A stretch of 64,000 nucleotides of DNA from Asparagopsis taxiformis (lineage: Eukaryota; Rhodophyta; Florideophyceae; Bonnemaisoniales; Bonnemaisoniaceae). The stretch covers positions 1-64,000 of the forward strand of contig JALQPE010001914.1 of the NCBI GenBank assembly GCA_030407315.1. The letters are read 5' to 3'. The stretch's first letter is position 1. Every line of letters starts with the position of its first letter. Below the pieces are notes generated by a model. That model did not search any database. It was not told where the DNA came from and worked only from the letters and a program-made list of their open reading frames with translations. Shown piece after piece: positions 1-64,000 of this stretch. A program made the translations under genes and the position numbers.

Positions 1-2
1 AA

Positions 3-35
3 CGTCTGTGTTCTCGAAATGGACGCGGACGTCCA
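3..35 (+). repeat. Left terminal inverted repeat of Element 1
   Basis: It begins CGTCTGTGTTCTCG and runs into the GGACGCGGACGTCC palindromic motif. It matches the left end of Element 2 at 16186 except for one missing G, and it is the reverse complement of the right ends at 12774 and 38483 with two or three differences. Confidence 0.8.
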
Positions 36-559
36 CAACCTCTAGTACACCTAGTATTACTAGGCGGACGTCCAGGTGTCCAGTATTTGTTGGATGTCCG
101 CCTAGAACCGGACGTCCATGCGGTCTAGTACGTCTAGTATTACTAGGCGACATTCATTGTTTCTAGTACCACGGAGATGTCCCCCTCGGGATGGACTTCC
201 GCCATGTCTATGTCCACCTAGGACGGGCGCCGGTTCAGAAATTCAAAAATTTCGACCCCCAGAAATTTCTGCCGCCGTGCTCGACATGGATGTCCGCATC
301 CATCACGGCGACCACTCTAATTTTCCCTTGTCGTTCGACTCCAATTTCGTTTTAATTTTTTTCATCCTCCTCGCCTCACACCCCCTTCCTGTTGGTGCTC
401 ACCTCCCCCGTACTGTACCTCAAACACCCCCAATACCACTCTAGCACGCATTTTCAGATACCTATCCCCGCTTCCACGGTGCACACCTCCATTCCATACC
501 TACTTTTCTGCTCTACCGTACAGATTTTCGTATAACCAGTCCTCATACTACCTCAGAAT

Positions 560-1320
560 AGGGAAAAACCCCCCTCCTCCTCGACCATGCTCTCCCCCAT
601 CACCTTTGAAACGTATTGTTCTTCAACCCTCTCTCCTCTCTCCTCTAACCTCAACCCCTCTCCTTCGCCCTCTCCACAAACTTCCCCTGCAGCTTACTCT
701 TCCAAAACCTCTCACTCCCCATCCCGTACCCGACCTGCTCCCCCCCCCTCCCTCACTCAGCTCCATGCCCCCCACGCCATCCGCATCTTCGATACCGTAT
801 ACACCACCACCACCGGCCCACGCTCCGCCCACACTGCCGTGGCTCCCCCATCCTCTCTCAGAAACCTCCCACTCTGAAAACATATCAACCCCCCACTTCG
901 CACCCTTCCTCCCACTCCCTCCCTCCCCAAATACAATAACCCCTTCTTCTCCATCACATCCCCACTCACCACAGCCAGAACAGACGCCACCCCCTCCCCT
1001 TCTTTCTCACTCACTTTCCTAAAACCCCCTCTCTCGGCGCCTTCAACCGCACCCTCCTACGGTCCCACCTAAACACCTCCTCCGCCCTCACTACCCCAAC
1101 ACCCCCGCAGCGTCTCCCCAATCCCCATAATATGCTTGTCGGCACTCCTCTCCGAATCACAATCCATTCTAAACCCGCACTCCGTACATTTCCACCTCCC
1201 CCTGTACCATCCCAAGATTCCATCCCCCCACAACACATCCTCATACCAACAGAAGAATTTTCTTCCTCTCATACCTCATCCTTAAAACCTCCATCAGCTC
1301 CATGTAAATTTCGATGAAAT
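560..1320. other. Pyrimidine-rich subterminal region, left copy
   Basis: Strongly C/T-rich on the plus strand and clearly homologous to 16760-17510 in Element 2. The copies differ mainly by one- or two-base indels in homopolymers, so the long reading frames here are not conserved. On the minus strand around 1069-1272 one frame encodes a basic segment with a C-x2-C...H pattern (WKCTECGFRM, then ADKH), resembling half of a zinc finger. The same peptide is readable in the Element 2 copy, but flanked by frame breaks. It may be a decayed small gene or simply noncoding subterminal DNA. Confidence 0.45.
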
Positions 1321-1879
1321 ATTTTTCTCTACTATGCAATCTCAAACATGTATGAGCCTATGCCTTTCCGCTTTGTCAACCTGAATATTGGTACTCATGT
1401 ATTCATAAAATAGGGCCACCCACATCCCTATCCCGTTCTGCAAGCTTTACAACCACTAGACGCATACTCCACAACTATACAACAAAACTACTCGCTATTT
1501 CAGACGACGCGGTACACAAGTAGCGTACTTGTGTACCCGTGTCAGACTCTTCCGTGACGCCTTCCCTGATGCGTACAAGTGGGAAACACGTCTAGACGTA
1601 TATCAAAAGTGAGTGCGGGAATTTCGGCACAGGAGATGCTGGGCCACCAAATTGATTTTTTCGGAAATTTTAGAATTTCTGGCTGGCCAGCAACGCAATC
1701 GAGCTGGACATCCACCGGACGTCCATTTCAGTTGGTCGCGAGAGGGTGGGGCGGGACCATGATGAAACAAGGACCAAGACCTTTCCCTGACGTGTTGAGC
1801 CTGAAATCGACCCTTCGTGAGACGCGATTTTGGCTTACAGTTGGTGCTTATAGAAGCCAGTGATAGCCCCGATCGGGCG

Positions 1880-3600
1880 GCAGCCGGCTCCGGCTTACAG
1901 TTGGTGCTTACAGACGCCAGTGATAGCCCCCGATCGGGGCCGGCGGTCGGTTCCTGGGGCCGTTGTGGCCAAATTAGACACCCTGATTAGAATTAAAATT
2001 TGGGCTATTCTCAAAAACATGCACATGTGAACATGTTTTTGAGATGGGGGTGTGCCGTACGGCACAATCGACCGCCCAAATCGTTGATTTTTGCAAGATT
2101 TTTTGTGCCCGAAATTGTAGAATTTCTTGGCTGGCCAGCAATGCATCTGAGCTGGACATCCACCGGACGTCCATTTCAGGTTGATCGTGTGCTGCCTACA
2201 TCCACGCATTGCAGTAACTAAGCAGCGGGATCACTACTAATATAAAGTACACGGAATATGAGTAACGTGATGGGTGAGTAGTGTTTGTGTTGAGGGAGTA
2301 AGGCGGGACCATTATGAAACACGGAAGAAGATGCGTCACCTAGCATAACTTAGGCTTGAAGCCTGGAATCGACCCATCTTTCGGCGCCATTTATCTTCAC
2401 AGTTAGTGCTTACAGAAGCCAGTGATGACCCCGCTCGGGGCGGCGGCCGGTTCCTGGGGCCGTTGTGGCCAAATTAGACACCTGATTTGAATTAAAATTT
2501 GGGCTATTCTCAAAAACATGCACATGTGAACATGTTTTTGAGATGGGGGTGTGCCGTACGGCACAATCGACCGCCCAAATCGTTGATTTTTTACAATTTT
2601 TTGTGCCCGAAATTTTAGAATTTCTGGGCTGGCCAGCAATGCATCTGAGCTCGACATCCACCGGACCTCCATTTCAGGTTGGTCGTGAGAGAGTGAGGCG
2701 GGACCATGATGGAACAAGGACCAAGACCTGTCCCTGGCGTATTGAGCCTGAAATCGACCCGTCGTGAGACGCCATTTAGCCTTACAGTTAGTGCTTACAG
2801 AAGCCAGTGACAACCCCACTCGGGGCGGCGGCCGGTTCCTGGGGCCGTTGTGGCCAAATTAGACACCCTGATTTGAATTAAAATTTGGGCTATTCTCAAA
2901 AACATGCACATGTGAACATGTTTTTGAGATGGGGGTGTGCCGTACGGCACAATCGACCCGCCCAAATCGTTGATTTTTCACAATTTTTTCTGCCCGAAAT
3001 TTTAGAATTTCTGGGCTAGCCAGCAATGTAATTAAGCCGGACATCCACCGGACGTCCATTCTGGGTTGTTCGTGTGCTGCTCACATCCACGCATTACAGC
3101 AACCACGCAGGCGGGCCCACTGCTCATACGAAGTGCACGTAGTATGTGCAGCACGATGGATGAGTAGTGTTTGTCGTGAGAAAGTGGGGTGGGAGCATGT
3201 CGAAACAAGGACCAAAACTTTGCCCTGGCGTATTGAGCCTGAGCCTGGAATCGATCCTTCGTGAGATGTGGCTTTGCTTACAGTTGATGCTTACAGAAGC
3301 CAGCGATGGCCCCGCTCGGGGCGTCGGATGGCTTCTTCTGGGGCCGTTGTGGCCAGATTAGACACCTTGATTTGAGTTGAATTTTGAGCCATTCTCAAAA
3401 AACATGCACATGTGAACATGTTTTTGAGATGGGGTGTGCCGTACGGCACTTTTGACCGCCCAAATCGATGTATTTTGCATTTTTTTTCTGACTGAAATTT
3501 TAGAATTTCTGGGCTCGCCAGCAATGCAATTGAGCTGGACATTCACCGGACGTCCATTTCAGGTTGGTCGAGTATTGCACATGGATACAGTTTTGCAGCT
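1880..3600 (+). repeat. Palindromic subterminal repeat units, Element 1 left array
   Basis: Four units of about 390-500 bp. Each holds a 34-bp hairpin (12-base arms CTCAAAAACATG / CATGTTTTTGAG with a 10-base middle) followed by the 14-bp perfect palindrome GTGCCGTACGGCAC and ending in GGACGTCC-type motifs. Hairpin cores lie near 2010, 2506, 2892 and 3393. Short ORFs read through these units are by-products of the repeat. Subterminal arrays of this type are known binding sites for transposon proteins in CACTA-like elements; that role here is inferred. Confidence 0.85.
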
Positions 3601-4585
3601 ATTTCTCAGCCCAACATTTTAGAATTTCAGGGCTGACCAGCAATGTAACCGAGCCGGACTTCCACTGGACGTCCATTTCAAGCTAGGCGAGTGCTGCACA
3701 TTTGCTCGCATCGCAGCAACTAAGCAAGTGTTGAGAGCACCGAGATGCCATGCAGACAAGAGGGAATCGGCTGCAAACGGCTTCCCTGGTCGGCGGCTGG
3801 ATGTCTGGATGTGAATGGCTGCAAGCATGGAAATCTTGCTACCGCACGGCGCATACACACTGCAGCAGCACATCACTGACGCATGCGAAAGTTGGGTGCT
3901 GCAGTGCGTGGTTGTTTGTGTGTTTGTGTGTGTATGACGAACCTTGTGGTATCCCTAGGCGTGCACTGGTGCAAAAAGTTTGGACTGCCCCATCGGTCGT
4001 ACTTTGACGCATTTACATGCATCGGAGAACGACCAAGGAGGTAGAGCAGCAATCGCTGTTGGCTGAGCGTCCAAACTAGAGGGCTTTGGGCAATGGTTCT
4101 ATAGCAGTCATTTAAAGGACGCCCACCGTTGATGACTGAGATCCACGGTGTGTTTAGTATTCATGGTGTTGTCCTGCATTGGCGGACGTCGAAGACGAGT
4201 ACTTCCAGTGAGCGTCCAAGGTGAACAGCTCAGCAGAGGATTATGATGTGGATGTGAAGGCATGGATGAGGCCAGCAGGAACGTTTTCTGCAAGATGGGC
4301 GTGAGTGGGTAAGTGAGCGGGAGGGGCCGCTCGGGGCGCTTGGTAGCCTCTGGGGCCGTTGTGGCCAAATTAGAATCAAGCCTATGTCCGGCGGACGTCC
4401 TGAATTGCTTTATTTTTTGGGCTATTCTCAAAAACATGCACATGTGAACATGTTTTTGAGATGGGGGTGTGCCGTACGGCACTTTTGACCGCCCAAATCG
4501 ATGTATTTTTGCATTTTTTTTCTGACTGAAATTTTAGAATTTCTGGGCTCGCCAGCAATGCAATTGCGCTGGTCATTCATCGGAC
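3060..4585 (+). repeat. Left arm of large internal inverted duplication
   Basis: This segment recurs in reverse orientation at about 7366-8905. Conceptual translations of the matching stretches (for example 3750-4007 plus against 7951-8208 minus, and 3619-3876 minus against 8082-8339 plus) are identical, so the arms are almost the same at the base level. One local difference near 4300 is caused by small indels. The outer end continues as a second matching block (about 1480-1690 against 8930-9140) after skipping several repeat units. A palindromic unit core lies near 4426. Confidence 0.85.
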
Positions 4586-7365
4586 GTCTATATGTGCTCA
4601 AGCGATTGCTGTCTGCTTCAAATACTTGAGACATTATTGCCCCACACGACATAAAGTCCCCCAACATGCGACGCCCATCAAACATAAACAATTTCATCCT
4701 CTTACTACATTCTAGTCGCACACATACATCCATCTCCAAACAAAAAATGTCATTTAAACACCACCAGTTCCGCTTCATCGTACGCCAATACCGCCCAGTC
4801 GCCCAGCAGACAAGCTAGCCGTGCAGAAAATAAGCACCGCCATCTACGACGGAAACGACTGGATCTCATCATCGCTCTCAGCATTTCCAACAAGCCCAAC
4901 ATGTTTCCCCTACGTCACCCTCCAAAACGATACCATTGTATACTTCTGCATTCTCCGTCAATTGCATTCATTCAATCTGCGCAATGAATTCTTCAATCTC
5001 GAAGCCGGCCGGGTTTTCTGCCTATCCTGCAATAATGGCATTGGAGAAAGTTCTCTAGCAATGGCCACTAAAGCCTTGATGCAACTACACGGTGCTGATT
5101 GCTTCTATCGCTTCCTCAAATCTGTCGACATTTACAACATACCATCCATCCGACACATTTCCAAACTAAAATAGACTGTTCATTGACAAACTCGTGTGTA
5201 GCCCCATTTAGACCACTCACCACTGGTATCTGCTGAGTCACCGCGCACTGCCCTGGTGCTCCCTCCTGAATTCGCTTGGGCTGTCTCAATACATTCCGTA
5301 CTATGCCTATGAAGCAGTCCCGTTATGGATCAGCGTTCTGCGTGTTCAGCACATCATCCCCACGTTACCAGAGCTGCAATTTCTCAGCGGTACGGGTATC
5401 ATCAATCCTTAGCACAGATGTGATACAGCAGCCGATGCAGGTCAATTTCTAGACTCATAATTTTGCACTCAAGAAGGGAGATCGGTATGGAAATTGTCCA
5501 GGCATAACAAACCGCCTGTCCTGCTCTCCTGCAGAGCAAGCTCCATCGATCCAGTTGATCAGGAACCTGGCGACATGTACTCGGCGTTCGTTCCGGACGC
5601 GGAAAGGGCAAATTGTTGTGTGGCGTTTGCAGATTCAGTCGCAACGGGAAGCGATGAAACTTTCCGCATGGCGTTTGACGGCGGTTTATCTGAGACAGAC
5701 ATCGCGCGATCGGTGTTTCTGTCCAGATGAAGCTGGAGATCAATGCCGTATTTGAGCTGATAATTGGAGCAAAGATTTGAAACAAATTTTCTGTGCAAAT
5801 TTACGACGCGACACGGCAGAGGGTGGATAACTCAACGTTAGATGTTATTGGTTGAGCCAACATTACAAGACCGTACCGACGACACGCGCAATCATTGATT
5901 TTTCGCTCATTGCTTAGAGAGCAAAACTGTCCAATGGTCGTATCAAGTTAGACCAGCACATATTTCCGCAACATCTTGGTGGAACGAAGTCGGTGCTCAC
6001 GAAAGCCTGAGAGCTGCCTTGAGTCGAGGCTTTTGTACGCCGCCTTATCTGTGGTAGTTTCATACTGCGTTGTTTCACCATTGGACTTGTGCCACGCACA
6101 CTTGGATCTCTCTCCATACGTACGTGTAGATAAGATGTGAATTGAGCTACAATAGCATACCAAACTGGAAACCAGTATCTACATGCTTTGTGAGAATATA
6201 ATGCCTCTTCCTCGAGAAAAGGCCTCCTTCGGAGTACTAGATTTCATCCAACCATATCCATCCATCTCCCATCGCTTCAGCATGAAATCATCACCTTCCA
6301 TCCATCGCAACGTGCGTCTCTATCCAAACACCACTCTCCACACATCTCCCCGATCTTTCAGTCCGACCGTACCCGGCGGCGGCCGAGAGTAACGTACTGG
6401 CCATTGTTAAAAGCATCTACGACGGCAATGAGCGCATATATTAAATCCTTCTCTATGTGAACAGAGACCCTGATTGCCTCTCGTTTGTGGCAGAAATCAA
6501 ACAAACACAAAGTGGGAGGATTTGTCTTGTTCCGACACCTGTCAAACCCCGATGCGCAGCACCAGGTAATCTGAATTGAAGGCGGTCGTATGCGGCCTGG
6601 AGCTCGGAGCCACGGTGCAAAATATGAAACAATACGTTTTGTAACCCCCCTACTGCAACTCGTCCATGCGAGAAGCAAAAGCTGCAGATTTTTAGCAAGT
6701 ATCGATAGCTACAAAAAACACTGCAACGTTTATTCCAGACTTGTATAAATTTTCATTAGCAATTACATTACCAAACACGAATAGTATTGCATTAAGATTT
6801 TTATGAGAATGACAGGGGTCAGCGGCCGGGTTCCCTCCAGCTCAGCTTAGCTCAGCTCCGGATGCAGATGTGGTGAAGGGAAGAGAGAACAGTCAGATAT
6901 TCTACCATAATCTGATTTGATTTGCAATCCGAGAACTTCTTGACTCCCAAATGGTGTAAACAGTATCCCTGCATATTGGCATCGACCAAAAGAACTGCAG
7001 CACTAACTCAATTTTCATTGCAGAGATCAGCACAACGTATTCGTCTTGAGTGTCACAAGTTGCTCTTAGATGGCGCTAGCTCGAAGCTAGGAGAGTTGGT
7101 AGTTGTGCCGAGTCGGCGTCTTCGGTTTGATCGCTCGTGTGAATCATTTATGATATGATATGATATCCAAGCAAAATGGCAGGCAAGGAGATACAAAGCC
7201 ACGCAACAATCAAGCTTACCACATTCCCCAGCCAGAATCACCATAGCAATCCTTGCAGTCTGCATCCCACAGATCATCTTACGCAGTGCGTGCTGCCCAG
7301 GTCGTTATTCGGCCCTATCCAGAAAACACTTTCAGGCCTAGTGCAACCAGTAGATCTGAAATGGA
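4586..7365. other. Unrecognised centre of Element 1
   Basis: About 2.8 kb of mixed composition between the inverted arms. The longest plausible reading frame is 4821-5174 plus (117 residues, ordinary composition, including a CLSCNNGIGESSL stretch), which I do not recognise. No similarity to the genes of Element 2 is apparent. I see no RNA gene, terminal repeat or tandem repeat within it. It may be captured host DNA or the decayed interior of an older element. Confidence 0.3.
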
Positions 7366-8905
7366 AATGGACGTCCGGTGAATGACCAGCGCAATTGCAT
7401 TGCTGGCGAGCCCAGAAATTCTAAAATTTCAGTCAGAAAAAAAATGCAAAAATACATCGATTTGGGCGGTCAAAAGTGCCGTACGGCACACCCCCATCTC
7501 AAAAACATGTTCACATGTGCATGTTTTTGAGAATAGCCCAAAAAATAAAGCAATTCAGGACGTCCGCCGGACATAGGCTTGATTCTAATTTGGCCACAAC
7601 GGCCCCAGAGGCTACCAAGCGCCCCGAGCGGCCCCTCCCCGCTCACTTACCCACTCACGCCCATCTTGCAGAAACGTTCCTGCTGGCCTCATCCATGCCT
7701 TCACATCCACATCATAATCCTCTGCTGAGCTGTTCACCTTGGACGCTCACTGGAAGTACTCGTCTTCGACGTCCGCCAATGCAGGACAACACCATGAATA
7801 CTAAACACACCGTGGATCTCAGTCATCAACGGTGGGCGTCCTTTAAATGACTGCTATAGAACCATTGCCCAAAGCCCTCTAGTTTGGACGCTCAGCCAAC
7901 AGCGATTGCTGCTCTACCTCCTTGGTCGTTCTCCGATGCATGTAAATGCGTCAAAGTACGACCGATGGGGCAGTCCAAACTTTTTGCACCAGTGCACGCC
8001 TAGGGATACCACAAGGTTCGTCATACACACACAAACACACAAACAACCACGCACTGCAGCACCCAACTTTCGCATGCGTCAGTGATGTGCTGCTGCAGTG
8101 TGTATGCGCCGTGCGGTAGCAAGATTTCCATGCTTGCAGCCATTCACATCCAGACATCCAGCCGCCGACCAGGGAAGCCGTTTGCAGCCGATTCCCTCTT
8201 GTCTGCATGGCATCTCGGTGCTCTCAACACTTGCTTAGTTGCTGCGATGCGAGCAAATGTGCAGCACTCGCCTAGCTTGAAATGGACGTCCAGTGGAAGT
8301 CCGGCTCGGTTACATTGCTGGTCAGCCCTGAAATTCTAAAATGTTGGGCTGAGAAATAGCTGCAAAACTGTATCCATGTGCAATACTCGACCAACCTGAA
8401 ATGGACGTCCGGTGAATGTCCAGCTCAATTGCATTGCTGGCGAGCCCAGAAATTCTAAAATTTCAGTCAGAAAAAAAATGCAAAAATACATCGATTTGGG
8501 CGGTCAAAAGTGCCGTACGGCACACCCCCATCTCAAAAACATGTTCACATGTGCATGTTTTTGAGAATGGCTCAAAATTCAACTCAAATCAAGGTGTCTA
8601 ATCTGGCCACAACGGCCCCAGAAGAAGCCATCCGACGCCCCGAGCGGGGCCATCGCTGGCTTCTGTAAGCATCAACTGTAAGCAAAGCCACATCTCACGA
8701 AGGATCGATTCCAGGCTCAGGCTCAATACGCCAGGGCAAAGTTTTGGTCCTTGTTTCGACATGCTCCCACCCCACTTTCTCACGACAAACACTACTCATC
8801 CATCGTGCTGCACATACTACGTGCACTTCGTATGAGCAGTGGGCCCGCCTGCGTGGTTGCTGTAATGCGTGGATGTGAGCAGCACACGAACAACCCAGAA
8901 TGGAC
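7366..8905 (-). repeat. Right arm of large internal inverted duplication
   Basis: Reverse-complement partner of 3060-4585, with two palindromic unit cores in inverted orientation near 7497 and 8532. The shared inner boundary is at a GGACGTCC-like motif in both arms. Near identity implies a recent inverted duplication or ongoing gene conversion between the arms. Confidence 0.85.
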
Positions 8906-9689
8906 GTCTGGTGGATGTCCGGCTCAATTGCATTGCTGGCCAGCCCAGAAATTCTAAAATTTCCAAAAAGTCAATTTGGTGGCCCATCATCTCCCGTGCA
9001 GAAAACTTTCGCACTCATTTCTGATATACGTTTTGACATGTTTCTTACTTTTAAGCATCAGGAAAGGCGTTACGGAAAATTGGGACTACGCCACTTGTGA
9101 GCCGCGTCGTCTGAGATAGCGAGTAGAGTTTGTTGTATAGTATTTATATTGTATTCTAAATGTGCGTTCGAGACCTCGTTTGTAATGTTCTCGTGGTTTT
9201 GTGGGTATCAGTTTTGTGCTCACTTCTGGCAGCCCAATGGTGGAATGTGCCTGAGCGATCAATCATCACCTACTGCTAGGTCATACATTTTGCTGGAAAC
9301 GTTTGCTTGGAAGGACGAATGACCGCCGTGGGAGATGGATTTTCAATTAATTCATTTGAAATAATAAAATTATATTAATTGCGAACTTCATGGAATAAGT
9401 TTGTGCTTTACAGTAGATATTACAGGGATCATTTAAGGGAAGCAAATGGATTGTGATATATATGATTATACCATTTCGATGTTCTCGATCCGGATCTCAT
9501 CATTCGGGAGTTCAGAGACCATGGCTTGGGCCATTATTAATCTCAATACCGGCGATGATATGGAGTATGCACAGCAGGACTTAAGCTGACGTTGAAAGCT
9601 GTCCAGTCGACGCCGCAGGTTAACCTGTGGAATTCCACTTCTCCGCCGTCACTGGCTGAGGTTCTTTGGCCGTGTTTCCTTTCTTTGGT

Positions 9690-11730
9690 GTAGAGGATAG
9701 AACGACGGTGAGTATGGCAGTTTGGAGAGTATGCAGCGAGGGAAGGGTGTGTTTTGAGTCGTACTGTTGTCGTTGATGCGATATAGATTCAATAGAAGCT
9801 TCGTGAGTCATGGTTTGCATGTTGTGAACGATGGGAGGCAGGTAAGTAAGTGAGTCTCGCGGGTGTGCAATAAGGGATGCATGGGTTTTTAGTCTGACTG
9901 TTCTGGTTCATTTTGATGTTGTATAGGTGGTGCAGGAATAGTGATGAAGTAAGGTAAGTTTCATTGAGGTTAAAGACGGGTTTCGCGATGAAATGGAATG
10001 CTGACTACATTTTTTCGTTGCACGATTTGTGACTTATTGGTTGTATTGTTTGTATGATGTAACGAGATGAAGAGGTTAAGTGCGTCCTGACTCAGGATTC
10101 ACCCTCGGAGGGTACGAAGCGAGGGAAGTGTTTGTTTTGAATTTGACTGTCGTCTTTTATGCAATATTTATTTATTGGGAGCTTAGTGATTCATGGTGCA
10201 TATTTGCTGAAGGGTGGAAGGGAGGTAGGCGAGCAGTTGAGGGGTGCAGTGAGTGGAATGTGGTGCAGTGAGTGGAATGTGGGTTTTGAGTCTGACTGCT
10301 GTGGTTGATGCTGATTTTGTGTAGGTGATTCTGGAATGGTGATGACGGAAGGTAAGTTACATTGAGCGCCTAGTTAAGTTGCGCGAAGATATGGAATGCT
10401 GACTACATTTTTTTGTACAACTTTGACTTATGGTTTCTATTGTGTGCAGGATACAACGAGGGTAAGTGAGTTCTGAGGGTATGCAGCGAGGGAAGCATGG
10501 GTTTCAGTCCGACTGTTGTTGTTGATTTCGATTTTTTGTAGGTGATGCAGGAATGGTGATGACGGAAGGTAAGTTGCATTTAGCGCGCAGTCCGGTGGTG
10601 CGAAGATGCGGAATGTTGACTTCATTTGTTGGTTGTGAGATTTTTGACTTTTGGTCTGTATTTTGTGTAGAATGAAACGAGGGTAAGTGAGTTCTGAGGG
10701 TATGCATCGAGGGAAGTGTTTGTTTCGAATCTGACTATTGCAGTTGATGCGATATTTATTCATTGGAAGCTTATCAAGTCATGGTGCGTATTGTGTCGAG
10801 CGAAGGAAAGTGCGGAAGTTTTGAGAGTATGCTGAGAGGGACATGTGGGTTTTGAGTCCGACTGTTGTTGTTGATTTCGATTTTGTGCAGGTGATGCAGG
10901 AATGGTGATGACAGAAGGTAAGTTCATTGAGCGCCAGGATGTGTTTTGCGAAGATATGGACTGCTGACTATGATTATTCATTGCAAGGTTTTTGGATCAT
11001 GGTTTGTATTGTGTGTAGGATGGATGAGAGGTACATTTGCGAGTTCTCAGGGTATGTAGCGAGGGAAACGTTGGTTTTCAATCTGACTGTTGCGATTGAT
11101 TCCGATGTTGCGTAGGTGATGGAGGAATAGTGATGACGGAAGGTAAGTCACATTGGGCGCCCAGACCGGTTGTGCGAAGATGCGGAATGCTGACTACTTT
11201 TCTTGGCTACACGATTACGTGATATATGGTTTTTATTGTGTGCAGGATGGAACGGGTAAGGTAAGTGTGCGAGTTTTGAAAGTAAGCAGCGAGGGAAGCT
11301 TGGTTTTGAGTCTGACTATTTCCGTTGATGCGATATTTTTCATTGGAAGCCTATTGAGTCATGGTGTGTATTGTGTGGAGCGAAGGTAAGTGTGCGAGTT
11401 TTGAAAGTAAGCAGCGAGGGAAGGTTGGTTTCGGGTCTGACTGTTGTGGTTGATTCCGATATTGTGTAGGTGATGCAGGAATGGTGATGACGGAAGGTAA
11501 GTTTCATTGAGCACCAAGACTTGTTTTGCGAAGATATGGACTGCTGACTTTGATTATTCATTGCAAGGTTTTTGGATCATGGTTTGTATTTTGTGTAGGA
11601 TGGATGAGAGGTAAGTAAGGAAGTTTCTAGGATATCTGTCGTGGTAAGCGTTGCTTTTGAATCTGACTGTTGGGGTTGATTCTGATGTTGTGTATGTGAT
11701 GCAGGAGTGGTGAAGCAGGAACGGCAGGAC
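9690..11730 (+). other. Tandem micro-exon-like array, Element 1 copy (decayed)
   Basis: A tandem array of about 190-bp periods in which very short conserved blocks of 27 nt and about 12 nt are separated by 80- to 125-nt spacers. Spacers begin GTAAGT, contain CTGAC, and end TGTAG or TGCAG. Clear 27-nt blocks lie at 10325-10351 and 10542-10568; a 12-nt block is at 10450-10461. Several blocks here contain stops in the frame that is open in Element 2 (for example the 12-nt block beginning AATGAAACG), so this copy looks decayed. It contains more units than the Element 2 copy. Confidence 0.5.
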
Positions 11731-12058
11731 TGAAGGAGAGTGAAGAAGGGATGTAGGAAGATGGGGAATGAAGCTGTGAGGTGTTTCTGGTATGTGTATA
11801 TTTTGGGGCATACGATAGAAGTGAGAGTGGGTTTCTAGTGGTGTAAGATTTTGCTGACCATGTTCGTGTTTGATGTCTTGATGATGTAATGGGCTGGGGT
11901 GGTGTCGAGGAAAGCGGGGATGGAATTGGGAAGGAGCGGATTTTTGTAATCTAGGTCGTGAGGGTTCTTGCAGTATGTGCGGATGGTGGTGCATGGCGTT
12001 CGGATGGTAGGGAGAACGTGATAGTGAGGGAGATGGGTGATCGACGATATGCTGACAG

Positions 12059-12220
12059 GTATTTTGTATTCTGGCTGGATACGTATTTCGTATTCTGGCT
12101 GGATACGTATTTCGTATTCTGGCTGGATACGTATTTCCTATTCTGGCTGGATACGTATTTCCTATTCTAACCGGGTATTTATTTCCTATTCTGACCAGAT
12201 ATGTATTCCCTATTCTAGAG
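12059..12220. repeat. 24-bp tandem repeat, about six units
   Basis: Units resemble GTATTCTGGCTGGATACGTA plus TTTC; the first four are nearly identical and the last two diverged. Element 2 has about four units at 37860-37975. On the minus strand the period of 24 gives a repeated RIGNTYPA peptide inside a 246-residue frame (11554-12294), but that frame is interrupted in Element 2. Confidence 0.85.
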
Positions 12221-12340
12221 AGACGTGTTGTATACGAGCAGTTTCCTAAATGAGAGAATAAAATACGGTCCGATATGGGACCTGAATTTACCATCCGCTG
12301 TAATTTCTTCCCTCCCGGTTTTCGCTGATATATTGTATAC

Positions 12341-12641
12341 TGGATGTCGGGTCCTAGTATTCCGCCAAACGTACTAGAGAAAGTGGATGTCGGGTCCTAG
12401 TATTCCGCCATATGTACTAGGGAAAGTGGATGTCGGGTCCTAGTATTCCGCCAAACGTACTAGAGAAAGTGGATGCCGGGCCCTAGTATTCCGCCATATG
12501 TACTAGAGAAAGTGGATGTCGGGTCCTAGTATTCCGCCAAACGTACTAGAGAAAGTGGATGTCGGGTCCTAGTATTCCGCCATATGTACTAGAGAAAGTG
12601 GATGTCGGGTCCTAGTATTCCGCCATATGTACTAGAGAAAG
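12341..12641. repeat. 43-bp subterminal tandem repeat, seven units
   Basis: Seven contiguous 43-bp units starting at 12341, 12384, 12427, 12470, 12513, 12556 and 12599, each beginning TGGATGTCGGGTCCTAG. Two variants are intermixed, with CAAACGT or CATATGT in the middle. The GGATGTC/CTAGTATT/CCGCC words also occur inverted beside the left terminus, so this is probably a subterminal protein-binding array. Confidence 0.9.
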
Positions 12642-12740
12642 TGGACGTCCGCATCCAAAAAATTTTTATTTTTTTTTGGACGCGGACGTTCATTTGTTCT
12701 AGTAAATCTCGGGGCCGACTAGGACCCGTACTAGAGAGAC

Positions 12741-12774
12741 TGGACGTCCGCGTCCACTTCCGAAAACACAGACG
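12741..12774 (-). repeat. Right terminal inverted repeat of Element 1
   Basis: 34 bp, identical over its length to the right end of Element 2 (38450-38483) and the reverse complement of the left ends. The flank after it is TACGCG, inside or beside the 3' part of gypsy A. Confidence 0.85.
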
Positions 12775-13899
12775 TACGCGCTCGTATCCTGGCCAACGTG
12801 GCCGGTGGCGCGTGTGCCTTCGAGTTCGAACGGAGCCTAAGCTTCGTTAGCTTACTTCGTTCGCGACGCGGACGTGCGCGATTTAATCTACGTGACCGTA
12901 CGTGGTCGACCCCTTTTGGGTTCGCTCGCGTCGTTTCGCATAGCCGGCGGGCTTTTCGCTTTCGCGCGTCGATCGTTGCGCCCGCGTGGCAGGACAACGT
13001 TGTGTCGTTTCGTGGTTGCCGTACGTGGCTACCGTGTTCGGCGTCGTGCCTTGATGTGGCGATAACGGTTTGCCGTCGCGTCGCATTCGAGACGTTAGCG
13101 TCTTCGTTCGCCGTCCGTCGCTGCGGCCTCGTTGGCTCATTCGTTTCGCACGTTCTTCGCGCGCGCTTCGTGCGCCGAGACCCGTTGGTCTCGTTCGTCA
13201 GCTAGCGTATAGCTTCGTTCCGCTTCGTGCGTGAAGTTTCGTAATGAGGCCGTTGCCATCTTCGTTGGGGACGCGTCCGTCCTACGTCGTTTCTCCGCCT
13301 TCCGGCGTCACGTTGCCGTTAGCTCGCGAGCTGTTGGCGTTGACCTCGTTGGTCGATGCGACTCGTTGTCAGCGGCTGTCCACGGGGATGTACGATGGCT
13401 CACGTGACGTGCCAGAATTACGAAATTTTCGGGGCACGCGTGTCCCGAGATTTGGCCGGGTTAGCGCACTGTAATCGGCCCGATTTTTCGTACCGTGCGT
13501 CCATGGCCCGCTGGCCCAAGTATAATTTTTCGCGCGAAAAATCTGACGTGTTGTCCGTCCGTGGCCCGTGGTGTCGTCACCTTTGCCCGTGGGGCGGTCA
13601 ACACTGTCGAGCCAGTCGTGGCTCTTCACATCGTGTGAATCGTCCGCGCGTGGACTCGTCGTCCAATCTTTCGTTGGCGCTCGTGCCTCCACCAACGTAT
13701 GGTGTCGAAAACGAAAAGAGCGACGGCTCTAGCACGCATCGCGCCCCCCCAACGCAAGGGTGGACGTCCCGGCCACTCGTTGTGCCTTCGCTTCTCGTTC
13801 GTGCGGCTCGTCGCCTTCGTTTGTTGCATCGTGCAACGTCGCGCACGCGTGCGCTTAACCCGACGCTCGTGTGCGTTTTCGGGGGCCGTCGTGGCCTTT
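12775..13899 (-). mobile_element. Noncoding 3' end of gypsy A, possible LTR region
   Basis: CpG-rich sequence downstream of the gypsy A chromodomain on the minus strand. It has no convincing coding frame, and its composition matches the gypsy A internal region. I could not find a repeat shared with the 5' side at 43200-43900, so LTR limits cannot be placed; the distal part may have been removed when Element 1 inserted. Confidence 0.4.
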
Positions 13900-16183
13900 C
13901 ACGTTTTTGCTCGTCGCACGCGTGCGAAGTATCGAGAGACGCTCTCTTCAGATACGTTCCGGCGGGGCTCCCACGTAGGGTTACGATACCCGACCCTTCA
14001 CGAGGAAGTCTAGGGTGCCGTCATCGTTTACGCGATGGTTGAGTAGGTCGTCTACTACGTACGCCGGACCGTCGCGGTTCTTGTCGAGATCTGCCTCGGT
14101 GGCATCGTATGGCTCCGGCGGGGGCGCGTTCGCCGGCGTTGGCGCGTACGCAACGCGGTCCGAGTTGACACGTTCAACTACGTCTCCTCGTTGGATGACG
14201 AACGTTCGTACGTCGTTACGTAGTACGCGGAACGGTCCCAACGCGTGTTTTCCGAGCTTCGTGCCCTTCGTGGTCCCGTCCGTCGGGTCGATGAATACGT
14301 ATTCTCCCGCACGGATGTTTCGATTCGAGACACGGACTCGTTTGTCGAATTTCGTTTATAACGTGCCTGCGCGGCCTTCAGCGTTCGATACGCGTTATCC
14401 ATCGTTGTGGCGAGCTCACGCACGTAAGTGGCTCGCCCTCCCCCGTCGGGTAGTTCGCGGTTCGTTACCGACGTGTGTAGCGCCAGCGGTGGCGGTGGAT
14501 TCGTGAGAATCAAATCGAAGGGCGTCGTGCCCGTGCTCGAATGCACATGCGTGTTGTGTACGCAAACGTTAACGCCGATGCGTATCGATCCCAGTCGTTC
14601 TGGTTTTCGTTTACGTAATTGCGCAGCATCGCCAGGATCGTCCTGTTGTAGCGCTCCACCTGCCCGTTCGTTTTGGGGTGGTACGTCGACGTAAAGACGT
14701 TCGTTACGCCAATCTCGTTGCAAACGCGCTGGAAGAACTTAGCAGCGAACTGCTTTCCGTTGTCGCTTATGAGTGTCCGTGGGGGTCCATACGAGAAGAC
14801 CCACGCGTTGACGAACGCACTCGCCACGTTGGCGGAATCGATATTACGTAGAGGTACGACTCTAGTCAGCTTCGTGAAGCGGTCCATTATCACGAGAATA
14901 AATCGGTTACCACGCGTGGTTTTCGTAAGCGGACCTAGTATGTCGATACATAGGTCTCGCAACGGCTCCGTAGCCGGAAATAAACGTAACGGGTTCGTCC
15001 GTTTGCGAAGCTTCACGCGGTTCTTCGCACATCCAACGCAGTTTTCGTACCGTTGCGTAGATGTCGGCGGCCATCGCGGGCCAGTAGTACGTCCTCCGTA
15101 GGGTGTAGTACATACGCGTTTGTCCGGGGTGTCCAGCGAGGACGGGTGGTGGTGCGTTAACTCCAGCAGCCGCGGCCGCAACGAAGCCGGCACAACGATT
15201 TGTGTAGTTCCTCGTCGTGAGGGTTCCGGCGTCGGAGTAGGCCATCGTGGCCTCGAGAATGCAGCGTCCTGCGTCTCGGACTGTCGTGTCAGTATCGTTT
15301 GACAGAACGTGTCCTCGCGTTGAGCTTCGATAAGCTCGTCCCTCGTAATGGGAAGCTGAACGTCAGCTGGTGGCACGCGTGCCGAATCGTCTTCAGCAGC
15401 GCGCTGTTCGTCGAGGAATCCGATTCCTCGTCGAGAACGTCATCGAGCGACGCGTCGCGGTTGAACTCGAGTCCCTCGTTGCCAGCCGTCGCGGCTGGTG
15501 TCCGTTCGTCACGAGTCTCGTTCGAACGGGTCGTCGTGACCCCTGGCATTCGTTGCCTTTTTACGTACGGACGTCGTTCGTCCTTGCCCATTTCGTGTGG
15601 TTGTCGACGACTGCGAGTCGTCACGAGGACCGCGTCCCCGTACGATGGTACGTCATCGTCGACGGGTCGACCGTCGTCATACGTAGATATCACACGTGAT
15701 AAAGCGTCAGGTACCTGGTGCACGCGCCAGGCCTGTACGTAACTTCGAAATCGAATTCGGCAACGCGTAGCCTCCATCGTAGTAGTCGTCCGGACGCGTC
15801 CGTCAACGTCATCAGCCAACGTAAGGCTTCTGGTCCGTACGTACGGTGAACCGCTGACCCTCGATACGTTGGTCGGAGCGCACGTTATCGCCCAGACGAC
15901 GGAGTAGCTGCGCGCTCGGTTCGCCGAGTAACCACCCACGTTCGGTTTCGTTACGGGTCTTGGACCAGTTACCCATCGGCACCCATTCGTTGGGCTTATA
16001 CTTCGTTTTGCTGCTGGAGCAACGTAGCTCCCAGCTGATACGCCGACGCGTCGGTATCGATCATGAACGGACGTCCCGCCTTCGGAAGGTGCAATATTGG
16101 TGGCGACACCAGTATGTGTCTTCAGGTTTCGAACGTTCGTTTGCGCGTCAGTTGGATTCGTCCAATCGGGGGAAGCGTCCTTC
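13900..16183 (-). pseudogene. Gypsy A pol, distal half: RNase H, integrase and chromodomain (frameshifted)
   Basis: Reading down the minus strand, this continues the pol cut at 38484. RNase H motifs (FMIDTDASAYQLG) are near 16080-16020. Integrase lies in the 15376-14510 frame and retains the catalytic D, D and E in DILGP, SDNGKQF and QVERYNR, though its zinc-binding part is disturbed. A C-terminal integrase segment in another frame shows TTPFDLIL and AQARYKR. The chromodomain follows at about 14100-13900 (YVVDDLL...DFLVKG, then NPTWEPRRNV after a frame change). At least four frame changes make it non-functional. The proximal half beyond the Element 2 insertion is open, so decay is uneven. Confidence 0.85.
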
Positions 16184-16185
16184 TT
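16184..16185. repeat. Left copy of 2-bp target duplication (TT) of Element 2
   Basis: TT precedes the left terminus and TT follows the right terminus (38484-38485). Removing Element 2 and one TT rejoins the gypsy A pol in frame, and the join then aligns residue by residue with the RT-RNase H connection of gypsy B. Confidence 0.7.
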
Positions 16186-16219
16186 CGTCTGTGTTCTCGG
16201 AAATGGACGCGGACGTCCA
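16186..16219 (+). repeat. Left terminal inverted repeat of Element 2
   Basis: 34 bp beginning CGTCTGTGTTCTCGG and ending GGACGTCCA. It pairs with the right end with mismatches at positions 11 and 18; a further CTCTAGTAC word just inside is also shared in inverted order. Confidence 0.9.
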
Positions 16220-16759
16220 CAACCTCTAGTACACCTAGTATTACTAGGCGGACGTCCATGTTCTCCAGTATTTTTGGATGTCCGCCTAGAACCGGACGTC
16301 CATGCGGTCTAGTACGTCTAGTATTACTAGGGCGACATTCAATGTTTCTAGTACCACGGATGTCCCCCTCGGGATGGACTTCCGCCATGTCTATGTCCAC
16401 CTAGGACGGGCGCCGGTTCAGAAATTCAAAAATTTCGACCCCAGAAATTTCTGCCGCCGTGCTCGACATGGATGTCCGCATCCATCACGGCGACCACTCT
16501 ATTTTTCCTTGTCGGTCGACTCCAATTTCGTCTTTAATTTTTTCATCCTCTCGCTCACACCCCCTTCCTGTTGGTGCTCACCTCCCCCGTACTGTACCTC
16601 AAACACCCCCAATACCACTCTAGCACGCATTTTCAGATACCTATCCCCGCTTCCACGGTGCACACCTCCATTCCATACCTACTTTTCTGCTCTACCGTAC
16701 AGATTTCGTATAACCAGTCCTCATACTACCTCAGAATAGGGCAAAACACCCCCTATCTC

Positions 16760-17510
16760 CTCGACCATGCTCTCCCCCATCACCTTTGAAACGTATTGTT
16801 CTTCAGTACCCTCTCTCCTCTACCCTCAACCCCTCTCCTTCGCCCTCTACACAAACTTCCCCTGCAGCTTACTCTTCCAAAACCTCTCACTCCCCATCCC
16901 GTACCCGACCTGCTCCACCCCTCCCTCCCTCAGCTGCTCCATGCCCCCACGCCATCCGCATCTTCGATACCGTATACACCACCACCACCGGCCCACGCTC
17001 CCGCACTGCGGGGTGGCTCCCCCGCCGTATCCCCAGAAACCTCCCCGCTCTGAAACACATATCAACCCCCCACTTCGCACCCTTCCTCCCACTCCCCTCC
17101 CTCCCCAAATACAATAAACCCCTTCTTCTCCATCACATCCCCACTCACCACAGCCAGAACAGACGCCACCCCCTCCCCTTCTTTCTCCTCACTTTCCTAA
17201 AAACCCCTCCTCTCGGCGCCTTCAACCGCACCCTCCTACGGTCCCACCTAAACACCTCCTCCGCCCTCACTACCCCAACACCCCGCAGCGTCTCCCCAAT
17301 CCCCATAATATGCTTGTCGGCACTCCTCTCCGAATCACAATCCATTCTAAACCCGCACTCCGTACATTTCCACCTCCCCCTGTACCATCCCAAGATTCCA
17401 TCCCCCCACAGAACACATCCTCATACCACAGAAGAATTTTCTTCCTCTCATACCTCATCCTTAAAACCTCCATCAGCTCCATGTAAATTTCGATGAAAAT
17501 ATTTTCTCTA
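16760..17510. other. Pyrimidine-rich subterminal region, Element 2 copy
   Basis: Homologue of 560-1320 with frequent small indels. Long proline/serine/threonine-rich plus-strand frames here (for example 16786-17496) are a consequence of base composition, not evidence for a gene. The minus-strand WKCTECGFRM...ADKH peptide is present again at about 17145-17393, with frame breaks on both sides. Confidence 0.45.
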
Positions 17511-17779
17511 CTATGCAATCTCAAACATGTATGAGCCTATGCCTTTCCGCTTTGTCAACCCTGAATATTGGTACTCATGTATTCATAAAATAGGGCCACC
17601 CACATCCCTATCCCGTTCTGCAAGCTTTACAAACCACTAGACGCATACTCCACAACTATACAACAAACACTACTCGCTATTTCAGACGACGCGGTACACA
17701 AGTAGCGTAGTGTCAACCTTCCGTGACGCCTTCCCTGATGCGTACAAGTGGGAAACAAGTCTAGACGTATATCAGAAGT

Positions 17780-19390
17780 GAGTGCGGGAATTTTCGGCAC
17801 AGGAGATGCTGGGCCACCAAATTGATTTTTCGGAAATTTTAGAATTTCTGGGCTGGCCAGCAATGCAATCGAGCTGGACATCCACCGGACGTCCATTTCA
17901 GGTTGGTCGCGAGAGGGTGGGGCGGGACCATGATGAAACAAGGACCAAGACCTTTCCCTGACGTGTTGAGCCTGAAATCGACCCTTCGTGAGACGCGATT
18001 TTGGCTTACAGTTGGTGCTAATAGAAGCCAGTGATAGCCCCGATCGGGGCGGCAGCCGGCTCCGGCTTACAGTTGGTGCTTACAGACGCCAGTGATAGCC
18101 CCCGATCGGGGCCGGCGGTCGGTTCCTGGGGCCGTTGTGGCCAAATTAGACACCCTGATTTGAATTAAAATTTGGGCTATTCTCAAAAACATGCACATGT
18201 GAACATGTTTTTGAGATGGGGGTGTGCCGTACGGCACAATCGACCGCCCAAATCGTTGATTTTTGCAAGATTTTTTGTGCCCGAAATTTTAGAATTTCTG
18301 GGCTGGCCAGCAGTGCATCTGAGCTGGACATCCACCGGACGTCCATTTCAGGTTGGTCGTGTGCTGCCTACATCCACGCATTGCAGAAACTAAGCCAGCG
18401 GGTTCACTACTAATACAAAGTACACGGAATATGAGTAACGTGATAGGTGAGTAGTGTTTGTGTTGAGGGAGTAAGGCGGGACCATGATGAAACAGGGAAA
18501 AGATGTCACCCAAGCATAACTTAGGCTTCAAGCCTGGAATCGACCCTTCGTAAGACGCGATTTTGGCTTACAGTTAGTGCTTACAGAAGCCAGTGATGGC
18601 CCCGCTCGGGGCGGCGGCCGGTTCCTGGGGCCGTTGTGGCCAAATTAGACACCCTGATTTGAATTAAAATTTGGGCTATTCTCAAAAACATGCACATGTG
18701 AACATGTTTTTGAGATGGGGGTGTGCCGTACGGCACAATCGACCGCCCAAATCGATGTTTTTTGCAATATTTTTTTGTGCCCGAAATTGTAGAATTTCTG
18801 GGCTGGCCAGCAATGCATCTGAGCTGGACATCCACCGGACGTCCATTTCAGGTTGGTCGTGTGCTGCCTACATCCACGCATTGCAGAAACTAAGCCAGCG
18901 GGTTCACTACTAATACAAAGTACACGGAATATGAGTAACGTGATAGGTGAGTAGTGTTTGTGTTGAGGGAGTAAGGCGGGACCATGATGAAACAGGGAAA
19001 AAGATGTCACCCAAGCATAACTTAGGCTTCAAGCCTGGAATCGAACCTTCGTAAGACGCGATTTGGCTTACAGTTAGTGCTTACAGAAGCCAGTGATGGC
19101 CCCGCTCGGGGCGGCGGCCGGTTCCTGGGGCCGTTGTGGCCAAATTAGACACCCTGATTTGAATTAAAATTTGGGCTATTCTCAAAAACATGCACATGTG
19201 AACATGTTTTTGAGATGGGGGTGTGCCGTACGGCACAATCGACCGCCCAAATCGATGTTTTTTGCAATATTTTTTTCTGCCCGAATTGTAGAATTTCTGG
19301 GCTGGCCAGCAATGCATCTGAGCTGGACATCCACCGGACGTCCATTTCAGGTTGATCGTGTATCGTGCACGTCCACCCATTACCGGAAGC
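17780..19390 (+). repeat. Palindromic subterminal repeat units, Element 2 left array
   Basis: One partial unit and three full units about 500 bp apart, with hairpin cores near 18182, 18681 and 19181. Each carries the 12-base-arm hairpin and the GTGCCGTACGGCAC palindrome, and ends with TCCACCGGACGTCC. The last two full units are nearly identical over 500 bp, indicating recent duplication. The array ends about 240 bp before the stop of the ParB-dioxygenase gene. Confidence 0.9.
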
Positions 19391-19628
19391 AAGTAGGCGA
19401 TGAAGCACGTACAAACCCAATTGTTCTGCTATTTCTACCATAGACCATCGAGTCTAGAGATGTGAGGGAATCGTCCTGGAAATCATGCTCCAACCCACGA
19501 GGGAATGGACAATCTAGTTTGAAAGCATGGAACGGAAGTACATTATACTAGGTTCATAGATTGGAAGTGATAAAGGAGATGATTATATTCTCGATAATTG
19601 TTTACCAAAGTAGTAGTTGTTAAGCTAT

Positions 19629-22600
19629 CTAGCCGTCGGAAAATTGTTCTTCCTCTTCGTCCTCACTATATTCAGGATCTCCCGGCAGAATAGGCGTTAT
19701 CGGCAACTGTGGAGTTGAATAGCTCAAGATGAATTTTTGACCCGGTGTGAGGGTTCTCTTCTTGGGAGCTTCTGTCGTCTTCATCCGCATGATTCCGAGT
19801 TGCCCTGTCTTCGGCCTACGATCTTTCTTGACCGGGATGGGAACAACTGTCTTGTGGCGAACATTGACAGGTGCCGGTTGACTTTGCCTGGCAGACCGGC
19901 GCGGAGCATTGGCGATTACTTCTTCTTCGAATCCCAACCGCCTGATGAAACCAAACGAAACATTGTCGGGAATCGGATACGACGCATTCCTGAAATACGT
20001 GTGATACCTCGTTGTCGTGTGTGACACAACTCTGTCGACATGCCCTGCCCCGGCATGTTGTACATGGCCGTGACCGATGAAGACTGAACGTGGCGGAACG
20101 ATTACCTTCTTCAGCTTCATCGTCTTGGCGTACATATCTAATTCCAGCGCTTTGGAAAAGACGTACTTGTGGGACCCTGGACACACCCAGATAGGGAATG
20201 GGTCATCTCCGTTGGCAATAACAAAGTAACCCGGAAGTTGATCTTTGCGGTCGCGAGGAGGAACAGGGAAATCATTGTGTGGGACCTGCCGAGGACACCC
20301 CTTTCCCGTTATCAAAAACCGTCCCCCAGATGCCGGCATGACAAGTTTTTCTCCCGGTAAACCGCACTCCTCCAGCCCTATCAGCCGGACAAGGATTCCC
20401 AACCACACATCCAGCAGGGCTCGCCGCGTCACAAACTTGAACCGGTCGATATGCGTCTCATCGTTCTCGGCATAGTCAACCAGGCAGTGGCGCGTAGACG
20501 TGAAGCGAGCCCTCCCCTCATTCCGGTTCTTCTCATCTGTTTCATCGTCCCCAGTATTGACAATGGGACTCCACAGCTGCCGGTTCCCAGGGTCCTTGTG
20601 CACCTCCTCCCCCTCCCACGTTCCCAAAAAGTACCGAAACAATTCCTGGTTAGGAATTTCTTCCATGAGACCCAAGTCAAATGGGAACTTGTCCGACGCA
20701 TCGAGGTAGCTTACATCCGCGAAATTGTGCATCACCGTATACCCTCGCTCGTTGATTTCCGTTCGGCAATTGTGGAAGTACGCCATACCAGTGCCGGCCT
20801 CATACGAATCCTTCCAGCTTGTAGACATTCGCGCAACCTGGGCGAAGTCCAGCCTCGAGGGTAGAAACGTCGATGTAGGCTCACACATCGCCTTGGCAGC
20901 CATCTTCCACGCTGCGAAAAACATCGGATAGATGGTGTCGATCTCGAAAACAAGATGACGAGCCCGATGTTGTTCCGGAATATGCAGCCCCTCAAACACA
21001 GGGTCCATCGCCACTTGCTTCAAATACCTCACCTCTCTGCCCTCCTCATCGATTTCCACACTCTCCAATAACAACCTGAGCTCAATCGGGGGCAGACAGC
21101 CAACCCTCACCGATGCGATGACGTCCGCGGGACGCTGCGCCAGATGATGCCCTTCAGCTCGGTCTTTGACTTCGAAATCGTCGGGAAGAGATGGCATCCG
21201 GTCGTCGAACAGGAGGTCGTGTTCAGAAGGAGAGTCACGAACGATGTAACCGTCTTCATCGACTTCCACTCCTTCCGGAACAGTGAATGTAATTGTCACT
21301 TCGCGGACCCCCTTGCTTTCGACTTGGCCCTCGTCTGCACCCTGTTTGTCTTCCTCGTCCGAAGCGGTATGGACAGATTCTTGGTTGGAGGGAGTCGCAC
21401 CAGCACGTTGGTTATCTTGGGGGACAATCTCAACGGCAGAATCGGGGGAACGGGCGGAGTCTTCGTCAACCTCATCACCGGAAGCAGTGGCTTGTTGTTG
21501 ATCGGTGGGTTTATCAACAACGGCCTGCTCTTCTTCCCCGGCGGATTGTTGTACCACAACCGGCTCTTCTTCCTCGAGGCGTGTGCTCCCCGTCGAGCGA
21601 AGTCGCTGTGAACGGCGGCGGATGCCATGCGAAGCAGGCTCATGTTCGACATTCCGCTGCTTCTTGTGAGTGAGTCTCACATTGGCAGCAGAAGGGCGGC
21701 GTTTGCGTCGAGCCTTAGTCTTCTTCTTCAATGTCGGATTGAAAAACTCTTTCAAGTTCGTTTCCAAATCCTGTAAACGCGTGGTTCTCCGTCGCATTCG
21801 AACCTCACTGCTCCGGTCGTCCCCTCTATACATTGCAATGGCATTGGTGAGATGCCATTGCAACTCCTTCGGCTGCTTAACCGACCCAATTGCCATCTCT
21901 GTGCTCAGAAATGACTTGCGCATAATACTCTTTGGGCGCCCATACGCAGCGTACAGAGAATTTGCTATTGCAGTCACGCGACGGACGTATGTATAGAAGT
22001 CGTTCACGTCAAAGCGTCCATCCGGACGTCCACCATGAGCAGGGTTCAAGTACTCCGAAAGACCACGCAAGACGAAGACAAAGTTTTCTTCCAGCAACTC
22101 GCGCACTATCTTGTGGTCCAGGTGCGTTATCCCAATCTCGTTGCGGCGCTCGGAATTGTTCAGCTCACGCAACACTTCGTCGAGAACAGGATGCTTCAGC
22201 GTTGCTATAGCCAAACGCGTCCACCGCCGGGCCGTGTTCGTTGAATTCATCATCCCCATGAACTGCGCCTCGAACAATGTTCGGATGACATCAGACTCAC
22301 GCAAGTCGCCAGCGTTTTCCACGTTATTTGCAACAGCAATCGTACGGATGAACTGCTGGATGGACGACAAGATTCGAACCAGGGAGCGCTCCGTCAGTTG
22401 CGTCCCAGTCGTATGGTTCGACTCTGCACTCTTGTGGATGATCTCATGAGGCTGAAGATCACTGTCGTCCTTGCGGCGAAGGTAGTACACATCCAGAGGC
22501 TGAGTAACCCAGCGCAAGCGGTTTGCGTCCTGTGGCAGCTTGGTTCTGTGCATACGGGTGAGGCGCGTGAAGTCATCGGCAATGCTATGCATAGCATTGA

Positions 22601-23585
22601 GACGATGCAGTCCGTCGATCACGGTCACGTTCGCATTGGCATGGAATTTGCCATTCTGGAACAGACGCGTGTCGGCGGGCAGATGCGTGTTCTGCGACCT
22701 CAGCACCGTCACAGTGATACGCGAAGAGCTCACATACCCCACAGCCAACATATTGTTGCGCAGGTCCTCCACGTGGTCTTCTTTCACATCCCGAAGGGTC
22801 ACGGCCGGTTCCACTAGCTGCCTCACCAGCACAGTCGCTCCTTCTCCGACGTAATCCGACGTCACAAACTTGGGCACCGTAATTTGCGTCCCCTGCTGCT
22901 CACGAATGCTTTCCGCCACCTCCGGTTCGTCGTCCACTTCGGTTACGTCCTGCGTAGTAGCTTCGGTGACGTTGGAGCGAGCAGGGTGCTTCGTGCCTCC
23001 ACTGGAGGGTCTTGCAGAGCGAGCAGGGCGCTTCGTGCCTCCCGAAACCGGGACGGAGCGTGCTGGATGCTTCGTACCCCCCGAACCAGTGATTTCGCCT
23101 GCCGGACCGGTACTGGGCATCCGTCCCGAGCTGGCCTGGTTCGTCGCTGCGTTGAAGTTTGACGCTGCAGCAGGGGTACGAATGTCGCTAGGGCCATCCT
23201 CCGCAGCGGGGCGCATCATCCGAGTATCCCAAGGGTAAAACGCCGCGGCGTATGCTCCACCCATCGTCTCCGGCGGTCCCTCGGCGCCATCAAACATGTA
23301 CGGGAACGGGAGGTCCTTGAACTTGTCCTTAGTCGCAATGTTGCGCACGACGATATAGTCGGCCTCGTCGGTTTCCGGCAGCTTGTGGTTGTGCAGCGTG
23401 CGCGGAAGGCCAACATCGCCACCAGCAGTGCTCACCGAAGCCGTCCCAATATGCACAGCCGCACCGTCCACGTCCGCAAACAAATTGACATCGACGCCGC
23501 GCTTGAGTCCGCGCGACTCCGCTGACGCGCTCACTTGATCGCCGCAAACCGTTGAAAACAAACTGCTGAAATGCGTATCCGCCAT
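19629..23585 (-). CDS. ParB/Srx-like domain fused to Fe(II)/2-oxoglutarate dioxygenase fold
   Basis: An intronless gene of 1318 residues from the ATG at 23585, which has a good context (ATCATGG); an in-frame ATG at 23705 would add 40 residues (numbering below counts from it). Seen: three GGTK[H/R]PARS repeats at about 209-244; a ParB/Srx-type motif VIDGLHRLNAM at 362-372; basic and acidic low-complexity stretches in the middle; and a C-terminal double-stranded beta-helix pattern with H1143-x-D1145 (PHNDFP), GYFVIANGDD, PGSHK, VPPRS, distal H1217 (VQHAG) and R1233 (RYHTYF). Family knowledge: HxD...H holds Fe(II) and the distal Arg binds 2-oxoglutarate, as in PhyH and TET/JBP enzymes. Inferred: a nuclear, possibly DNA-directed oxygenase. 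The substrate is unknown. It is transcribed divergently from the methyltransferase-SET gene. Confidence 0.75.
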   Translation of the reverse strand: MADTHFSSLFSTVCGDQVSASAESRGLKRGVDVNLFADVDGAAVHIGTASVSTAGGDVGLPRTLHNHKLPETDEADYIVVRNIATKDKFKDLPFPYMFDGAEGPPETMGGAYAAAFYPWDTRMMRPAAEDGPSDIRTPAAASNFNAATNQASSGRMPSTGPAGEITGSGGTKHPARSVPVSGGTKRPARSARPSSGGTKHPARSNVTEATTQDVTEVDDEPEVAESIREQQGTQITVPKFVTSDYVGEGATVLVRQLVEPAVTLRDVKEDHVEDLRNNMLAVGYVSSSRITVTVLRSQNTHLPADTRLFQNGKFHANANVTVIDGLHRLNAMHSIADDFTRLTRMHRTKLPQDANRLRWVTQPLDVYYLRRKDDSDLQPHEIIHKSAESNHTTGTQLTERSLVRILSSIQQFIRTIAVANNVENAGDLRESDVIRTLFEAQFMGMMNSTNTARRWTRLAIATLKHPVLDEVLRELNNSERRNEIGITHLDHKIVRELLEENFVFVLRGLSEYLNPAHGGRPDGRFDVNDFYTYVRRVTAIANSLYAAYGRPKSIMRKSFLSTEMAIGSVKQPKELQWHLTNAIAMYRGDDRSSEVRMRRRTTRLQDLETNLKEFFNPTLKKKTKARRKRRPSAANVRLTHKKQRNVEHEPASHGIRRRSQRLRSTGSTRLEEEEPVVVQQSAGEEEQAVVDKPTDQQQATASGDEVDEDSARSPDSAVEIVPQDNQRAGATPSNQESVHTASDEEDKQGADEGQVESKGVREVTITFTVPEGVEVDEDGYIVRDSPSEHDLLFDDRMPSLPDDFEVKDRAEGHHLAQRPADVIASVRVGCLPPIELRLLLESVEIDEEGREVRYLKQVAMDPVFEGLHIPEQHRARHLVFEIDTIYPMFFAAWKMAAKAMCEPTSTFLPSRLDFAQVARMSTSWKDSYEAGTGMAYFHNCRTEINERGYTVMHNFADVSYLDASDKFPFDLGLMEEIPNQELFRYFLGTWEGEEVHKDPGNRQLWSPIVNTGDDETDEKNRNEGRARFTSTRHCLVDYAENDETHIDRFKFVTRRALLDVWLGILVRLIGLEECGLPGEKLVMPASGGRFLITGKGCPRQVPHNDFPVPPRDRKDQLPGYFVIANGDDPFPIWVCPGSHKYVFSKALELDMYAKTMKLKKVIVPPRSVFIGHGHVQHAGAGHVDRVVSHTTTRYHTYFRNASYPIPDNVSFGFIRRLGFEEEVIANAPRRSARQSQPAPVNVRHKTVVPIPVKKDRRPKTGQLGIMRMKTTEAPKKRTLTPGQKFILSYSTPQLPITPILPGDPEYSEDEEEEQFSDG

Positions 23586-23929
23586 GATTGTTGAGTTGGA
23601 AAGTAAAAGAGATGGTTGACGTTGACGTATTCGAGTGATGTGGATGGTAGGTTTCACGTTGCTTGAAGAATGGTCGTGAACGCCAATCGCTGGAAATAAT
23701 AACACAATACAACCGAAATTTTGTTAGGTACACACCTATCGTGACCGCTGGAATGCAAGACAGGCAATCGAGATGTGAGTGTCCGTTCGGAACGGGCCCG
23801 AGTCGGGCTCTCGAAACCTGACGAGGTGGCGTGAAGCAGGCAGTGTCCTTGATGTGTAATGTGTTAAAATTACAGCTGTCAAGCTAGGCGGCTTTTGGGG
23901 CGGCTGCGAGCACCCCTTTATCCGGGGAA

Positions 23930-24985
23930 CACCCTGATTTGAGTTAAAATTTGGGCTATTCTCAAAAACATGCACATGTGAACATGTTTTTGAGATGGGG
24001 GTGTGCCGTACGGCACAATCGACCCGCCCAAATCGTTGATTTTTGCAAGATTTTTTGTGCCCGAAATTTTAGAATTTCTGGGCTGGCCAGCAGTGCAATC
24101 GAGCTGGACATCCACCGGACGTCCATTTCAGGTTGATCGTGTGCTGCCTACATCCACGCATTGCAGTAACTAAGCAGGCGGGATCACTACTAATATAAAG
24201 TGCACGGAATATGAGTAACGTGATGGGTGAGTAGTGTTTGTGTTGAGGGAGTAAGGCGGGACCATTATGAAACACGGAAGAAGATGCGTACCTAGCATAA
24301 CTTAGGCTTGAAGCCTGGAATCGACCCATCTTTCGGCGCCATTTAGCCTTACAGTTAGTGCTTACAGAAGCCAGTGATGACCCCGCTCGGGGCGGCGGCT
24401 CCGGTTCCTGGGGCCGTTGTGGCCAAATTAGACACCCTGATTTGAATTAAAATTTGGGCTATTCTCAAAAACATGCACATGTGAACATGTTTTTGAGATG
24501 GGGGTGTGCCGTACGGCACAATCGACCCGCCCAAATCGATGATTTTTTACAATTTTTTTGTGCCCGAAATTTTAGAATTTCTGGGCTGGCCAGCAGTGCA
24601 ATCGAGCTGGACATCCACCGGACGTCCATTTCAGGTTGGTCGTGAGAGAGTGAGGCGGGACCATGATGGAACAAGGACCAAGACCTGTCCCTGGCGTATT
24701 GAGCCTGAAATTGACCCTTCGTCAGACGCCATTTAGCCTTACAGTTAGTGCCTACAGAAGCCAGTGACAACCCCACTCGGGGCGGCGGCCGGTGCCTGGG
24801 GCCGTTCTGGCCAAATTAGACACCTTGATTTGAATTAAAATTTGGGCTATTCTCAAAAACATGCACATGTGAACATGTTTTTGAGATGGGGGTGTGCCGT
24901 ACGGCACTTTCGACCGCCTAAATCGATAAAATTTTGCAATTTTTTTCCTGCCCGAAATTCTACAAGTTCTGGGCTGGCCAGTAAT
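23930..24985 (+). repeat. Palindromic repeat units between the ParB and methyltransferase genes
   Basis: Three units with hairpin cores near 23961, 24464 and 24852. The first lies about 375 bp upstream of the ParB-dioxygenase start codon, so these internal units sit in the promoter-side spacer between two divergent genes. Confidence 0.9.
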
Positions 24986-26020
24986 GCATTAGCTATCTCC
25001 TCTAAACCGATTCTAACAAGCAGAAAGAATCCTCTCCTTCATGACGATGCTCTCCATCGTCTTTTCGAAGCCATTTCCGTACGAAAAATAATCGAAAAAC
25101 ATATTTGACTTTAACCTAACAGCTATCGCGAGCACCGTACTCAGCTATATTTCCTCTGTAATTTCCTTCCTCCAACCAATCAATAGCCGCTTGGTCACAG
25201 GCTTAAAAGCCTTCCACTATCTGTCCTATCCATCGAAGACCCTCGGAGGGTTCGATCCAGGCCTTGATCACCCATGATGGGTGTGCAACCCGAGAAAATG
25301 AAAATGGAACATATTGCGACAGGGACGAGATATCATTCCATGAAAGAGAACTTCTCTTTCGTTTACTTTTTTCTAACAAGATTCTAAACGTCTACAAACC
25401 CTATGTCGTCCGTCCGTTTTCATCCCGGAGAGATGTGGATGTGAGGTAAGACGCAGTGGTGATGTTGTGTTGATTCCCACAGACGGAGGTGGAGGAGGTG
25501 GCTACGGAGGAAGCCTGGAGAACTTGTCCGGTACTGACATCTCACATGTTGCCATTAACGGAGGTGGTGGAGGAGGCTATGGTGCAAGCCTGGAGAACAT
25601 GTGACTCACATCTCGCAGATGTCAGTACCCATGGATGAGAAGAAAAGCATGTTGAGGTGCGGTTCGGATATTCGATCCATTAACGGAGGTGGTGGAGGAG
25701 GCTATGGTGGAAGCCTGGAGAAGAATAGAGTAGTCCTATACCCATGGATCACAAGAAGACGTTGTTGGGCTCCTTTTCGAAGCCCATTCGTCTCTTGAAT
25801 AAATTTAGCACCCAAATCATATACGATTGCCGAGTTGACACCCCGTATGTCTCGTTGGTAGAAATAGCAGGGGTTCCACCACTCAGCTGGCGGGAAGTAG
25901 TTACTGATTATATGAGATATGGCTTAGCTCCCGCCAAAACCGATAGCTCTGGGCTCAGGTTCTCCAAATGTGGTTATACGAATGTGTTCTGACAATGCTA
26001 GAAGACGAATATCTGCATCC
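24986..26020 (+). other. Spacer with glycine-rich repeat fragment and short ORF
   Basis: Contains three near-repeats at about 25481-25525, 25557-25602 and 25681-25725, each encoding a short glycine-rich peptide of the form NGGGGGGYGGSLE. The first two share one frame, which ends at a stop after the second; the third is in an ORF starting at 25601. A further ORF, 25744-25992, encodes an 82-residue ordinary-looking peptide with YVSLVEIAGVPPLSW. None is a recognised protein. The segment may be captured host exons or a degenerated cargo gene. Confidence 0.3.
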
Positions 26021-26200
26021 TGATTTGAATTAAAATTTGGGCTATTCTCAAAAACATGCACATGTGAACATGTTTTTGAGATGGGGGTGTGCCGTACGGC
26101 ACAATCGACCGCCCAAATCGATGTTTTTTTGCAATATTTTTGCTGCCCGAAATTGTAGAATTTCTGGTCTGGCCAGCAATGCATCTGAGCTGGACATCCC
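26020..26200 (+). repeat. Single palindromic repeat unit upstream of methyltransferase-SET gene
   Basis: One truncated unit with hairpin core near 26048 and the 14-bp GTGCCGTACGGCAC palindrome, ending about 350 bp before the methyltransferase-SET start codon. Confidence 0.9.
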
Positions 26201-26549
26201 CATGTCCAGTGGCCGTCCGGATGTCGCTCACCTGGTAAGCGTGATGCACCTGTGACAACCTATGTGACTGCAGTCACAGCCGCCATGGCGGCCGTGCAGT
26301 ACAACCCTCAAAGACAGGGAATCACAATCTTTTTAAAATTTTTGTCTACCACGTATCCGTCACAACTTATTACCTACACCGGTTACGGGTTTCAAGACCT
26401 TTCCAGTGCTGTGTACCCGTATACTCTGTTCCGTTCGATATCAACCAGTGTTCCTCACGAAAGAGTGCAAACGTCACGAGATACGTCGTCAAATTTGACT
26501 GTCTCGCCGAGCGGTCGCCATCCTGTACCGAATTTCCACTCATTCCATT

Positions 26550-29500
26550 ATGACGAATAAGCGCAGGCGCAACAGCAATCCGATCGTTGACGACGCAACC
26601 GTGCCAATTCTGCGCGAACCCGCTAGCCCTTGGGAGGATTCTAGTGACATGGGTACACGTCGAAACGTAGGTCGCGCCGCCCGCGAAACTACTCTCGCTG
26701 GCAAAGACTTCCTCCGCCTCTTGCTGGATTTGTTCGCCCACTCAAGTTTCGCAGACTTGACGGACAAGCCGGGAGGTTTCACATACGCGGACCTTGGCGC
26801 TTGGGTTGCGCAGGGCACGGAAGAACAATTTCTGGCGCTGCAAGGTCGACTCAGCATGGCCTTCAGCGGTCGTTCGAAGAATGCTGGAGTCGAGGCGGAT
26901 GTTGCCGAAATCGTCATGGCAGAGATGAACGTTGAGCGAGCCAAGCAGATTGTTCGTCTGGCATTACCGATTGCCGAGTTTTCAAGACAGGATGAGCGTA
27001 TCGGGCAATGGGTTGAGCACTGCATCCTTTCTGGGATCGTGCCGCAGACCTTCCTTATTGGATGTAACATGCTTCCTTCGCCACTACAGGCGCCGCAGCG
27101 CGGGGAACCAAGCGCCTTCGTTCTTGCTCCACCGGAAACGTTCGAGGTATTGATGTATTTCCAAGCGTTGTCTATCATCCGAAATCACAACAAGAACCTG
27201 CCGCGTCGCCGAATAGGCGACGCGGCCGAGGAGGGGAACGAAGCCGCACGCGTCCCAGCCCATCGGAAAAGCACTAATCGAGCTTGTTACGTGGTTCAAG
27301 TTTTATACCATGCTTGGACCGATGTGGCCTTCGCCGCAAAGTTTTCCAGCTTCGAAGAGTTGATGGCGCCGTACATCATTTTCGACAGCAGTGAGCATTG
27401 GTTTGACGTGCTCGATGAAGGTCTATTCGCACCGATAGAGCAGAAGCTAGATCTCTACCACGACAAAGCTCCCCTATCTCATCCTGATGGATATGGTGGA
27501 AAAGTAGAGACAAGAACCAGTGCGCAGCACAGTGTATTTAGGGACCTTGTGAGGAAGTTCTTCGACCGGTTGCAGTTTCTTATCGTCAACCCGGACCTGT
27601 ACACCTGGCCGGAGTCCGACCGCTGGGGGGCGCTGGAAATATACTTGTCAAGCGGAAATCCGGACAAGCTGCCAGCGTACTTTGACACCCTCGACGAAGA
27701 CGTTATGGCTGTCCTCCGCCCGGCACCACAAGCCGCGGACGCAGAAAAGGTCCCCAAGCCGGTTGATGACACTCCCACTCGTCGCAACACAGGAGGGAGA
27801 GGTTTGGTTCCGTCGACAAGACACACAACCAGGCTTCAACTTGGACCTGGGAGGACCAGTCTTACTGCCCAAGGGCCGTCTCCCCCGTCACCGTCACCCC
27901 ATGCGACAGAAGAGCAGGAAAGTGAAGGGCAGGCTCTCGCAAAGGACTTTCTTTCGAAAATGAGTCAGTATTGCCGGGTGTACGACGTCCCTTTCGAAGA
28001 TTTGGTCAGTGCCGACGAGAGCCGAGAACACGTGCCCATCACGGGCAACGTTCAGCTCATTCTGACTGATCCGCCCTACAATGTTCGTCGTAAGAGGAAC
28101 GATTCCAACTCTTCGTACGACAGGCTAACTGCAGAAGATATGCAGGCTAGCATCGAAGTGTTTGACGAGCTGTTGCGCCCCGGTGGCCACGGCATCGTGT
28201 TCTGCTCCGTTTTGCAGTTCTACGAATGGTTCCATTACTTGGAAACGTACAAAGGACCGCAGTCAGAAGGCCCAACCGATGCTGCTGCCAGTGATGACGG
28301 GTCGGATGAAGAAGAGGTTACGTCCATGAATTCGGACTCCGAAGCATCGCAGCACAGTGGCGAAGAAAGTGCGGATGAGGAGGAGGAGGAGGACGAGGAG
28401 GAGGAGGACGTCGTTCGGAATTCAGTTTTCTTCGTTGACGAGGTACCTCTGTTGTTTGTCCGACTACCTGGGCACCTCTATCAAATGCCGGGGCGGAAGA
28501 GGTACCAACGCATGAACATGGCAGAGGTCGCTATCCACTTCTGGAAGCGAGGTGTTCCGTTCAAGACTGGAAGCGAGATGGTGGCCTATAGGAACCACGG
28601 ATACATGGACGGCACGTACCCGGCGTGGTGCAACGTCACCATCAATATGCCCGCCATCGATTCGAATGAGATGGTGTGGCGAACAAGGAGCACAACCGGT
28701 GCTACGGTCAGAGTTCGTGCAGAGCAGAAGAGCGTCGCTCTCATGATGGAGTTGATCAGCCAGCATTCACAGCCTGGTGATATTGTTGTCGATCCATTCT
28801 CTGGCACTTTCGCAACGGGAAAAGCAGCTATGAGCTTGCCTGAGCACCGTGTTTTCGTCGGCAGTGACATGGACAAATTGTGTGTGGCACGATCGCTTCC
28901 AAAGCTGTGTGCAGTCATGTCACGTGTAATTCTTTCAAACAACACTGACATGAGGGTCACGACAGAAGCGAAACAGAGTGCTGAGAAGTTCTTGGCGTCC
29001 CCCTCTGTCACGATGCGTACGCAGAGGGAACGCAGGATCATCGAACCCCCACCTGGCCTTCCCCTGTACCAGAGGTTCCCGAAATATATTCGGCAGTACC
29101 TCTGGCAGCTGTGCCCAGAGTCGATTGCGTCGCACGAGCACATGGAAAAACCGGTACATTATTGGCCACCTTCCCTGCGCCGCTGGTTGCAAACTGAAAA
29201 CCCTCGCGTGATGCGGGCACACGATTGTGTTGCGAAAAAATTGAGCGTTCGACCATCGCTGATTAAGCATCCAAATGCAGGAAGAGGGCTCTTCGCTGAA
29301 CAGACATTTAATGTTGGCGACGAAGTATGTGCATACTACGGAACTGTTGTGTACTCTGATATGAGCAAGGAGTCGATGAGGTTCGCGTACGGAGAGGGTC
29401 ACATGGCGATAACGAAGGAAACATTCTTGATGTATGCCATCAAGCTGTATGCAACAGCGGAGGACGACGAAAACATCGAGCATCCAATTTGGATTGTTCC

Positions 29501-29753
29501 GGCTCCGTTCTGTTCGGCGCAGTTCATCAACGACCCGCGGTATTTGCGAGGTGAGGACACTCCGGCGGAAGACACCAGGCGGATGGCCAACGTCGAGTTT
29601 GTCGAGAACTACAGCAGCGGTTCGACGGGGAAGAAGCTCAAGGCGAAGGACCTAGAAAATCCGAAGATCATTGTAGTACGTGCAATCCGCGATATCCGTC
29701 CGGGGCAGGAGCTCTACGTTCATTATGGGACAGCGTTTAGAGCATGGAATTAG
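26550..29753 (+). CDS. Beta-class amino-DNA methyltransferase fused to SET domain
   Basis: An intronless gene of 1067 residues. The N-terminal 460 residues are unrecognised. The methyltransferase follows: catalytic motif TDPPYN at 506-511, then a highly acidic insertion at about 580-621, then the AdoMet-binding motif VDPFSGTFATG at 747-757 preceded by a helix with KSVALMMELI. Motif IV before motif I is the permuted order of the bacterial beta class (N6-adenine or N4-cytosine). The C-terminus is a SET domain: GRGLFA at 911-916, QFINDPRY at 991-998 and ELYVHYG at 1054-1060. A canonical post-SET cysteine cluster is not visible. Inferred: one protein that could methylate DNA and a histone or other lysine. 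FATG replaces the more usual SGTT in motif I, so activity is unproven. Confidence 0.8.
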   Translation: MTNKRRRNSNPIVDDATVPILREPASPWEDSSDMGTRRNVGRAARETTLAGKDFLRLLLDLFAHSSFADLTDKPGGFTYADLGAWVAQGTEEQFLALQGRLSMAFSGRSKNAGVEADVAEIVMAEMNVERAKQIVRLALPIAEFSRQDERIGQWVEHCILSGIVPQTFLIGCNMLPSPLQAPQRGEPSAFVLAPPETFEVLMYFQALSIIRNHNKNLPRRRIGDAAEEGNEAARVPAHRKSTNRACYVVQVLYHAWTDVAFAAKFSSFEELMAPYIIFDSSEHWFDVLDEGLFAPIEQKLDLYHDKAPLSHPDGYGGKVETRTSAQHSVFRDLVRKFFDRLQFLIVNPDLYTWPESDRWGALEIYLSSGNPDKLPAYFDTLDEDVMAVLRPAPQAADAEKVPKPVDDTPTRRNTGGRGLVPSTRHTTRLQLGPGRTSLTAQGPSPPSPSPHATEEQESEGQALAKDFLSKMSQYCRVYDVPFEDLVSADESREHVPITGNVQLILTDPPYNVRRKRNDSNSSYDRLTAEDMQASIEVFDELLRPGGHGIVFCSVLQFYEWFHYLETYKGPQSEGPTDAAASDDGSDEEEVTSMNSDSEASQHSGEESADEEEEEDEEEEDVVRNSVFFVDEVPLLFVRLPGHLYQMPGRKRYQRMNMAEVAIHFWKRGVPFKTGSEMVAYRNHGYMDGTYPAWCNVTINMPAIDSNEMVWRTRSTTGATVRVRAEQKSVALMMELISQHSQPGDIVVDPFSGTFATGKAAMSLPEHRVFVGSDMDKLCVARSLPKLCAVMSRVILSNNTDMRVTTEAKQSAEKFLASPSVTMRTQRERRIIEPPPGLPLYQRFPKYIRQYLWQLCPESIASHEHMEKPVHYWPPSLRRWLQTENPRVMRAHDCVAKKLSVRPSLIKHPNAGRGLFAEQTFNVGDEVCAYYGTVVYSDMSKESMRFAYGEGHMAITKETFLMYAIKLYATAEDDENIEHPIWIVPAPFCSAQFINDPRYLRGEDTPAEDTRRMANVEFVENYSSGSTGKKLKAKDLENPKIIVVRAIRDIRPGQELYVHYGTAFRAWN

Positions 29754-29974
29754 GGTCACGAAAGATGTTTTCATTTCGACTACAAATAAAGCTACGTTCC
29801 AGAGTTGAAGTATATCATATAATGCAGCATGTCCAGCCACCATTAGTCCAGGGTGAAACCTATTGAGCAGTACTCGCCTGTCAAAAACCAATCGTTCACA
29901 CTCTAGGTGCACTTCGTCCGAGCAGTGAACCTGACTGCTTGGATGCTGTTATGCGTGCAGATGCAAAATACACG

Positions 29975-30190
29975 ACCAAGTTGAAATGGACGCCCGGTGG
30001 ATGTCCAGCTCAGTTGCATTGCTGTCCGGCCCAGAAATTCTACAATTCAGGGCAGAAAAAAATATTGCAAAAAACATCGATTTCAGCGGTCGATTGTGCC
30101 GTACGGCACACCCCCATCTCAAAAACATGTTCACATGTGCATGTTTTTGAGAATAGCCCAAATTTTAATTCAAATCAGGACGTCTTCCGG
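29975..30190 (-). repeat. Inverted palindromic repeat unit before the coiled-coil gene
   Basis: A single unit in reverse orientation, hairpin core near 30117, between the end of the methyltransferase-SET gene and the start of the next ORF. Left-side units point one way and this right-side unit points the other, matching the mirror arrangement in Element 1. Confidence 0.9.
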
Positions 30191-30412
30191 ACATAGGGGT
30201 GCTCGCGGCCTAGCTCTACAGCTGTAATTGTACCTCATTAAATACTGTTGATGACTGCCTACCGTATACAATCTGGGCTGTTGGCGTATTATCCGGTACT
30301 TGACCTGACCTGAACGTTCATCGCAGACCGTTGTGGTTACCGACACTATACAGCAATCTTTTTTGTATCTCGTGCAACTCAATCGTTCCATCGCTTCCGG
30401 GAAAGCTTCATT

Positions 30413-32698
30413 ATGCCGCCGCGTATTGCGAAGAAAGCTCCAAAGCCTCCGGGCCTCCAGAAAACCCGGTCAGCAGCTGCTGTATCGAGTGCCCGACAAT
30501 CCCGTGCGAAGAAGCGGTCTGGGCCTACCGGCAGCATTGAACCGCGGTCCGGTAGTCGCAAGACGGACCGGCGCAGAACTGGGGATCCGCAGCGAGAAAG
30601 TGAGGAAGGAGGAACGGCGCGGAGAGAGATGGGGCTTGACCGAGGCAAGCGTGCTCGCAGGGACAGTGAACATCATGATGATGACATGATAGTGGCTCAA
30701 AACATGTTGGAATTGCGGCAGAGTGCTATGGCAAAGGTAGTTCCTCCCGGGTTGGCAGATGCGGAGGTGCTGCAGACGGAGTCCCAGCCGGGGGTTCGCG
30801 AGACACTGGAGGCTGTGACCCCCACTGCGCCAACTATGCCGAGTACATCAGCCCCAGCAGGTAATGCAGTCAGGGACCCGAGGATAGCGGCAAGGGATGT
30901 TGTTTCTGAGCAACGTTCACAGGATGCCAACTATCATCGGCGGTCAGGTGGTACTGAGGGGAGAGAGCAGCCGGAGTGCGGGCCTCGTCACAACAGACTG
31001 TCATTGGTGCCAAATATGCGCGTAACGCCCCCGCGACGTCAGGCTATTGGCGATGGAGGACATCATATTCCCGATAGCGTGGGAGATGGGGGGACGGTGA
31101 GGGCAGAGAGGTTGCATCCGCCGGAATCCATCGATTTAATGGCGAGTCGCATCAATGCGCAGAAGAAGAAGATCGCGGAGCTGGAAAAAAAAGTGTTTAG
31201 CCAGGACATAGCAAACAAGGCGCTCACCACGGAGATAGTTGCGTTGGAGGCTAAGGTGAAGACTCTGCAGGCGGAAAATGCCAGCCTTACTGCAATTGCG
31301 AGAACAGGTAGAATCAGTGATCACGGTGGCGGTAAGTCGAAAATACAGAAAGCCATTCCTGTGAAATACCTTGGAGTTCTTAGGGCGGTTGAGGAAAACC
31401 TGACAAAGTGGTGCAAGAACGAGACTATGGAGCTGGACCCTATAGCGGAACAAACGCAGAGACGTTGGACTGGACGTACCATCGAGGTAGAGCCGGTAGA
31501 AGGGGCACTTTGGAGCGAAAACGGTGTAGGATATATTGCTACCCCTCCGGGCTATATCATCAAGAATCTGCAGTGGTATACACCTTCGTACAGGGACGAG
31601 AGTGATCTGCTGAATGACTTGGTGCGACACGTACTGCGTCAAAGTCCGTGGTGTGATGTGTTTTCCGATGAGGAGCAGCGTGTGTGCTGTCAAGAGGCTG
31701 TGGCGGGGAGCAAGGAATTGAAAGTGAAGGTGACGCAGAAACTGTCCGACGTGATGAGTGCACGGAAGCGTAATGCGAGGGACAGATTGTTCGGTTCGCT
31801 GGGGTACACGAAATTAATGTCTAGATGCACGATGCTGACGACGCGAGCTGAGATGGACGAGCGAGAGGAACAAAAGCGCGAAGCGTCTGAGAAGCTTTTG
31901 AAACGGGAAAGTAACGGTGATTTGGATATGGGGAGGTGGCGAACGGCACCGTTCTCAGAGCTGCGATACAGCAAAGGCTTGGTTCCTGACAGCTTCGAAA
32001 TGGAAGTGAATGGTGATGCATGGTTTAACAACCGAGTAGCTGTGAATGTGCTGGACATCTTCAGGGGTTATTCGATACGACCAGAACAAGTAATGGACAT
32101 AGAGACGAGCATACTAACGCTGGCGCGCCTGGATGCTTGGCTAGTGACTACTGTGGAGTGTTTGGATGAACCGAAGGGGAAAGGAGGTGCACGGCAGAAG
32201 GAGTTTACAAGGCGGTACAGTCAATATGTGGGGGTAGCTTTTCAGCAATTAGTTGGTATGGTGGTGTACTGCATGTCTTGTCTCCAAGGCTCGCAAGCAA
32301 GGGAAGAAACGGACGTTGTCGAGAGCGAACAGCGGACTAGTGCACAGTCACGGCATGTGTTTGCAAGCCGTACTGTGACGAGAGAGGCTGTTGAAGTGTG
32401 GCAAAGCGGAGAGGGGTCTGGAATTGTTCATGTCGTTGATGATGTAAACCGCTGCTCATCACTTGTTCTAGTGTCCGAGGATTGGATTCAATCGCATATT
32501 ACGTCAAACCTCGGTGCTGTAATGGATTGTGTGATTGCGCAAGGACTAATTGGCGCAGAACTTTTCGTCGTTGACCCATATGCTGGACACCTGAGTGCAA
32601 ACCTGAATGTCGAAATCAATGCCCCACAGTATGGGGGCATGGAGCGGCGCCATGCAGCCACTGCTGATAACGGTTTTGGCGTAATGGAGGATGGTTGA
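30413..32698 (+). CDS. Unrecognised basic coiled-coil protein of Element 2
   Basis: An intronless gene of 761 residues starting ATGCCGCC. The N-terminal 75 residues are lysine/arginine-rich and nuclear-localisation-like. A low-complexity region follows, then a heptad-like coiled coil at about 245-295 (INAQKKKIAELEKKV onward), then a globular C-terminal part with no family I recognise (YIATPPGYIIKNLQWY near 380; YFQ/W-rich helices later). Its stop is 78 bp from the stop of the convergent transposase gene. By position and build it could be the accessory DNA-binding protein that CACTA-like elements often carry beside the transposase, but no homology supports this. Confidence 0.65.
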   Translation: MPPRIAKKAPKPPGLQKTRSAAAVSSARQSRAKKRSGPTGSIEPRSGSRKTDRRRTGDPQRESEEGGTARREMGLDRGKRARRDSEHHDDDMIVAQNMLELRQSAMAKVVPPGLADAEVLQTESQPGVRETLEAVTPTAPTMPSTSAPAGNAVRDPRIAARDVVSEQRSQDANYHRRSGGTEGREQPECGPRHNRLSLVPNMRVTPPRRQAIGDGGHHIPDSVGDGGTVRAERLHPPESIDLMASRINAQKKKIAELEKKVFSQDIANKALTTEIVALEAKVKTLQAENASLTAIARTGRISDHGGGKSKIQKAIPVKYLGVLRAVEENLTKWCKNETMELDPIAEQTQRRWTGRTIEVEPVEGALWSENGVGYIATPPGYIIKNLQWYTPSYRDESDLLNDLVRHVLRQSPWCDVFSDEEQRVCCQEAVAGSKELKVKVTQKLSDVMSARKRNARDRLFGSLGYTKLMSRCTMLTTRAEMDEREEQKREASEKLLKRESNGDLDMGRWRTAPFSELRYSKGLVPDSFEMEVNGDAWFNNRVAVNVLDIFRGYSIRPEQVMDIETSILTLARLDAWLVTTVECLDEPKGKGGARQKEFTRRYSQYVGVAFQQLVGMVVYCMSCLQGSQAREETDVVESEQRTSAQSRHVFASRTVTREAVEVWQSGEGSGIVHVVDDVNRCSSLVLVSEDWIQSHITSNLGAVMDCVIAQGLIGAELFVVDPYAGHLSANLNVEINAPQYGGMERRHAATADNGFGVMEDG

Positions 32699-32775
32699 AA
32701 TTAGTGCAGTAAATGTGACGTTGACTAGAAGGTTTATCATGTAGTACATTATCAATAGAGTGCTGCGATTTAGAT

Positions 32776-35700
32776 TTATTCTTCTTCATTATCATCTGTG
32801 AACTGGTAATCAGTGTTGGTGTAGAAGCGGTTGAGATAGAAACGGTGGTCCGACCAGTGCATTTGTTTCGTAAATGGCTTGACTGGAAAGTTACTTCGTA
32901 CGATGTGCACGGTGCCAGATATAGTAGATGCAGGAATGAGGTCAAACCAAGGACCACCTGCACTGTGGGATGCAGTGTCATTGCTGTCAACGGATCCGTT
33001 GTCCGGGTCCCATGTGGACCACTTTAAACAAATGCACCCAAGTGATTTTTCCACAGCGGTTTTTGGGGCAAAGCAGGTCATATACTGAACGAAAGCGAGT
33101 TCTACAGGTTGAAACAGGTTTGGAGACTGCAGGCGTACCAGTGCCAGGACGCGCCCTACCCATATGGTTCTGTAGTCATCGGCAGTTCCGGAGATGACGA
33201 CAAAGGAGTACTGCGATCTCTTTGCGGGGCCGAACGATGAAGTTGCAAAGACGCGCTGCTGCTTGTGCCTCGACACGTTTGTGGGGCGAAGCATGCCACT
33301 GTGCGGGTCAAAGTCGTCGGCATCTGGGACGTACCCTCCCATGACGTAGGCGGACTTTACCACGGTGACGGAAATGTCCATGTCATGTATTGGAGGGCCT
33401 TCTGCCGTGGCGCGCAGTCTAGCGAGGGTGAGGAACGCTTGTGCAGCTGTGTCACCGAGTTGCTGGAATAGCGTTATGGTGCCAGACGGGAACGAGGAGT
33501 TGTGCAGAGGCAAAAGAGTGGCAGGATCGGGCTGTCCGTCGATATCTGCAACGAGGAGGGTTGCATCGGGCAGCAGGGAGGCAAAGTCGTGCAGTGCAAC
33601 GGTGAATCCGTCGCGAACGAGTACTGCACCGTCTGTGGGCGATATCATGCGTGCGTTTCCCAATGTGTTCGATGGGGTATGACCAGTTGGAGTGGCCAAG
33701 GAGAATTCCATGTGGCGAATAGTCTCTTCCATGGCTGTGGAGCGCCTTCGAGAGGTTTTCCTATAACTCTGTTTGAACAGAAGATGCGAGTGTTCGTAGG
33801 GGCCTGCATCAATGTGTTCCAGGGCGCCATATCTCTGCAAGTCACCGGGAAGATGGTCTAGAAGATGGAACTTGAAAGTTTTGAGACCTGTGGTGTGGAA
33901 TGGGCCGAGGGTGGAGAGCATTGATTGTTTGAAATAGGAAATGGAGTTCTGGAGGCTTTCTAGTTCGGCGGCAGTCCAGTGCTTGATGCGACCGCGTTTC
34001 ATGACCCATGCGACGAGGTCAGAGTATTGCGTGCAGATGGAAGTGAGGGGGGCTGTATCTACTTCGTCACAGCATGTGTCAATGAATGCTGCGATGAAAG
34101 GGAACACCATGTCGACATGGTGATAGTCTTTGGCTGCGAGCATGCCGCGTATGCCGTCCTCCGTGAAGAGGCCGTTCAAATTGGTGCCCTTCTCACCCTT
34201 GGAGAAGTCGACATGAAGACCGGTGATGTAGTAGTCGCGTTCGATAGCGGACAGAATGCTGTTTGAGCCGGCGAGGATGGATTTTTTCACCTTCTTGAAG
34301 GTGCGAGGTGTCCCGGAATGGGAGGCAGTGGTGGTGAGGTCTGGGGAGCTGAGGCGGTGGACAATGCACTGTTTGATGAGCTTTGAGATGCCGAGGTGGA
34401 GATTGTGCAGAGGCTCGAAGGAGAAAATGTTGTAGGGGTCTAGGGGACTGTTGGTGGGTAAAAGAGCGGTCGATTCGAGGACAGAGTGTTGTTCGAGGAG
34501 GGAGAGAGCTTCGAGCGGAGCAGTTGTATGCTCCTGAGCGCTCTCTTGGCGTGCAGAGCGTGTATCATCGAGGGAGCGGGGCTGGTGTGGCGCGCTGGAT
34601 TCAAGTTGAGTGGCGGGGATGTAGCAGCGGTGGCAGGGATGTGTGGTGGTAGTGCTGTTGCGAGTGCATGACAGCTCTTTGGCCTCTGGAAAGTCGCAGC
34701 AATAATTGGCTAGGATGGGAAAGCATTGGCGGGCAGTTGCAGTGGAGTCTGTGCAGGGGAACCCGGAAGAGAACGCGGTGGATAGGGACGAAAACACTTT
34801 TTCGAGTGCTTTATGAAGAATATCAATTTTGCGAGCGCGACTAGCAGAACTAGAGGTTGTCGGCATTTCATCACCGAACAAGGCGTTGGACGAAGGGTTA
34901 ACAATGTACGGAAGATACCCGACGATGGTGAGGCCGGTACGGATGCAGTGGCGACGGAGGGGGGCGGAGAAGTTGAGCAGTGTGACGTGTATGGGGTATG
35001 CGACGATTGCGGAGCTCTTGAGGCTTGTGCTGCTCTTGTCGGAGTACACTTGGAGGAGGCCGGCAAAGGAGGAAGCGGTGGGATCATTTTCCTCTGCCCA
35101 TACGACCTGTGGATCTTCCGAGAGCTGCACGCGCTGTCTAGTAACCTGGTGCAGCGTTTTCGCGAATTCTGTGTGTAGGGGATGAGAAAATATTGCGGTG
35201 CCGTCTGGGGCGGTCTGTGGGGAGGGGTGGAAGAGAGTATTTTGGTCGTTAGCCAGTGCTAACTGCCTGCGGAGCATGTCGACTGGGTCGCGGAGGTACA
35301 GCTGTGCCGAGTACTTACCAGTTTTGTCTGGAATGATGTGGCTCTTGTAACCTTCGGTGCGGAAATGTGTTTCGACCATGGAAGCGGTAACGTGGCGACA
35401 TTCTTCTACGGTGCGAACGGCGCTGTTGAACTTTTCTAGGGAGAATGCGGGGTCTTGTAGGATGGTGATGACTTCGCTCACGCGGCCAGCGCCGGCCTTG
35501 TACTCGAGGGTTGTGAGACTGGCGGCGAGGGATTGCACGAGGAGGTCTGCGCGGGAGGGGGTTGAGGTTGGTGGCAGTGAAGCGTCACAGGGTGAGTCGC
35601 TGGAGGAAGCACGACCAGATTCTGGGTCTGGGGAGCTGGGTTGCGGGGAATCATGGTCGCCGTTTCGAGCAGGCTCATGGGTGACGGCAGGGACACGAGC

Positions 35701-35814
35701 GTTGTTGAAATGTTGGGGAGAGGGGTTGAAACGGTAGCGACACGTTCGCTCATGCAGCGCGAGCGCATAAGCATCTACGCAGTAGTAGAAGCACCCTTCA
35801 TACTTGCATTCCAT
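32776..35814 (-). CDS. Plavaka-like DDE transposase of Element 2
   Basis: An intronless gene of 1012 residues. The N-terminus has a C-x4-C-x12-H-x3-C zinc finger (residues 3-25), as is common in this family. Core motifs resemble Plavaka/CACTA-type transposases: VYSDKSSTSL (D259) followed by a YPIHVTLLNFS strand; YCCDFPEAKEL (D374) followed by HPCHRC; FSFEPLHNLHLGI (E467, replacing the frequent D in the DPLHQL-type motif); and near 672-690 the EHSHLLFKQSYRKT signature. D259, D374 and E467 are candidate catalytic residues, assigned by pattern only. It should bind the element's ends and perform cut-and-paste. The frame is uninterrupted, which suggests recent activity. Confidence 0.8.
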   Translation of the reverse strand: MECKYEGCFYYCVDAYALALHERTCRYRFNPSPQHFNNARVPAVTHEPARNGDHDSPQPSSPDPESGRASSSDSPCDASLPPTSTPSRADLLVQSLAASLTTLEYKAGAGRVSEVITILQDPAFSLEKFNSAVRTVEECRHVTASMVETHFRTEGYKSHIIPDKTGKYSAQLYLRDPVDMLRRQLALANDQNTLFHPSPQTAPDGTAIFSHPLHTEFAKTLHQVTRQRVQLSEDPQVVWAEENDPTASSFAGLLQVYSDKSSTSLKSSAIVAYPIHVTLLNFSAPLRRHCIRTGLTIVGYLPYIVNPSSNALFGDEMPTTSSSASRARKIDILHKALEKVFSSLSTAFSSGFPCTDSTATARQCFPILANYCCDFPEAKELSCTRNSTTTTHPCHRCYIPATQLESSAPHQPRSLDDTRSARQESAQEHTTAPLEALSLLEQHSVLESTALLPTNSPLDPYNIFSFEPLHNLHLGISKLIKQCIVHRLSSPDLTTTASHSGTPRTFKKVKKSILAGSNSILSAIERDYYITGLHVDFSKGEKGTNLNGLFTEDGIRGMLAAKDYHHVDMVFPFIAAFIDTCCDEVDTAPLTSICTQYSDLVAWVMKRGRIKHWTAAELESLQNSISYFKQSMLSTLGPFHTTGLKTFKFHLLDHLPGDLQRYGALEHIDAGPYEHSHLLFKQSYRKTSRRRSTAMEETIRHMEFSLATPTGHTPSNTLGNARMISPTDGAVLVRDGFTVALHDFASLLPDATLLVADIDGQPDPATLLPLHNSSFPSGTITLFQQLGDTAAQAFLTLARLRATAEGPPIHDMDISVTVVKSAYVMGGYVPDADDFDPHSGMLRPTNVSRHKQQRVFATSSFGPAKRSQYSFVVISGTADDYRTIWVGRVLALVRLQSPNLFQPVELAFVQYMTCFAPKTAVEKSLGCICLKWSTWDPDNGSVDSNDTASHSAGGPWFDLIPASTISGTVHIVRSNFPVKPFTKQMHWSDHRFYLNRFYTNTDYQFTDDNEEE

Positions 35815-36410
35815 GTCGAGTTTTGACGCAAAAGGGAGGATTGCGAGCTGAACAGGGGAGACTGTGCCGTCCAGATGCGACCAATTTTATTTTTGTGGTG
35901 CTTTCGAGACTTGGAATGTAACGTGTTCGTAGTTTTTTGGGTAGTAGTTTTGTGCTCACTCCAGCTGACATCCCAACGGTGGAATTTAACCGAGAGTTCA
36001 ATCATTTCCAACTGTTACATCACATTGCGTGCTGGCAACGTGTGCATGGAAGGACGAACGACTGCCCTGGGAGATGAATTTTCAATTAATTCATTTGTAA
36101 TAATAAACTTTTTTATTTCCAAACTTCGTGGAATCTGAATGTGCTTTACAGCGGATATGCCACAGATCATGTAAGGAAAGCAAATGGATTCTCATATATA
36201 TGATTATATGTTTATATTCGTTGTTCTCGATCCGGATCTCTTGTTCGGGGAATCAGAGACCATGGCTTGGGCCATACTCAATCTCACTGCCGGCGATGAT
36301 TTCGAGTATGCACAGCAAGACTTAAGCGGACGCAGAAAGCTGTCCGGTCGACGCCGCAGGCTCCACTCCGCCCTCATCACCGACTGATCTTCTTTGACCG
36401 ACTTTGCTTT

Positions 36411-36448
36411 GTACGTGCGCGAATCTTGATCAAGATTCGCGCACGTAC
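36411..36448. repeat. 38-bp perfect palindrome
   Basis: GTACGTGCGCGAATCTTGA followed by its exact reverse complement, with no spacer. It lies between the shared right segment of Element 2 and the micro-exon array. The matching position in Element 1 (about 9616-9627) has only a 12-bp palindrome, CAGGTTAACCTG. Confidence 0.9.
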
Positions 36449-36574
36449 CTTCGTTCCATCCTCTACCCTCGAGGGTATGCGTTGAGGGAAGCGTGGGTTT
36501 TGAGTCTGACTATTTCCGTTGATGCGATATTTTTCATGGGAAGCCTGTTGACTGATGGTGTGTATTGAGCGGAG

Positions 36575-37532
36575 GATGGAAGAGAGGTACGTGAAGTTTT
36601 GAAAGTATGCTGTGAGGGAAGGTTGATTTTGAGTCTGACTGTTGTGGTTGATTCCGATGTTGTGTAGATGATGCAGGAATGTTGATGACGGAAGGTAAGT
36701 TTCATTGAGTGCCAAGATGTGCTTTGCGAAGATATGGACTGCTGACTATGATTATTGTTAATTGCAAGGTTTTTGGATCATGGTTTGTATTGTGTGTAGG
36801 ATGGATGAGAGGTACATTTGCGAGTTCTCAGGGTATGTAGCGAGGGAAACGTTGGTTTTCAATCTGACTGTTGCGATTGAATCCGATGTTGCGTAGGTGA
36901 TGGAGGAATAGTGATGACGGAAGGTAAGTCACATTGGGCGCCCAGACCGGTTGTGCGAAGATGCGGAATGCTGACTACTTTTCTTGGCTACACGATTACG
37001 TGATTTATGGTTTTTATTGTGTGCAGGATGGAACAGGTAAAGTAAGTGTGCGAGTTTTGAAAGTAAGCAGCGAGGGAAGGTTGGTTTTGAGTCTGACTAT
37101 TTCCGTTGATGCGATATTTTTCATTGGAAGCCTATTGAGTCATGGTGTGTATTGTGTGGAGCGAAGGTAAGTGTGCGAGTTTTGAAAGTATGCTGTGATG
37201 GAAGGTTGGTTTTGAGTCTGACTGTTGTGGTTGATTCCGATGTTGTGTAGATGATGCAGGAATGTTGATGACAGAAGGTAAGTTTTACTGAGCACCAAGA
37301 CTTGTTTTGCGAAGATATGGACTGCTGACTTTGATTATTCATTGCAAGGTTTTTGGATCATGGTTTGTATTTTGTGTAGGATGGATGATTCAGTCATCCT
37401 CTCGGAGAGGTAAGTAAGGGAGTTTCTAGGATATCTGTCGTGGTAAGCGTTGCTTTTGAGTCTGACTGTTGTGGTTGATTCTGATGTTGTGTATGTGATG
37501 CAGGAGTGGTGAAGCAGGAACGGCAGGACTGA
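36575..37532 (+). CDS. Putative micro-exon gene (exons of 5-30 nt), 5' end not located
   Basis: Candidate exons: 36575-36586, 36668-36694, 36800-36811, 36897-36923, 37027-37036, 37162-37166, 37251-37277, 37380-37409, and a last piece 37504-37532 ending in TGA. Spacers of 81-125 nt begin GTAAGT, GTACNT or GTAAAG, most contain CTGAC as a branch-like word, and end mostly in TGTAG or TGCAG. The 10-nt and 5-nt exons add to 15. Joined, one frame stays open throughout and repeats a 13-residue theme (D[A/G]G[M/I][L/V]MTE then GWxR). Substitutions between copies are conservative, whereas the other two frames of the 27-nt blocks contain stops. The 5-nt exon uses a weak GAG acceptor. Without transcripts this remains a hypothesis; the array might be a noncoding repeat. 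Confidence 0.35.
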
Positions 37533-37859
37533 AGGAGAGTGAAGAAGGGATGTAGGAAGATGGGGAATGAAGCTGTGAGGTGTTTCTGGTATGTGTATAT
37601 TTTGGGGCATACGATAGAAGTGAGAGTGCGTTTCAAGTGGTGTAAGATTTTGCTGACCATGTTCGTGTTTGATGTCTTGATGATTTAATGGGCTGGGGTG
37701 GTGTCGAGGAAAGCGGGGATGGTATTGGGAAGGAGCGTATTTTTTGTAATCTAGGTCGTGAGGGTTCTTGCAGTATGTGCGGATGGTGGTGCATGGCGTT
37801 CGGATGGTAGGGAGAACGCGATAGTGAGGGAGATGGGTGATCGACGATATGCTGACAGG

Positions 37860-37975
37860 TATTTTGTATTCTGGCTGGATACGTATTTCCTATTCTAACC
37901 GGGTATTTATTTCCTATTCTAACCGGGTATTTATTTCCTATTCTGACCAGATATGTATTCCCTATTCTAGAGAGA
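37860..37975. repeat. 24-bp tandem repeat, about four units
   Basis: Same unit family as 12059-12220 but with fewer copies; the middle units carry the AACCGGGTATTTATTTCC variant. Confidence 0.85.
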
Positions 37976-38092
37976 CGTATTGTATACGAGCAGTTTCCTA
38001 AATGAGAGAATAAAATACGGTCCGATATGGGCCCTGAATTTACCATCCGCTGTAATTTCTTCCCTCCCGGTTTTCGCTGATATATTGTATAC

Positions 38093-38350
38093 TGGATGTC
38101 GGGTCCTAGTATTCCGCCATATGTACTAGAGAAAGTGGATGTCGGGTCCTAGTATTCCGCCATATGTACTAGAGAAAGTGGATGTCGGGTCCTAGTATTC
38201 CGCCATATGTACTAGAGAAAGTGGATGTCGGGTCCTAGTATTCCGCCATATGTACTAGAGAAAGTGGATGTCGGGTCCTAGTATTCCGCCATATGTACTA
38301 GAGAAAGTGGATGTCGGGCCCTAGTATTCCGCCATATGTACTAGAGAAAG
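38093..38350. repeat. 43-bp subterminal tandem repeat, six units
   Basis: Six contiguous units starting at 38093, 38136, 38179, 38222, 38265 and 38308. All carry the CATATGT variant, unlike the mixed array in Element 1, which suggests recent homogenisation. Immediately followed by GGACGTCCGCATCC and an A/T-rich stretch leading to the right terminus. Confidence 0.9.
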
Positions 38351-38449
38351 TGGACGTCCGCATCCAAAAAATTTTTATTTTTTTTTGGACGCGGACGTTC
38401 ATTTGTTCTAGTAAATCTCGGGGCCGACTAGGACCCGTACTAGAGAGAC

Positions 38450-38483
38450 TGGACGTCCGCGTCCACTTCCGAAAACACAGACG
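38450..38483 (-). repeat. Right terminal inverted repeat of Element 2
   Basis: 34 bp ending CACAGACG, inverted partner of 16186-16219. The adjacent TT at 38484-38485 is the right copy of the apparent target duplication, and gypsy A pol resumes there. Confidence 0.9.
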
Positions 38484-40789
38484 TTCAACATCGTGTTGAG
38501 TGGCCGAGCGATCTCGGCATACGCCTTTACGAAACGGCGGTAAACGTTGGCCGCGCCCAAAAACGATCGACATTGCGTCTTGTCTCGCGGGAACGTAGCC
38601 GTACGAAAGGCTTCCTTGTTCCGTGCTGCGACGTGCAGCTTCCCTGGGGTAATCACGTGCCCCAGGTAGTCAACTCGTGGTTGAAAGAACGAGCACTTCG
38701 TGAGCTTTAACGTTACTCCCGCTGCGCGTAGCAGGGAAAGCACCTGGTCAACGTGACCCAGGTGAGACTCGAGGTCTTTCGAAAAGACGATTACGTCGTC
38801 TAAGTAAACAAGGCACGATTGCCAACGTACTCCGGAGAGGATGATGTCCAACGTCCGCTGAAACGTAGCGGGGGCATTTCGTAGCCCGAATGGCATTCGC
38901 ACGTAGCGATACGTTCCCATGAAAGACGTAAACGTTGTCTTATCACGGTCCTCGGCGGAGACGGGCACTTGCCAGTAACCGGCGTTACAGTCGAGTGTCG
39001 TGAAGATGGCGGCGTCGCCCAACGAATCCAGGCAGTCTTCCATACGAGGAAGCGGGTACGAATCAGCGATCGTTTTCGCGTTCAAACGCCTGTAGTCGAC
39101 ACAGAAACGTAAGGATCCGTCCTTCTTCGGCACCAACACGATTGGTGACGCCCATTCGCTGGACGCGGGTTCGATAACCCCTTCGTTGAGCATCTTCGTG
39201 ATCTGCTCCTCGGCTATCGTACGTAAAGCCGGACCCTGACGATAGGGCATTGAACGTATGGGCCGCGTGCCCGGTTCGAGTTCGATTCGATGCTCCGTAG
39301 CATTGATTTCGCCGAGGCGTCCGCTCGTCCACATTGACGAATGTGTAGCTAGCATCTCGTTGATGCGCTTTCGTAAGTCCTCGTCGTCGAGGTGCGACAA
39401 ATCGATTGTCGACTGCCAATCCGTGGCGGGGTCGTTCCCCTTTTCGTTGACCAACGGGTCTGGCGTTTCGTCGCCCAACCCGTTCGTATTTATCCGCGTC
39501 GTCGCGTCGACTAGCGGTAGGTTCAAAACCTTCGCGAGGGCTTCGCCGCCCTCACGCTTGAGTGGGACGATTCCCAACGGGGAGCGTACCGCGTACGCAA
39601 TCGTCGCGCCTTTCGGCAGCTCGCGGTCCTTCTTCGTGAAGTTAGATACGATAATAGAGAACGTCTCTCTGGGTCCTACGTCGACCACTCCGTTGGCTAT
39701 ACGAAGCCCATGCCGGAATTGCACCGACGCTTTCGGTTCGAGGAACACGAGTCCGGTCGCATCCGTCGTCACGTTGACGGTCCGTTGCGACATCGCCGGT
39801 ACACGCGTGTACTTCGTCAGGCGAACCGAAAACGTTCGGCTTGGCCGATTCGAGGCCGCGTTACGCTCGCGGCGTTTCGGGTGTTCCACGTTTGGATTCG
39901 TCTCTTCCCCCTCCTCGTATGGAGTCGTCGTATCACCCTCCGCGATAATGGGTATCGTATCTCCTCGGTGGAGCTCGATCGTTTGCGCTCGACAGCGTAT
40001 AGCATCGACATGCTTCGACATGAACGACGTGCCCATTATGACGGGGACAGCCAGCGTGTTGGCTACGAAGAATTTTACGCGGAACAGCGAGTTCCCCAGC
40101 CTGACACGAAGCAGGATGGCGCCTTCGATAGGCAAACGTCGCCCGTTGGCGTCTCCGAGCTTCGGTAGCTCTTCGTCACGTAGACAGCGGTCGACCCAGT
40201 CGTAGGGTAGTAAACTTGTTCGTATCAAGTTGTAGCCGCTGCACGTATCCATCGCGATGGTAATCGCCCTCATCACGTTGAGGTCTAGTCCGATCGTTCC
40301 GGATACGATATAATGCTTCGACGCAAGTAGGCACGTATGCCCGTCGAGGACCAACGGTTCGGTCCTGACCGGCGCGCGGTCTACGTCTTCGCTAGCGATT
40401 CGTCGCTTCACCGTATGGGCCCGTATGGCTTCTTTTGCGTCGACACGCTTCGTATAAGCCGCGTGCTTGGCTTTCTCGCGCTCGGAAGCGTCATGCTTCC
40501 GGGTAGCGCGTCTCGCTCGTCTGCGAGGCTTCCTCTTCGTGTGAGGTTCGTTTGTCCCGTCGGACTTCGTTTCTTCCCCCACGTCGGGTGTCATGTGACT
40601 CGAGTTGGCCTTCGCGGCCGTGAGCTTTACGTAACTCTCGTTCATCGGTGAGCCTGCGGAGGACCAATCATCGACGTCGGTCGTCCCCCTTGCACGTAAG
40701 GGTTCAGGCGATGTGGGTGGCTCGTGACCTACATCGCCTGGTCGTTTTCCGGCGCGGGGCCGTTCGACACGTCGTCGTCGTGAGCCCAC
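38484..40789 (-). CDS. Gypsy A pol, proximal half: protease and reverse transcriptase
   Basis: The frame is open until Element 2 interrupts it after reverse transcriptase, then runs a few codons into the element. The aspartic-protease-like site is DTCSG at 181-185, where a G is more usual than C. Reverse transcriptase spans about 540-790 with SEWASPIVLVPKKDG, FTTLDCNAGYWQ at 597-608 and YLDDV at 662-666. The polypeptide ends at IARPLNTML just before the RNase H domain, whose continuation lies at 16183 downward. It overlaps gag by about 61 nt in the -1 frame, consistent with frameshift expression typical of gypsy elements. The truncation makes it non-functional for integration. Confidence 0.9.
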
Positions 40790-43185
40790 GAAGCTCGTTC
40801 GTCATCGTGACTCGTTTCCGCCTCGAGTGGCGTTTCGTCAGCGGAGGTCGTCACGTAGACTCCGCTGCGGCCATTACGCTGGCCATTCCGTTCGTTCGCC
40901 CACGGGCGGGGGTCACGTCGGTCATTACGAAAATCGCCGCGGCGCCTGTCGAAGGGCCCTCCCCCGTCACGATTGGGGTTTCGGAGTATCGTAGGCGGCG
41001 TGCCGTACCTCCGCGGGGTCACGTTCCCTCGCTCGCCAGGTCGTTCCTGGTTACGTTTAGCCATTCGTTGGCGGAAGTACTCAGCCTGACGTGGGTTGCT
41101 CTTCACGTGGAAGAGGTAGTACTTGTACGCGAAAAAGATCCGTTGATCTGGCGTCAGACGCGGACACGTAAACGTCGAGTGGCCATCTTCGCGGCATGAC
41201 CAACACGACAGCGTCCAGTAATCATTCGGGATTACGGAGTGCGCCAATTGCGTCTGCTCGCTCGTGAGCTTCGGCACGTCCTCGCATGGACGGTTCAATC
41301 GAGCTTCGAGCTCGTCCGGCTTTTCGTTTGCCGTTTTCGTATCGTTGGGCGGCGGCCCGTTCGTGAAGAGGATCGCCTCCAAATTCTCGGCAACGTGAAC
41401 CGCAGCGAGCGACACGTCGTCGTCGTCCCTCGCGGGGATGTTCGGGTTACCATCGTGGTAACTGGGCTCGTTAGCCCGTTCATTACGTAAGTACGCGGAC
41501 TCATCGTAGTCCGCGAACTTCCTCGACTCGTGGTCGGAAATAGCCAACGTAGGCTTCACCGGAAACCGCACTTTCGGTTTCGCGGCTGACGCGACAGCTG
41601 CCGTACGTGCACGGAAGGTCGTTCCTTCGGCCGTCGCCAATCGTCTCACAACGGTGAGGTCGTTCCTCTCTCGTTCGGGGAGTGACCGGAGTCGTTCCGT
41701 CACTGCTGCCCGCGTCGAGGGCAGCAACCCACGTACGTAGTGGTGAACGAGGAGTCGATCCGTAAACACGTAGTTACACGCCCGCGTGGCGGTGTCGAGT
41801 CTATCAGCGTACTGATTCTCGTCCTCGTTAGGACTCTGCGTGATCATCGTGACCTTTTCGTAGGCCTCCTGCAGCACGTCGTCTTGCAGGTATCGTTTGA
41901 TCAACGCGTTGATTACGTGAGGCCACGAGAACCTCTTCGTCGGATCAGTCGTGATCACACCAGTCGTACACTGGGAATCGTAGAACCGTCGGGCGTCCCC
42001 TTCGAGGAAGAAGTGCAGCGCACGTACTGCCACTCCCTCGCACACTCCGAGTGTGCTGAACCCATCACGTATTTGGGCGAGGAATCCGAGTAACGTAATC
42101 GGATTCCGGCCGGAGAACGGCTTTAACGTAGGGAAAAGTCCCTCCAGCTCACGTTTGAGCTTATGTACGCTTTGACTCTCGTTCACGTAGAGATGTTCAC
42201 GTACATCGTTAAGTCGGTACATGCGGTACGACACCACGTTCGCAAATGCGTCGAGCATTGTCGTGTGCTCTGCCAACGCGTGGCAAACGGGTCCGAGGGC
42301 GTTCCCTGGTAAGCGTACCGCGTCGGCACGTTCGTTTTCGTGGACTCGCGTGTCCGTCGTGCCGAACGTACCCAGCCACGGAATGTACGTCTCACGTGGC
42401 GGGGGAGCTCTCGTATCGAATTGCGCAGCACGTGCTGCGTCCGCCGACCGCGCGTGGTCTGGCGTATCGTTAAAACGTAATTGCCTTCGTGGCGTCTCGT
42501 CGGGGTGGGCGATGGCTCGTTGCACTGTCGCCCCCCTTCCGTACGTTGTCGGGGTCGTCGGACCGGGTGTTGGTGGGTATCCTCCCGGAACGGCCGGGGA
42601 GGATTGCGAGTTATAGGCGCGCGAGCCTTCGTAATTCGGATCGCTTCCGCTCGGCGGAGCGGAACGTCCGGCGACGATTTCGTTGAATACTACGACAAAC
42701 GAGTCGAGTCTTCCCTCCACGGCGGAGAGGCGGTTTCGTAAATCTTCGTTTTCCCGTTCGAGGGTCGCTGAGCGTTCACGTAACGCACGAGCTTCGCGCT
42801 CCGAGACTCCGAGTCTCTGCCTTACGGCTTCGTCGACGGCCGCGTCGCTCGCCCTTTCGATGTGACCTCGAAGGTCTTCGTACACTACGCGTAGTGCCGT
42901 GGGAGTCACGTTCCCTTCGTTGAGCTGACCGCGCGTTGCGGGGTCCATACTCACGGACTCAAACGGGCTTACCGTACGTGGTAGCTGGCCGATCGCCTCG
43001 ATATCCGGCGGGATAGATCGATCAGTCGCGAAGATCGCTTCTGCTGACAAGGCCACGTCGGCTTCGGCGTCTGCTGACGTTGGCAACGGTTGCCTGGGCG
43101 ACGCGCTGGAATTCGACACAGCGTAATTCATAGACCGTCGTCTGTAGCGTAGCACGTAGCTTTTCGTTAACGTAAAAGAGCTCAA
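40729..43185 (-). CDS. Gypsy A gag polyprotein
   Basis: 818 residues, open from end to end. An N-terminal coiled coil (around 125-165, with EREARALRERSATLERENEDL) precedes a retrotransposon capsid-like region near 330-520 (containing LFPTLKPFSG and FFLEGDARRFYDSQC). A nucleocapsid zinc knuckle C-x2-C-x4-H-x4-C occupies 661-674, followed by an arginine-rich tail. The protein would form the virus-like particle and bind element RNA. Its 3' end overlaps pol in a -1 relationship. Codons are markedly CpG-rich, unlike the genes of Elements 2 and 3. Confidence 0.85.
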   Translation of the reverse strand: MSSFTLTKSYVLRYRRRSMNYAVSNSSASPRQPLPTSADAEADVALSAEAIFATDRSIPPDIEAIGQLPRTVSPFESVSMDPATRGQLNEGNVTPTALRVVYEDLRGHIERASDAAVDEAVRQRLGVSEREARALRERSATLERENEDLRNRLSAVEGRLDSFVVVFNEIVAGRSAPPSGSDPNYEGSRAYNSQSSPAVPGGYPPTPGPTTPTTYGRGATVQRAIAHPDETPRRQLRFNDTPDHARSADAARAAQFDTRAPPPRETYIPWLGTFGTTDTRVHENERADAVRLPGNALGPVCHALAEHTTMLDAFANVVSYRMYRLNDVREHLYVNESQSVHKLKRELEGLFPTLKPFSGRNPITLLGFLAQIRDGFSTLGVCEGVAVRALHFFLEGDARRFYDSQCTTGVITTDPTKRFSWPHVINALIKRYLQDDVLQEAYEKVTMITQSPNEDENQYADRLDTATRACNYVFTDRLLVHHYVRGLLPSTRAAVTERLRSLPERERNDLTVVRRLATAEGTTFRARTAAVASAAKPKVRFPVKPTLAISDHESRKFADYDESAYLRNERANEPSYHDGNPNIPARDDDDVSLAAVHVAENLEAILFTNGPPPNDTKTANEKPDELEARLNRPCEDVPKLTSEQTQLAHSVIPNDYWTLSCWSCREDGHSTFTCPRLTPDQRIFFAYKYYLFHVKSNPRQAEYFRQRMAKRNQERPGERGNVTPRRYGTPPTILRNPNRDGGGPFDRRRGDFRNDRRDPRPWANERNGQRNGRSGVYVTTSADETPLEAETSHDDERASWAHDDDVSNGPAPENDQAM

Positions 43186-43633
43186 CCTCGTTGGTTGTCG
43201 TTATGCTCGTAGCAACTTCTAGGTCGAGAGACCAGTGTGGAACAACGTTAGTTCTAGATAGCTGGTACGAGCTACGGACACGCTGTCCTTACGAAACGAA
43301 ACGAGCAGTCCACCCGCTGGTGTTTGACTGTATTGTTAGAACGGTAGAAGGTAGAGTGGTTAGCGAGTAGACACGAGCGTCACGACGCAACAATCCACGC
43401 GAGGATTACGTTAGCAAACGAGGTGGTACGTCACCGGAGGCGCTCTCAACCAAGCCCGGAGGCACTACACGCAATCAGCCTTACGTGCGGCGATGGGTAG
43501 GGAGTACGCAGCTCGACGGAGACGAAGCCTCGTTAGGCAGAACGTAAACGTAAAACGTAGAAGTCAGTCGTAGACTAGAGCCGTTGCCCGTTCGATGAAT
43601 TGTCCCCTTTCCCTCCCGGCACGATGCCAATAC

Positions 43634-43641
43634 CTATATAG
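43634..43641 (-). promoter_or_regulatory. TATA-like box upstream of gypsy A gag
   Basis: CTATATAG about 450 bp upstream of the gag start on the minus strand, in the place expected of a promoter in the 5' LTR. LTR limits could not be drawn, so the role is inferred from position only. Confidence 0.4.
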
Positions 43642-43735
43642 CCACGATGGCATCGCTTTACAGTGTAAACACTGCTCGTAACGTCCCCGAATGGGAAAGG
43701 ACCTTGTGGGTCACACGTAGGGACCCGTTGGTCCG

Positions 43736-44623
43736 TTGGCCGTTGCCAGTACGTTCGTTGCACACGTGTGCCGGTTGCGCGCGCGCATGCGCCAGCAATG
43801 TTCGTGCATTGCTGTCGCCGGTCGTGTCCGCCGAAATTCGAATTCCGCGGAAAACGTAAATATTTGCAATTTCGGAATTGCCACGTATACTACATCCGAC
43901 AAAGGCTCTGAGCCATCCGTAAACGGTGATGACGGTACTCCGCGTCAGCCTCCCGCTGTGAACATCCTACGTGGAGAGTTATCCGGTCGGGAGTTGATGT
44001 CATTCCCGGAGGTGCGGCGGTTGGCCAATGAGATTGGTGATGGTACGGTTACTTCCGTCTTCGTGTCGGCCAATGGGCGTTTCCTTGTGGATTCTGCGTT
44101 GGAGACGCTTGCGCTCACGTGCGCCACGTTGGCCAATCGCTATAAGCAGGGACGCGAGCAGAGTAATGCCGCCCGAGAGCACCTCCGAGAGGAGCGAGGA
44201 CGACGCCGCGTGGCGGATAAGGAGATAGAGGCCGCACGCCTGGAAGCCGCAGAATTGCGTACCCGGATTGGGGAGTTGGAAGGCGAATTGGATGACGCTA
44301 GGCGTCTGCTGGAGCAAGCGGCTTCAGCCACGCGCGACATTCCCGGAGAGGGTGGCGAAGAGGCGGCTCAGCCTGGTTACTTACGTCTTCGTGCCAGGTC
44401 TCCCGATGAGGGTCTTCCCGATCGCAATGTGCGTACTCGTCTTCGTTCCCCTAAGGGTGCCGCTGTTGCTCGTAATCCTTTGCTTGCGCAATTGGATGCC
44501 CGACTAGGGTCGCCTGAGTCGCCAGATGTTTTCTCCGCGTTCCGCGTCCGTCCCTGTAGTTGGGTTACCCGCACCTGCGGTCGCGCCTTCGCATGGCCCT
44601 GTGCCTGCCCGTCGTCGGGGTAG
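43736..44623 (+). CDS. Unidentified coiled-coil, gag-like ORF
   Basis: 295 residues on the plus strand between two minus-strand gypsy elements. The true start is probably later than 43736, since composition changes near 43860. The region SFPEVRRLANEIGDG is followed by a long arginine/glutamate/alanine-rich coiled coil (about 125-195) and then proline/arginine-rich sequence; the C-terminal 40 residues change character and may follow a frameshift. The build resembles the N-terminal part of gypsy gag proteins such as that of gypsy A, but there is no zinc knuckle and no direct similarity I can name. It may be a truncated gag of a third retrotransposon. Confidence 0.4.
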   Translation: MAVASTFVAHVCRLRARMRQQCSCIAVAGRVRRNSNSAENVNICNFGIATYTTSDKGSEPSVNGDDGTPRQPPAVNILRGELSGRELMSFPEVRRLANEIGDGTVTSVFVSANGRFLVDSALETLALTCATLANRYKQGREQSNAAREHLREERGRRRVADKEIEAARLEAAELRTRIGELEGELDDARRLLEQAASATRDIPGEGGEEAAQPGYLRLRARSPDEGLPDRNVRTRLRSPKGAAVARNPLLAQLDARLGSPESPDVFSAFRVRPCSWVTRTCGRAFAWPCACPSSG

Positions 44624-45053
44624 CAGTGCTATTCCGCAGCGCGGCTTGCGTCGCAATCCCACCTTCGCTAGGGTTCCAACCCGTCATCCTAGTCCATCGA
44701 CGAACGTGCGTGCGTTTGCCTCTACGGCACCCTCCGCATCCCAGCGGCCTCGGCCTTCGAGCCATTATCGTCGCTAGGGACAGGCAATTGCCTCCGCACA
44801 AACCTCTAAGGGTAGTTTGAATACGCTTTTGCGTTGCGCCTTCGCTCATCAGGTAGTCCTGAGGCACCTCTGAGGTACATTAAAGATGCATCATCATGAT
44901 GACGTATGGATTGTTTGTTGAAAGCCCTGTTAGCCAGATTTCCATTTTTCCAAAAATCTTAATTTCCACAATGGATCCGGTTGGCGGTGATAAAGTGCGC
45001 CCTTTCTGGGCTGACCTTCCGAGGCTCGGTAGCTCCACCCGGTGGATATCTTG

Positions 45054-48000
45054 TTAGGTTCTCGTCCCTGAGGGGTTATGCGACTTCTTCCCACTTCTGG
45101 GTGTGCGCGTGCGCGTTCGGCGCGGTGGCCTGTCACCCTTACGGTGTTGCGTTCGACGGAAGTACCGTGATGCCCATTCGGGGGGAACATTCGCTCGTTG
45201 CGTCCATGTTGGCTTGCGGTAGCCATACCACTTCACAAGGAACCATTGTTCCCCATCGTCGTCAGTGACGTAGTCTATAAGGTCATCGATAGGATACTCC
45301 TCATCCGAGGTTGCCCGTTTGGCATCGCCACTTCCCTCTGGGGTTTCCTTCGTCCCTTCAGGGAGTGCTGCTTGTTCCGAGTTCGGTTGGGTGCCCGGTG
45401 GCGCTTTCTCTTCTTCTCCATTGGGAGTGGTTTCCAAGGACCCTATGGGGTTCGCCGTCGCCTTTGAGCGAGTGTTTCGACCCTGTTTGGGGTTTGCCAC
45501 ATGGGTGGGTGCTTGTCTTGTTCGCTTCGCGGTGCGCGGATTCGTTCCCGCTAAAGGGTTTGCCTCTCGTTGAGGGGTAGTCGGCGTCTGTGGGCGTGCA
45601 TAGCTTAAGCGTCGCTTGTTCGCGTTTCCGCGAGTTGGATGCCTTTGGGCCGAGTCTGTGGCGTCAGTGCCTGCCATATTTTGGCGAGTTGTTCGCCTGT
45701 GCGATGGATGAGCCCTGTCGGGGTTGGTACTTTGGTCCGCATCTGCCTGGGCAGCGCGTGCGTCTCTACTTCATAGGCTTCTTCGCAATTGTGTGCGGTC
45801 GCGGTTGGTTGGCACCTGGTGCATGGGTGAACGACTTGGGTCGTGTGCGTCGCTCCCAATTGTGGGTGAGTTACCGAAAGGGGTACGACTACTAGGTTCA
45901 TCCCGAGAGGAAGTTGCAAAATTTTGGCTTACGCGCATAGCGTCTGGGGCCCCCTCCTGAAGGGTGGTTTGTCCCAAACCACTACCTTCTTGGTTTGTCC
46001 TAATTGTAGGTTGCTGCGAAAGCGGTGGATGACCAGTGGTGGGTAGTTCCTGAGTAGGAGTTGGCGGAAGTGATTCGCTTTGTGCGTTCTGTTGGTCTCC
46101 CGGTGGTTGGTGGTATTTCGTGTTTGACGACGGTGCGTTAATACATAATGGTGTTTGTGGCGCGCTAGCGGAAGGTTGTGTCCGTGGGGATGGTTGTTCG
46201 TTCGGCCGGGGGGCGAGTGCAACTCTGTCGAGGCTAACCTTTTCGGTGATATATCACCGAAAAGGTTAGCCTCGACATGGTATACCATCGCGGTCGATGT
46301 AAACTGTTCGCCGTCCTGCACGGATAACCCTATAGGGACCTTGGGCTATTGGCGTTAGCTTGTTCCGATCATGGACTTCTAGATTGTCCAGGTAGACATA
46401 ATTATCCGTTGTGATGAGTCGTTTAGACTTCCGGATCGACCGGTCGAAGTTACGCTTGTACCGTGCTTGCGCGCTGTGAAGGCGTTTACCTGCCATATCA
46501 ATGGTGTCCGTAATACGGCGTAAGAAGTCTTGCTTCGTGAACGCGTCCGGCGTTGCCCTCCTTTTCACCGAATGGTGTGTCGCATATGGCGGTGGAGGTC
46601 GGCTTAGGATTAGGTCGAAGGGTGTAGTTCCCGTTGTACGATGCACGTGCGTGTTGTACGCATACGTTAACGCTGATGGGTAGAAATCACATTCATCCTG
46701 GTTATCATTGACGTAATTACGTAGCATGCTCAACAGAGTACGGTTATACCGTTCGACTTGCCCATTTTTCTGGGGATGGTATGCCGTCGTGAAGACGTTC
46801 TTCGTTCCCAACTGGAGGCAGACAGACTGGAAGAACTTCGACGCAAATTGCGGACCGTTATCGGATAGTAATGTCCGTGGGGGACCATACTTAACCACCC
46901 AATGTGTACAAAAGGCTACTGCCACATGGTAAGCCGTAATGCTTCGCAGCGGAACCACCTGGGTTAGCTTGGTAAAGCGACACGAAATCACCAGTAGGTG
47001 CACGTTACCTTTCTTGGTACGAGGTAGAGGACCGAGGAGGTCAATTGCAACGTCATCCAATGGTGTGGTAGCTGGGAACAGCTGGAGGGTACTCGCATGT
47101 TTGCGCAACCGTAATCGGTTTCTCGCGCACGCTGAACAGCGTTCAACCGTTCCGGTTATGTCCGCAGCCATTGCAGGCCAGTAATAAGATAGGCGCATCG
47201 TGTCATACATGCGGTTCTGACCAGGATGTCCTGCTAGGATTCCGTGATGGCACATCGCCAATAGACGTTGCCGTAAGGCTTTGGGTACCACAATCTGGGA
47301 TGACCCGTCCAATTTGGACTTCCTACAAAGGACACCGTCTTCATCTTCGAAGAAGAGCGAGTCAGACTTCTGAGAGGCTAGAGCCTGTTGACAGAAGTCG
47401 TCAGATTGTTGCTCTTCGAGCCACTCCTTGCGAGTTATCGGGCTGAAGCTTTCCGTTTGCGGATGAGTTGTTAAGACGGGGGTAACGTTGCGATTAGGCG
47501 CCTCCTCGGCGTGGTCTCTTGCTAGAGAAAGGTCGTAGAACCAGACATCTGTGTCGTCATCGACTTCCATTTCACCTTGCGGTGCATGCGTGGCCAACAG
47601 AGTTGGTATTTCATCATCGATGATGACAGGCGTTTCGCCGTTAGTTTCAACCCGCGAAAGGGCGTCAGGTAGTTGGTGAACCCGACCGGGACGGTAGACT
47701 ATTTGATAGTCGAATTCCGCAAGTTGGAGGCGCCAACGGCAGAGTCTCCCTGAAGGGTCATTAATATTCATAAGCCAACGCAGTGCGTTATGGTCCGTCC
47801 TGACTACAAACTTTGTTTGCTCCAAGTATGGACGTAGGATAGTGACAGCCCATACTACGGCTAAGCATTCGCGCTCCGTAGGGGAGTATCCTCTTTCAGG
47901 TTTAGTCAGCGTACGCGACCAATAGCCAATTGGCTTGAGATCATTCTCTTCGTCTTGCTGCTGAAGCAGAGCGCATCCTATTTGGTACGCGGAAGCGTCC

Positions 48001-49665
48001 GTATCCACGGTGTAAGGATGACCCAACTTGGGTAGAGTCAGTATCGGCGGCTTGGTCATAACCTCCTTGAGAGCGTTGAACGCGCGTCGTTGGTCCTCGG
48101 TAGGAGGTTCTTTCCCGAATTTAGGGAGGCTGTCTTTGGTCAGCATTTCGTTCAAGGGGTGCGCGATTGCGGCATACCCTTTGATGAATCGTCGAAAGAC
48201 GCCACAGCTTCCGAGGAAGGATCGCATTTGCGTAGGCGTTTGCGGAAAGATCGCGTCAGCGATAGCCGAAGTGGCGTTCTGTGCGACAGCTAGCTTGCCT
48301 GGCATCACGACATGTCCCAGGTAGTCAACCTTCTTTTCGAAGAAATGACACTTTGTCAACTTCAGGGTGACACCTGCTTCCCGTAGGAGGGAGAGTACTT
48401 GGTCCACATGGTGGAGATGTTCGGCCTCGTCCCGAGAGAATACGACCACATCGTCTAAGTAAATCAGACAGGTCTGCCAGCGAACGCTGCTAAGAATAAT
48501 GTCGATGGCACGCTGAAACGTTGCCGGTGCATTCTTCAAGCCAAAAGGCAATCGTTTGAAACGATATGTCCCCAGATGGGAGGTGAATGCCGTTTTGTCA
48601 CGGTCGTCCTGTGCAACAGGTATCTGCCAATAGCCAGAATTACAATCCAGGGTGGTGAAAACCTGGGCATCTCCAAGGGAGTCAATACAATCATCCATTC
48701 CTGGAAGGGGGTACACATCATTGACTGTGATGTCGTTAAGACCTCTATAGTCGACGCAGAAGCGTAGTTTTCCATCCTTTTTCGGGACCAGTACCACTGG
48801 GCTAGCCCATTCGGAGGTCGACGGTTCGATCACTCCTTTTTCCAGCATGCTGGTTATTTCCTTACGGGCAATCTCTCGACGAGCGGGTCCCATCCGGTAG
48901 GGTTGTTGCCGTCGAGGCTTACTTCCTTCGATAATATCGATTCGGTGTTCCGTAGCGCGGATGTCTCCTAGGGATCCATCCCACATAGACTCGTGTCGAG
49001 ATAGCATGCTAAGGATGCGTTCCCTTAACGGGATTTGACCAAGGTGGTCTAGAGAGACTTCTTGCTTCCAACTTGATGGTTGTGTGGCCTCGGCCTCTTG
49101 CTCCTGATGGAGAGTGGTTACTATAGTGGAGGCCTCTTGGGAGGAAGGGGTAGAACGGCTGAGAGCCATGGGGCGCATTGGCCGTTCGGGTGCCCGAAGG
49201 GCATAGCCTATAACTGTCCTCTTTGGGAGGTACTTGTCGGATGTACCGAAGTTAGTTAGGATTGTTAGGAATTCTTGTCTCGGTATGACTTCCGCAACCC
49301 CATTCGGGATAGAGACACGATGTCGGTGAAGGATCCGATCTCTCGGAGAGAGTATACTCAAGCCGCCACCGGCGCAGACAACGGTAGTTGTCACTTGACT
49401 CCGCGGAGGAACATTCACACTTTGTGACAACCGAATGCCATGAGGCTGGCAGTCTAAGTTAATCCCATTAGAGGGTCGCGAGGCATCCACGTAGCACGAA
49501 AGGGTGGGGGATGTTTTACGCGTAGTCGACATTACTAGGATAGCTATCGACCCGCCGTCGTGAATATCAATTCGTTGGGCCCGGCACCTAATTGCGTCTA
49601 CGTGGGTATTCATTGCCCCAGTTCCCAAGATGAGGGGTACGTGTAGGACCAGCCGGGATGGCGGT
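45054..49665 (-). pseudogene. Gypsy B pol with C-terminal chromodomain (two stop sites)
   Basis: Numbered from the Met at 49628: the end of protease is followed by reverse transcriptase (SEWASPVVLVPKKDG at 272-286, YLDDV at 390-394), RNase H (TDAS 543-546, TEREC 584-588, TDHNAL 611-616), integrase zinc site (H795, H801, C831, C834) and the catalytic triad D863, D923 and E959. The linker then meets stops inside the palindrome near 46266, continues in the same frame to a TGA at 45771, and the same frame again encodes a chromodomain (YPIDDLIDYV...FLVKWYGYRKPTW) within 45677-45054. Chromodomains guide chromovirus insertion to marked chromatin. Two stop sites and the missing 5' part make it a pseudogene. 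Confidence 0.85.
46226..46277. repeat. 52-bp perfect palindrome inside gypsy B pol
   Basis: TGTCGAGGCTAACCTTTTCG plus GTGATA, followed directly by its exact reverse complement. One half encodes the expected continuation of the integrase tail (ITEKVSLDRVALAP, matching the ERVNSDRVAYAP region of gypsy A). The other half is the inverted copy and introduces stops. The frame is the same on both sides, so the net insertion is a multiple of three. Confidence 0.9.
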
Positions 49666-49667
49666 CA

Positions 49668-50634
49668 CTAAGAGAGTTCTAGAATCGCTTGCCTTGTCAG
49701 GGCGTGTTGAACCGTAACGCGCTCGTGAACTTGCGTTTCGCACGTCGCTCGGTCGCGGAGGCGATCGGGTGGTACAACGGCGGAACGCGCAGGGTCGATC
49801 GCAACACGGGATTCGCGGGCCGGCGCAAGCCGTGATCTCAGGGGGAGATCACCGAGTAAACTCGAGCTCAACACGATCCACGCAGGGGTCGTAAATCCCT
49901 GGCCTAGCGGTAGGCGACGCAACGCGCGGTCTCGCGGTGCGACGCAATTCGACAGTCGGTAAACGCGGCGCGCGCGCACGTATGTCGGCGATCGTGAGCA
50001 ATCCGCACGCAACGTTGTAACGCAATCGGTCCTCGCGACGCGCTCAACGCTTAACTCGTAGCTGCGAAAGTGCTGACTGTTTATTGGTAGGGTGCGAAGC
50101 CATGCGACCACTAATAGCTAACTTACTTGGGACAGTCTGTCCTTGTGTGGCCGGCCGGCGGCGGCCGCACGCTCGCACGCAAAAAAGGGAAATATTTTGG
50201 GAAAAAGACTTTCGTCATAAAAAACCCAAAAAGGGAAATAAAGGGAAATTCGCGGAAATCGCTACACGTGGCGCGGCTCGCGGTTTCGTGGCAACGTACG
50301 CGCGCACGCGCTCGCATTGACGCTCCGTGACACGTAATCAAGGCGCCACGCGTACGCTCGCTTACTAAACTAACTCAAACGGATGCTTGCGGACTAACGT
50401 AAACGCGCGCGCTCGCATCGGTTCCATCGACCAACTTAAATTGCGCCACACTCCCCCCGACTAACTTCACAGCGCGTCCTCGCGCGAAACGTTCTTGTGC
50501 ACACCTTCAGCTCTCTTCCGTCTTGTTCTCCTCTTCCAATCTTCTTCTTCTCTTCCATCCTTCTGTCTCCATTCCATCCTTCTTCTCCATCCCACGCGCG
50601 TTCGCTCCGTTAACGCCACACGCGCTCGCGCTTC
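49668..50634. other. GC-rich region without a recognised gene
   Basis: A minus-strand ORF at 49668-50110 (147 residues, arginine-rich) abuts gypsy B and may be a decayed protease or gag part, but no catalytic motif is intact. The sequence from 50120 to 50634 is CpG-rich with A-rich runs (AAAAAAGGGAAA) and resembles a retrotransposon leader upstream of the plus-strand ORF that follows. No RNA gene seen. Confidence 0.25.
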
Positions 50635-51276
50635 GTGATGTCGCGCGATAATAACGCTCTGCCGAGTTGGCTTCGCGCCGGCGCTGCGCCTCGCGACGAA
50701 CCGTCGACGCCCACGAACGCGTCTCCTCGCCCTGCGCGCATCGCGTTTCCTTCTCTTTCAAGCCCGGAGAGTCCCTATTACACGTCCATGGCGCAAGCAT
50801 CCTCCTCAACCGTACCCGTAACCGCGAGCGGCCGTGGCGTCGTCGCGCCGTCTGACGTTGTCGCTACGGTGGATGCGACCGCGACTCCAACTTCTGCGTC
50901 TGTTGCGCGTTCTGGGAGCGGCGTCCCGCTTCGTTCGGTTCCTGCGCCTGCGTCTGTTTCGCTTCCGTCGGCCGCGCAAGACGCTCCCGAGTCGATTCCG
51001 CGCGCGCGCTACGACGACCCGATCGCGTTCCGTTTCATGCCACGCCCTATGCCGACGTGGGCGGAATTGGGCCGTCGCCACTTCTACCCGCAGCGCTTTC
51101 AGTGGACGCGCATCGCTGATGTATCACGCTATGCCGTGTTACCCGGCCACAAGGATGCGCAAGCGGTGTGGGACGCGCGGCGCGAATCGGCGTTGTGCGA
51201 TTTGGCGGTCCCCGCGAACTTACCGTGCGACGCGTACACTACGGTGTTGAAAAGGGGGCCTCAGACAGTACGGTGA
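50635..51276 (+). CDS. Serine/alanine/proline-rich ORF, 3'-truncated by repeats
   Basis: 213 residues, beginning MSRDNNALPSWLR. The first 130 residues are low-complexity; from about 133 a denser segment follows (DPIAFRFMPRPMPTWAELGRRHF and on) that looks folded. The last few codons are read from the foldback element starting at 51259, so the original 3' end is lost or displaced. Strong CpG-rich codon use resembles gypsy A. It may be the start of a gag-type gene; no family was recognised. Confidence 0.4.
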   Translation: MMSRDNNALPSWLRAGAAPRDEPSTPTNASPRPARIAFPSLSSPESPYYTSMAQASSSTVPVTASGRGVVAPSDVVATVDATATPTSASVARSGSGVPLRSVPAPASVSLPSAAQDAPESIPRARYDDPIAFRFMPRPMPTWAELGRRHFYPQRFQWTRIADVSRYAVLPGHKDAQAVWDARRESALCDLAVPANLPCDAYTTVLKRGPQTVR

Positions 51277-51431
51277 GACAGTGATTTTTACTGTCTGAGA
51301 CAGTAAAAATCACTATGCGGCAAATGAAAATTAATGCCACACTTGGAGACAGTGATTTGCACTGTCTGGCAGACAGTACGGAACACTGTCTGCAGACAGT
51401 AAAAAACACTGTCTCACCGTACTGTCTGAGG
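51259..51431. mobile_element. Short foldback (MITE-like) element
   Basis: A 25-bp perfect inverted repeat (51259-51283 against 51407-51431, beginning CCTCAGACAGTACGG) encloses further ACTGTCT/AGACAGT palindromes. It interrupts the ORF at 50635. No clear target duplication was found. Confidence 0.6.
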
Positions 51432-51840
51432 CAGTGAATGGAGACAGTAAAAATAAATGATTTATTCAATAGTTGGATATGATGTAATTTACTGTACTGG
51501 GCAGTGTTGGCGGATAGTGTTTTGTATTGGCCAAGGCAACATGGCCGGATAGTGAAATACGCTGCCTGGGACAATAGATGGAACCAACACGGTGCACTGT
51601 CCTGAGCAGTACCTGGAGACAGTGATTTTCACTGTCCTGGGCAGTACCTGGAGACAGTGATTCTCACTGTCCTGGGCAGCACCTGTAGACAGTATTTCGT
51701 GCTGCCCTGGGCAGCACCTGTAGACAGTATTTTGTGCTGCACCTGGGCAGTACCCTGGAGCACCTGGAGACAGTATTTCGTGCTGCCCTGGGCAGCACCT
51801 GGAGACAGTAAAAGTAGTGTCCTGATATAGTAAAATTCGG
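51432..51840. repeat. Imperfect tandem repeat of GACAGT/CAGTACCTGG words
   Basis: Irregular units of roughly 33-36 bp combining GGAGACAGT, a short A/T part and CTGTCCTGGGCAG or CTGCCCTGGGCAG. They share the GACAGT word with the adjacent foldback element and probably grew from it. Confidence 0.75.
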
Positions 51841-53608
51841 TGTCTGGGAGTGGTGGATGAGATGGAGCGTGACGCTGTCGTGGGCATCTTTTTGGGGTAG
51901 AGGAAGGCAGTTCTAGCGCTATGAGGATGGGGCATGGACGGTATTCATATGGGAATGGACAGAATAGTACGGCTAGGAATTTTTATTTCGTAGCGACTAT
52001 GAGCTAGCGAGAGGTATACGCGGTAGGATAGGTAGCAATCTAAGAGGGTGCGATATGGGAAGCTTCACTCTGGATTTGTTTATTTGCGCAGGCTACATTG
52101 AGAATAAACAATCCCTATGTTAAAAATGCTACTACAACTAACACTATTCCGACGAGTAAAACTAAAACTACTAGAAAAGTCTACAAATCTATCAACTGAT
52201 TGAGCTGCATGAATAAGCTAGGAAATGAAGAGAAGAAGAAAAAATGATGTAGAGAAAGGAAACAAGTTAGTGACGTTGAATTGGAGAGGGAAATTGATGG
52301 TGATTAGGAGACTAACGTACCTTAACAAATACCATTGCATCCCAAATTGAGATATGTACTCACAGGCAGAAAAGAAAAGTAGTGGAGAAGTGGTAAGAGA
52401 GAAAGATAAATGAAAGTAGAAGTGGAACACTCACCGACTGGAAACCTGAGAAAGAGAAAACAATAGAAAACTGGGTTAGTGGCGTGAGTTGTGGAAACGT
52501 ACCATCATGGTTCATATCCGTCGGAGACAAAGCAACAACTTTGGCCTTGGAAGCAGTATTGATGATCTACAACTTACGCTTTGAAAGCAGTTTAGATGAT
52601 CTATACGGCTTCCACGGCCAAGGTTGTTGCTTTGTTTCCGACGGATATGAAGATGGAAACAGGGATTTCCAGAATCTGTCGTTTAAGTAGTACTCTGCGG
52701 GCGGAAATGACGTGTAGGAGAACGATAGAGGGATAATTTTGAAACAGAGCGGTGGATGGGAGGCCCAGAAAAACGATACCTAGGGTGCGAATTACGCTTT
52801 GAAGCACATGACCTGGCAGAACAGGCGCAAAATTATTGTATCTTCTACCGCCTTCTCTAGTCTATAATGACGTCATCGCTACAGAAATATAGGAAAAACA
52901 CTAGCATATGGGGCCTACTGGAAAGGGGGAGGTGAAGAGTAGGAAAAATGGCGCACTTTCCTGGACGAGGAGTCCGCGCTTCCAGTGATGATTTGGACGG
53001 TATATATCGATGACGTCATTGCATGCTCTGAGCACACTTGGCAGGCAGTCAAAGCGGGCCACGTGGATGTGGGCGGCTAGGAAACAGCAGTGTGGGAGAA
53101 ATTTTATAATTTTCATGTTGCAAGCGAGCAGTGAATCTGCATTGCAATATATAAATTTATGCTAATTTAAGATATCACACCGAGTACGATTCAACGAGAG
53201 ATTGTGCTTTCAACTTGTAAATAGGGCCGAAAATGGTAGAGTATACGAGTAGGAAGTACGTGTATGAGAAAATCAGATTCAGTATTAGTGCCTAGAGCAT
53301 CACTGCGAAATAAACGGCCGTTTTCCGGAAATGGATACATCTTGGCTGGGTTTGTGGTTAGGGATGCGATACAAGATAGCAAAACGATGTTGAGTCCGGA
53401 TGAAATAGCAATCAATGTGCATAAAGCAATGAGCATAGGGCAAAGCATTGTGGTGAACCAGTTCATTGGATCGAATGAAAGCCTGGAAAGGTTTCGTAAC
53501 GGTTAAAAGTAGTAGTACTGTATTGAGATAGTAGTCATGTCGTAGAAGTTTAGAGTTGTATTCTATGCAACAAAACTGAGCGAAGAAGAAAAGAACAAAA
53601 ACATCAAG
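51841..53608. other. Spacer upstream of Element 3 transposase
   Basis: A/T-richer sequence with no confident gene. A 42-bp inverted repeat (about 52513-52554 against 52608-52649, three mismatches) could form a long hairpin. A short ORF at 53264-53506 (80 residues, GNGYILAGFVVRDAI...) is unrecognised and could be a 3' remnant of a gene. It may hold the left end of Element 3, but I could not identify its terminus. Confidence 0.3.
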
Positions 53609-56600
53609 ATGGCTCCGAGACGGACTCCTATTCGAAAGAAAACCACAAGTCGTAGGACAAAGGCGAGATTCGATTCACTCAATGTGGCCAGTCCCAGTAA
53701 ACAGCTTCCTGGGAAACTGCAGGGAGAAATCCGCAGCAGTGATGCAGCCTGCATGAACAAAGAAATCCCGAGAGGTAATGAGCTACGACGTGAGTGTACC
53801 ACAGATGACCTATTGGAGTCCCCAATCCCTATGGGTGACACAATAGAAGGTTGTATTGATGTGTACAGCAACAACGATGAAGCTGGAAGTGACATCTACG
53901 TAGCATCGAGCACGCTAATGGAATCGGAAGAAGCAACCGGACGAGGTTCTGATTCCATTTCAACTGGAGGCCCGATAGACCGAAATGCTGGGGATGAAGC
54001 ATGTGGTGATTTCAAGGCATTACTACAATGGCCTGCGATGTATGGGGCTCTTCAGCTGAGTGGAACTCAAAGAATGACAAGAGCCCACTATGAAGGTACC
54101 CTGTTCGGAATGAATTTCCGCAGAGATCCAAGTGAGCACGTCCCGTCGGACTCTGTGATGCGACAGAAGATACTACCATTCTTGAGGAAACACTGCTATG
54201 CAAAGAGCTGTGACATCGAGTTTCCGATAGACCTTCGAAAGAGCGGAGCAAGAGCTGCACAGCATCGAGGTGCAGTAGGAACCCGTGGAACAACAGATGA
54301 CAGAGACAATTGTGGAGGAATGGCGAAAGTTCGTATTGTACTCCCAAGCACATGGGCTCTGAAAGATGTCCAGACTCGACCAATCTTTAAAGCATTCCGC
54401 AGTGATGCGAACAATCGAAGCTCGGAAGGAGAAAAATCAACCGCAGAGTGCAGCATTGAAGATTCGTTCATTGCAAAGTGCAGGAGGGGTGTTTTGAGCG
54501 ACCCATTCGTTCGCACAGCAGTTGTTCCCATTGACAGCGATGGGAAAAAGGGTTTGAAGCACATTTATGTACCTGATGGAACAGCAATTCGAATCCGATG
54601 TCATCCAGGAGCTCGTCAGGTTGCCGTCATCGAAAGAGCAAAAGGGTTCAGGAAGAATGACAGAGATGGTGGGAAACCGAAGAGGAGAAGAGTGGCGGTT
54701 ACGTCGTTGTGGGAACTTCATGCTAGGACCATAGTTACCTATGAGGCTCGACACGACGGTGAGCATGATGTGCATGTCGAAAAATATCTGCAGCCGCGAA
54801 TGTCACATCTATTGGAATGGGAGAGGCAGCATGCTCTGCGAGCGATATCGCAATGTGTAATCGGAGCAGGAGCCAAGGGAAAAGGAACACGAGCTGGGGA
54901 CGTGATAACCGTTCTATTACCAATTGGAATGGAAGAGGGTGATATTGTTCCACACGTCGTATTGGTGAACAGGTATTTGAAAGAGCAGGTCGGAGAAGCA
55001 TCCACCATGTTACTTTGCTTTTCACCGGCGCGAGCTTTGCTGAAGCCAGAAACCCGCCCGATAGACTAGGAAGCCCCAACTATGAAGAAATTCGTGTTTC
55101 AGGGGTGTTCTCGGATGGTTTCGGAGACCACAGGTCGCAATGGCACCCAGCGTCTCCGCGAGAAGATGCACCATGTTGGGGAAAGCTGGAGGATGGTCGA
55201 AACTACTTTGTTTACCGATTTCTCCTTTACACGGATGACTTTGAACCATTCACAAGCAGGAAGGGAAGTTTTGGTGGATGCTATATGTTACCTCTCAATC
55301 TACCGCCTCGGAAAAGGGGAAGCTACCAAGCGTTCGAGTGATTGGTTTGCCACCTCCGGGAGTGTCCACAAATTGTGTATTGCGATATATCGTTCAAGAT
55401 ATAGTGCGAGGAAGCACAGAGGGTTTCCCAACGAAAAATGCAGAGGGAGAAGATGTTGTGGTATTTCTAGACCCAGTGGGGAGCATTGGAGACTATCCTG
55501 CAGTTTCACATACCCTGGATGTTCTTGGACACACATCAAACTCTCCGTGCCACATCTGCAGTTTCCGCAAATATGACCTGAGCAGTACTGGTGGCACGAA
55601 GAATGCATACACTTCGGTAGTGAACGGGCAAACATCGACGCATGCCAGGAGCAAGTATCGGAATGCATCGACACGTAAGGATGCCACAGAAACCCAGCTT
55701 CGCACTCTCGGACTGGCTGCAGAAGAAGGGGAAGATTTACCATTTCATGTCCTGAGCACTTCCTTGGAAGCAGTGCAGGAAGAAGTACCGAAGACGGAAA
55801 ACGGAGTTTCAGTTGTCCCAGCAATTTTTGACCCGTACCGTTCCGCAGTGATAGCACCTGACCATCTATTGTCTGGACTGGCACAAGATGTACTGAACGC
55901 TTGTATTTCAGCTGCCAGCCCACGAATTCGAGAGGTAGCTGAATTGCAAATTCTGGGCGCTCTGAAGAAGTTCAGGATGGGAAGGCAGAACCGTTTATTT
56001 GGAACCAACAATCTGCTTTCCATGAACATGAGTGACATATTCAGTGTGCTGCTGATAGCACCTATGGCATTCGAAAACGCAGCTCGAATGATGGATGGGA
56101 AAGGGGAAGGTCATCGTGAAAAATTTGATGGGGCCGTCAAACTAGTAGTGATGTTTCAGAAGCTGGTTTCGTGTATTAGTTTCATGCCCGTATGGTGGAA
56201 AGACGGTCCACATGAAGTAGAGACGGCTGACGGAGAAGGTGGCAGGAATGAATACATTCTGGGAAGAACCGTAGACTACGTGGAGACGTTGAATGAGTAT
56301 TGTCGGAAAGTGAAGGGAGCAGGAGCACATTTGGACAAGCCTAATGTTCATCGTCTTGTCGAGTTTTGTGTTCATACGCTTCCTGCCTACGGCTCTGTGA
56401 AGCACGTGCAGGAGCTTATATTCGAACGGATGCATCAGCCGCTGAAGAAAGGTGTGAGAATGTCCAATCACCAAAGCGAACAGCTTTCAGCGCTGGAATT
56501 AGTTCTTGCGGATGACTGGCAGACGAGAGTGGCCATTGTTTTGCGCGAAATCGGCATGGAGCCACAACATTGGTCCTCGTCCGAATGCTCTCAAATGGTC

Positions 56601-57410
56601 AACGTTCTTTCACAGGAGCTAGGGAGAGAAATAGATGTGGAAGACGAGGTAGTGAAAAACTGCTTCCAGGAACCGGTTCTCCAGCTTCTCTCCCAGCGTC
56701 GAGGAAAGATATTGTCGGCGGATGGTGAAATTGTGACGTGGAGAGGGCATGGAGGTATATCTATTGACGAGGTCAAGGAGTACATGAATGGAAAATGTGA
56801 TATGGCAGAGGGTGCTGTAGGTGTTTTCAAACGGTTCTTTACCGAAAGGTACGGAAGCGGAACAAGCGGGTGTGGAAAGTATGCCGAATGGGTGAGAAGA
56901 GTTTCTAGAAGCACTACGACAGAGTGGGGAAGGAAAACAGTGCAGAGGTCTGGCTCTCTAGAATCAGGAGCTATCATCCATGCTGTTTGCCCTGAACAGA
57001 GGATATGTGAGGATGGTGCAACTTCACAAGCGATTCTGTACCCGGCGTCTCGTCTCACATCAGAGATAATGCGGGGAAGAATTAATTATGAACCGCGGTT
57101 TTTTATTGTTCTAGCGTTCTTTATCCTGAGGAACGAGAGTGCGAGAGATGAGCAAGGTACAGCTTATGGAGTTTGCCTGGGTTTGCAAAAAACTGATGAA
57201 GGAGTGTTCAAGGTCGAAGAGAGGCGACGAACAGTAATTGTGGAGATGAGTGAGGGAGTCACTGAGGTGTTTGGTATGCACTATTGCAATGGGAGTGTAT
57301 GCGAATATGATGAGAACATGAGGGAGGTAAGGCACGGACCCGGACTGCTGGAGGGTGGAGAGATATATGCACTATGTAGGCGAGACGGATTTCCACCGAG
57401 GGCTGCATGA
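53609..57410 (+). pseudogene. KDZ/Plavaka-related transposase of Element 3, in three frames
   Basis: Part 1, 53609-55069 (486 residues, start context CAAGATGG), has a basic N-terminus and motifs such as VMRQKILPFLRKHCY and KVRIVLPSTWALKDV. Part 2, about 55015-55341 in another frame, carries YTDDFEPF followed by GSFGGCYMLPLNLP. Part 3, 55278-57410 (710 residues), continues with VRVIGLPPPGVS, FLDPVGSIGDYPAVS, SPCHICSF and later KHVQELIFERMHQPLKKG. These are DDE-transposase motifs of the KDZ/Plavaka-related group: an acidic pair, GDYP, CxxC and E...H...K. The switches lie at 55015-55069 and at AAAAGGGG near 55312. Two single-base frameshifts, or sequencing errors, are more likely than introns. 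Confidence 0.7.
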
Positions 57411-57527
57411 TTTTTAGGGAAGAATAAAATGAATAACCAGATGCATCACATATGAATTGTACACTCTAGGGCGTTGGTGGATTGGTGCAAAGTAGTGGGG
57501 AGAGGATCTGAGAGGATGGAGGGAGGT

Positions 57528-57815
57528 ATGCTTACAGCAAAGTCATCGTTACGATGATTTTGCTGTAAGAAAACGTTTCCATTACAGTGGCCAAGAATTT
57601 TTTACCGGGTAAAAAAATCGTGGCAGCTGTAATGATTTGCTTTCTTACAGCAAAGTCATCGTTACGATGACTTTGCTGTAAGGAACCGTTTCCTTGCAGT
57701 GGCCGAAGAATTTTTTACCGGGTAAAAAATCAGCAAGAATTTTTACCGGGTAAAAAAATTGTGGCCGCTGTAATGATTTGCTTTCTTACAGCAAATTCAT
57801 CGATTGTTAAGGTTA
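57528..57815. repeat. Nested palindrome cluster 1, Element 3
   Basis: Two copies of a 39-bp palindrome (arms CTTACAGCAAAGTCATCGT around one central base) and part of a third alternate with a second inverted repeat (CATTACAG...GGCC facing GGC...CTGTAATG) that itself encloses the TTTTTTACCGGGTAAAAAA palindrome. It lies just downstream of the transposase. Confidence 0.9.
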
Positions 57816-58531
57816 AGTAACCAACTTTAGGATGTCCAGAGGACCTGCTCGTTGTAAGGAATATTGATCAACTGACGAAGAGGAAGCATTTTGAATCGAC
57901 TAGGGTAGGAACGCAATGAGATTTGGTATGCAAGAAAACTGAATCGCAGTAGTGAATAGGTAGTTGAAATGAATTCATATTGATGTTCTTTGGTGTATTG
58001 TCCATTGGAGCACATTGAAAACCATTTATATGATCACCGTTTAAATGGTCTATGAATCCTTTGCAGCCGAGTACGCCAATAGGAAGAAATTCAAGCAGTG
58101 GCCTGCACGGGAACCGTTTATTTGTGAGTAGCAAAAGTTAGTGTAGAAATGAATTTTTCAGACTTGTAGGAGAGGTGGATCGTAGTAAATGTATAAAACT
58201 CACGTAGAATCGATTGATAGGAATCAATGGTACGGAAGAAGAAGCGAGGTGGAGAGTGTGGATGAAATAGGTTGTTGGAATATGAATGATAATTGACGTG
58301 GTGAGGTAAACGGGTTCGATTGCATTATATGCGCTAGAGGTACATACTATTAGGTGTAGATTGATGGAAAGGGCTAAACGCTTTGTGGAGGTATCAGGAT
58401 CAGGTAGAGTCAGAGGTGCTGAGCGGGTGCAGCGTAAGGTTCATCAGGACTGAAGGTAGGTAGGGATGTCTTGTCCGGACAGTATATGAGAGGAAGCTGA
58501 GAGACGGGAAGCGCACTCGGAGGTACCACAA
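57816..58531. other. Spacer before ParB-dioxygenase gene 2
   Basis: About 700 bp, A/T-rich. Only short minus-strand ORFs with unremarkable composition are present, and no RNA gene, terminal repeat or tandem repeat was seen. Presumably holds the promoter of the next gene. Confidence 0.3.
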
Positions 58532-58603
58532 TTGTGGATTTCATCGTCTACACAACATTTGAACAGAGAACCGATTGAACGAACTGAGATTGCAGGGATT
58601 ACA

Positions 58604-61600
58604 ATGGGAGACAATAGTATCATGAATACTACAGCGGAGAAGAGCAATTCTCCTTCTGCTGAAGAGAAAAGCATCACTATTGCTCAGTACAGCTCTTCTA
58701 AAGTGCAAGTTGATCCTCGCAAAGTGAAGTTTCCGACAGTGACCTCCCGTTTGGTGCGACCGGGTCGTGTAAACGAACTGGCCAGCATTTTCATGGATAG
58801 AGGTTTCTCTACCACTGGAACTATGATTACAGTCTGCAAAATGGAAGATAACGAAGGAGACGAGTTTTACTGCATCGATGGCTCTCATCGCATAGCTGCT
58901 CTGCAACTATGCCTGGAGAAGTACTCAGGAAAGAACAGGGATTCCTTGGAATTGGTTTGGGTACAACAGTTGATTGCGCCGAACGGGCGTCTAATTTTCG
59001 ATGCGCTGGAGGTTCTGAAACTGTCTCTCGAAGCCAATATACAAACTCACGATGTCGCTTCTGTGAGCATTGCCGACAATGTCTGTGCGGTCATAGAGTT
59101 TCTCAGGTTTTCCAACCAGATGGATCTTCCTGTTGTCCGGCTTATTCCTATTCTGAAAGAAGTGAGCTATATTCTGCCGTCCGACAGGAACCGTTCGGAG
59201 AACTCGTATAGGCAGTACATCAACATTGCGAAGGGGTTCAATCGCACAGACAGCGTTGCTTTCGTGTACTGGAGCTCTATCCCTAGCGTTTACAATGCTT
59301 TGGATAGGAACAGAGAAATCGAGGATGCAAGAACCGAGGGAAGAGATCCGGACTTTTCTCGAATTGACTCTGCCGATATGTACGGGTGCGTGCTCGATCT
59401 TGTCAATAACGCAATATTCCGCAATGGCACGGACGGACGCGGGACGCGCGATAAGGAGTGGTTCCAGTGGTTTGTGCTCGAGATGACAGCGTCGTGGACA
59501 AGGATGAGGAGGAAGAGAGGACTTGTCAGAAATATCGGAAGCGGAAGTCCGTTCACGATGCGCACTTGGCTACTGGCTCTGTTGGCCATCTATGATATGG
59601 CAGAGGTCGTCCGCAAGTGGTTGAACTCTGCAACGATGGAGGAATTCGTGCGAACGGATTTGGCAGCAGAAAACGCGAAGGAGGTCGGGGATAATGATCA
59701 TCGCATTGGAGAGCGCATTGTATTCGTCCTTGTCGACTTTCATGACGACGTGGTAGACAGTAGCAGTCTGAGAACCAAGAACGGGATGTTTACAAACAGT
59801 TTTTACGACAAACTGGAATATGCTACCGGGACAAAGGCAATGCAGGAGACGAAAGCGGAGGAGGAGAGGGAACGGAATCGCATGACCCCCGGAGAAATAG
59901 AAAAAGCACTTGTTGCTGGCGCCAAAGCAGAAGACGAAGAAGCACCTACTGCCGCAGAACAGGGAAATAATTCTACAGAGAAGGAAACGGTGGAAACTTC
60001 TGGTCCTGTTCAAGCAGAAGAAGGAGTATCTGCCGAAGCCCAAGTAGAGCAGGAAGTTTCTGCTGTTGTGGAGGAAGAACAGGAAATTACTCCAAATGTG
60101 GTGGCTGAAGAAGTGATTCCTGCTGTCGCGACGAAAGCAATAGAAGAGGCACCTCTGAGCACCCCGAAAGAAGCAGAAGACCGTCCTGCCGCAGCAAAAG
60201 AGGGAGGACAGGAACGTCCTGCCACGCGTCTTGCAGCAGCTGAGAAGAGGGAAGCAGAACGTCTTGCTGTTCTCCAAAAAGAACAGGAACGTCTTTCAGC
60301 TTCAAGGGCAGAGCGGGAAAGTCGTGCCAGGGATAATTCGCCGGGAAGGATTGTCAGAGAAGATCTTCCTCAGGGAAGGAAACAAAGCGGCGATACGCAA
60401 AGTCTGGATATCAACTTGGACAATAGTGGTCGCATGGACATAGACACGCCTGGACAACAAGCTGGAGATGCGCAGAACCGCTCTGTGATATTGAAACTTC
60501 GAATCAGGACACCAGAAACTAACAGCACTAGCCCGGCCGAAGTGGACAAGGAGAATTCGGGAAGAAGCAGGAGTTCTGGTGGAAGCGGCGATGAAAACGA
60601 GTCCAGGTTGCATAAGAAGCGAAGAAGGGAAGATACTAGCGCGAAGTTTTCTGAGCCCAATACGCCGGATGACAACATTGAGATTGGGCCTCCCCGGGAA
60701 AAGAAGAGTAGAGTCAATGCAAGAAAACGAACGACTGGAGAAGAAGCACCACTCTTCACTGACGAGCAAGAAAACTCCCTTCCAGACCGCACATTCGCAG
60801 AGGAGATACCTGAGAAGCTGCCTTTATGCGTTCCTTCCAACTCGAGAATGAAGTATTATATCACAGAAGAAGACATTGATACAATCCGGACGGAGATAAT
60901 GGAAGCAGCTGCAGGCTACTCTACTTTGGTATGTCCCCTCGGTTCTTGTGAAAGCCAACAATACTTCAGCTACCAGAGAAGAATGATCGACGAGCTTGGT
61001 TACGTGGTGTTGCAAGACATTTTCTCTTCTACTACAGTGGGAGCAGCTACGCACGAGTTATTCACACAGATGGCCAGCACATTCCAAGGTACTACAAGTG
61101 GCTCAAGTGCAAGTCAGAAGAACCCGTGGAAACCACTTCGACCGAAAGACAGCACTGGTGTATTCAAGACGGACCGGAAAAGCATCTGCGATGACCTTGA
61201 GCAAGAAAGCGCGCGGCAGTACAGGAACAAGCTGATTCTGGAGCTAGGTAAGGCGATTTGTGCGGAGAACCTGAAGCTCGGGTTTGGAAGAGAAGAAGCG
61301 GTGGTCTTTCCAGAAACGGGTCTTCGTCTGATTTTGACCGCAGAAGGTAGTCAGGAGCAACTTATGCATACCGATGTTCCCGTCCGTGAGGGAACTGGAA
61401 CTGGTCCTCTCAACTCGCCATCATATTTCATGATGGCTGCTGGTGCGGATGGGTTCATCATTCGTATCGCCAAGTTCAGCCATGTGTGCCTAAGTCATCC
61501 AGCGAAAGACAAGTACCGCGTGCCAGTGACGAACGTGCGCATCCCACCGTATTCCCTGCTTGTATGCCGAACGGACGTGTATCACGGAGGAATGGGATTC

Positions 61601-61726
61601 GCGGAGGGTCGTTCTTCGGTGAGGTACCAGCATCCTATCCGGTCCCATCTATCACTGCGAACTTCCAGGGAGAAGTTGCTACAGCCTCCCTTCAATGTCA
61701 ACTACTGGGAGCGTTTAGATATCTGA
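58604..61726 (+). CDS. Second ParB/Srx-like and Fe(II)/2-oxoglutarate dioxygenase fusion
   Basis: An intronless gene of 1040 residues from ATG 58604 (ACAATGGG); an in-frame ATG at 58532 would add 24 (numbering below counts from it). The N-terminal ParB/Srx-type domain has VRPGRVNELASIF at 75-87 and CIDGSHRIAAL at 114-124. Helical and unrecognised sequence runs to about 450. A glutamate/alanine-rich coiled coil (about 440-620) and basic patches with KKRRR follow. The C-terminal dioxygenase fold has H946-x-D948 (MHTDVP), IPPYS, distal H1018 (VYHGG) and R1031 (VRYQ). Compared with 19629-23585 the order and motifs agree but the linkers do not, so they are distant paralogues. Probably nuclear; substrate unknown. 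Confidence 0.75.
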   Translation: MGDNSIMNTTAEKSNSPSAEEKSITIAQYSSSKVQVDPRKVKFPTVTSRLVRPGRVNELASIFMDRGFSTTGTMITVCKMEDNEGDEFYCIDGSHRIAALQLCLEKYSGKNRDSLELVWVQQLIAPNGRLIFDALEVLKLSLEANIQTHDVASVSIADNVCAVIEFLRFSNQMDLPVVRLIPILKEVSYILPSDRNRSENSYRQYINIAKGFNRTDSVAFVYWSSIPSVYNALDRNREIEDARTEGRDPDFSRIDSADMYGCVLDLVNNAIFRNGTDGRGTRDKEWFQWFVLEMTASWTRMRRKRGLVRNIGSGSPFTMRTWLLALLAIYDMAEVVRKWLNSATMEEFVRTDLAAENAKEVGDNDHRIGERIVFVLVDFHDDVVDSSSLRTKNGMFTNSFYDKLEYATGTKAMQETKAEEERERNRMTPGEIEKALVAGAKAEDEEAPTAAEQGNNSTEKETVETSGPVQAEEGVSAEAQVEQEVSAVVEEEQEITPNVVAEEVIPAVATKAIEEAPLSTPKEAEDRPAAAKEGGQERPATRLAAAEKREAERLAVLQKEQERLSASRAERESRARDNSPGRIVREDLPQGRKQSGDTQSLDINLDNSGRMDIDTPGQQAGDAQNRSVILKLRIRTPETNSTSPAEVDKENSGRSRSSGGSGDENESRLHKKRRREDTSAKFSEPNTPDDNIEIGPPREKKSRVNARKRTTGEEAPLFTDEQENSLPDRTFAEEIPEKLPLCVPSNSRMKYYITEEDIDTIRTEIMEAAAGYSTLVCPLGSCESQQYFSYQRRMIDELGYVVLQDIFSSTTVGAATHELFTQMASTFQGTTSGSSASQKNPWKPLRPKDSTGVFKTDRKSICDDLEQESARQYRNKLILELGKAICAENLKLGFGREEAVVFPETGLRLILTAEGSQEQLMHTDVPVREGTGTGPLNSPSYFMMAAGADGFIIRIAKFSHVCLSHPAKDKYRVPVTNVRIPPYSLLVCRTDVYHGGMGFAEGRSSVRYQHPIRSHLSLRTSREKLLQPPFNVNYWERLDI

Positions 61727-61974
61727 TGAAATTAGTTCTTAATAGCATTCTATGGCAGGCATCAAGGCCGCCTTCAAGTAAACGATGAAAGTTAGGCTAG
61801 TACATGACGTTTGCGTATGTAGACGGGTCAGGAGATATACAATACTCAATTTAATATGAGAAGGGGAGGAAACTATGGTGGGCACTACTAGAATAGAACA
61901 AGGTAATATCGCAGTCGTCTTTGGTTGCAACATTGAGGTGAGGAAGGCTTACAGATGATGCAGTTTCGCTGGGG

Positions 61975-62165
61975 TGCTGACAGCAAAGTCATCGTTACGA
62001 TGACTTTGCTGTAAGAAATCAAATCATTACAGCGGCCACAATTTTTTACCGGGTAAAAAATTCTTGCTGATTTTTTACCCGGTAAAATTTTCTCACCACT
62101 GTAATCAAACCTTTCCTTACAGCAAAGTCATCGTAACGATGACTTTGCTGTAAGCATCCCGGGTA
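61975..62165. repeat. Nested palindrome cluster 2, Element 3
   Basis: Two 39-bp TTACAGCAAAGTCATCG-type palindromes flank a TTTTTTACCGGGTAAAAAA/TTTTTTACCCGGTAAAA block. Same family as 57528-57815, now downstream of the second ParB-dioxygenase gene. Confidence 0.9.
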
Positions 62166-62754
62166 AACGGCTTCGGCTGTAAGCGGTTGGGAGTTTCGTC
62201 CGTCTCCCACCCTGGGAAGGGTGAGAAGGGAAGTGTGGAGCCGGGAACATCGTACAACGATGGTTTGGACGGCTGTTGACGGCTCTGGGGAGCACTCTGC
62301 GTCGTGCAAGCCTGGTTTGCGCTGGCTGCACTACCTGGTATTGAACGGTTCTGTGCGCAAAGTTTACTCATGAAGGAGGTAGGGTGTTGTGTACCACACC
62401 AACCATAGTTACTAACATTTGCAGTGTACTCTAGTGATGTAATTATTATTCTAGTTTCTAACTATACAATGATATTAAGTAAGTCAGATGTGCACAGAGC
62501 ATGGTCTAAGCCTAGCACGGTAGAGAAAGATGGAAGAAAGATTGAAGGGTAGGCATGCAGAAGTATGAAGGCAGCAGTATGTGTAGACTATGGCAGTGGT
62601 AAGAAAATATTTCATGCACCAAAGGGTGGGCAGAGTGACATTAGAGACGTGGTGTGTAGGGGGAAGGTAGGTGGAGATGATGAAGGAGGACAACAGAAAT
62701 GAGAGCGAGGGTTGAGACCAACGGCTTACAGATGGAGCAGTTTACCAGGGATGC

Positions 62755-62965
62755 TTACAGCAAAGTCATCGTAACGATGACTTTGCTGTCAGGAAACAAA
62801 ACATTACAGTAGCCATGATTTCTTTACCCGGTAAAAAAATTCCTGGCCTCTGTAATGAAACCTTTCCTTACAGCAAAGTCATCGTAACGATGGCTTTGCT
62901 GTAAGGATCCTTGGTAAACTGCCTGAGCTGTAATTGTCGTACAACGAAAGTGATGTGGAAGGTTC
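62755..62965. repeat. Nested palindrome cluster 3, Element 3
   Basis: Again two TTACAGCAAAGTCATCG palindromes around a TTTACCCGGTAAA core and GGCC/TGTAATG arms. It lies about 170 bp upstream of the third ParB gene. Confidence 0.9.
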
Positions 62966-63137
62966 GGATTGGTCAACCGCTGAATATCATTACCAGGGTG
63001 TATACTAATAGGAATATGTCAGTTCTCTAAGTTTCGCCTATCTTACTCAGCTTACGCAGCAAAACAGCTTGTCGTTCAGATCTTCTTCTCTCTTTCTCAA
63101 TCTTTCACTCTTCGTTTGTCAATCACTCATCAAAGCA

Positions 63138-64000
63138 ATGGCTCAACAATCCCCCAACGCTTTCGACCGCCAGGTGCGCTCTGCCAGCCGCCGTGACAAC
63201 GATTCTCCCACTCCTTCTCCCTCTCCTTCTCCTTCTCTGGCCCCCCTGTCCCCATGGACGTTTGCGAAGCTGCTGCAGCGCTGACCCAGCTCAGCCCAGC
63301 ACCTAAGCCCGTCCCCTCCCCCCTTCCGCTTCCGATCCCGCGGTTGTCCCGACAATCGACGCTGGCGTTCCCGCAACTCCGCTTCCGGCTCAATCTGCCG
63401 AAGCGGCGCCAGCCGTCGAGGGATCTGGTGCTCCTCTGCCTAGCTCGCCTGCTCCGGACATGATCATCGCGTCCGGCAGCGACTTGGCAGAGGATGCGGA
63501 GAAGGTCGATGATCACAACGCTCGTGACATCGTACCGAACAAGCTCGTGACATCGTACCGAACAAGCCTCTCCGCAGCACCAGGCTGGCCTACCCTGGCA
63601 CAGTGCCCATCCCGGTGGATGTGGACTACGACATAAGTCCGGAGAGCTGCCGAAACATTCCAGTCTTCATTTCCCCTCTGGATGTTTCTCCTCCGGCAGT
63701 CGTGTCCAGGGTGGTCAGGCCGCATCGCGTTGATGAGTTGAAGAAAACGTTTCTCACTCAAGGATTTTCCGTGATTGCTTCACGCGTGTCCGTCTGCGAG
63801 GTGATTGATTCCAATGCCAAAGTACGACTGCAATATGTCGATGGATCTCACCGAGTGACCGCGTTGAAGGCCATTCTCGAGTCGGCTGGACCTGCTCCTG
63901 CGAAGGACAGTCCAGAGTGGGAGGAGTTTGTCAAGTCTGACATCTACCGTCGCTTTGGAACTATTCCAGTCGACTTTCTCCTCCCACCGACTCGGCTTGG
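63138..64000 (+). pseudogene. Third ParB/Srx-like gene, frameshifted, runs off the window
   Basis: The ATG at 63138 (AGCAATGGC) opens a serine/proline-rich N-terminus that breaks at poly-C runs near 63240-63310. Coding sequence can be followed across three frames to the ParB/Srx-type domain, from about 63711: VVRPHRVDELKKTF, then YVDGSHRVTALKA near 63834-63872. It aligns directly with the same domain at 58750-58920. A 23-bp tandem duplication at 63520-63565 causes one of the frame changes. Whether a dioxygenase domain follows is beyond the window. Breaks at homopolymers could be sequence errors; the 23-bp duplication is less easily explained that way. Confidence 0.65.
63520..63565 (+). repeat. 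23-bp tandem duplication inside third ParB gene
   Basis: GCTCGTGACATCGTACCGAA plus CAA occurs twice in direct succession. One copy restores a continuous frame between the linker and the ParB domain; two copies shift it by two bases. Confidence 0.9.

Follow-up and report, generated by a model that had tools for sequence, protein, structure and literature searches.

A conserved set of 35-bp palindromes, repeated within the family of a giant DNA transposon, is the new feature of the 64,000-nucleotide stretch of Asparagopsis taxiformis DNA analysed here (the window). Finding these sites makes self-marking or de-silencing by the transposon more plausible, and they may be an addressing device. The model we favour, to which we give a little less than an even chance, is that this transposon (element 2) would be an autonomous cut-and-paste element of the Plavaka type (∼20–22 kb), with a palindrome-guided epigenetic kit that keeps its family accessible or unsilenced.

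Element 2 spans 16186–38483 of the window as a single unit bounded by terminal inverted repeats (TIRs) with open genes inside, and the original prediction of one such unit with four long open frames is upheld: 34-bp arms, with 2 differences, lie at exactly these ends. The left TIR (16186–16219, forward strand) is of the L type (GTTCTCGGAAATGG...), and the first two bases of this interval, CG, are the flanking or duplicated dinucleotide. The right TIR (38450–38483, reverse strand) is of the R type (GTTTTCGGAAGTGG...), and the last two bases of its interval are CG. The TIR core has 3 matches in the window, compared with 0.00 expected from 100 shuffles. Plavaka termini are characterised by a 2–3 bp target site duplication and by TGT..ACA (A) or CATCA..TGATG (B); here, the ends read CG/TCTGTG...CACAGA/CG, and CG was found on both flanks in 10 of the 11 elements with ends compared. 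The flanking CG may have arisen by 2-bp duplication at a CG target, or it may belong to conserved ends. A search for empty sites gave one related copy, with CTTC at the corresponding place. Element 2 interrupts a retrotransposon, which we read as Ty3 type, with reverse transcriptase (PF00078) on one side and integrase (PF00665) on the other. Direct repeats of 43 bp are present subterminally at the right end (38093–38357). Element 1 (3–12774) has them at its right end too; it has both ends in common with element 2, its left TIR being one base short of the pattern. Rfam matched no known RNA anywhere in element 2.

The gene at 32776–35814 (reverse strand; open frame 32776–35886) encodes the Plavaka-like transposase that had been predicted, matching PF18759 at E 1.7e-24 (87.1 bits against a cut-off of 26.3). 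The proposed methyltransferase–SET fusion was likewise confirmed in one protein of 1067 aa (26550–29753, forward strand; open frame 26499–29753), with Pfam matches to N6_N4_Mtase (3.1e-15; 57.2 bits, cut-off 26.7) and SET (E 1e-6; 29.6 bits, cut-off 22.4). In the element 2 protein DPPY (DPPYN in full) precedes the FxG motif, the order of a beta-type amino-DNA-methyltransferase, and DPPY is present in 8 of the 11 rows of the alignment. All 11 aligned SET rows have ND(P/A)R in the place of the usual SET motif, NHS. With 10 homologs, 8 of them containing both Pfam domains, at 27–33% identity apart from one copy at 99%, the fusion is by sequence a coherent family. Between these two genes is an open frame for a 761-aa coiled-coil protein of unknown function (30413–32698, forward strand; open frame 30314–32698).

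The fourth gene (19629–23585, reverse strand; open frame 19629–23723) encodes a 1318-aa protein predicted to join a ParB motif to an Fe(II)/2OG dioxygenase. Pfam gave zero matches to it. The dioxygenase assignment comes from the HxD, distal H and 2OG-binding R (HND 1103–1105, H1177 and R1193), which are kept in all four aligned proteins. It also comes from two structure models, low in confidence (predicted from four sequences; mean pLDDT 38 and 41), for which 46/50 and 50/50 of the listed PDB matches were Fe(II)/2OG dioxygenases as judged by their titles. These fold matches were weak (best E 0.16 and 0.97) and mostly to small-molecule enzymes, with many KanJ chains; AlkB and histone demethylases appeared further down one list. 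The suggested kinship with TET/JBP was not borne out, there being no Tet_JBP Pfam match (E≤1) and none named among the 50 PDB matches listed for each of these weak models.

The N-terminal half contains IDGLHR (residues 323–328), an IDGxHR motif that we take to be ParB-like, and 'ParB' is used here for the motif only. Neither this protein nor a second ParB-motif dioxygenase in the window (ParB2, below) is matched by PF02195 (ParB_N) or by NCBIfam, and hhalign against bona fide ParB returned a probability of 0.1%. In PHROGs, the element 2 protein was unmatched, and ParB2 had weak similarity (best E 0.013) to families whose function is unknown. A tblastn search with a 186-aa N-terminal segment of ParB2 gave zero matches in phages and plasmids, a second-round protein search from the four-protein alignment was empty, and relatives were absent from the viral contigs searched. 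Membership of the ParB family is not supported by these searches. The sole PF02195 match in the assembly (C1526:7582–7839) adjoins an ORF read as ParA-like, in DNA of 62% G+C, and probably comes from bacterial contamination.

A search of the whole 141.5-Mb assembly for the TIR core gave a large family: 2762 occurrences (1367 + 1395, ≤2 mismatches), compared with 0 + 0 for the control. Amongst the first 100 listed places, all 12 adjacent facing pairs combined one L and one R end, and six of these 12 bounded units were only 10–12 kb. Both other full-length units that were read have all four genes in unchanged order, in agreement with the prediction that these genes are cargo of the TIR family. 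That all frames are open does not hold as a family rule: the dioxygenase and coiled-coil genes are broken in one copy (C88), and these together with the methyltransferase–SET gene in the other (C69). Two 12-kb derivatives that were read, element 1 and one of the six 10–12 kb units (C11), are without all four genes. Searching with the enzymes themselves, the best-scoring 35 dioxygenase copies were all full length and 34 were stop-free; the best-scoring 43 methyltransferase–SET copies were all full length and stop-free. Among the matches listed, at least 10 contigs, including that of the window, hold both enzymes as divergent neighbours 2.1–3.0 kb apart, and one of these has an extra methyltransferase–SET copy without a listed partner. 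Compared with both full-length copies, dN/dS was <1 for both enzymes (0.17 and 0.38; 0.22 and 0.39) and near or >1 for the coiled-coil ORF and the transposase (0.92, 2.15, 1.26 and 0.79), in each case from few changes.

The palindrome occurs eight times in element 2. Three sites are downstream of the dioxygenase gene and are not placed as promoters (copies 1–3: 18182–18216, 18681–18715 and 19181–19215). Copy 4 lies upstream of that gene (23961–23995), followed by copies 5 and 6 (24464–24498 and 24852–24886), copy 7 lies upstream of the methyltransferase–SET gene (26047–26081) and copy 8 between the methyltransferase–SET and coiled-coil genes (30117–30151); the first seven are on the forward strand and the last on the reverse strand. 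In 30 copies located by way of a neighbouring segment rather than by the palindrome, 29 had 0 mismatches and the remaining one had 3 (3/1050 sites), compared with 59/900 sites in the segment beside it. Conservation exceeds the palindrome, extending over a block of about −27 to +70, and so other bound factors are possible. Both gene-less derivatives retain the palindrome, at seven per element. Genome-wide there were 8334 matches (≤3 mismatches) and 0 in the control. Of 88 listed palindromes (contigs C4–C40), 80 are on the inner side of a TIR and no more than 23 kb from it, although such stretches make up 18–75% of the four contigs checked.

A parallel arrangement is present in another repeat family in the window. 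ParB2 (58490–61726, forward strand; 1040 aa from the Met at 58604) is flanked by 39-bp palindromes, at 57531 and 57644 on one side (57531–57682) and at 61977, 62116, 62754 and 62867 on the other (61977–62905). Two ORFs of unknown family, unmatched in Pfam (53546–57410, forward strand), adjoin it, as they do in both other loci read, with frames partly broken. The 39-bp palindrome is unrelated to that of element 2 and occurs at about 9650 sites genome-wide; 48 of 49 sites read, which were found via the palindrome itself, had ≤3 mismatches. ParB2 lies between palindrome clusters in all four loci chosen by palindrome spacing. The two proteins share homologous dioxygenase domains (E 3e-9), whereas their N-terminal halves were unmatched by BLASTP at E≤0.01, as expected if their binding specificities differ. 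In bacterial ParB–parS systems, palindromic sites are repeated near the parB gene. Element 2 similarly repeats palindromes near the gene of a ParB-like-motif protein, but that protein fails the ParB profile, the sites are on a eukaryotic transposon and the effector would be a dioxygenase. Conserved palindromes around ParB-motif genes in two families are, by analogy with parS, candidate binding sites.

Other transposons carry parts of such a kit. In the sections of Kojima 2025 (PMC12730594) considered here, TET+ DNA transposons of fungi include TET+ PlavakaB, which, like element 2, is a DNA transposon that encodes a 2OG dioxygenase; the presumed target of that enzyme is the transposon's own DNA. 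The element 2 dioxygenase differs in having HxD (HxE in the PE type there) and a ParB-like N-terminal half, without a TET_JBP Pfam match, and element 2 adds a methyltransferase–SET partner and dedicated palindromes; the word ParB is absent from the main text of that paper. HarbingerS and MuDR elements, as cited in the same paper, also bear SET genes, whereas the SET domain of element 2 is fused to an amino-DNA-methyltransferase. Sola1-1_Ec32 of Ectocarpus, in the passage devoted to it in PMC12477816, is a giant 21.5 kb DNA transposon that encodes an N4C/N6A methyltransferase together with a ParB-like domain, and such algal ParB–methyltransferase accessory proteins are proposed there to bind and modify the DNA of the transposon itself. 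Both giant elements combine a ParB-like part with an amino-methyltransferase, but Sola1-1_Ec32 has them in one protein and element 2 in separate genes, as ParB-like–dioxygenase and methyltransferase–SET; since the two domains are not in one protein, we do not assign the element 2 proteins to the algal group. Palindromic sites, present in element 2, are unmentioned in that passage. Bdelloid N4CMT, in the part of PMC8885841 consulted, is another eukaryotic bacterial-type N6_N4 methyltransferase with a chromatin module; in contrast to the element 2 enzyme, it is encoded by the host, its module is a chromodomain and it silences transposons instead of being carried by them.

In the model that we favour, the element 2 family would have undergone a recent large amplification. 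The N-terminal half of the dioxygenase protein, with its ParB-like motif, would bind the dedicated 35-bp palindromes distributed over non-coding parts of the family members, thereby recruiting the C-terminal Fe(II)/2OG dioxygenase. The methyltransferase–SET protein may act as a writer on the same chromatin, adding marks of two kinds, amino-methyl (N6A or N4C) and lysine. Together, the two enzymes could keep family DNA, gene-less derivatives included, accessible or unsilenced for transcription and transposition. The anatomy, the copy number, the linkage of the genes in the copies read, the near-invariant and retained palindromes and the parallel in a second family are observations; palindrome binding by this protein, what each enzyme acts on and which way the effect runs are inferred.

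The palindromes might instead work in transcription, as promoters, insulators or terminators, or in transposition, as internal sites for the transposase, and be unrelated to the ParB-motif protein, with the enzymes unguided by sequence. This we consider rather unlikely, although the sites occupy non-coding DNA upstream of three of the genes and are retained by gene-less derivatives, which still require transposase. CMC-type transposases usually bind near element ends and the palindromes are placed far from them; moreover, the ParB2 family, with its Pfam-negative neighbouring ORFs, repeats the arrangement around its own ParB-motif gene.

The kit could also serve the opposite end, with the methyltransferase–SET protein and the dioxygenase repressing or marking copies as a form of copy-number control. 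SET domains and amino-methyl marks can act repressively, and in the part of PMC8885841 consulted bdelloid N4CMT marks transposons for silencing; the huge amplification of the family and its many intact copies make such self-limitation improbable here. Lastly, the cargo could be a passenger, useless to the element or serving the host. The 10–12 kb size of half of the bounded units, the absence of the genes from element 1 and from the one such unit read, and the two or three broken genes in each other full-length copy read would fit this. Nevertheless, the coherence of the methyltransferase–SET family, the dN/dS values below 1 for both enzymes and the keeping of a related dioxygenase by a second family argue that it is very unlikely.

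How a transposon can shield its copies, thousands of them, from being silenced and yet leave the host genome undisturbed is an open question; transposon-borne dioxygenases are already known, but how they could be aimed at the element is not. We propose, tentatively and well short of an even chance, that eukaryotic DNA transposons may have built a self-addressing system resembling ParB–parS, in which a ParB-like–dioxygenase fusion reads a family-specific palindrome that recurs throughout the copies and so confines DNA or chromatin modification to its own family. At least two families here would have done so, with unrelated palindromes, and one would have added a methyltransferase–SET writer. 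If true, the pairing of palindrome and binding domain, which occurs in two families with unlike sequences, would open the targeting to direct tests, and the fusion of a DNA-binding domain to a dioxygenase could lead to a new class of programmable epigenetic editor.

Element 2, the 22-kb Plavaka-type transposon of the window, extended between CG|TCTGTG (16186) and CACAGA|CG (38483). It interrupted a retrotransposon: one flank has reverse transcriptase, the other integrase. All four of its long frames were open, and Pfam matches among its proteins were to the Plavaka transposase, N6_N4 methyltransferase and SET. The ends and frames thus bear out the original prediction of one TIR-bounded unit with open genes for a Plavaka-like transposase, a methyltransferase-SET fusion and a dioxygenase.

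Ten database homologs aligned to the methyltransferase-SET protein (query coverage 76-100%), taking in its N-terminal region without a named domain; both Pfam domains were present in eight of the ten. The methyltransferase motif DPPY was kept in 8/11 aligned rows and the SET motif ND(P/A)R in 11/11. Together, the homologs, their two-domain structure and the kept motifs argue that this is an established fusion family and not a chance joint.

The fourth protein, the ParB-motif dioxygenase, was without a Pfam family match. We aligned it with database homologs P0001 and P0002 and a second such protein from the window (n = 4). The N-terminal half carried IDGxHR, with DGxHR in all four proteins, and the C-terminal part carried HxD...H...R, also in all four. 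Foldseek on low-confidence models reached best E values of 0.16 and 0.97, neither of them significant; among the entries listed, 46/50 and 50/50 were Fe(II)/2OG oxygenases by title, many of them KanJ chains, and we take these matches to be of the PhyH kind. Because of the shared HxD...H...R and the Fe(II)/2OG titles among the fold matches, we call this protein a dioxygenase with moderate confidence; it is ParB-like by motif only. Kinship with TET/JBP enzymes is unsupported, there being no Pfam match of that kind and no TET/JBP entry among the listed fold matches of the low-confidence models.

Matches to the TIR core (≤2 mismatches) numbered 1367 and 1395 on the two strands of the assembly, and 0 for the reversed control. 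If all ends pair, this would represent roughly 1400 units; at unit sizes of 10-21 kb, they would make up something like a tenth to a fifth of all assembled sequence. The first 100 places listed included 12 adjacent facing pairs, every one with a left (L) and a right (R) end; six were 10.0-12.0 kb, one 15.6 kb, three 20.0-20.8 kb, one 27.2 kb and one 29.1 kb. Flanks were compared for ten of these pairs (the two longest left out) and the window element. CG was found at both flanks in 10/11 elements, the remaining one having AA on the left (21/22 flanks with CG), and CGT preceded 30/30 of the first R ends examined. Cytosine methylation in fungi usually falls on CpG, which this transposon may target; alternatively, CG may belong to its ends.

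The genes were proposed as cargo of the TIR family, and both other full-length copies examined, on contigs C88 and C69, agreed in having all four genes in the same order. C88 had open frames for methyltransferase-SET and the transposase and broken ones for the dioxygenase and the coiled-coil protein; in C69, the transposase was the sole whole frame, and the dioxygenase gene had a ~0.8 kb insertion and one stop. None of the four genes was present in a 12-kb copy on C11 or in element 1 of the window (3-12774). All of the best 35 dioxygenase copies were full length and 34 of them had no stop; for methyltransferase-SET, the best 43 copies were all full length without a stop. Each set is the top of a longer candidate list and so no measure of the share of intact copies. 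The two genes were divergent neighbours on 10/10 contigs common to both best-copy lists, the window's included; one of these contigs had an extra methyltransferase-SET copy without a listed dioxygenase partner. Element 1 also holds an 814-nt inverted repeat, 100% complementary (3473-4286 and 7672-8485). Elsewhere in the window, a weak chromodomain match (45057-45770; E 0.0045, below cut-off) lies near a retrotransposon-like ORF.

Eight copies of a 35-bp palindrome, CTCAAAAACATGCACATGTGAACATGTTTTTGAGA, occupy non-coding blocks of element 2. The dioxygenase gene has three on its downstream and three on its upstream side, and methyltransferase-SET and the coiled-coil ORF each have one upstream. 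To avoid ascertainment bias, repeats were found via a segment adjoining the palindrome (five elements, 30 copies). The palindrome had 0 mismatches in 29/30 copies and three in the other; the locating segment had 59 mismatches in 900 positions. Via a second locating segment (41 places), the palindrome was perfect in 29, had three mismatches in one and was absent from 11. The surrounding conserved block ran from about -27 to +70, peaking on the palindrome itself. There were seven copies in each of the two gene-less derivatives, five in C88 and three in C69. Genome-wide (≤3 mismatches) there were 8334 matches versus 0 for the control. Among the sites listed on contigs C4-C40, 80/88 lay on the inner side of a TIR and no more than 23 kb from it. 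Stretches of this kind cover 18-75% of the four contigs with known length; the clearest case was C12, with 9/9 sites inside stretches covering 18% of the contig.

ParB2, the second ParB-motif dioxygenase (ORF 58490-61726, another repeat family), had the same architecture as the element 2 protein. Their dioxygenase parts were homologous (E 3e-9), and their N-terminal halves gave no BLASTP match at E≤0.01. In the window, six copies of a 39-bp palindrome, unlike the first one, lie on the two sides of ParB2. A long-palindrome scan listed 33 window places, 14 being the first palindrome and six the second, with no further palindrome recurring more than twice among them. The second had ≤3 mismatches in 48/49 sites of the loci examined, the sites being located by the palindrome itself, unlike in the control for the first family. 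Since its pattern and the reverse complement of that pattern are nearly identical, the 9652 and 9646 matches on the two genome strands amount to about 9650 sites. Four loci were chosen because two palindrome clusters stood 4.2-4.4 kb apart, and the gap always contained the ParB2 gene (two intact, two with broken frames); a fifth locus, without such a gap, had the palindromes and no ParB2 match. ORFs 53546 and 55245, neither with a Pfam match, adjoined ParB2 in 2/2 further stretches. ParB2 with its palindrome makes a second, independent case of such an arrangement. A decayed third ParB-motif dioxygenase copy lies in tandem behind ParB2 (window ~63137-64000 and L059 1-2700), and the 39-bp palindromes continue beyond it. 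Separately, G000:C1526:7582-7839 (L067) has ParB beside a ParA-like gene at 62% G+C; this locus is probably bacterial plasmid contamination of the assembly.

TET/JBP dioxygenases encoded by fungal transposons, Plavaka included, are described (PMC12730594). So is an algal 21.5-kb transposon with a ParB-methyltransferase fusion, a protein proposed to bind the element that encodes it and to modify that DNA (PMC12477816). In a 2026 review on DNA methylation in fungi (PMC13297926), the word ParB is absent from the main text. Titles and abstract openings, few from subscription papers, gave no description of a transposon combining a ParB-dioxygenase with methyltransferase-SET.

The simplest model joining these facts is family-palindrome targeting. 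The N-terminal half of the dioxygenase protein would bind the palindrome of its own family, carrying the dioxygenase to copies of that family, and the methyltransferase-SET enzyme would write marks on the same chromatin; we infer the binding, the enzyme substrates and the direction of effect. The sites kept in gene-less derivatives fit action in trans by full copies.
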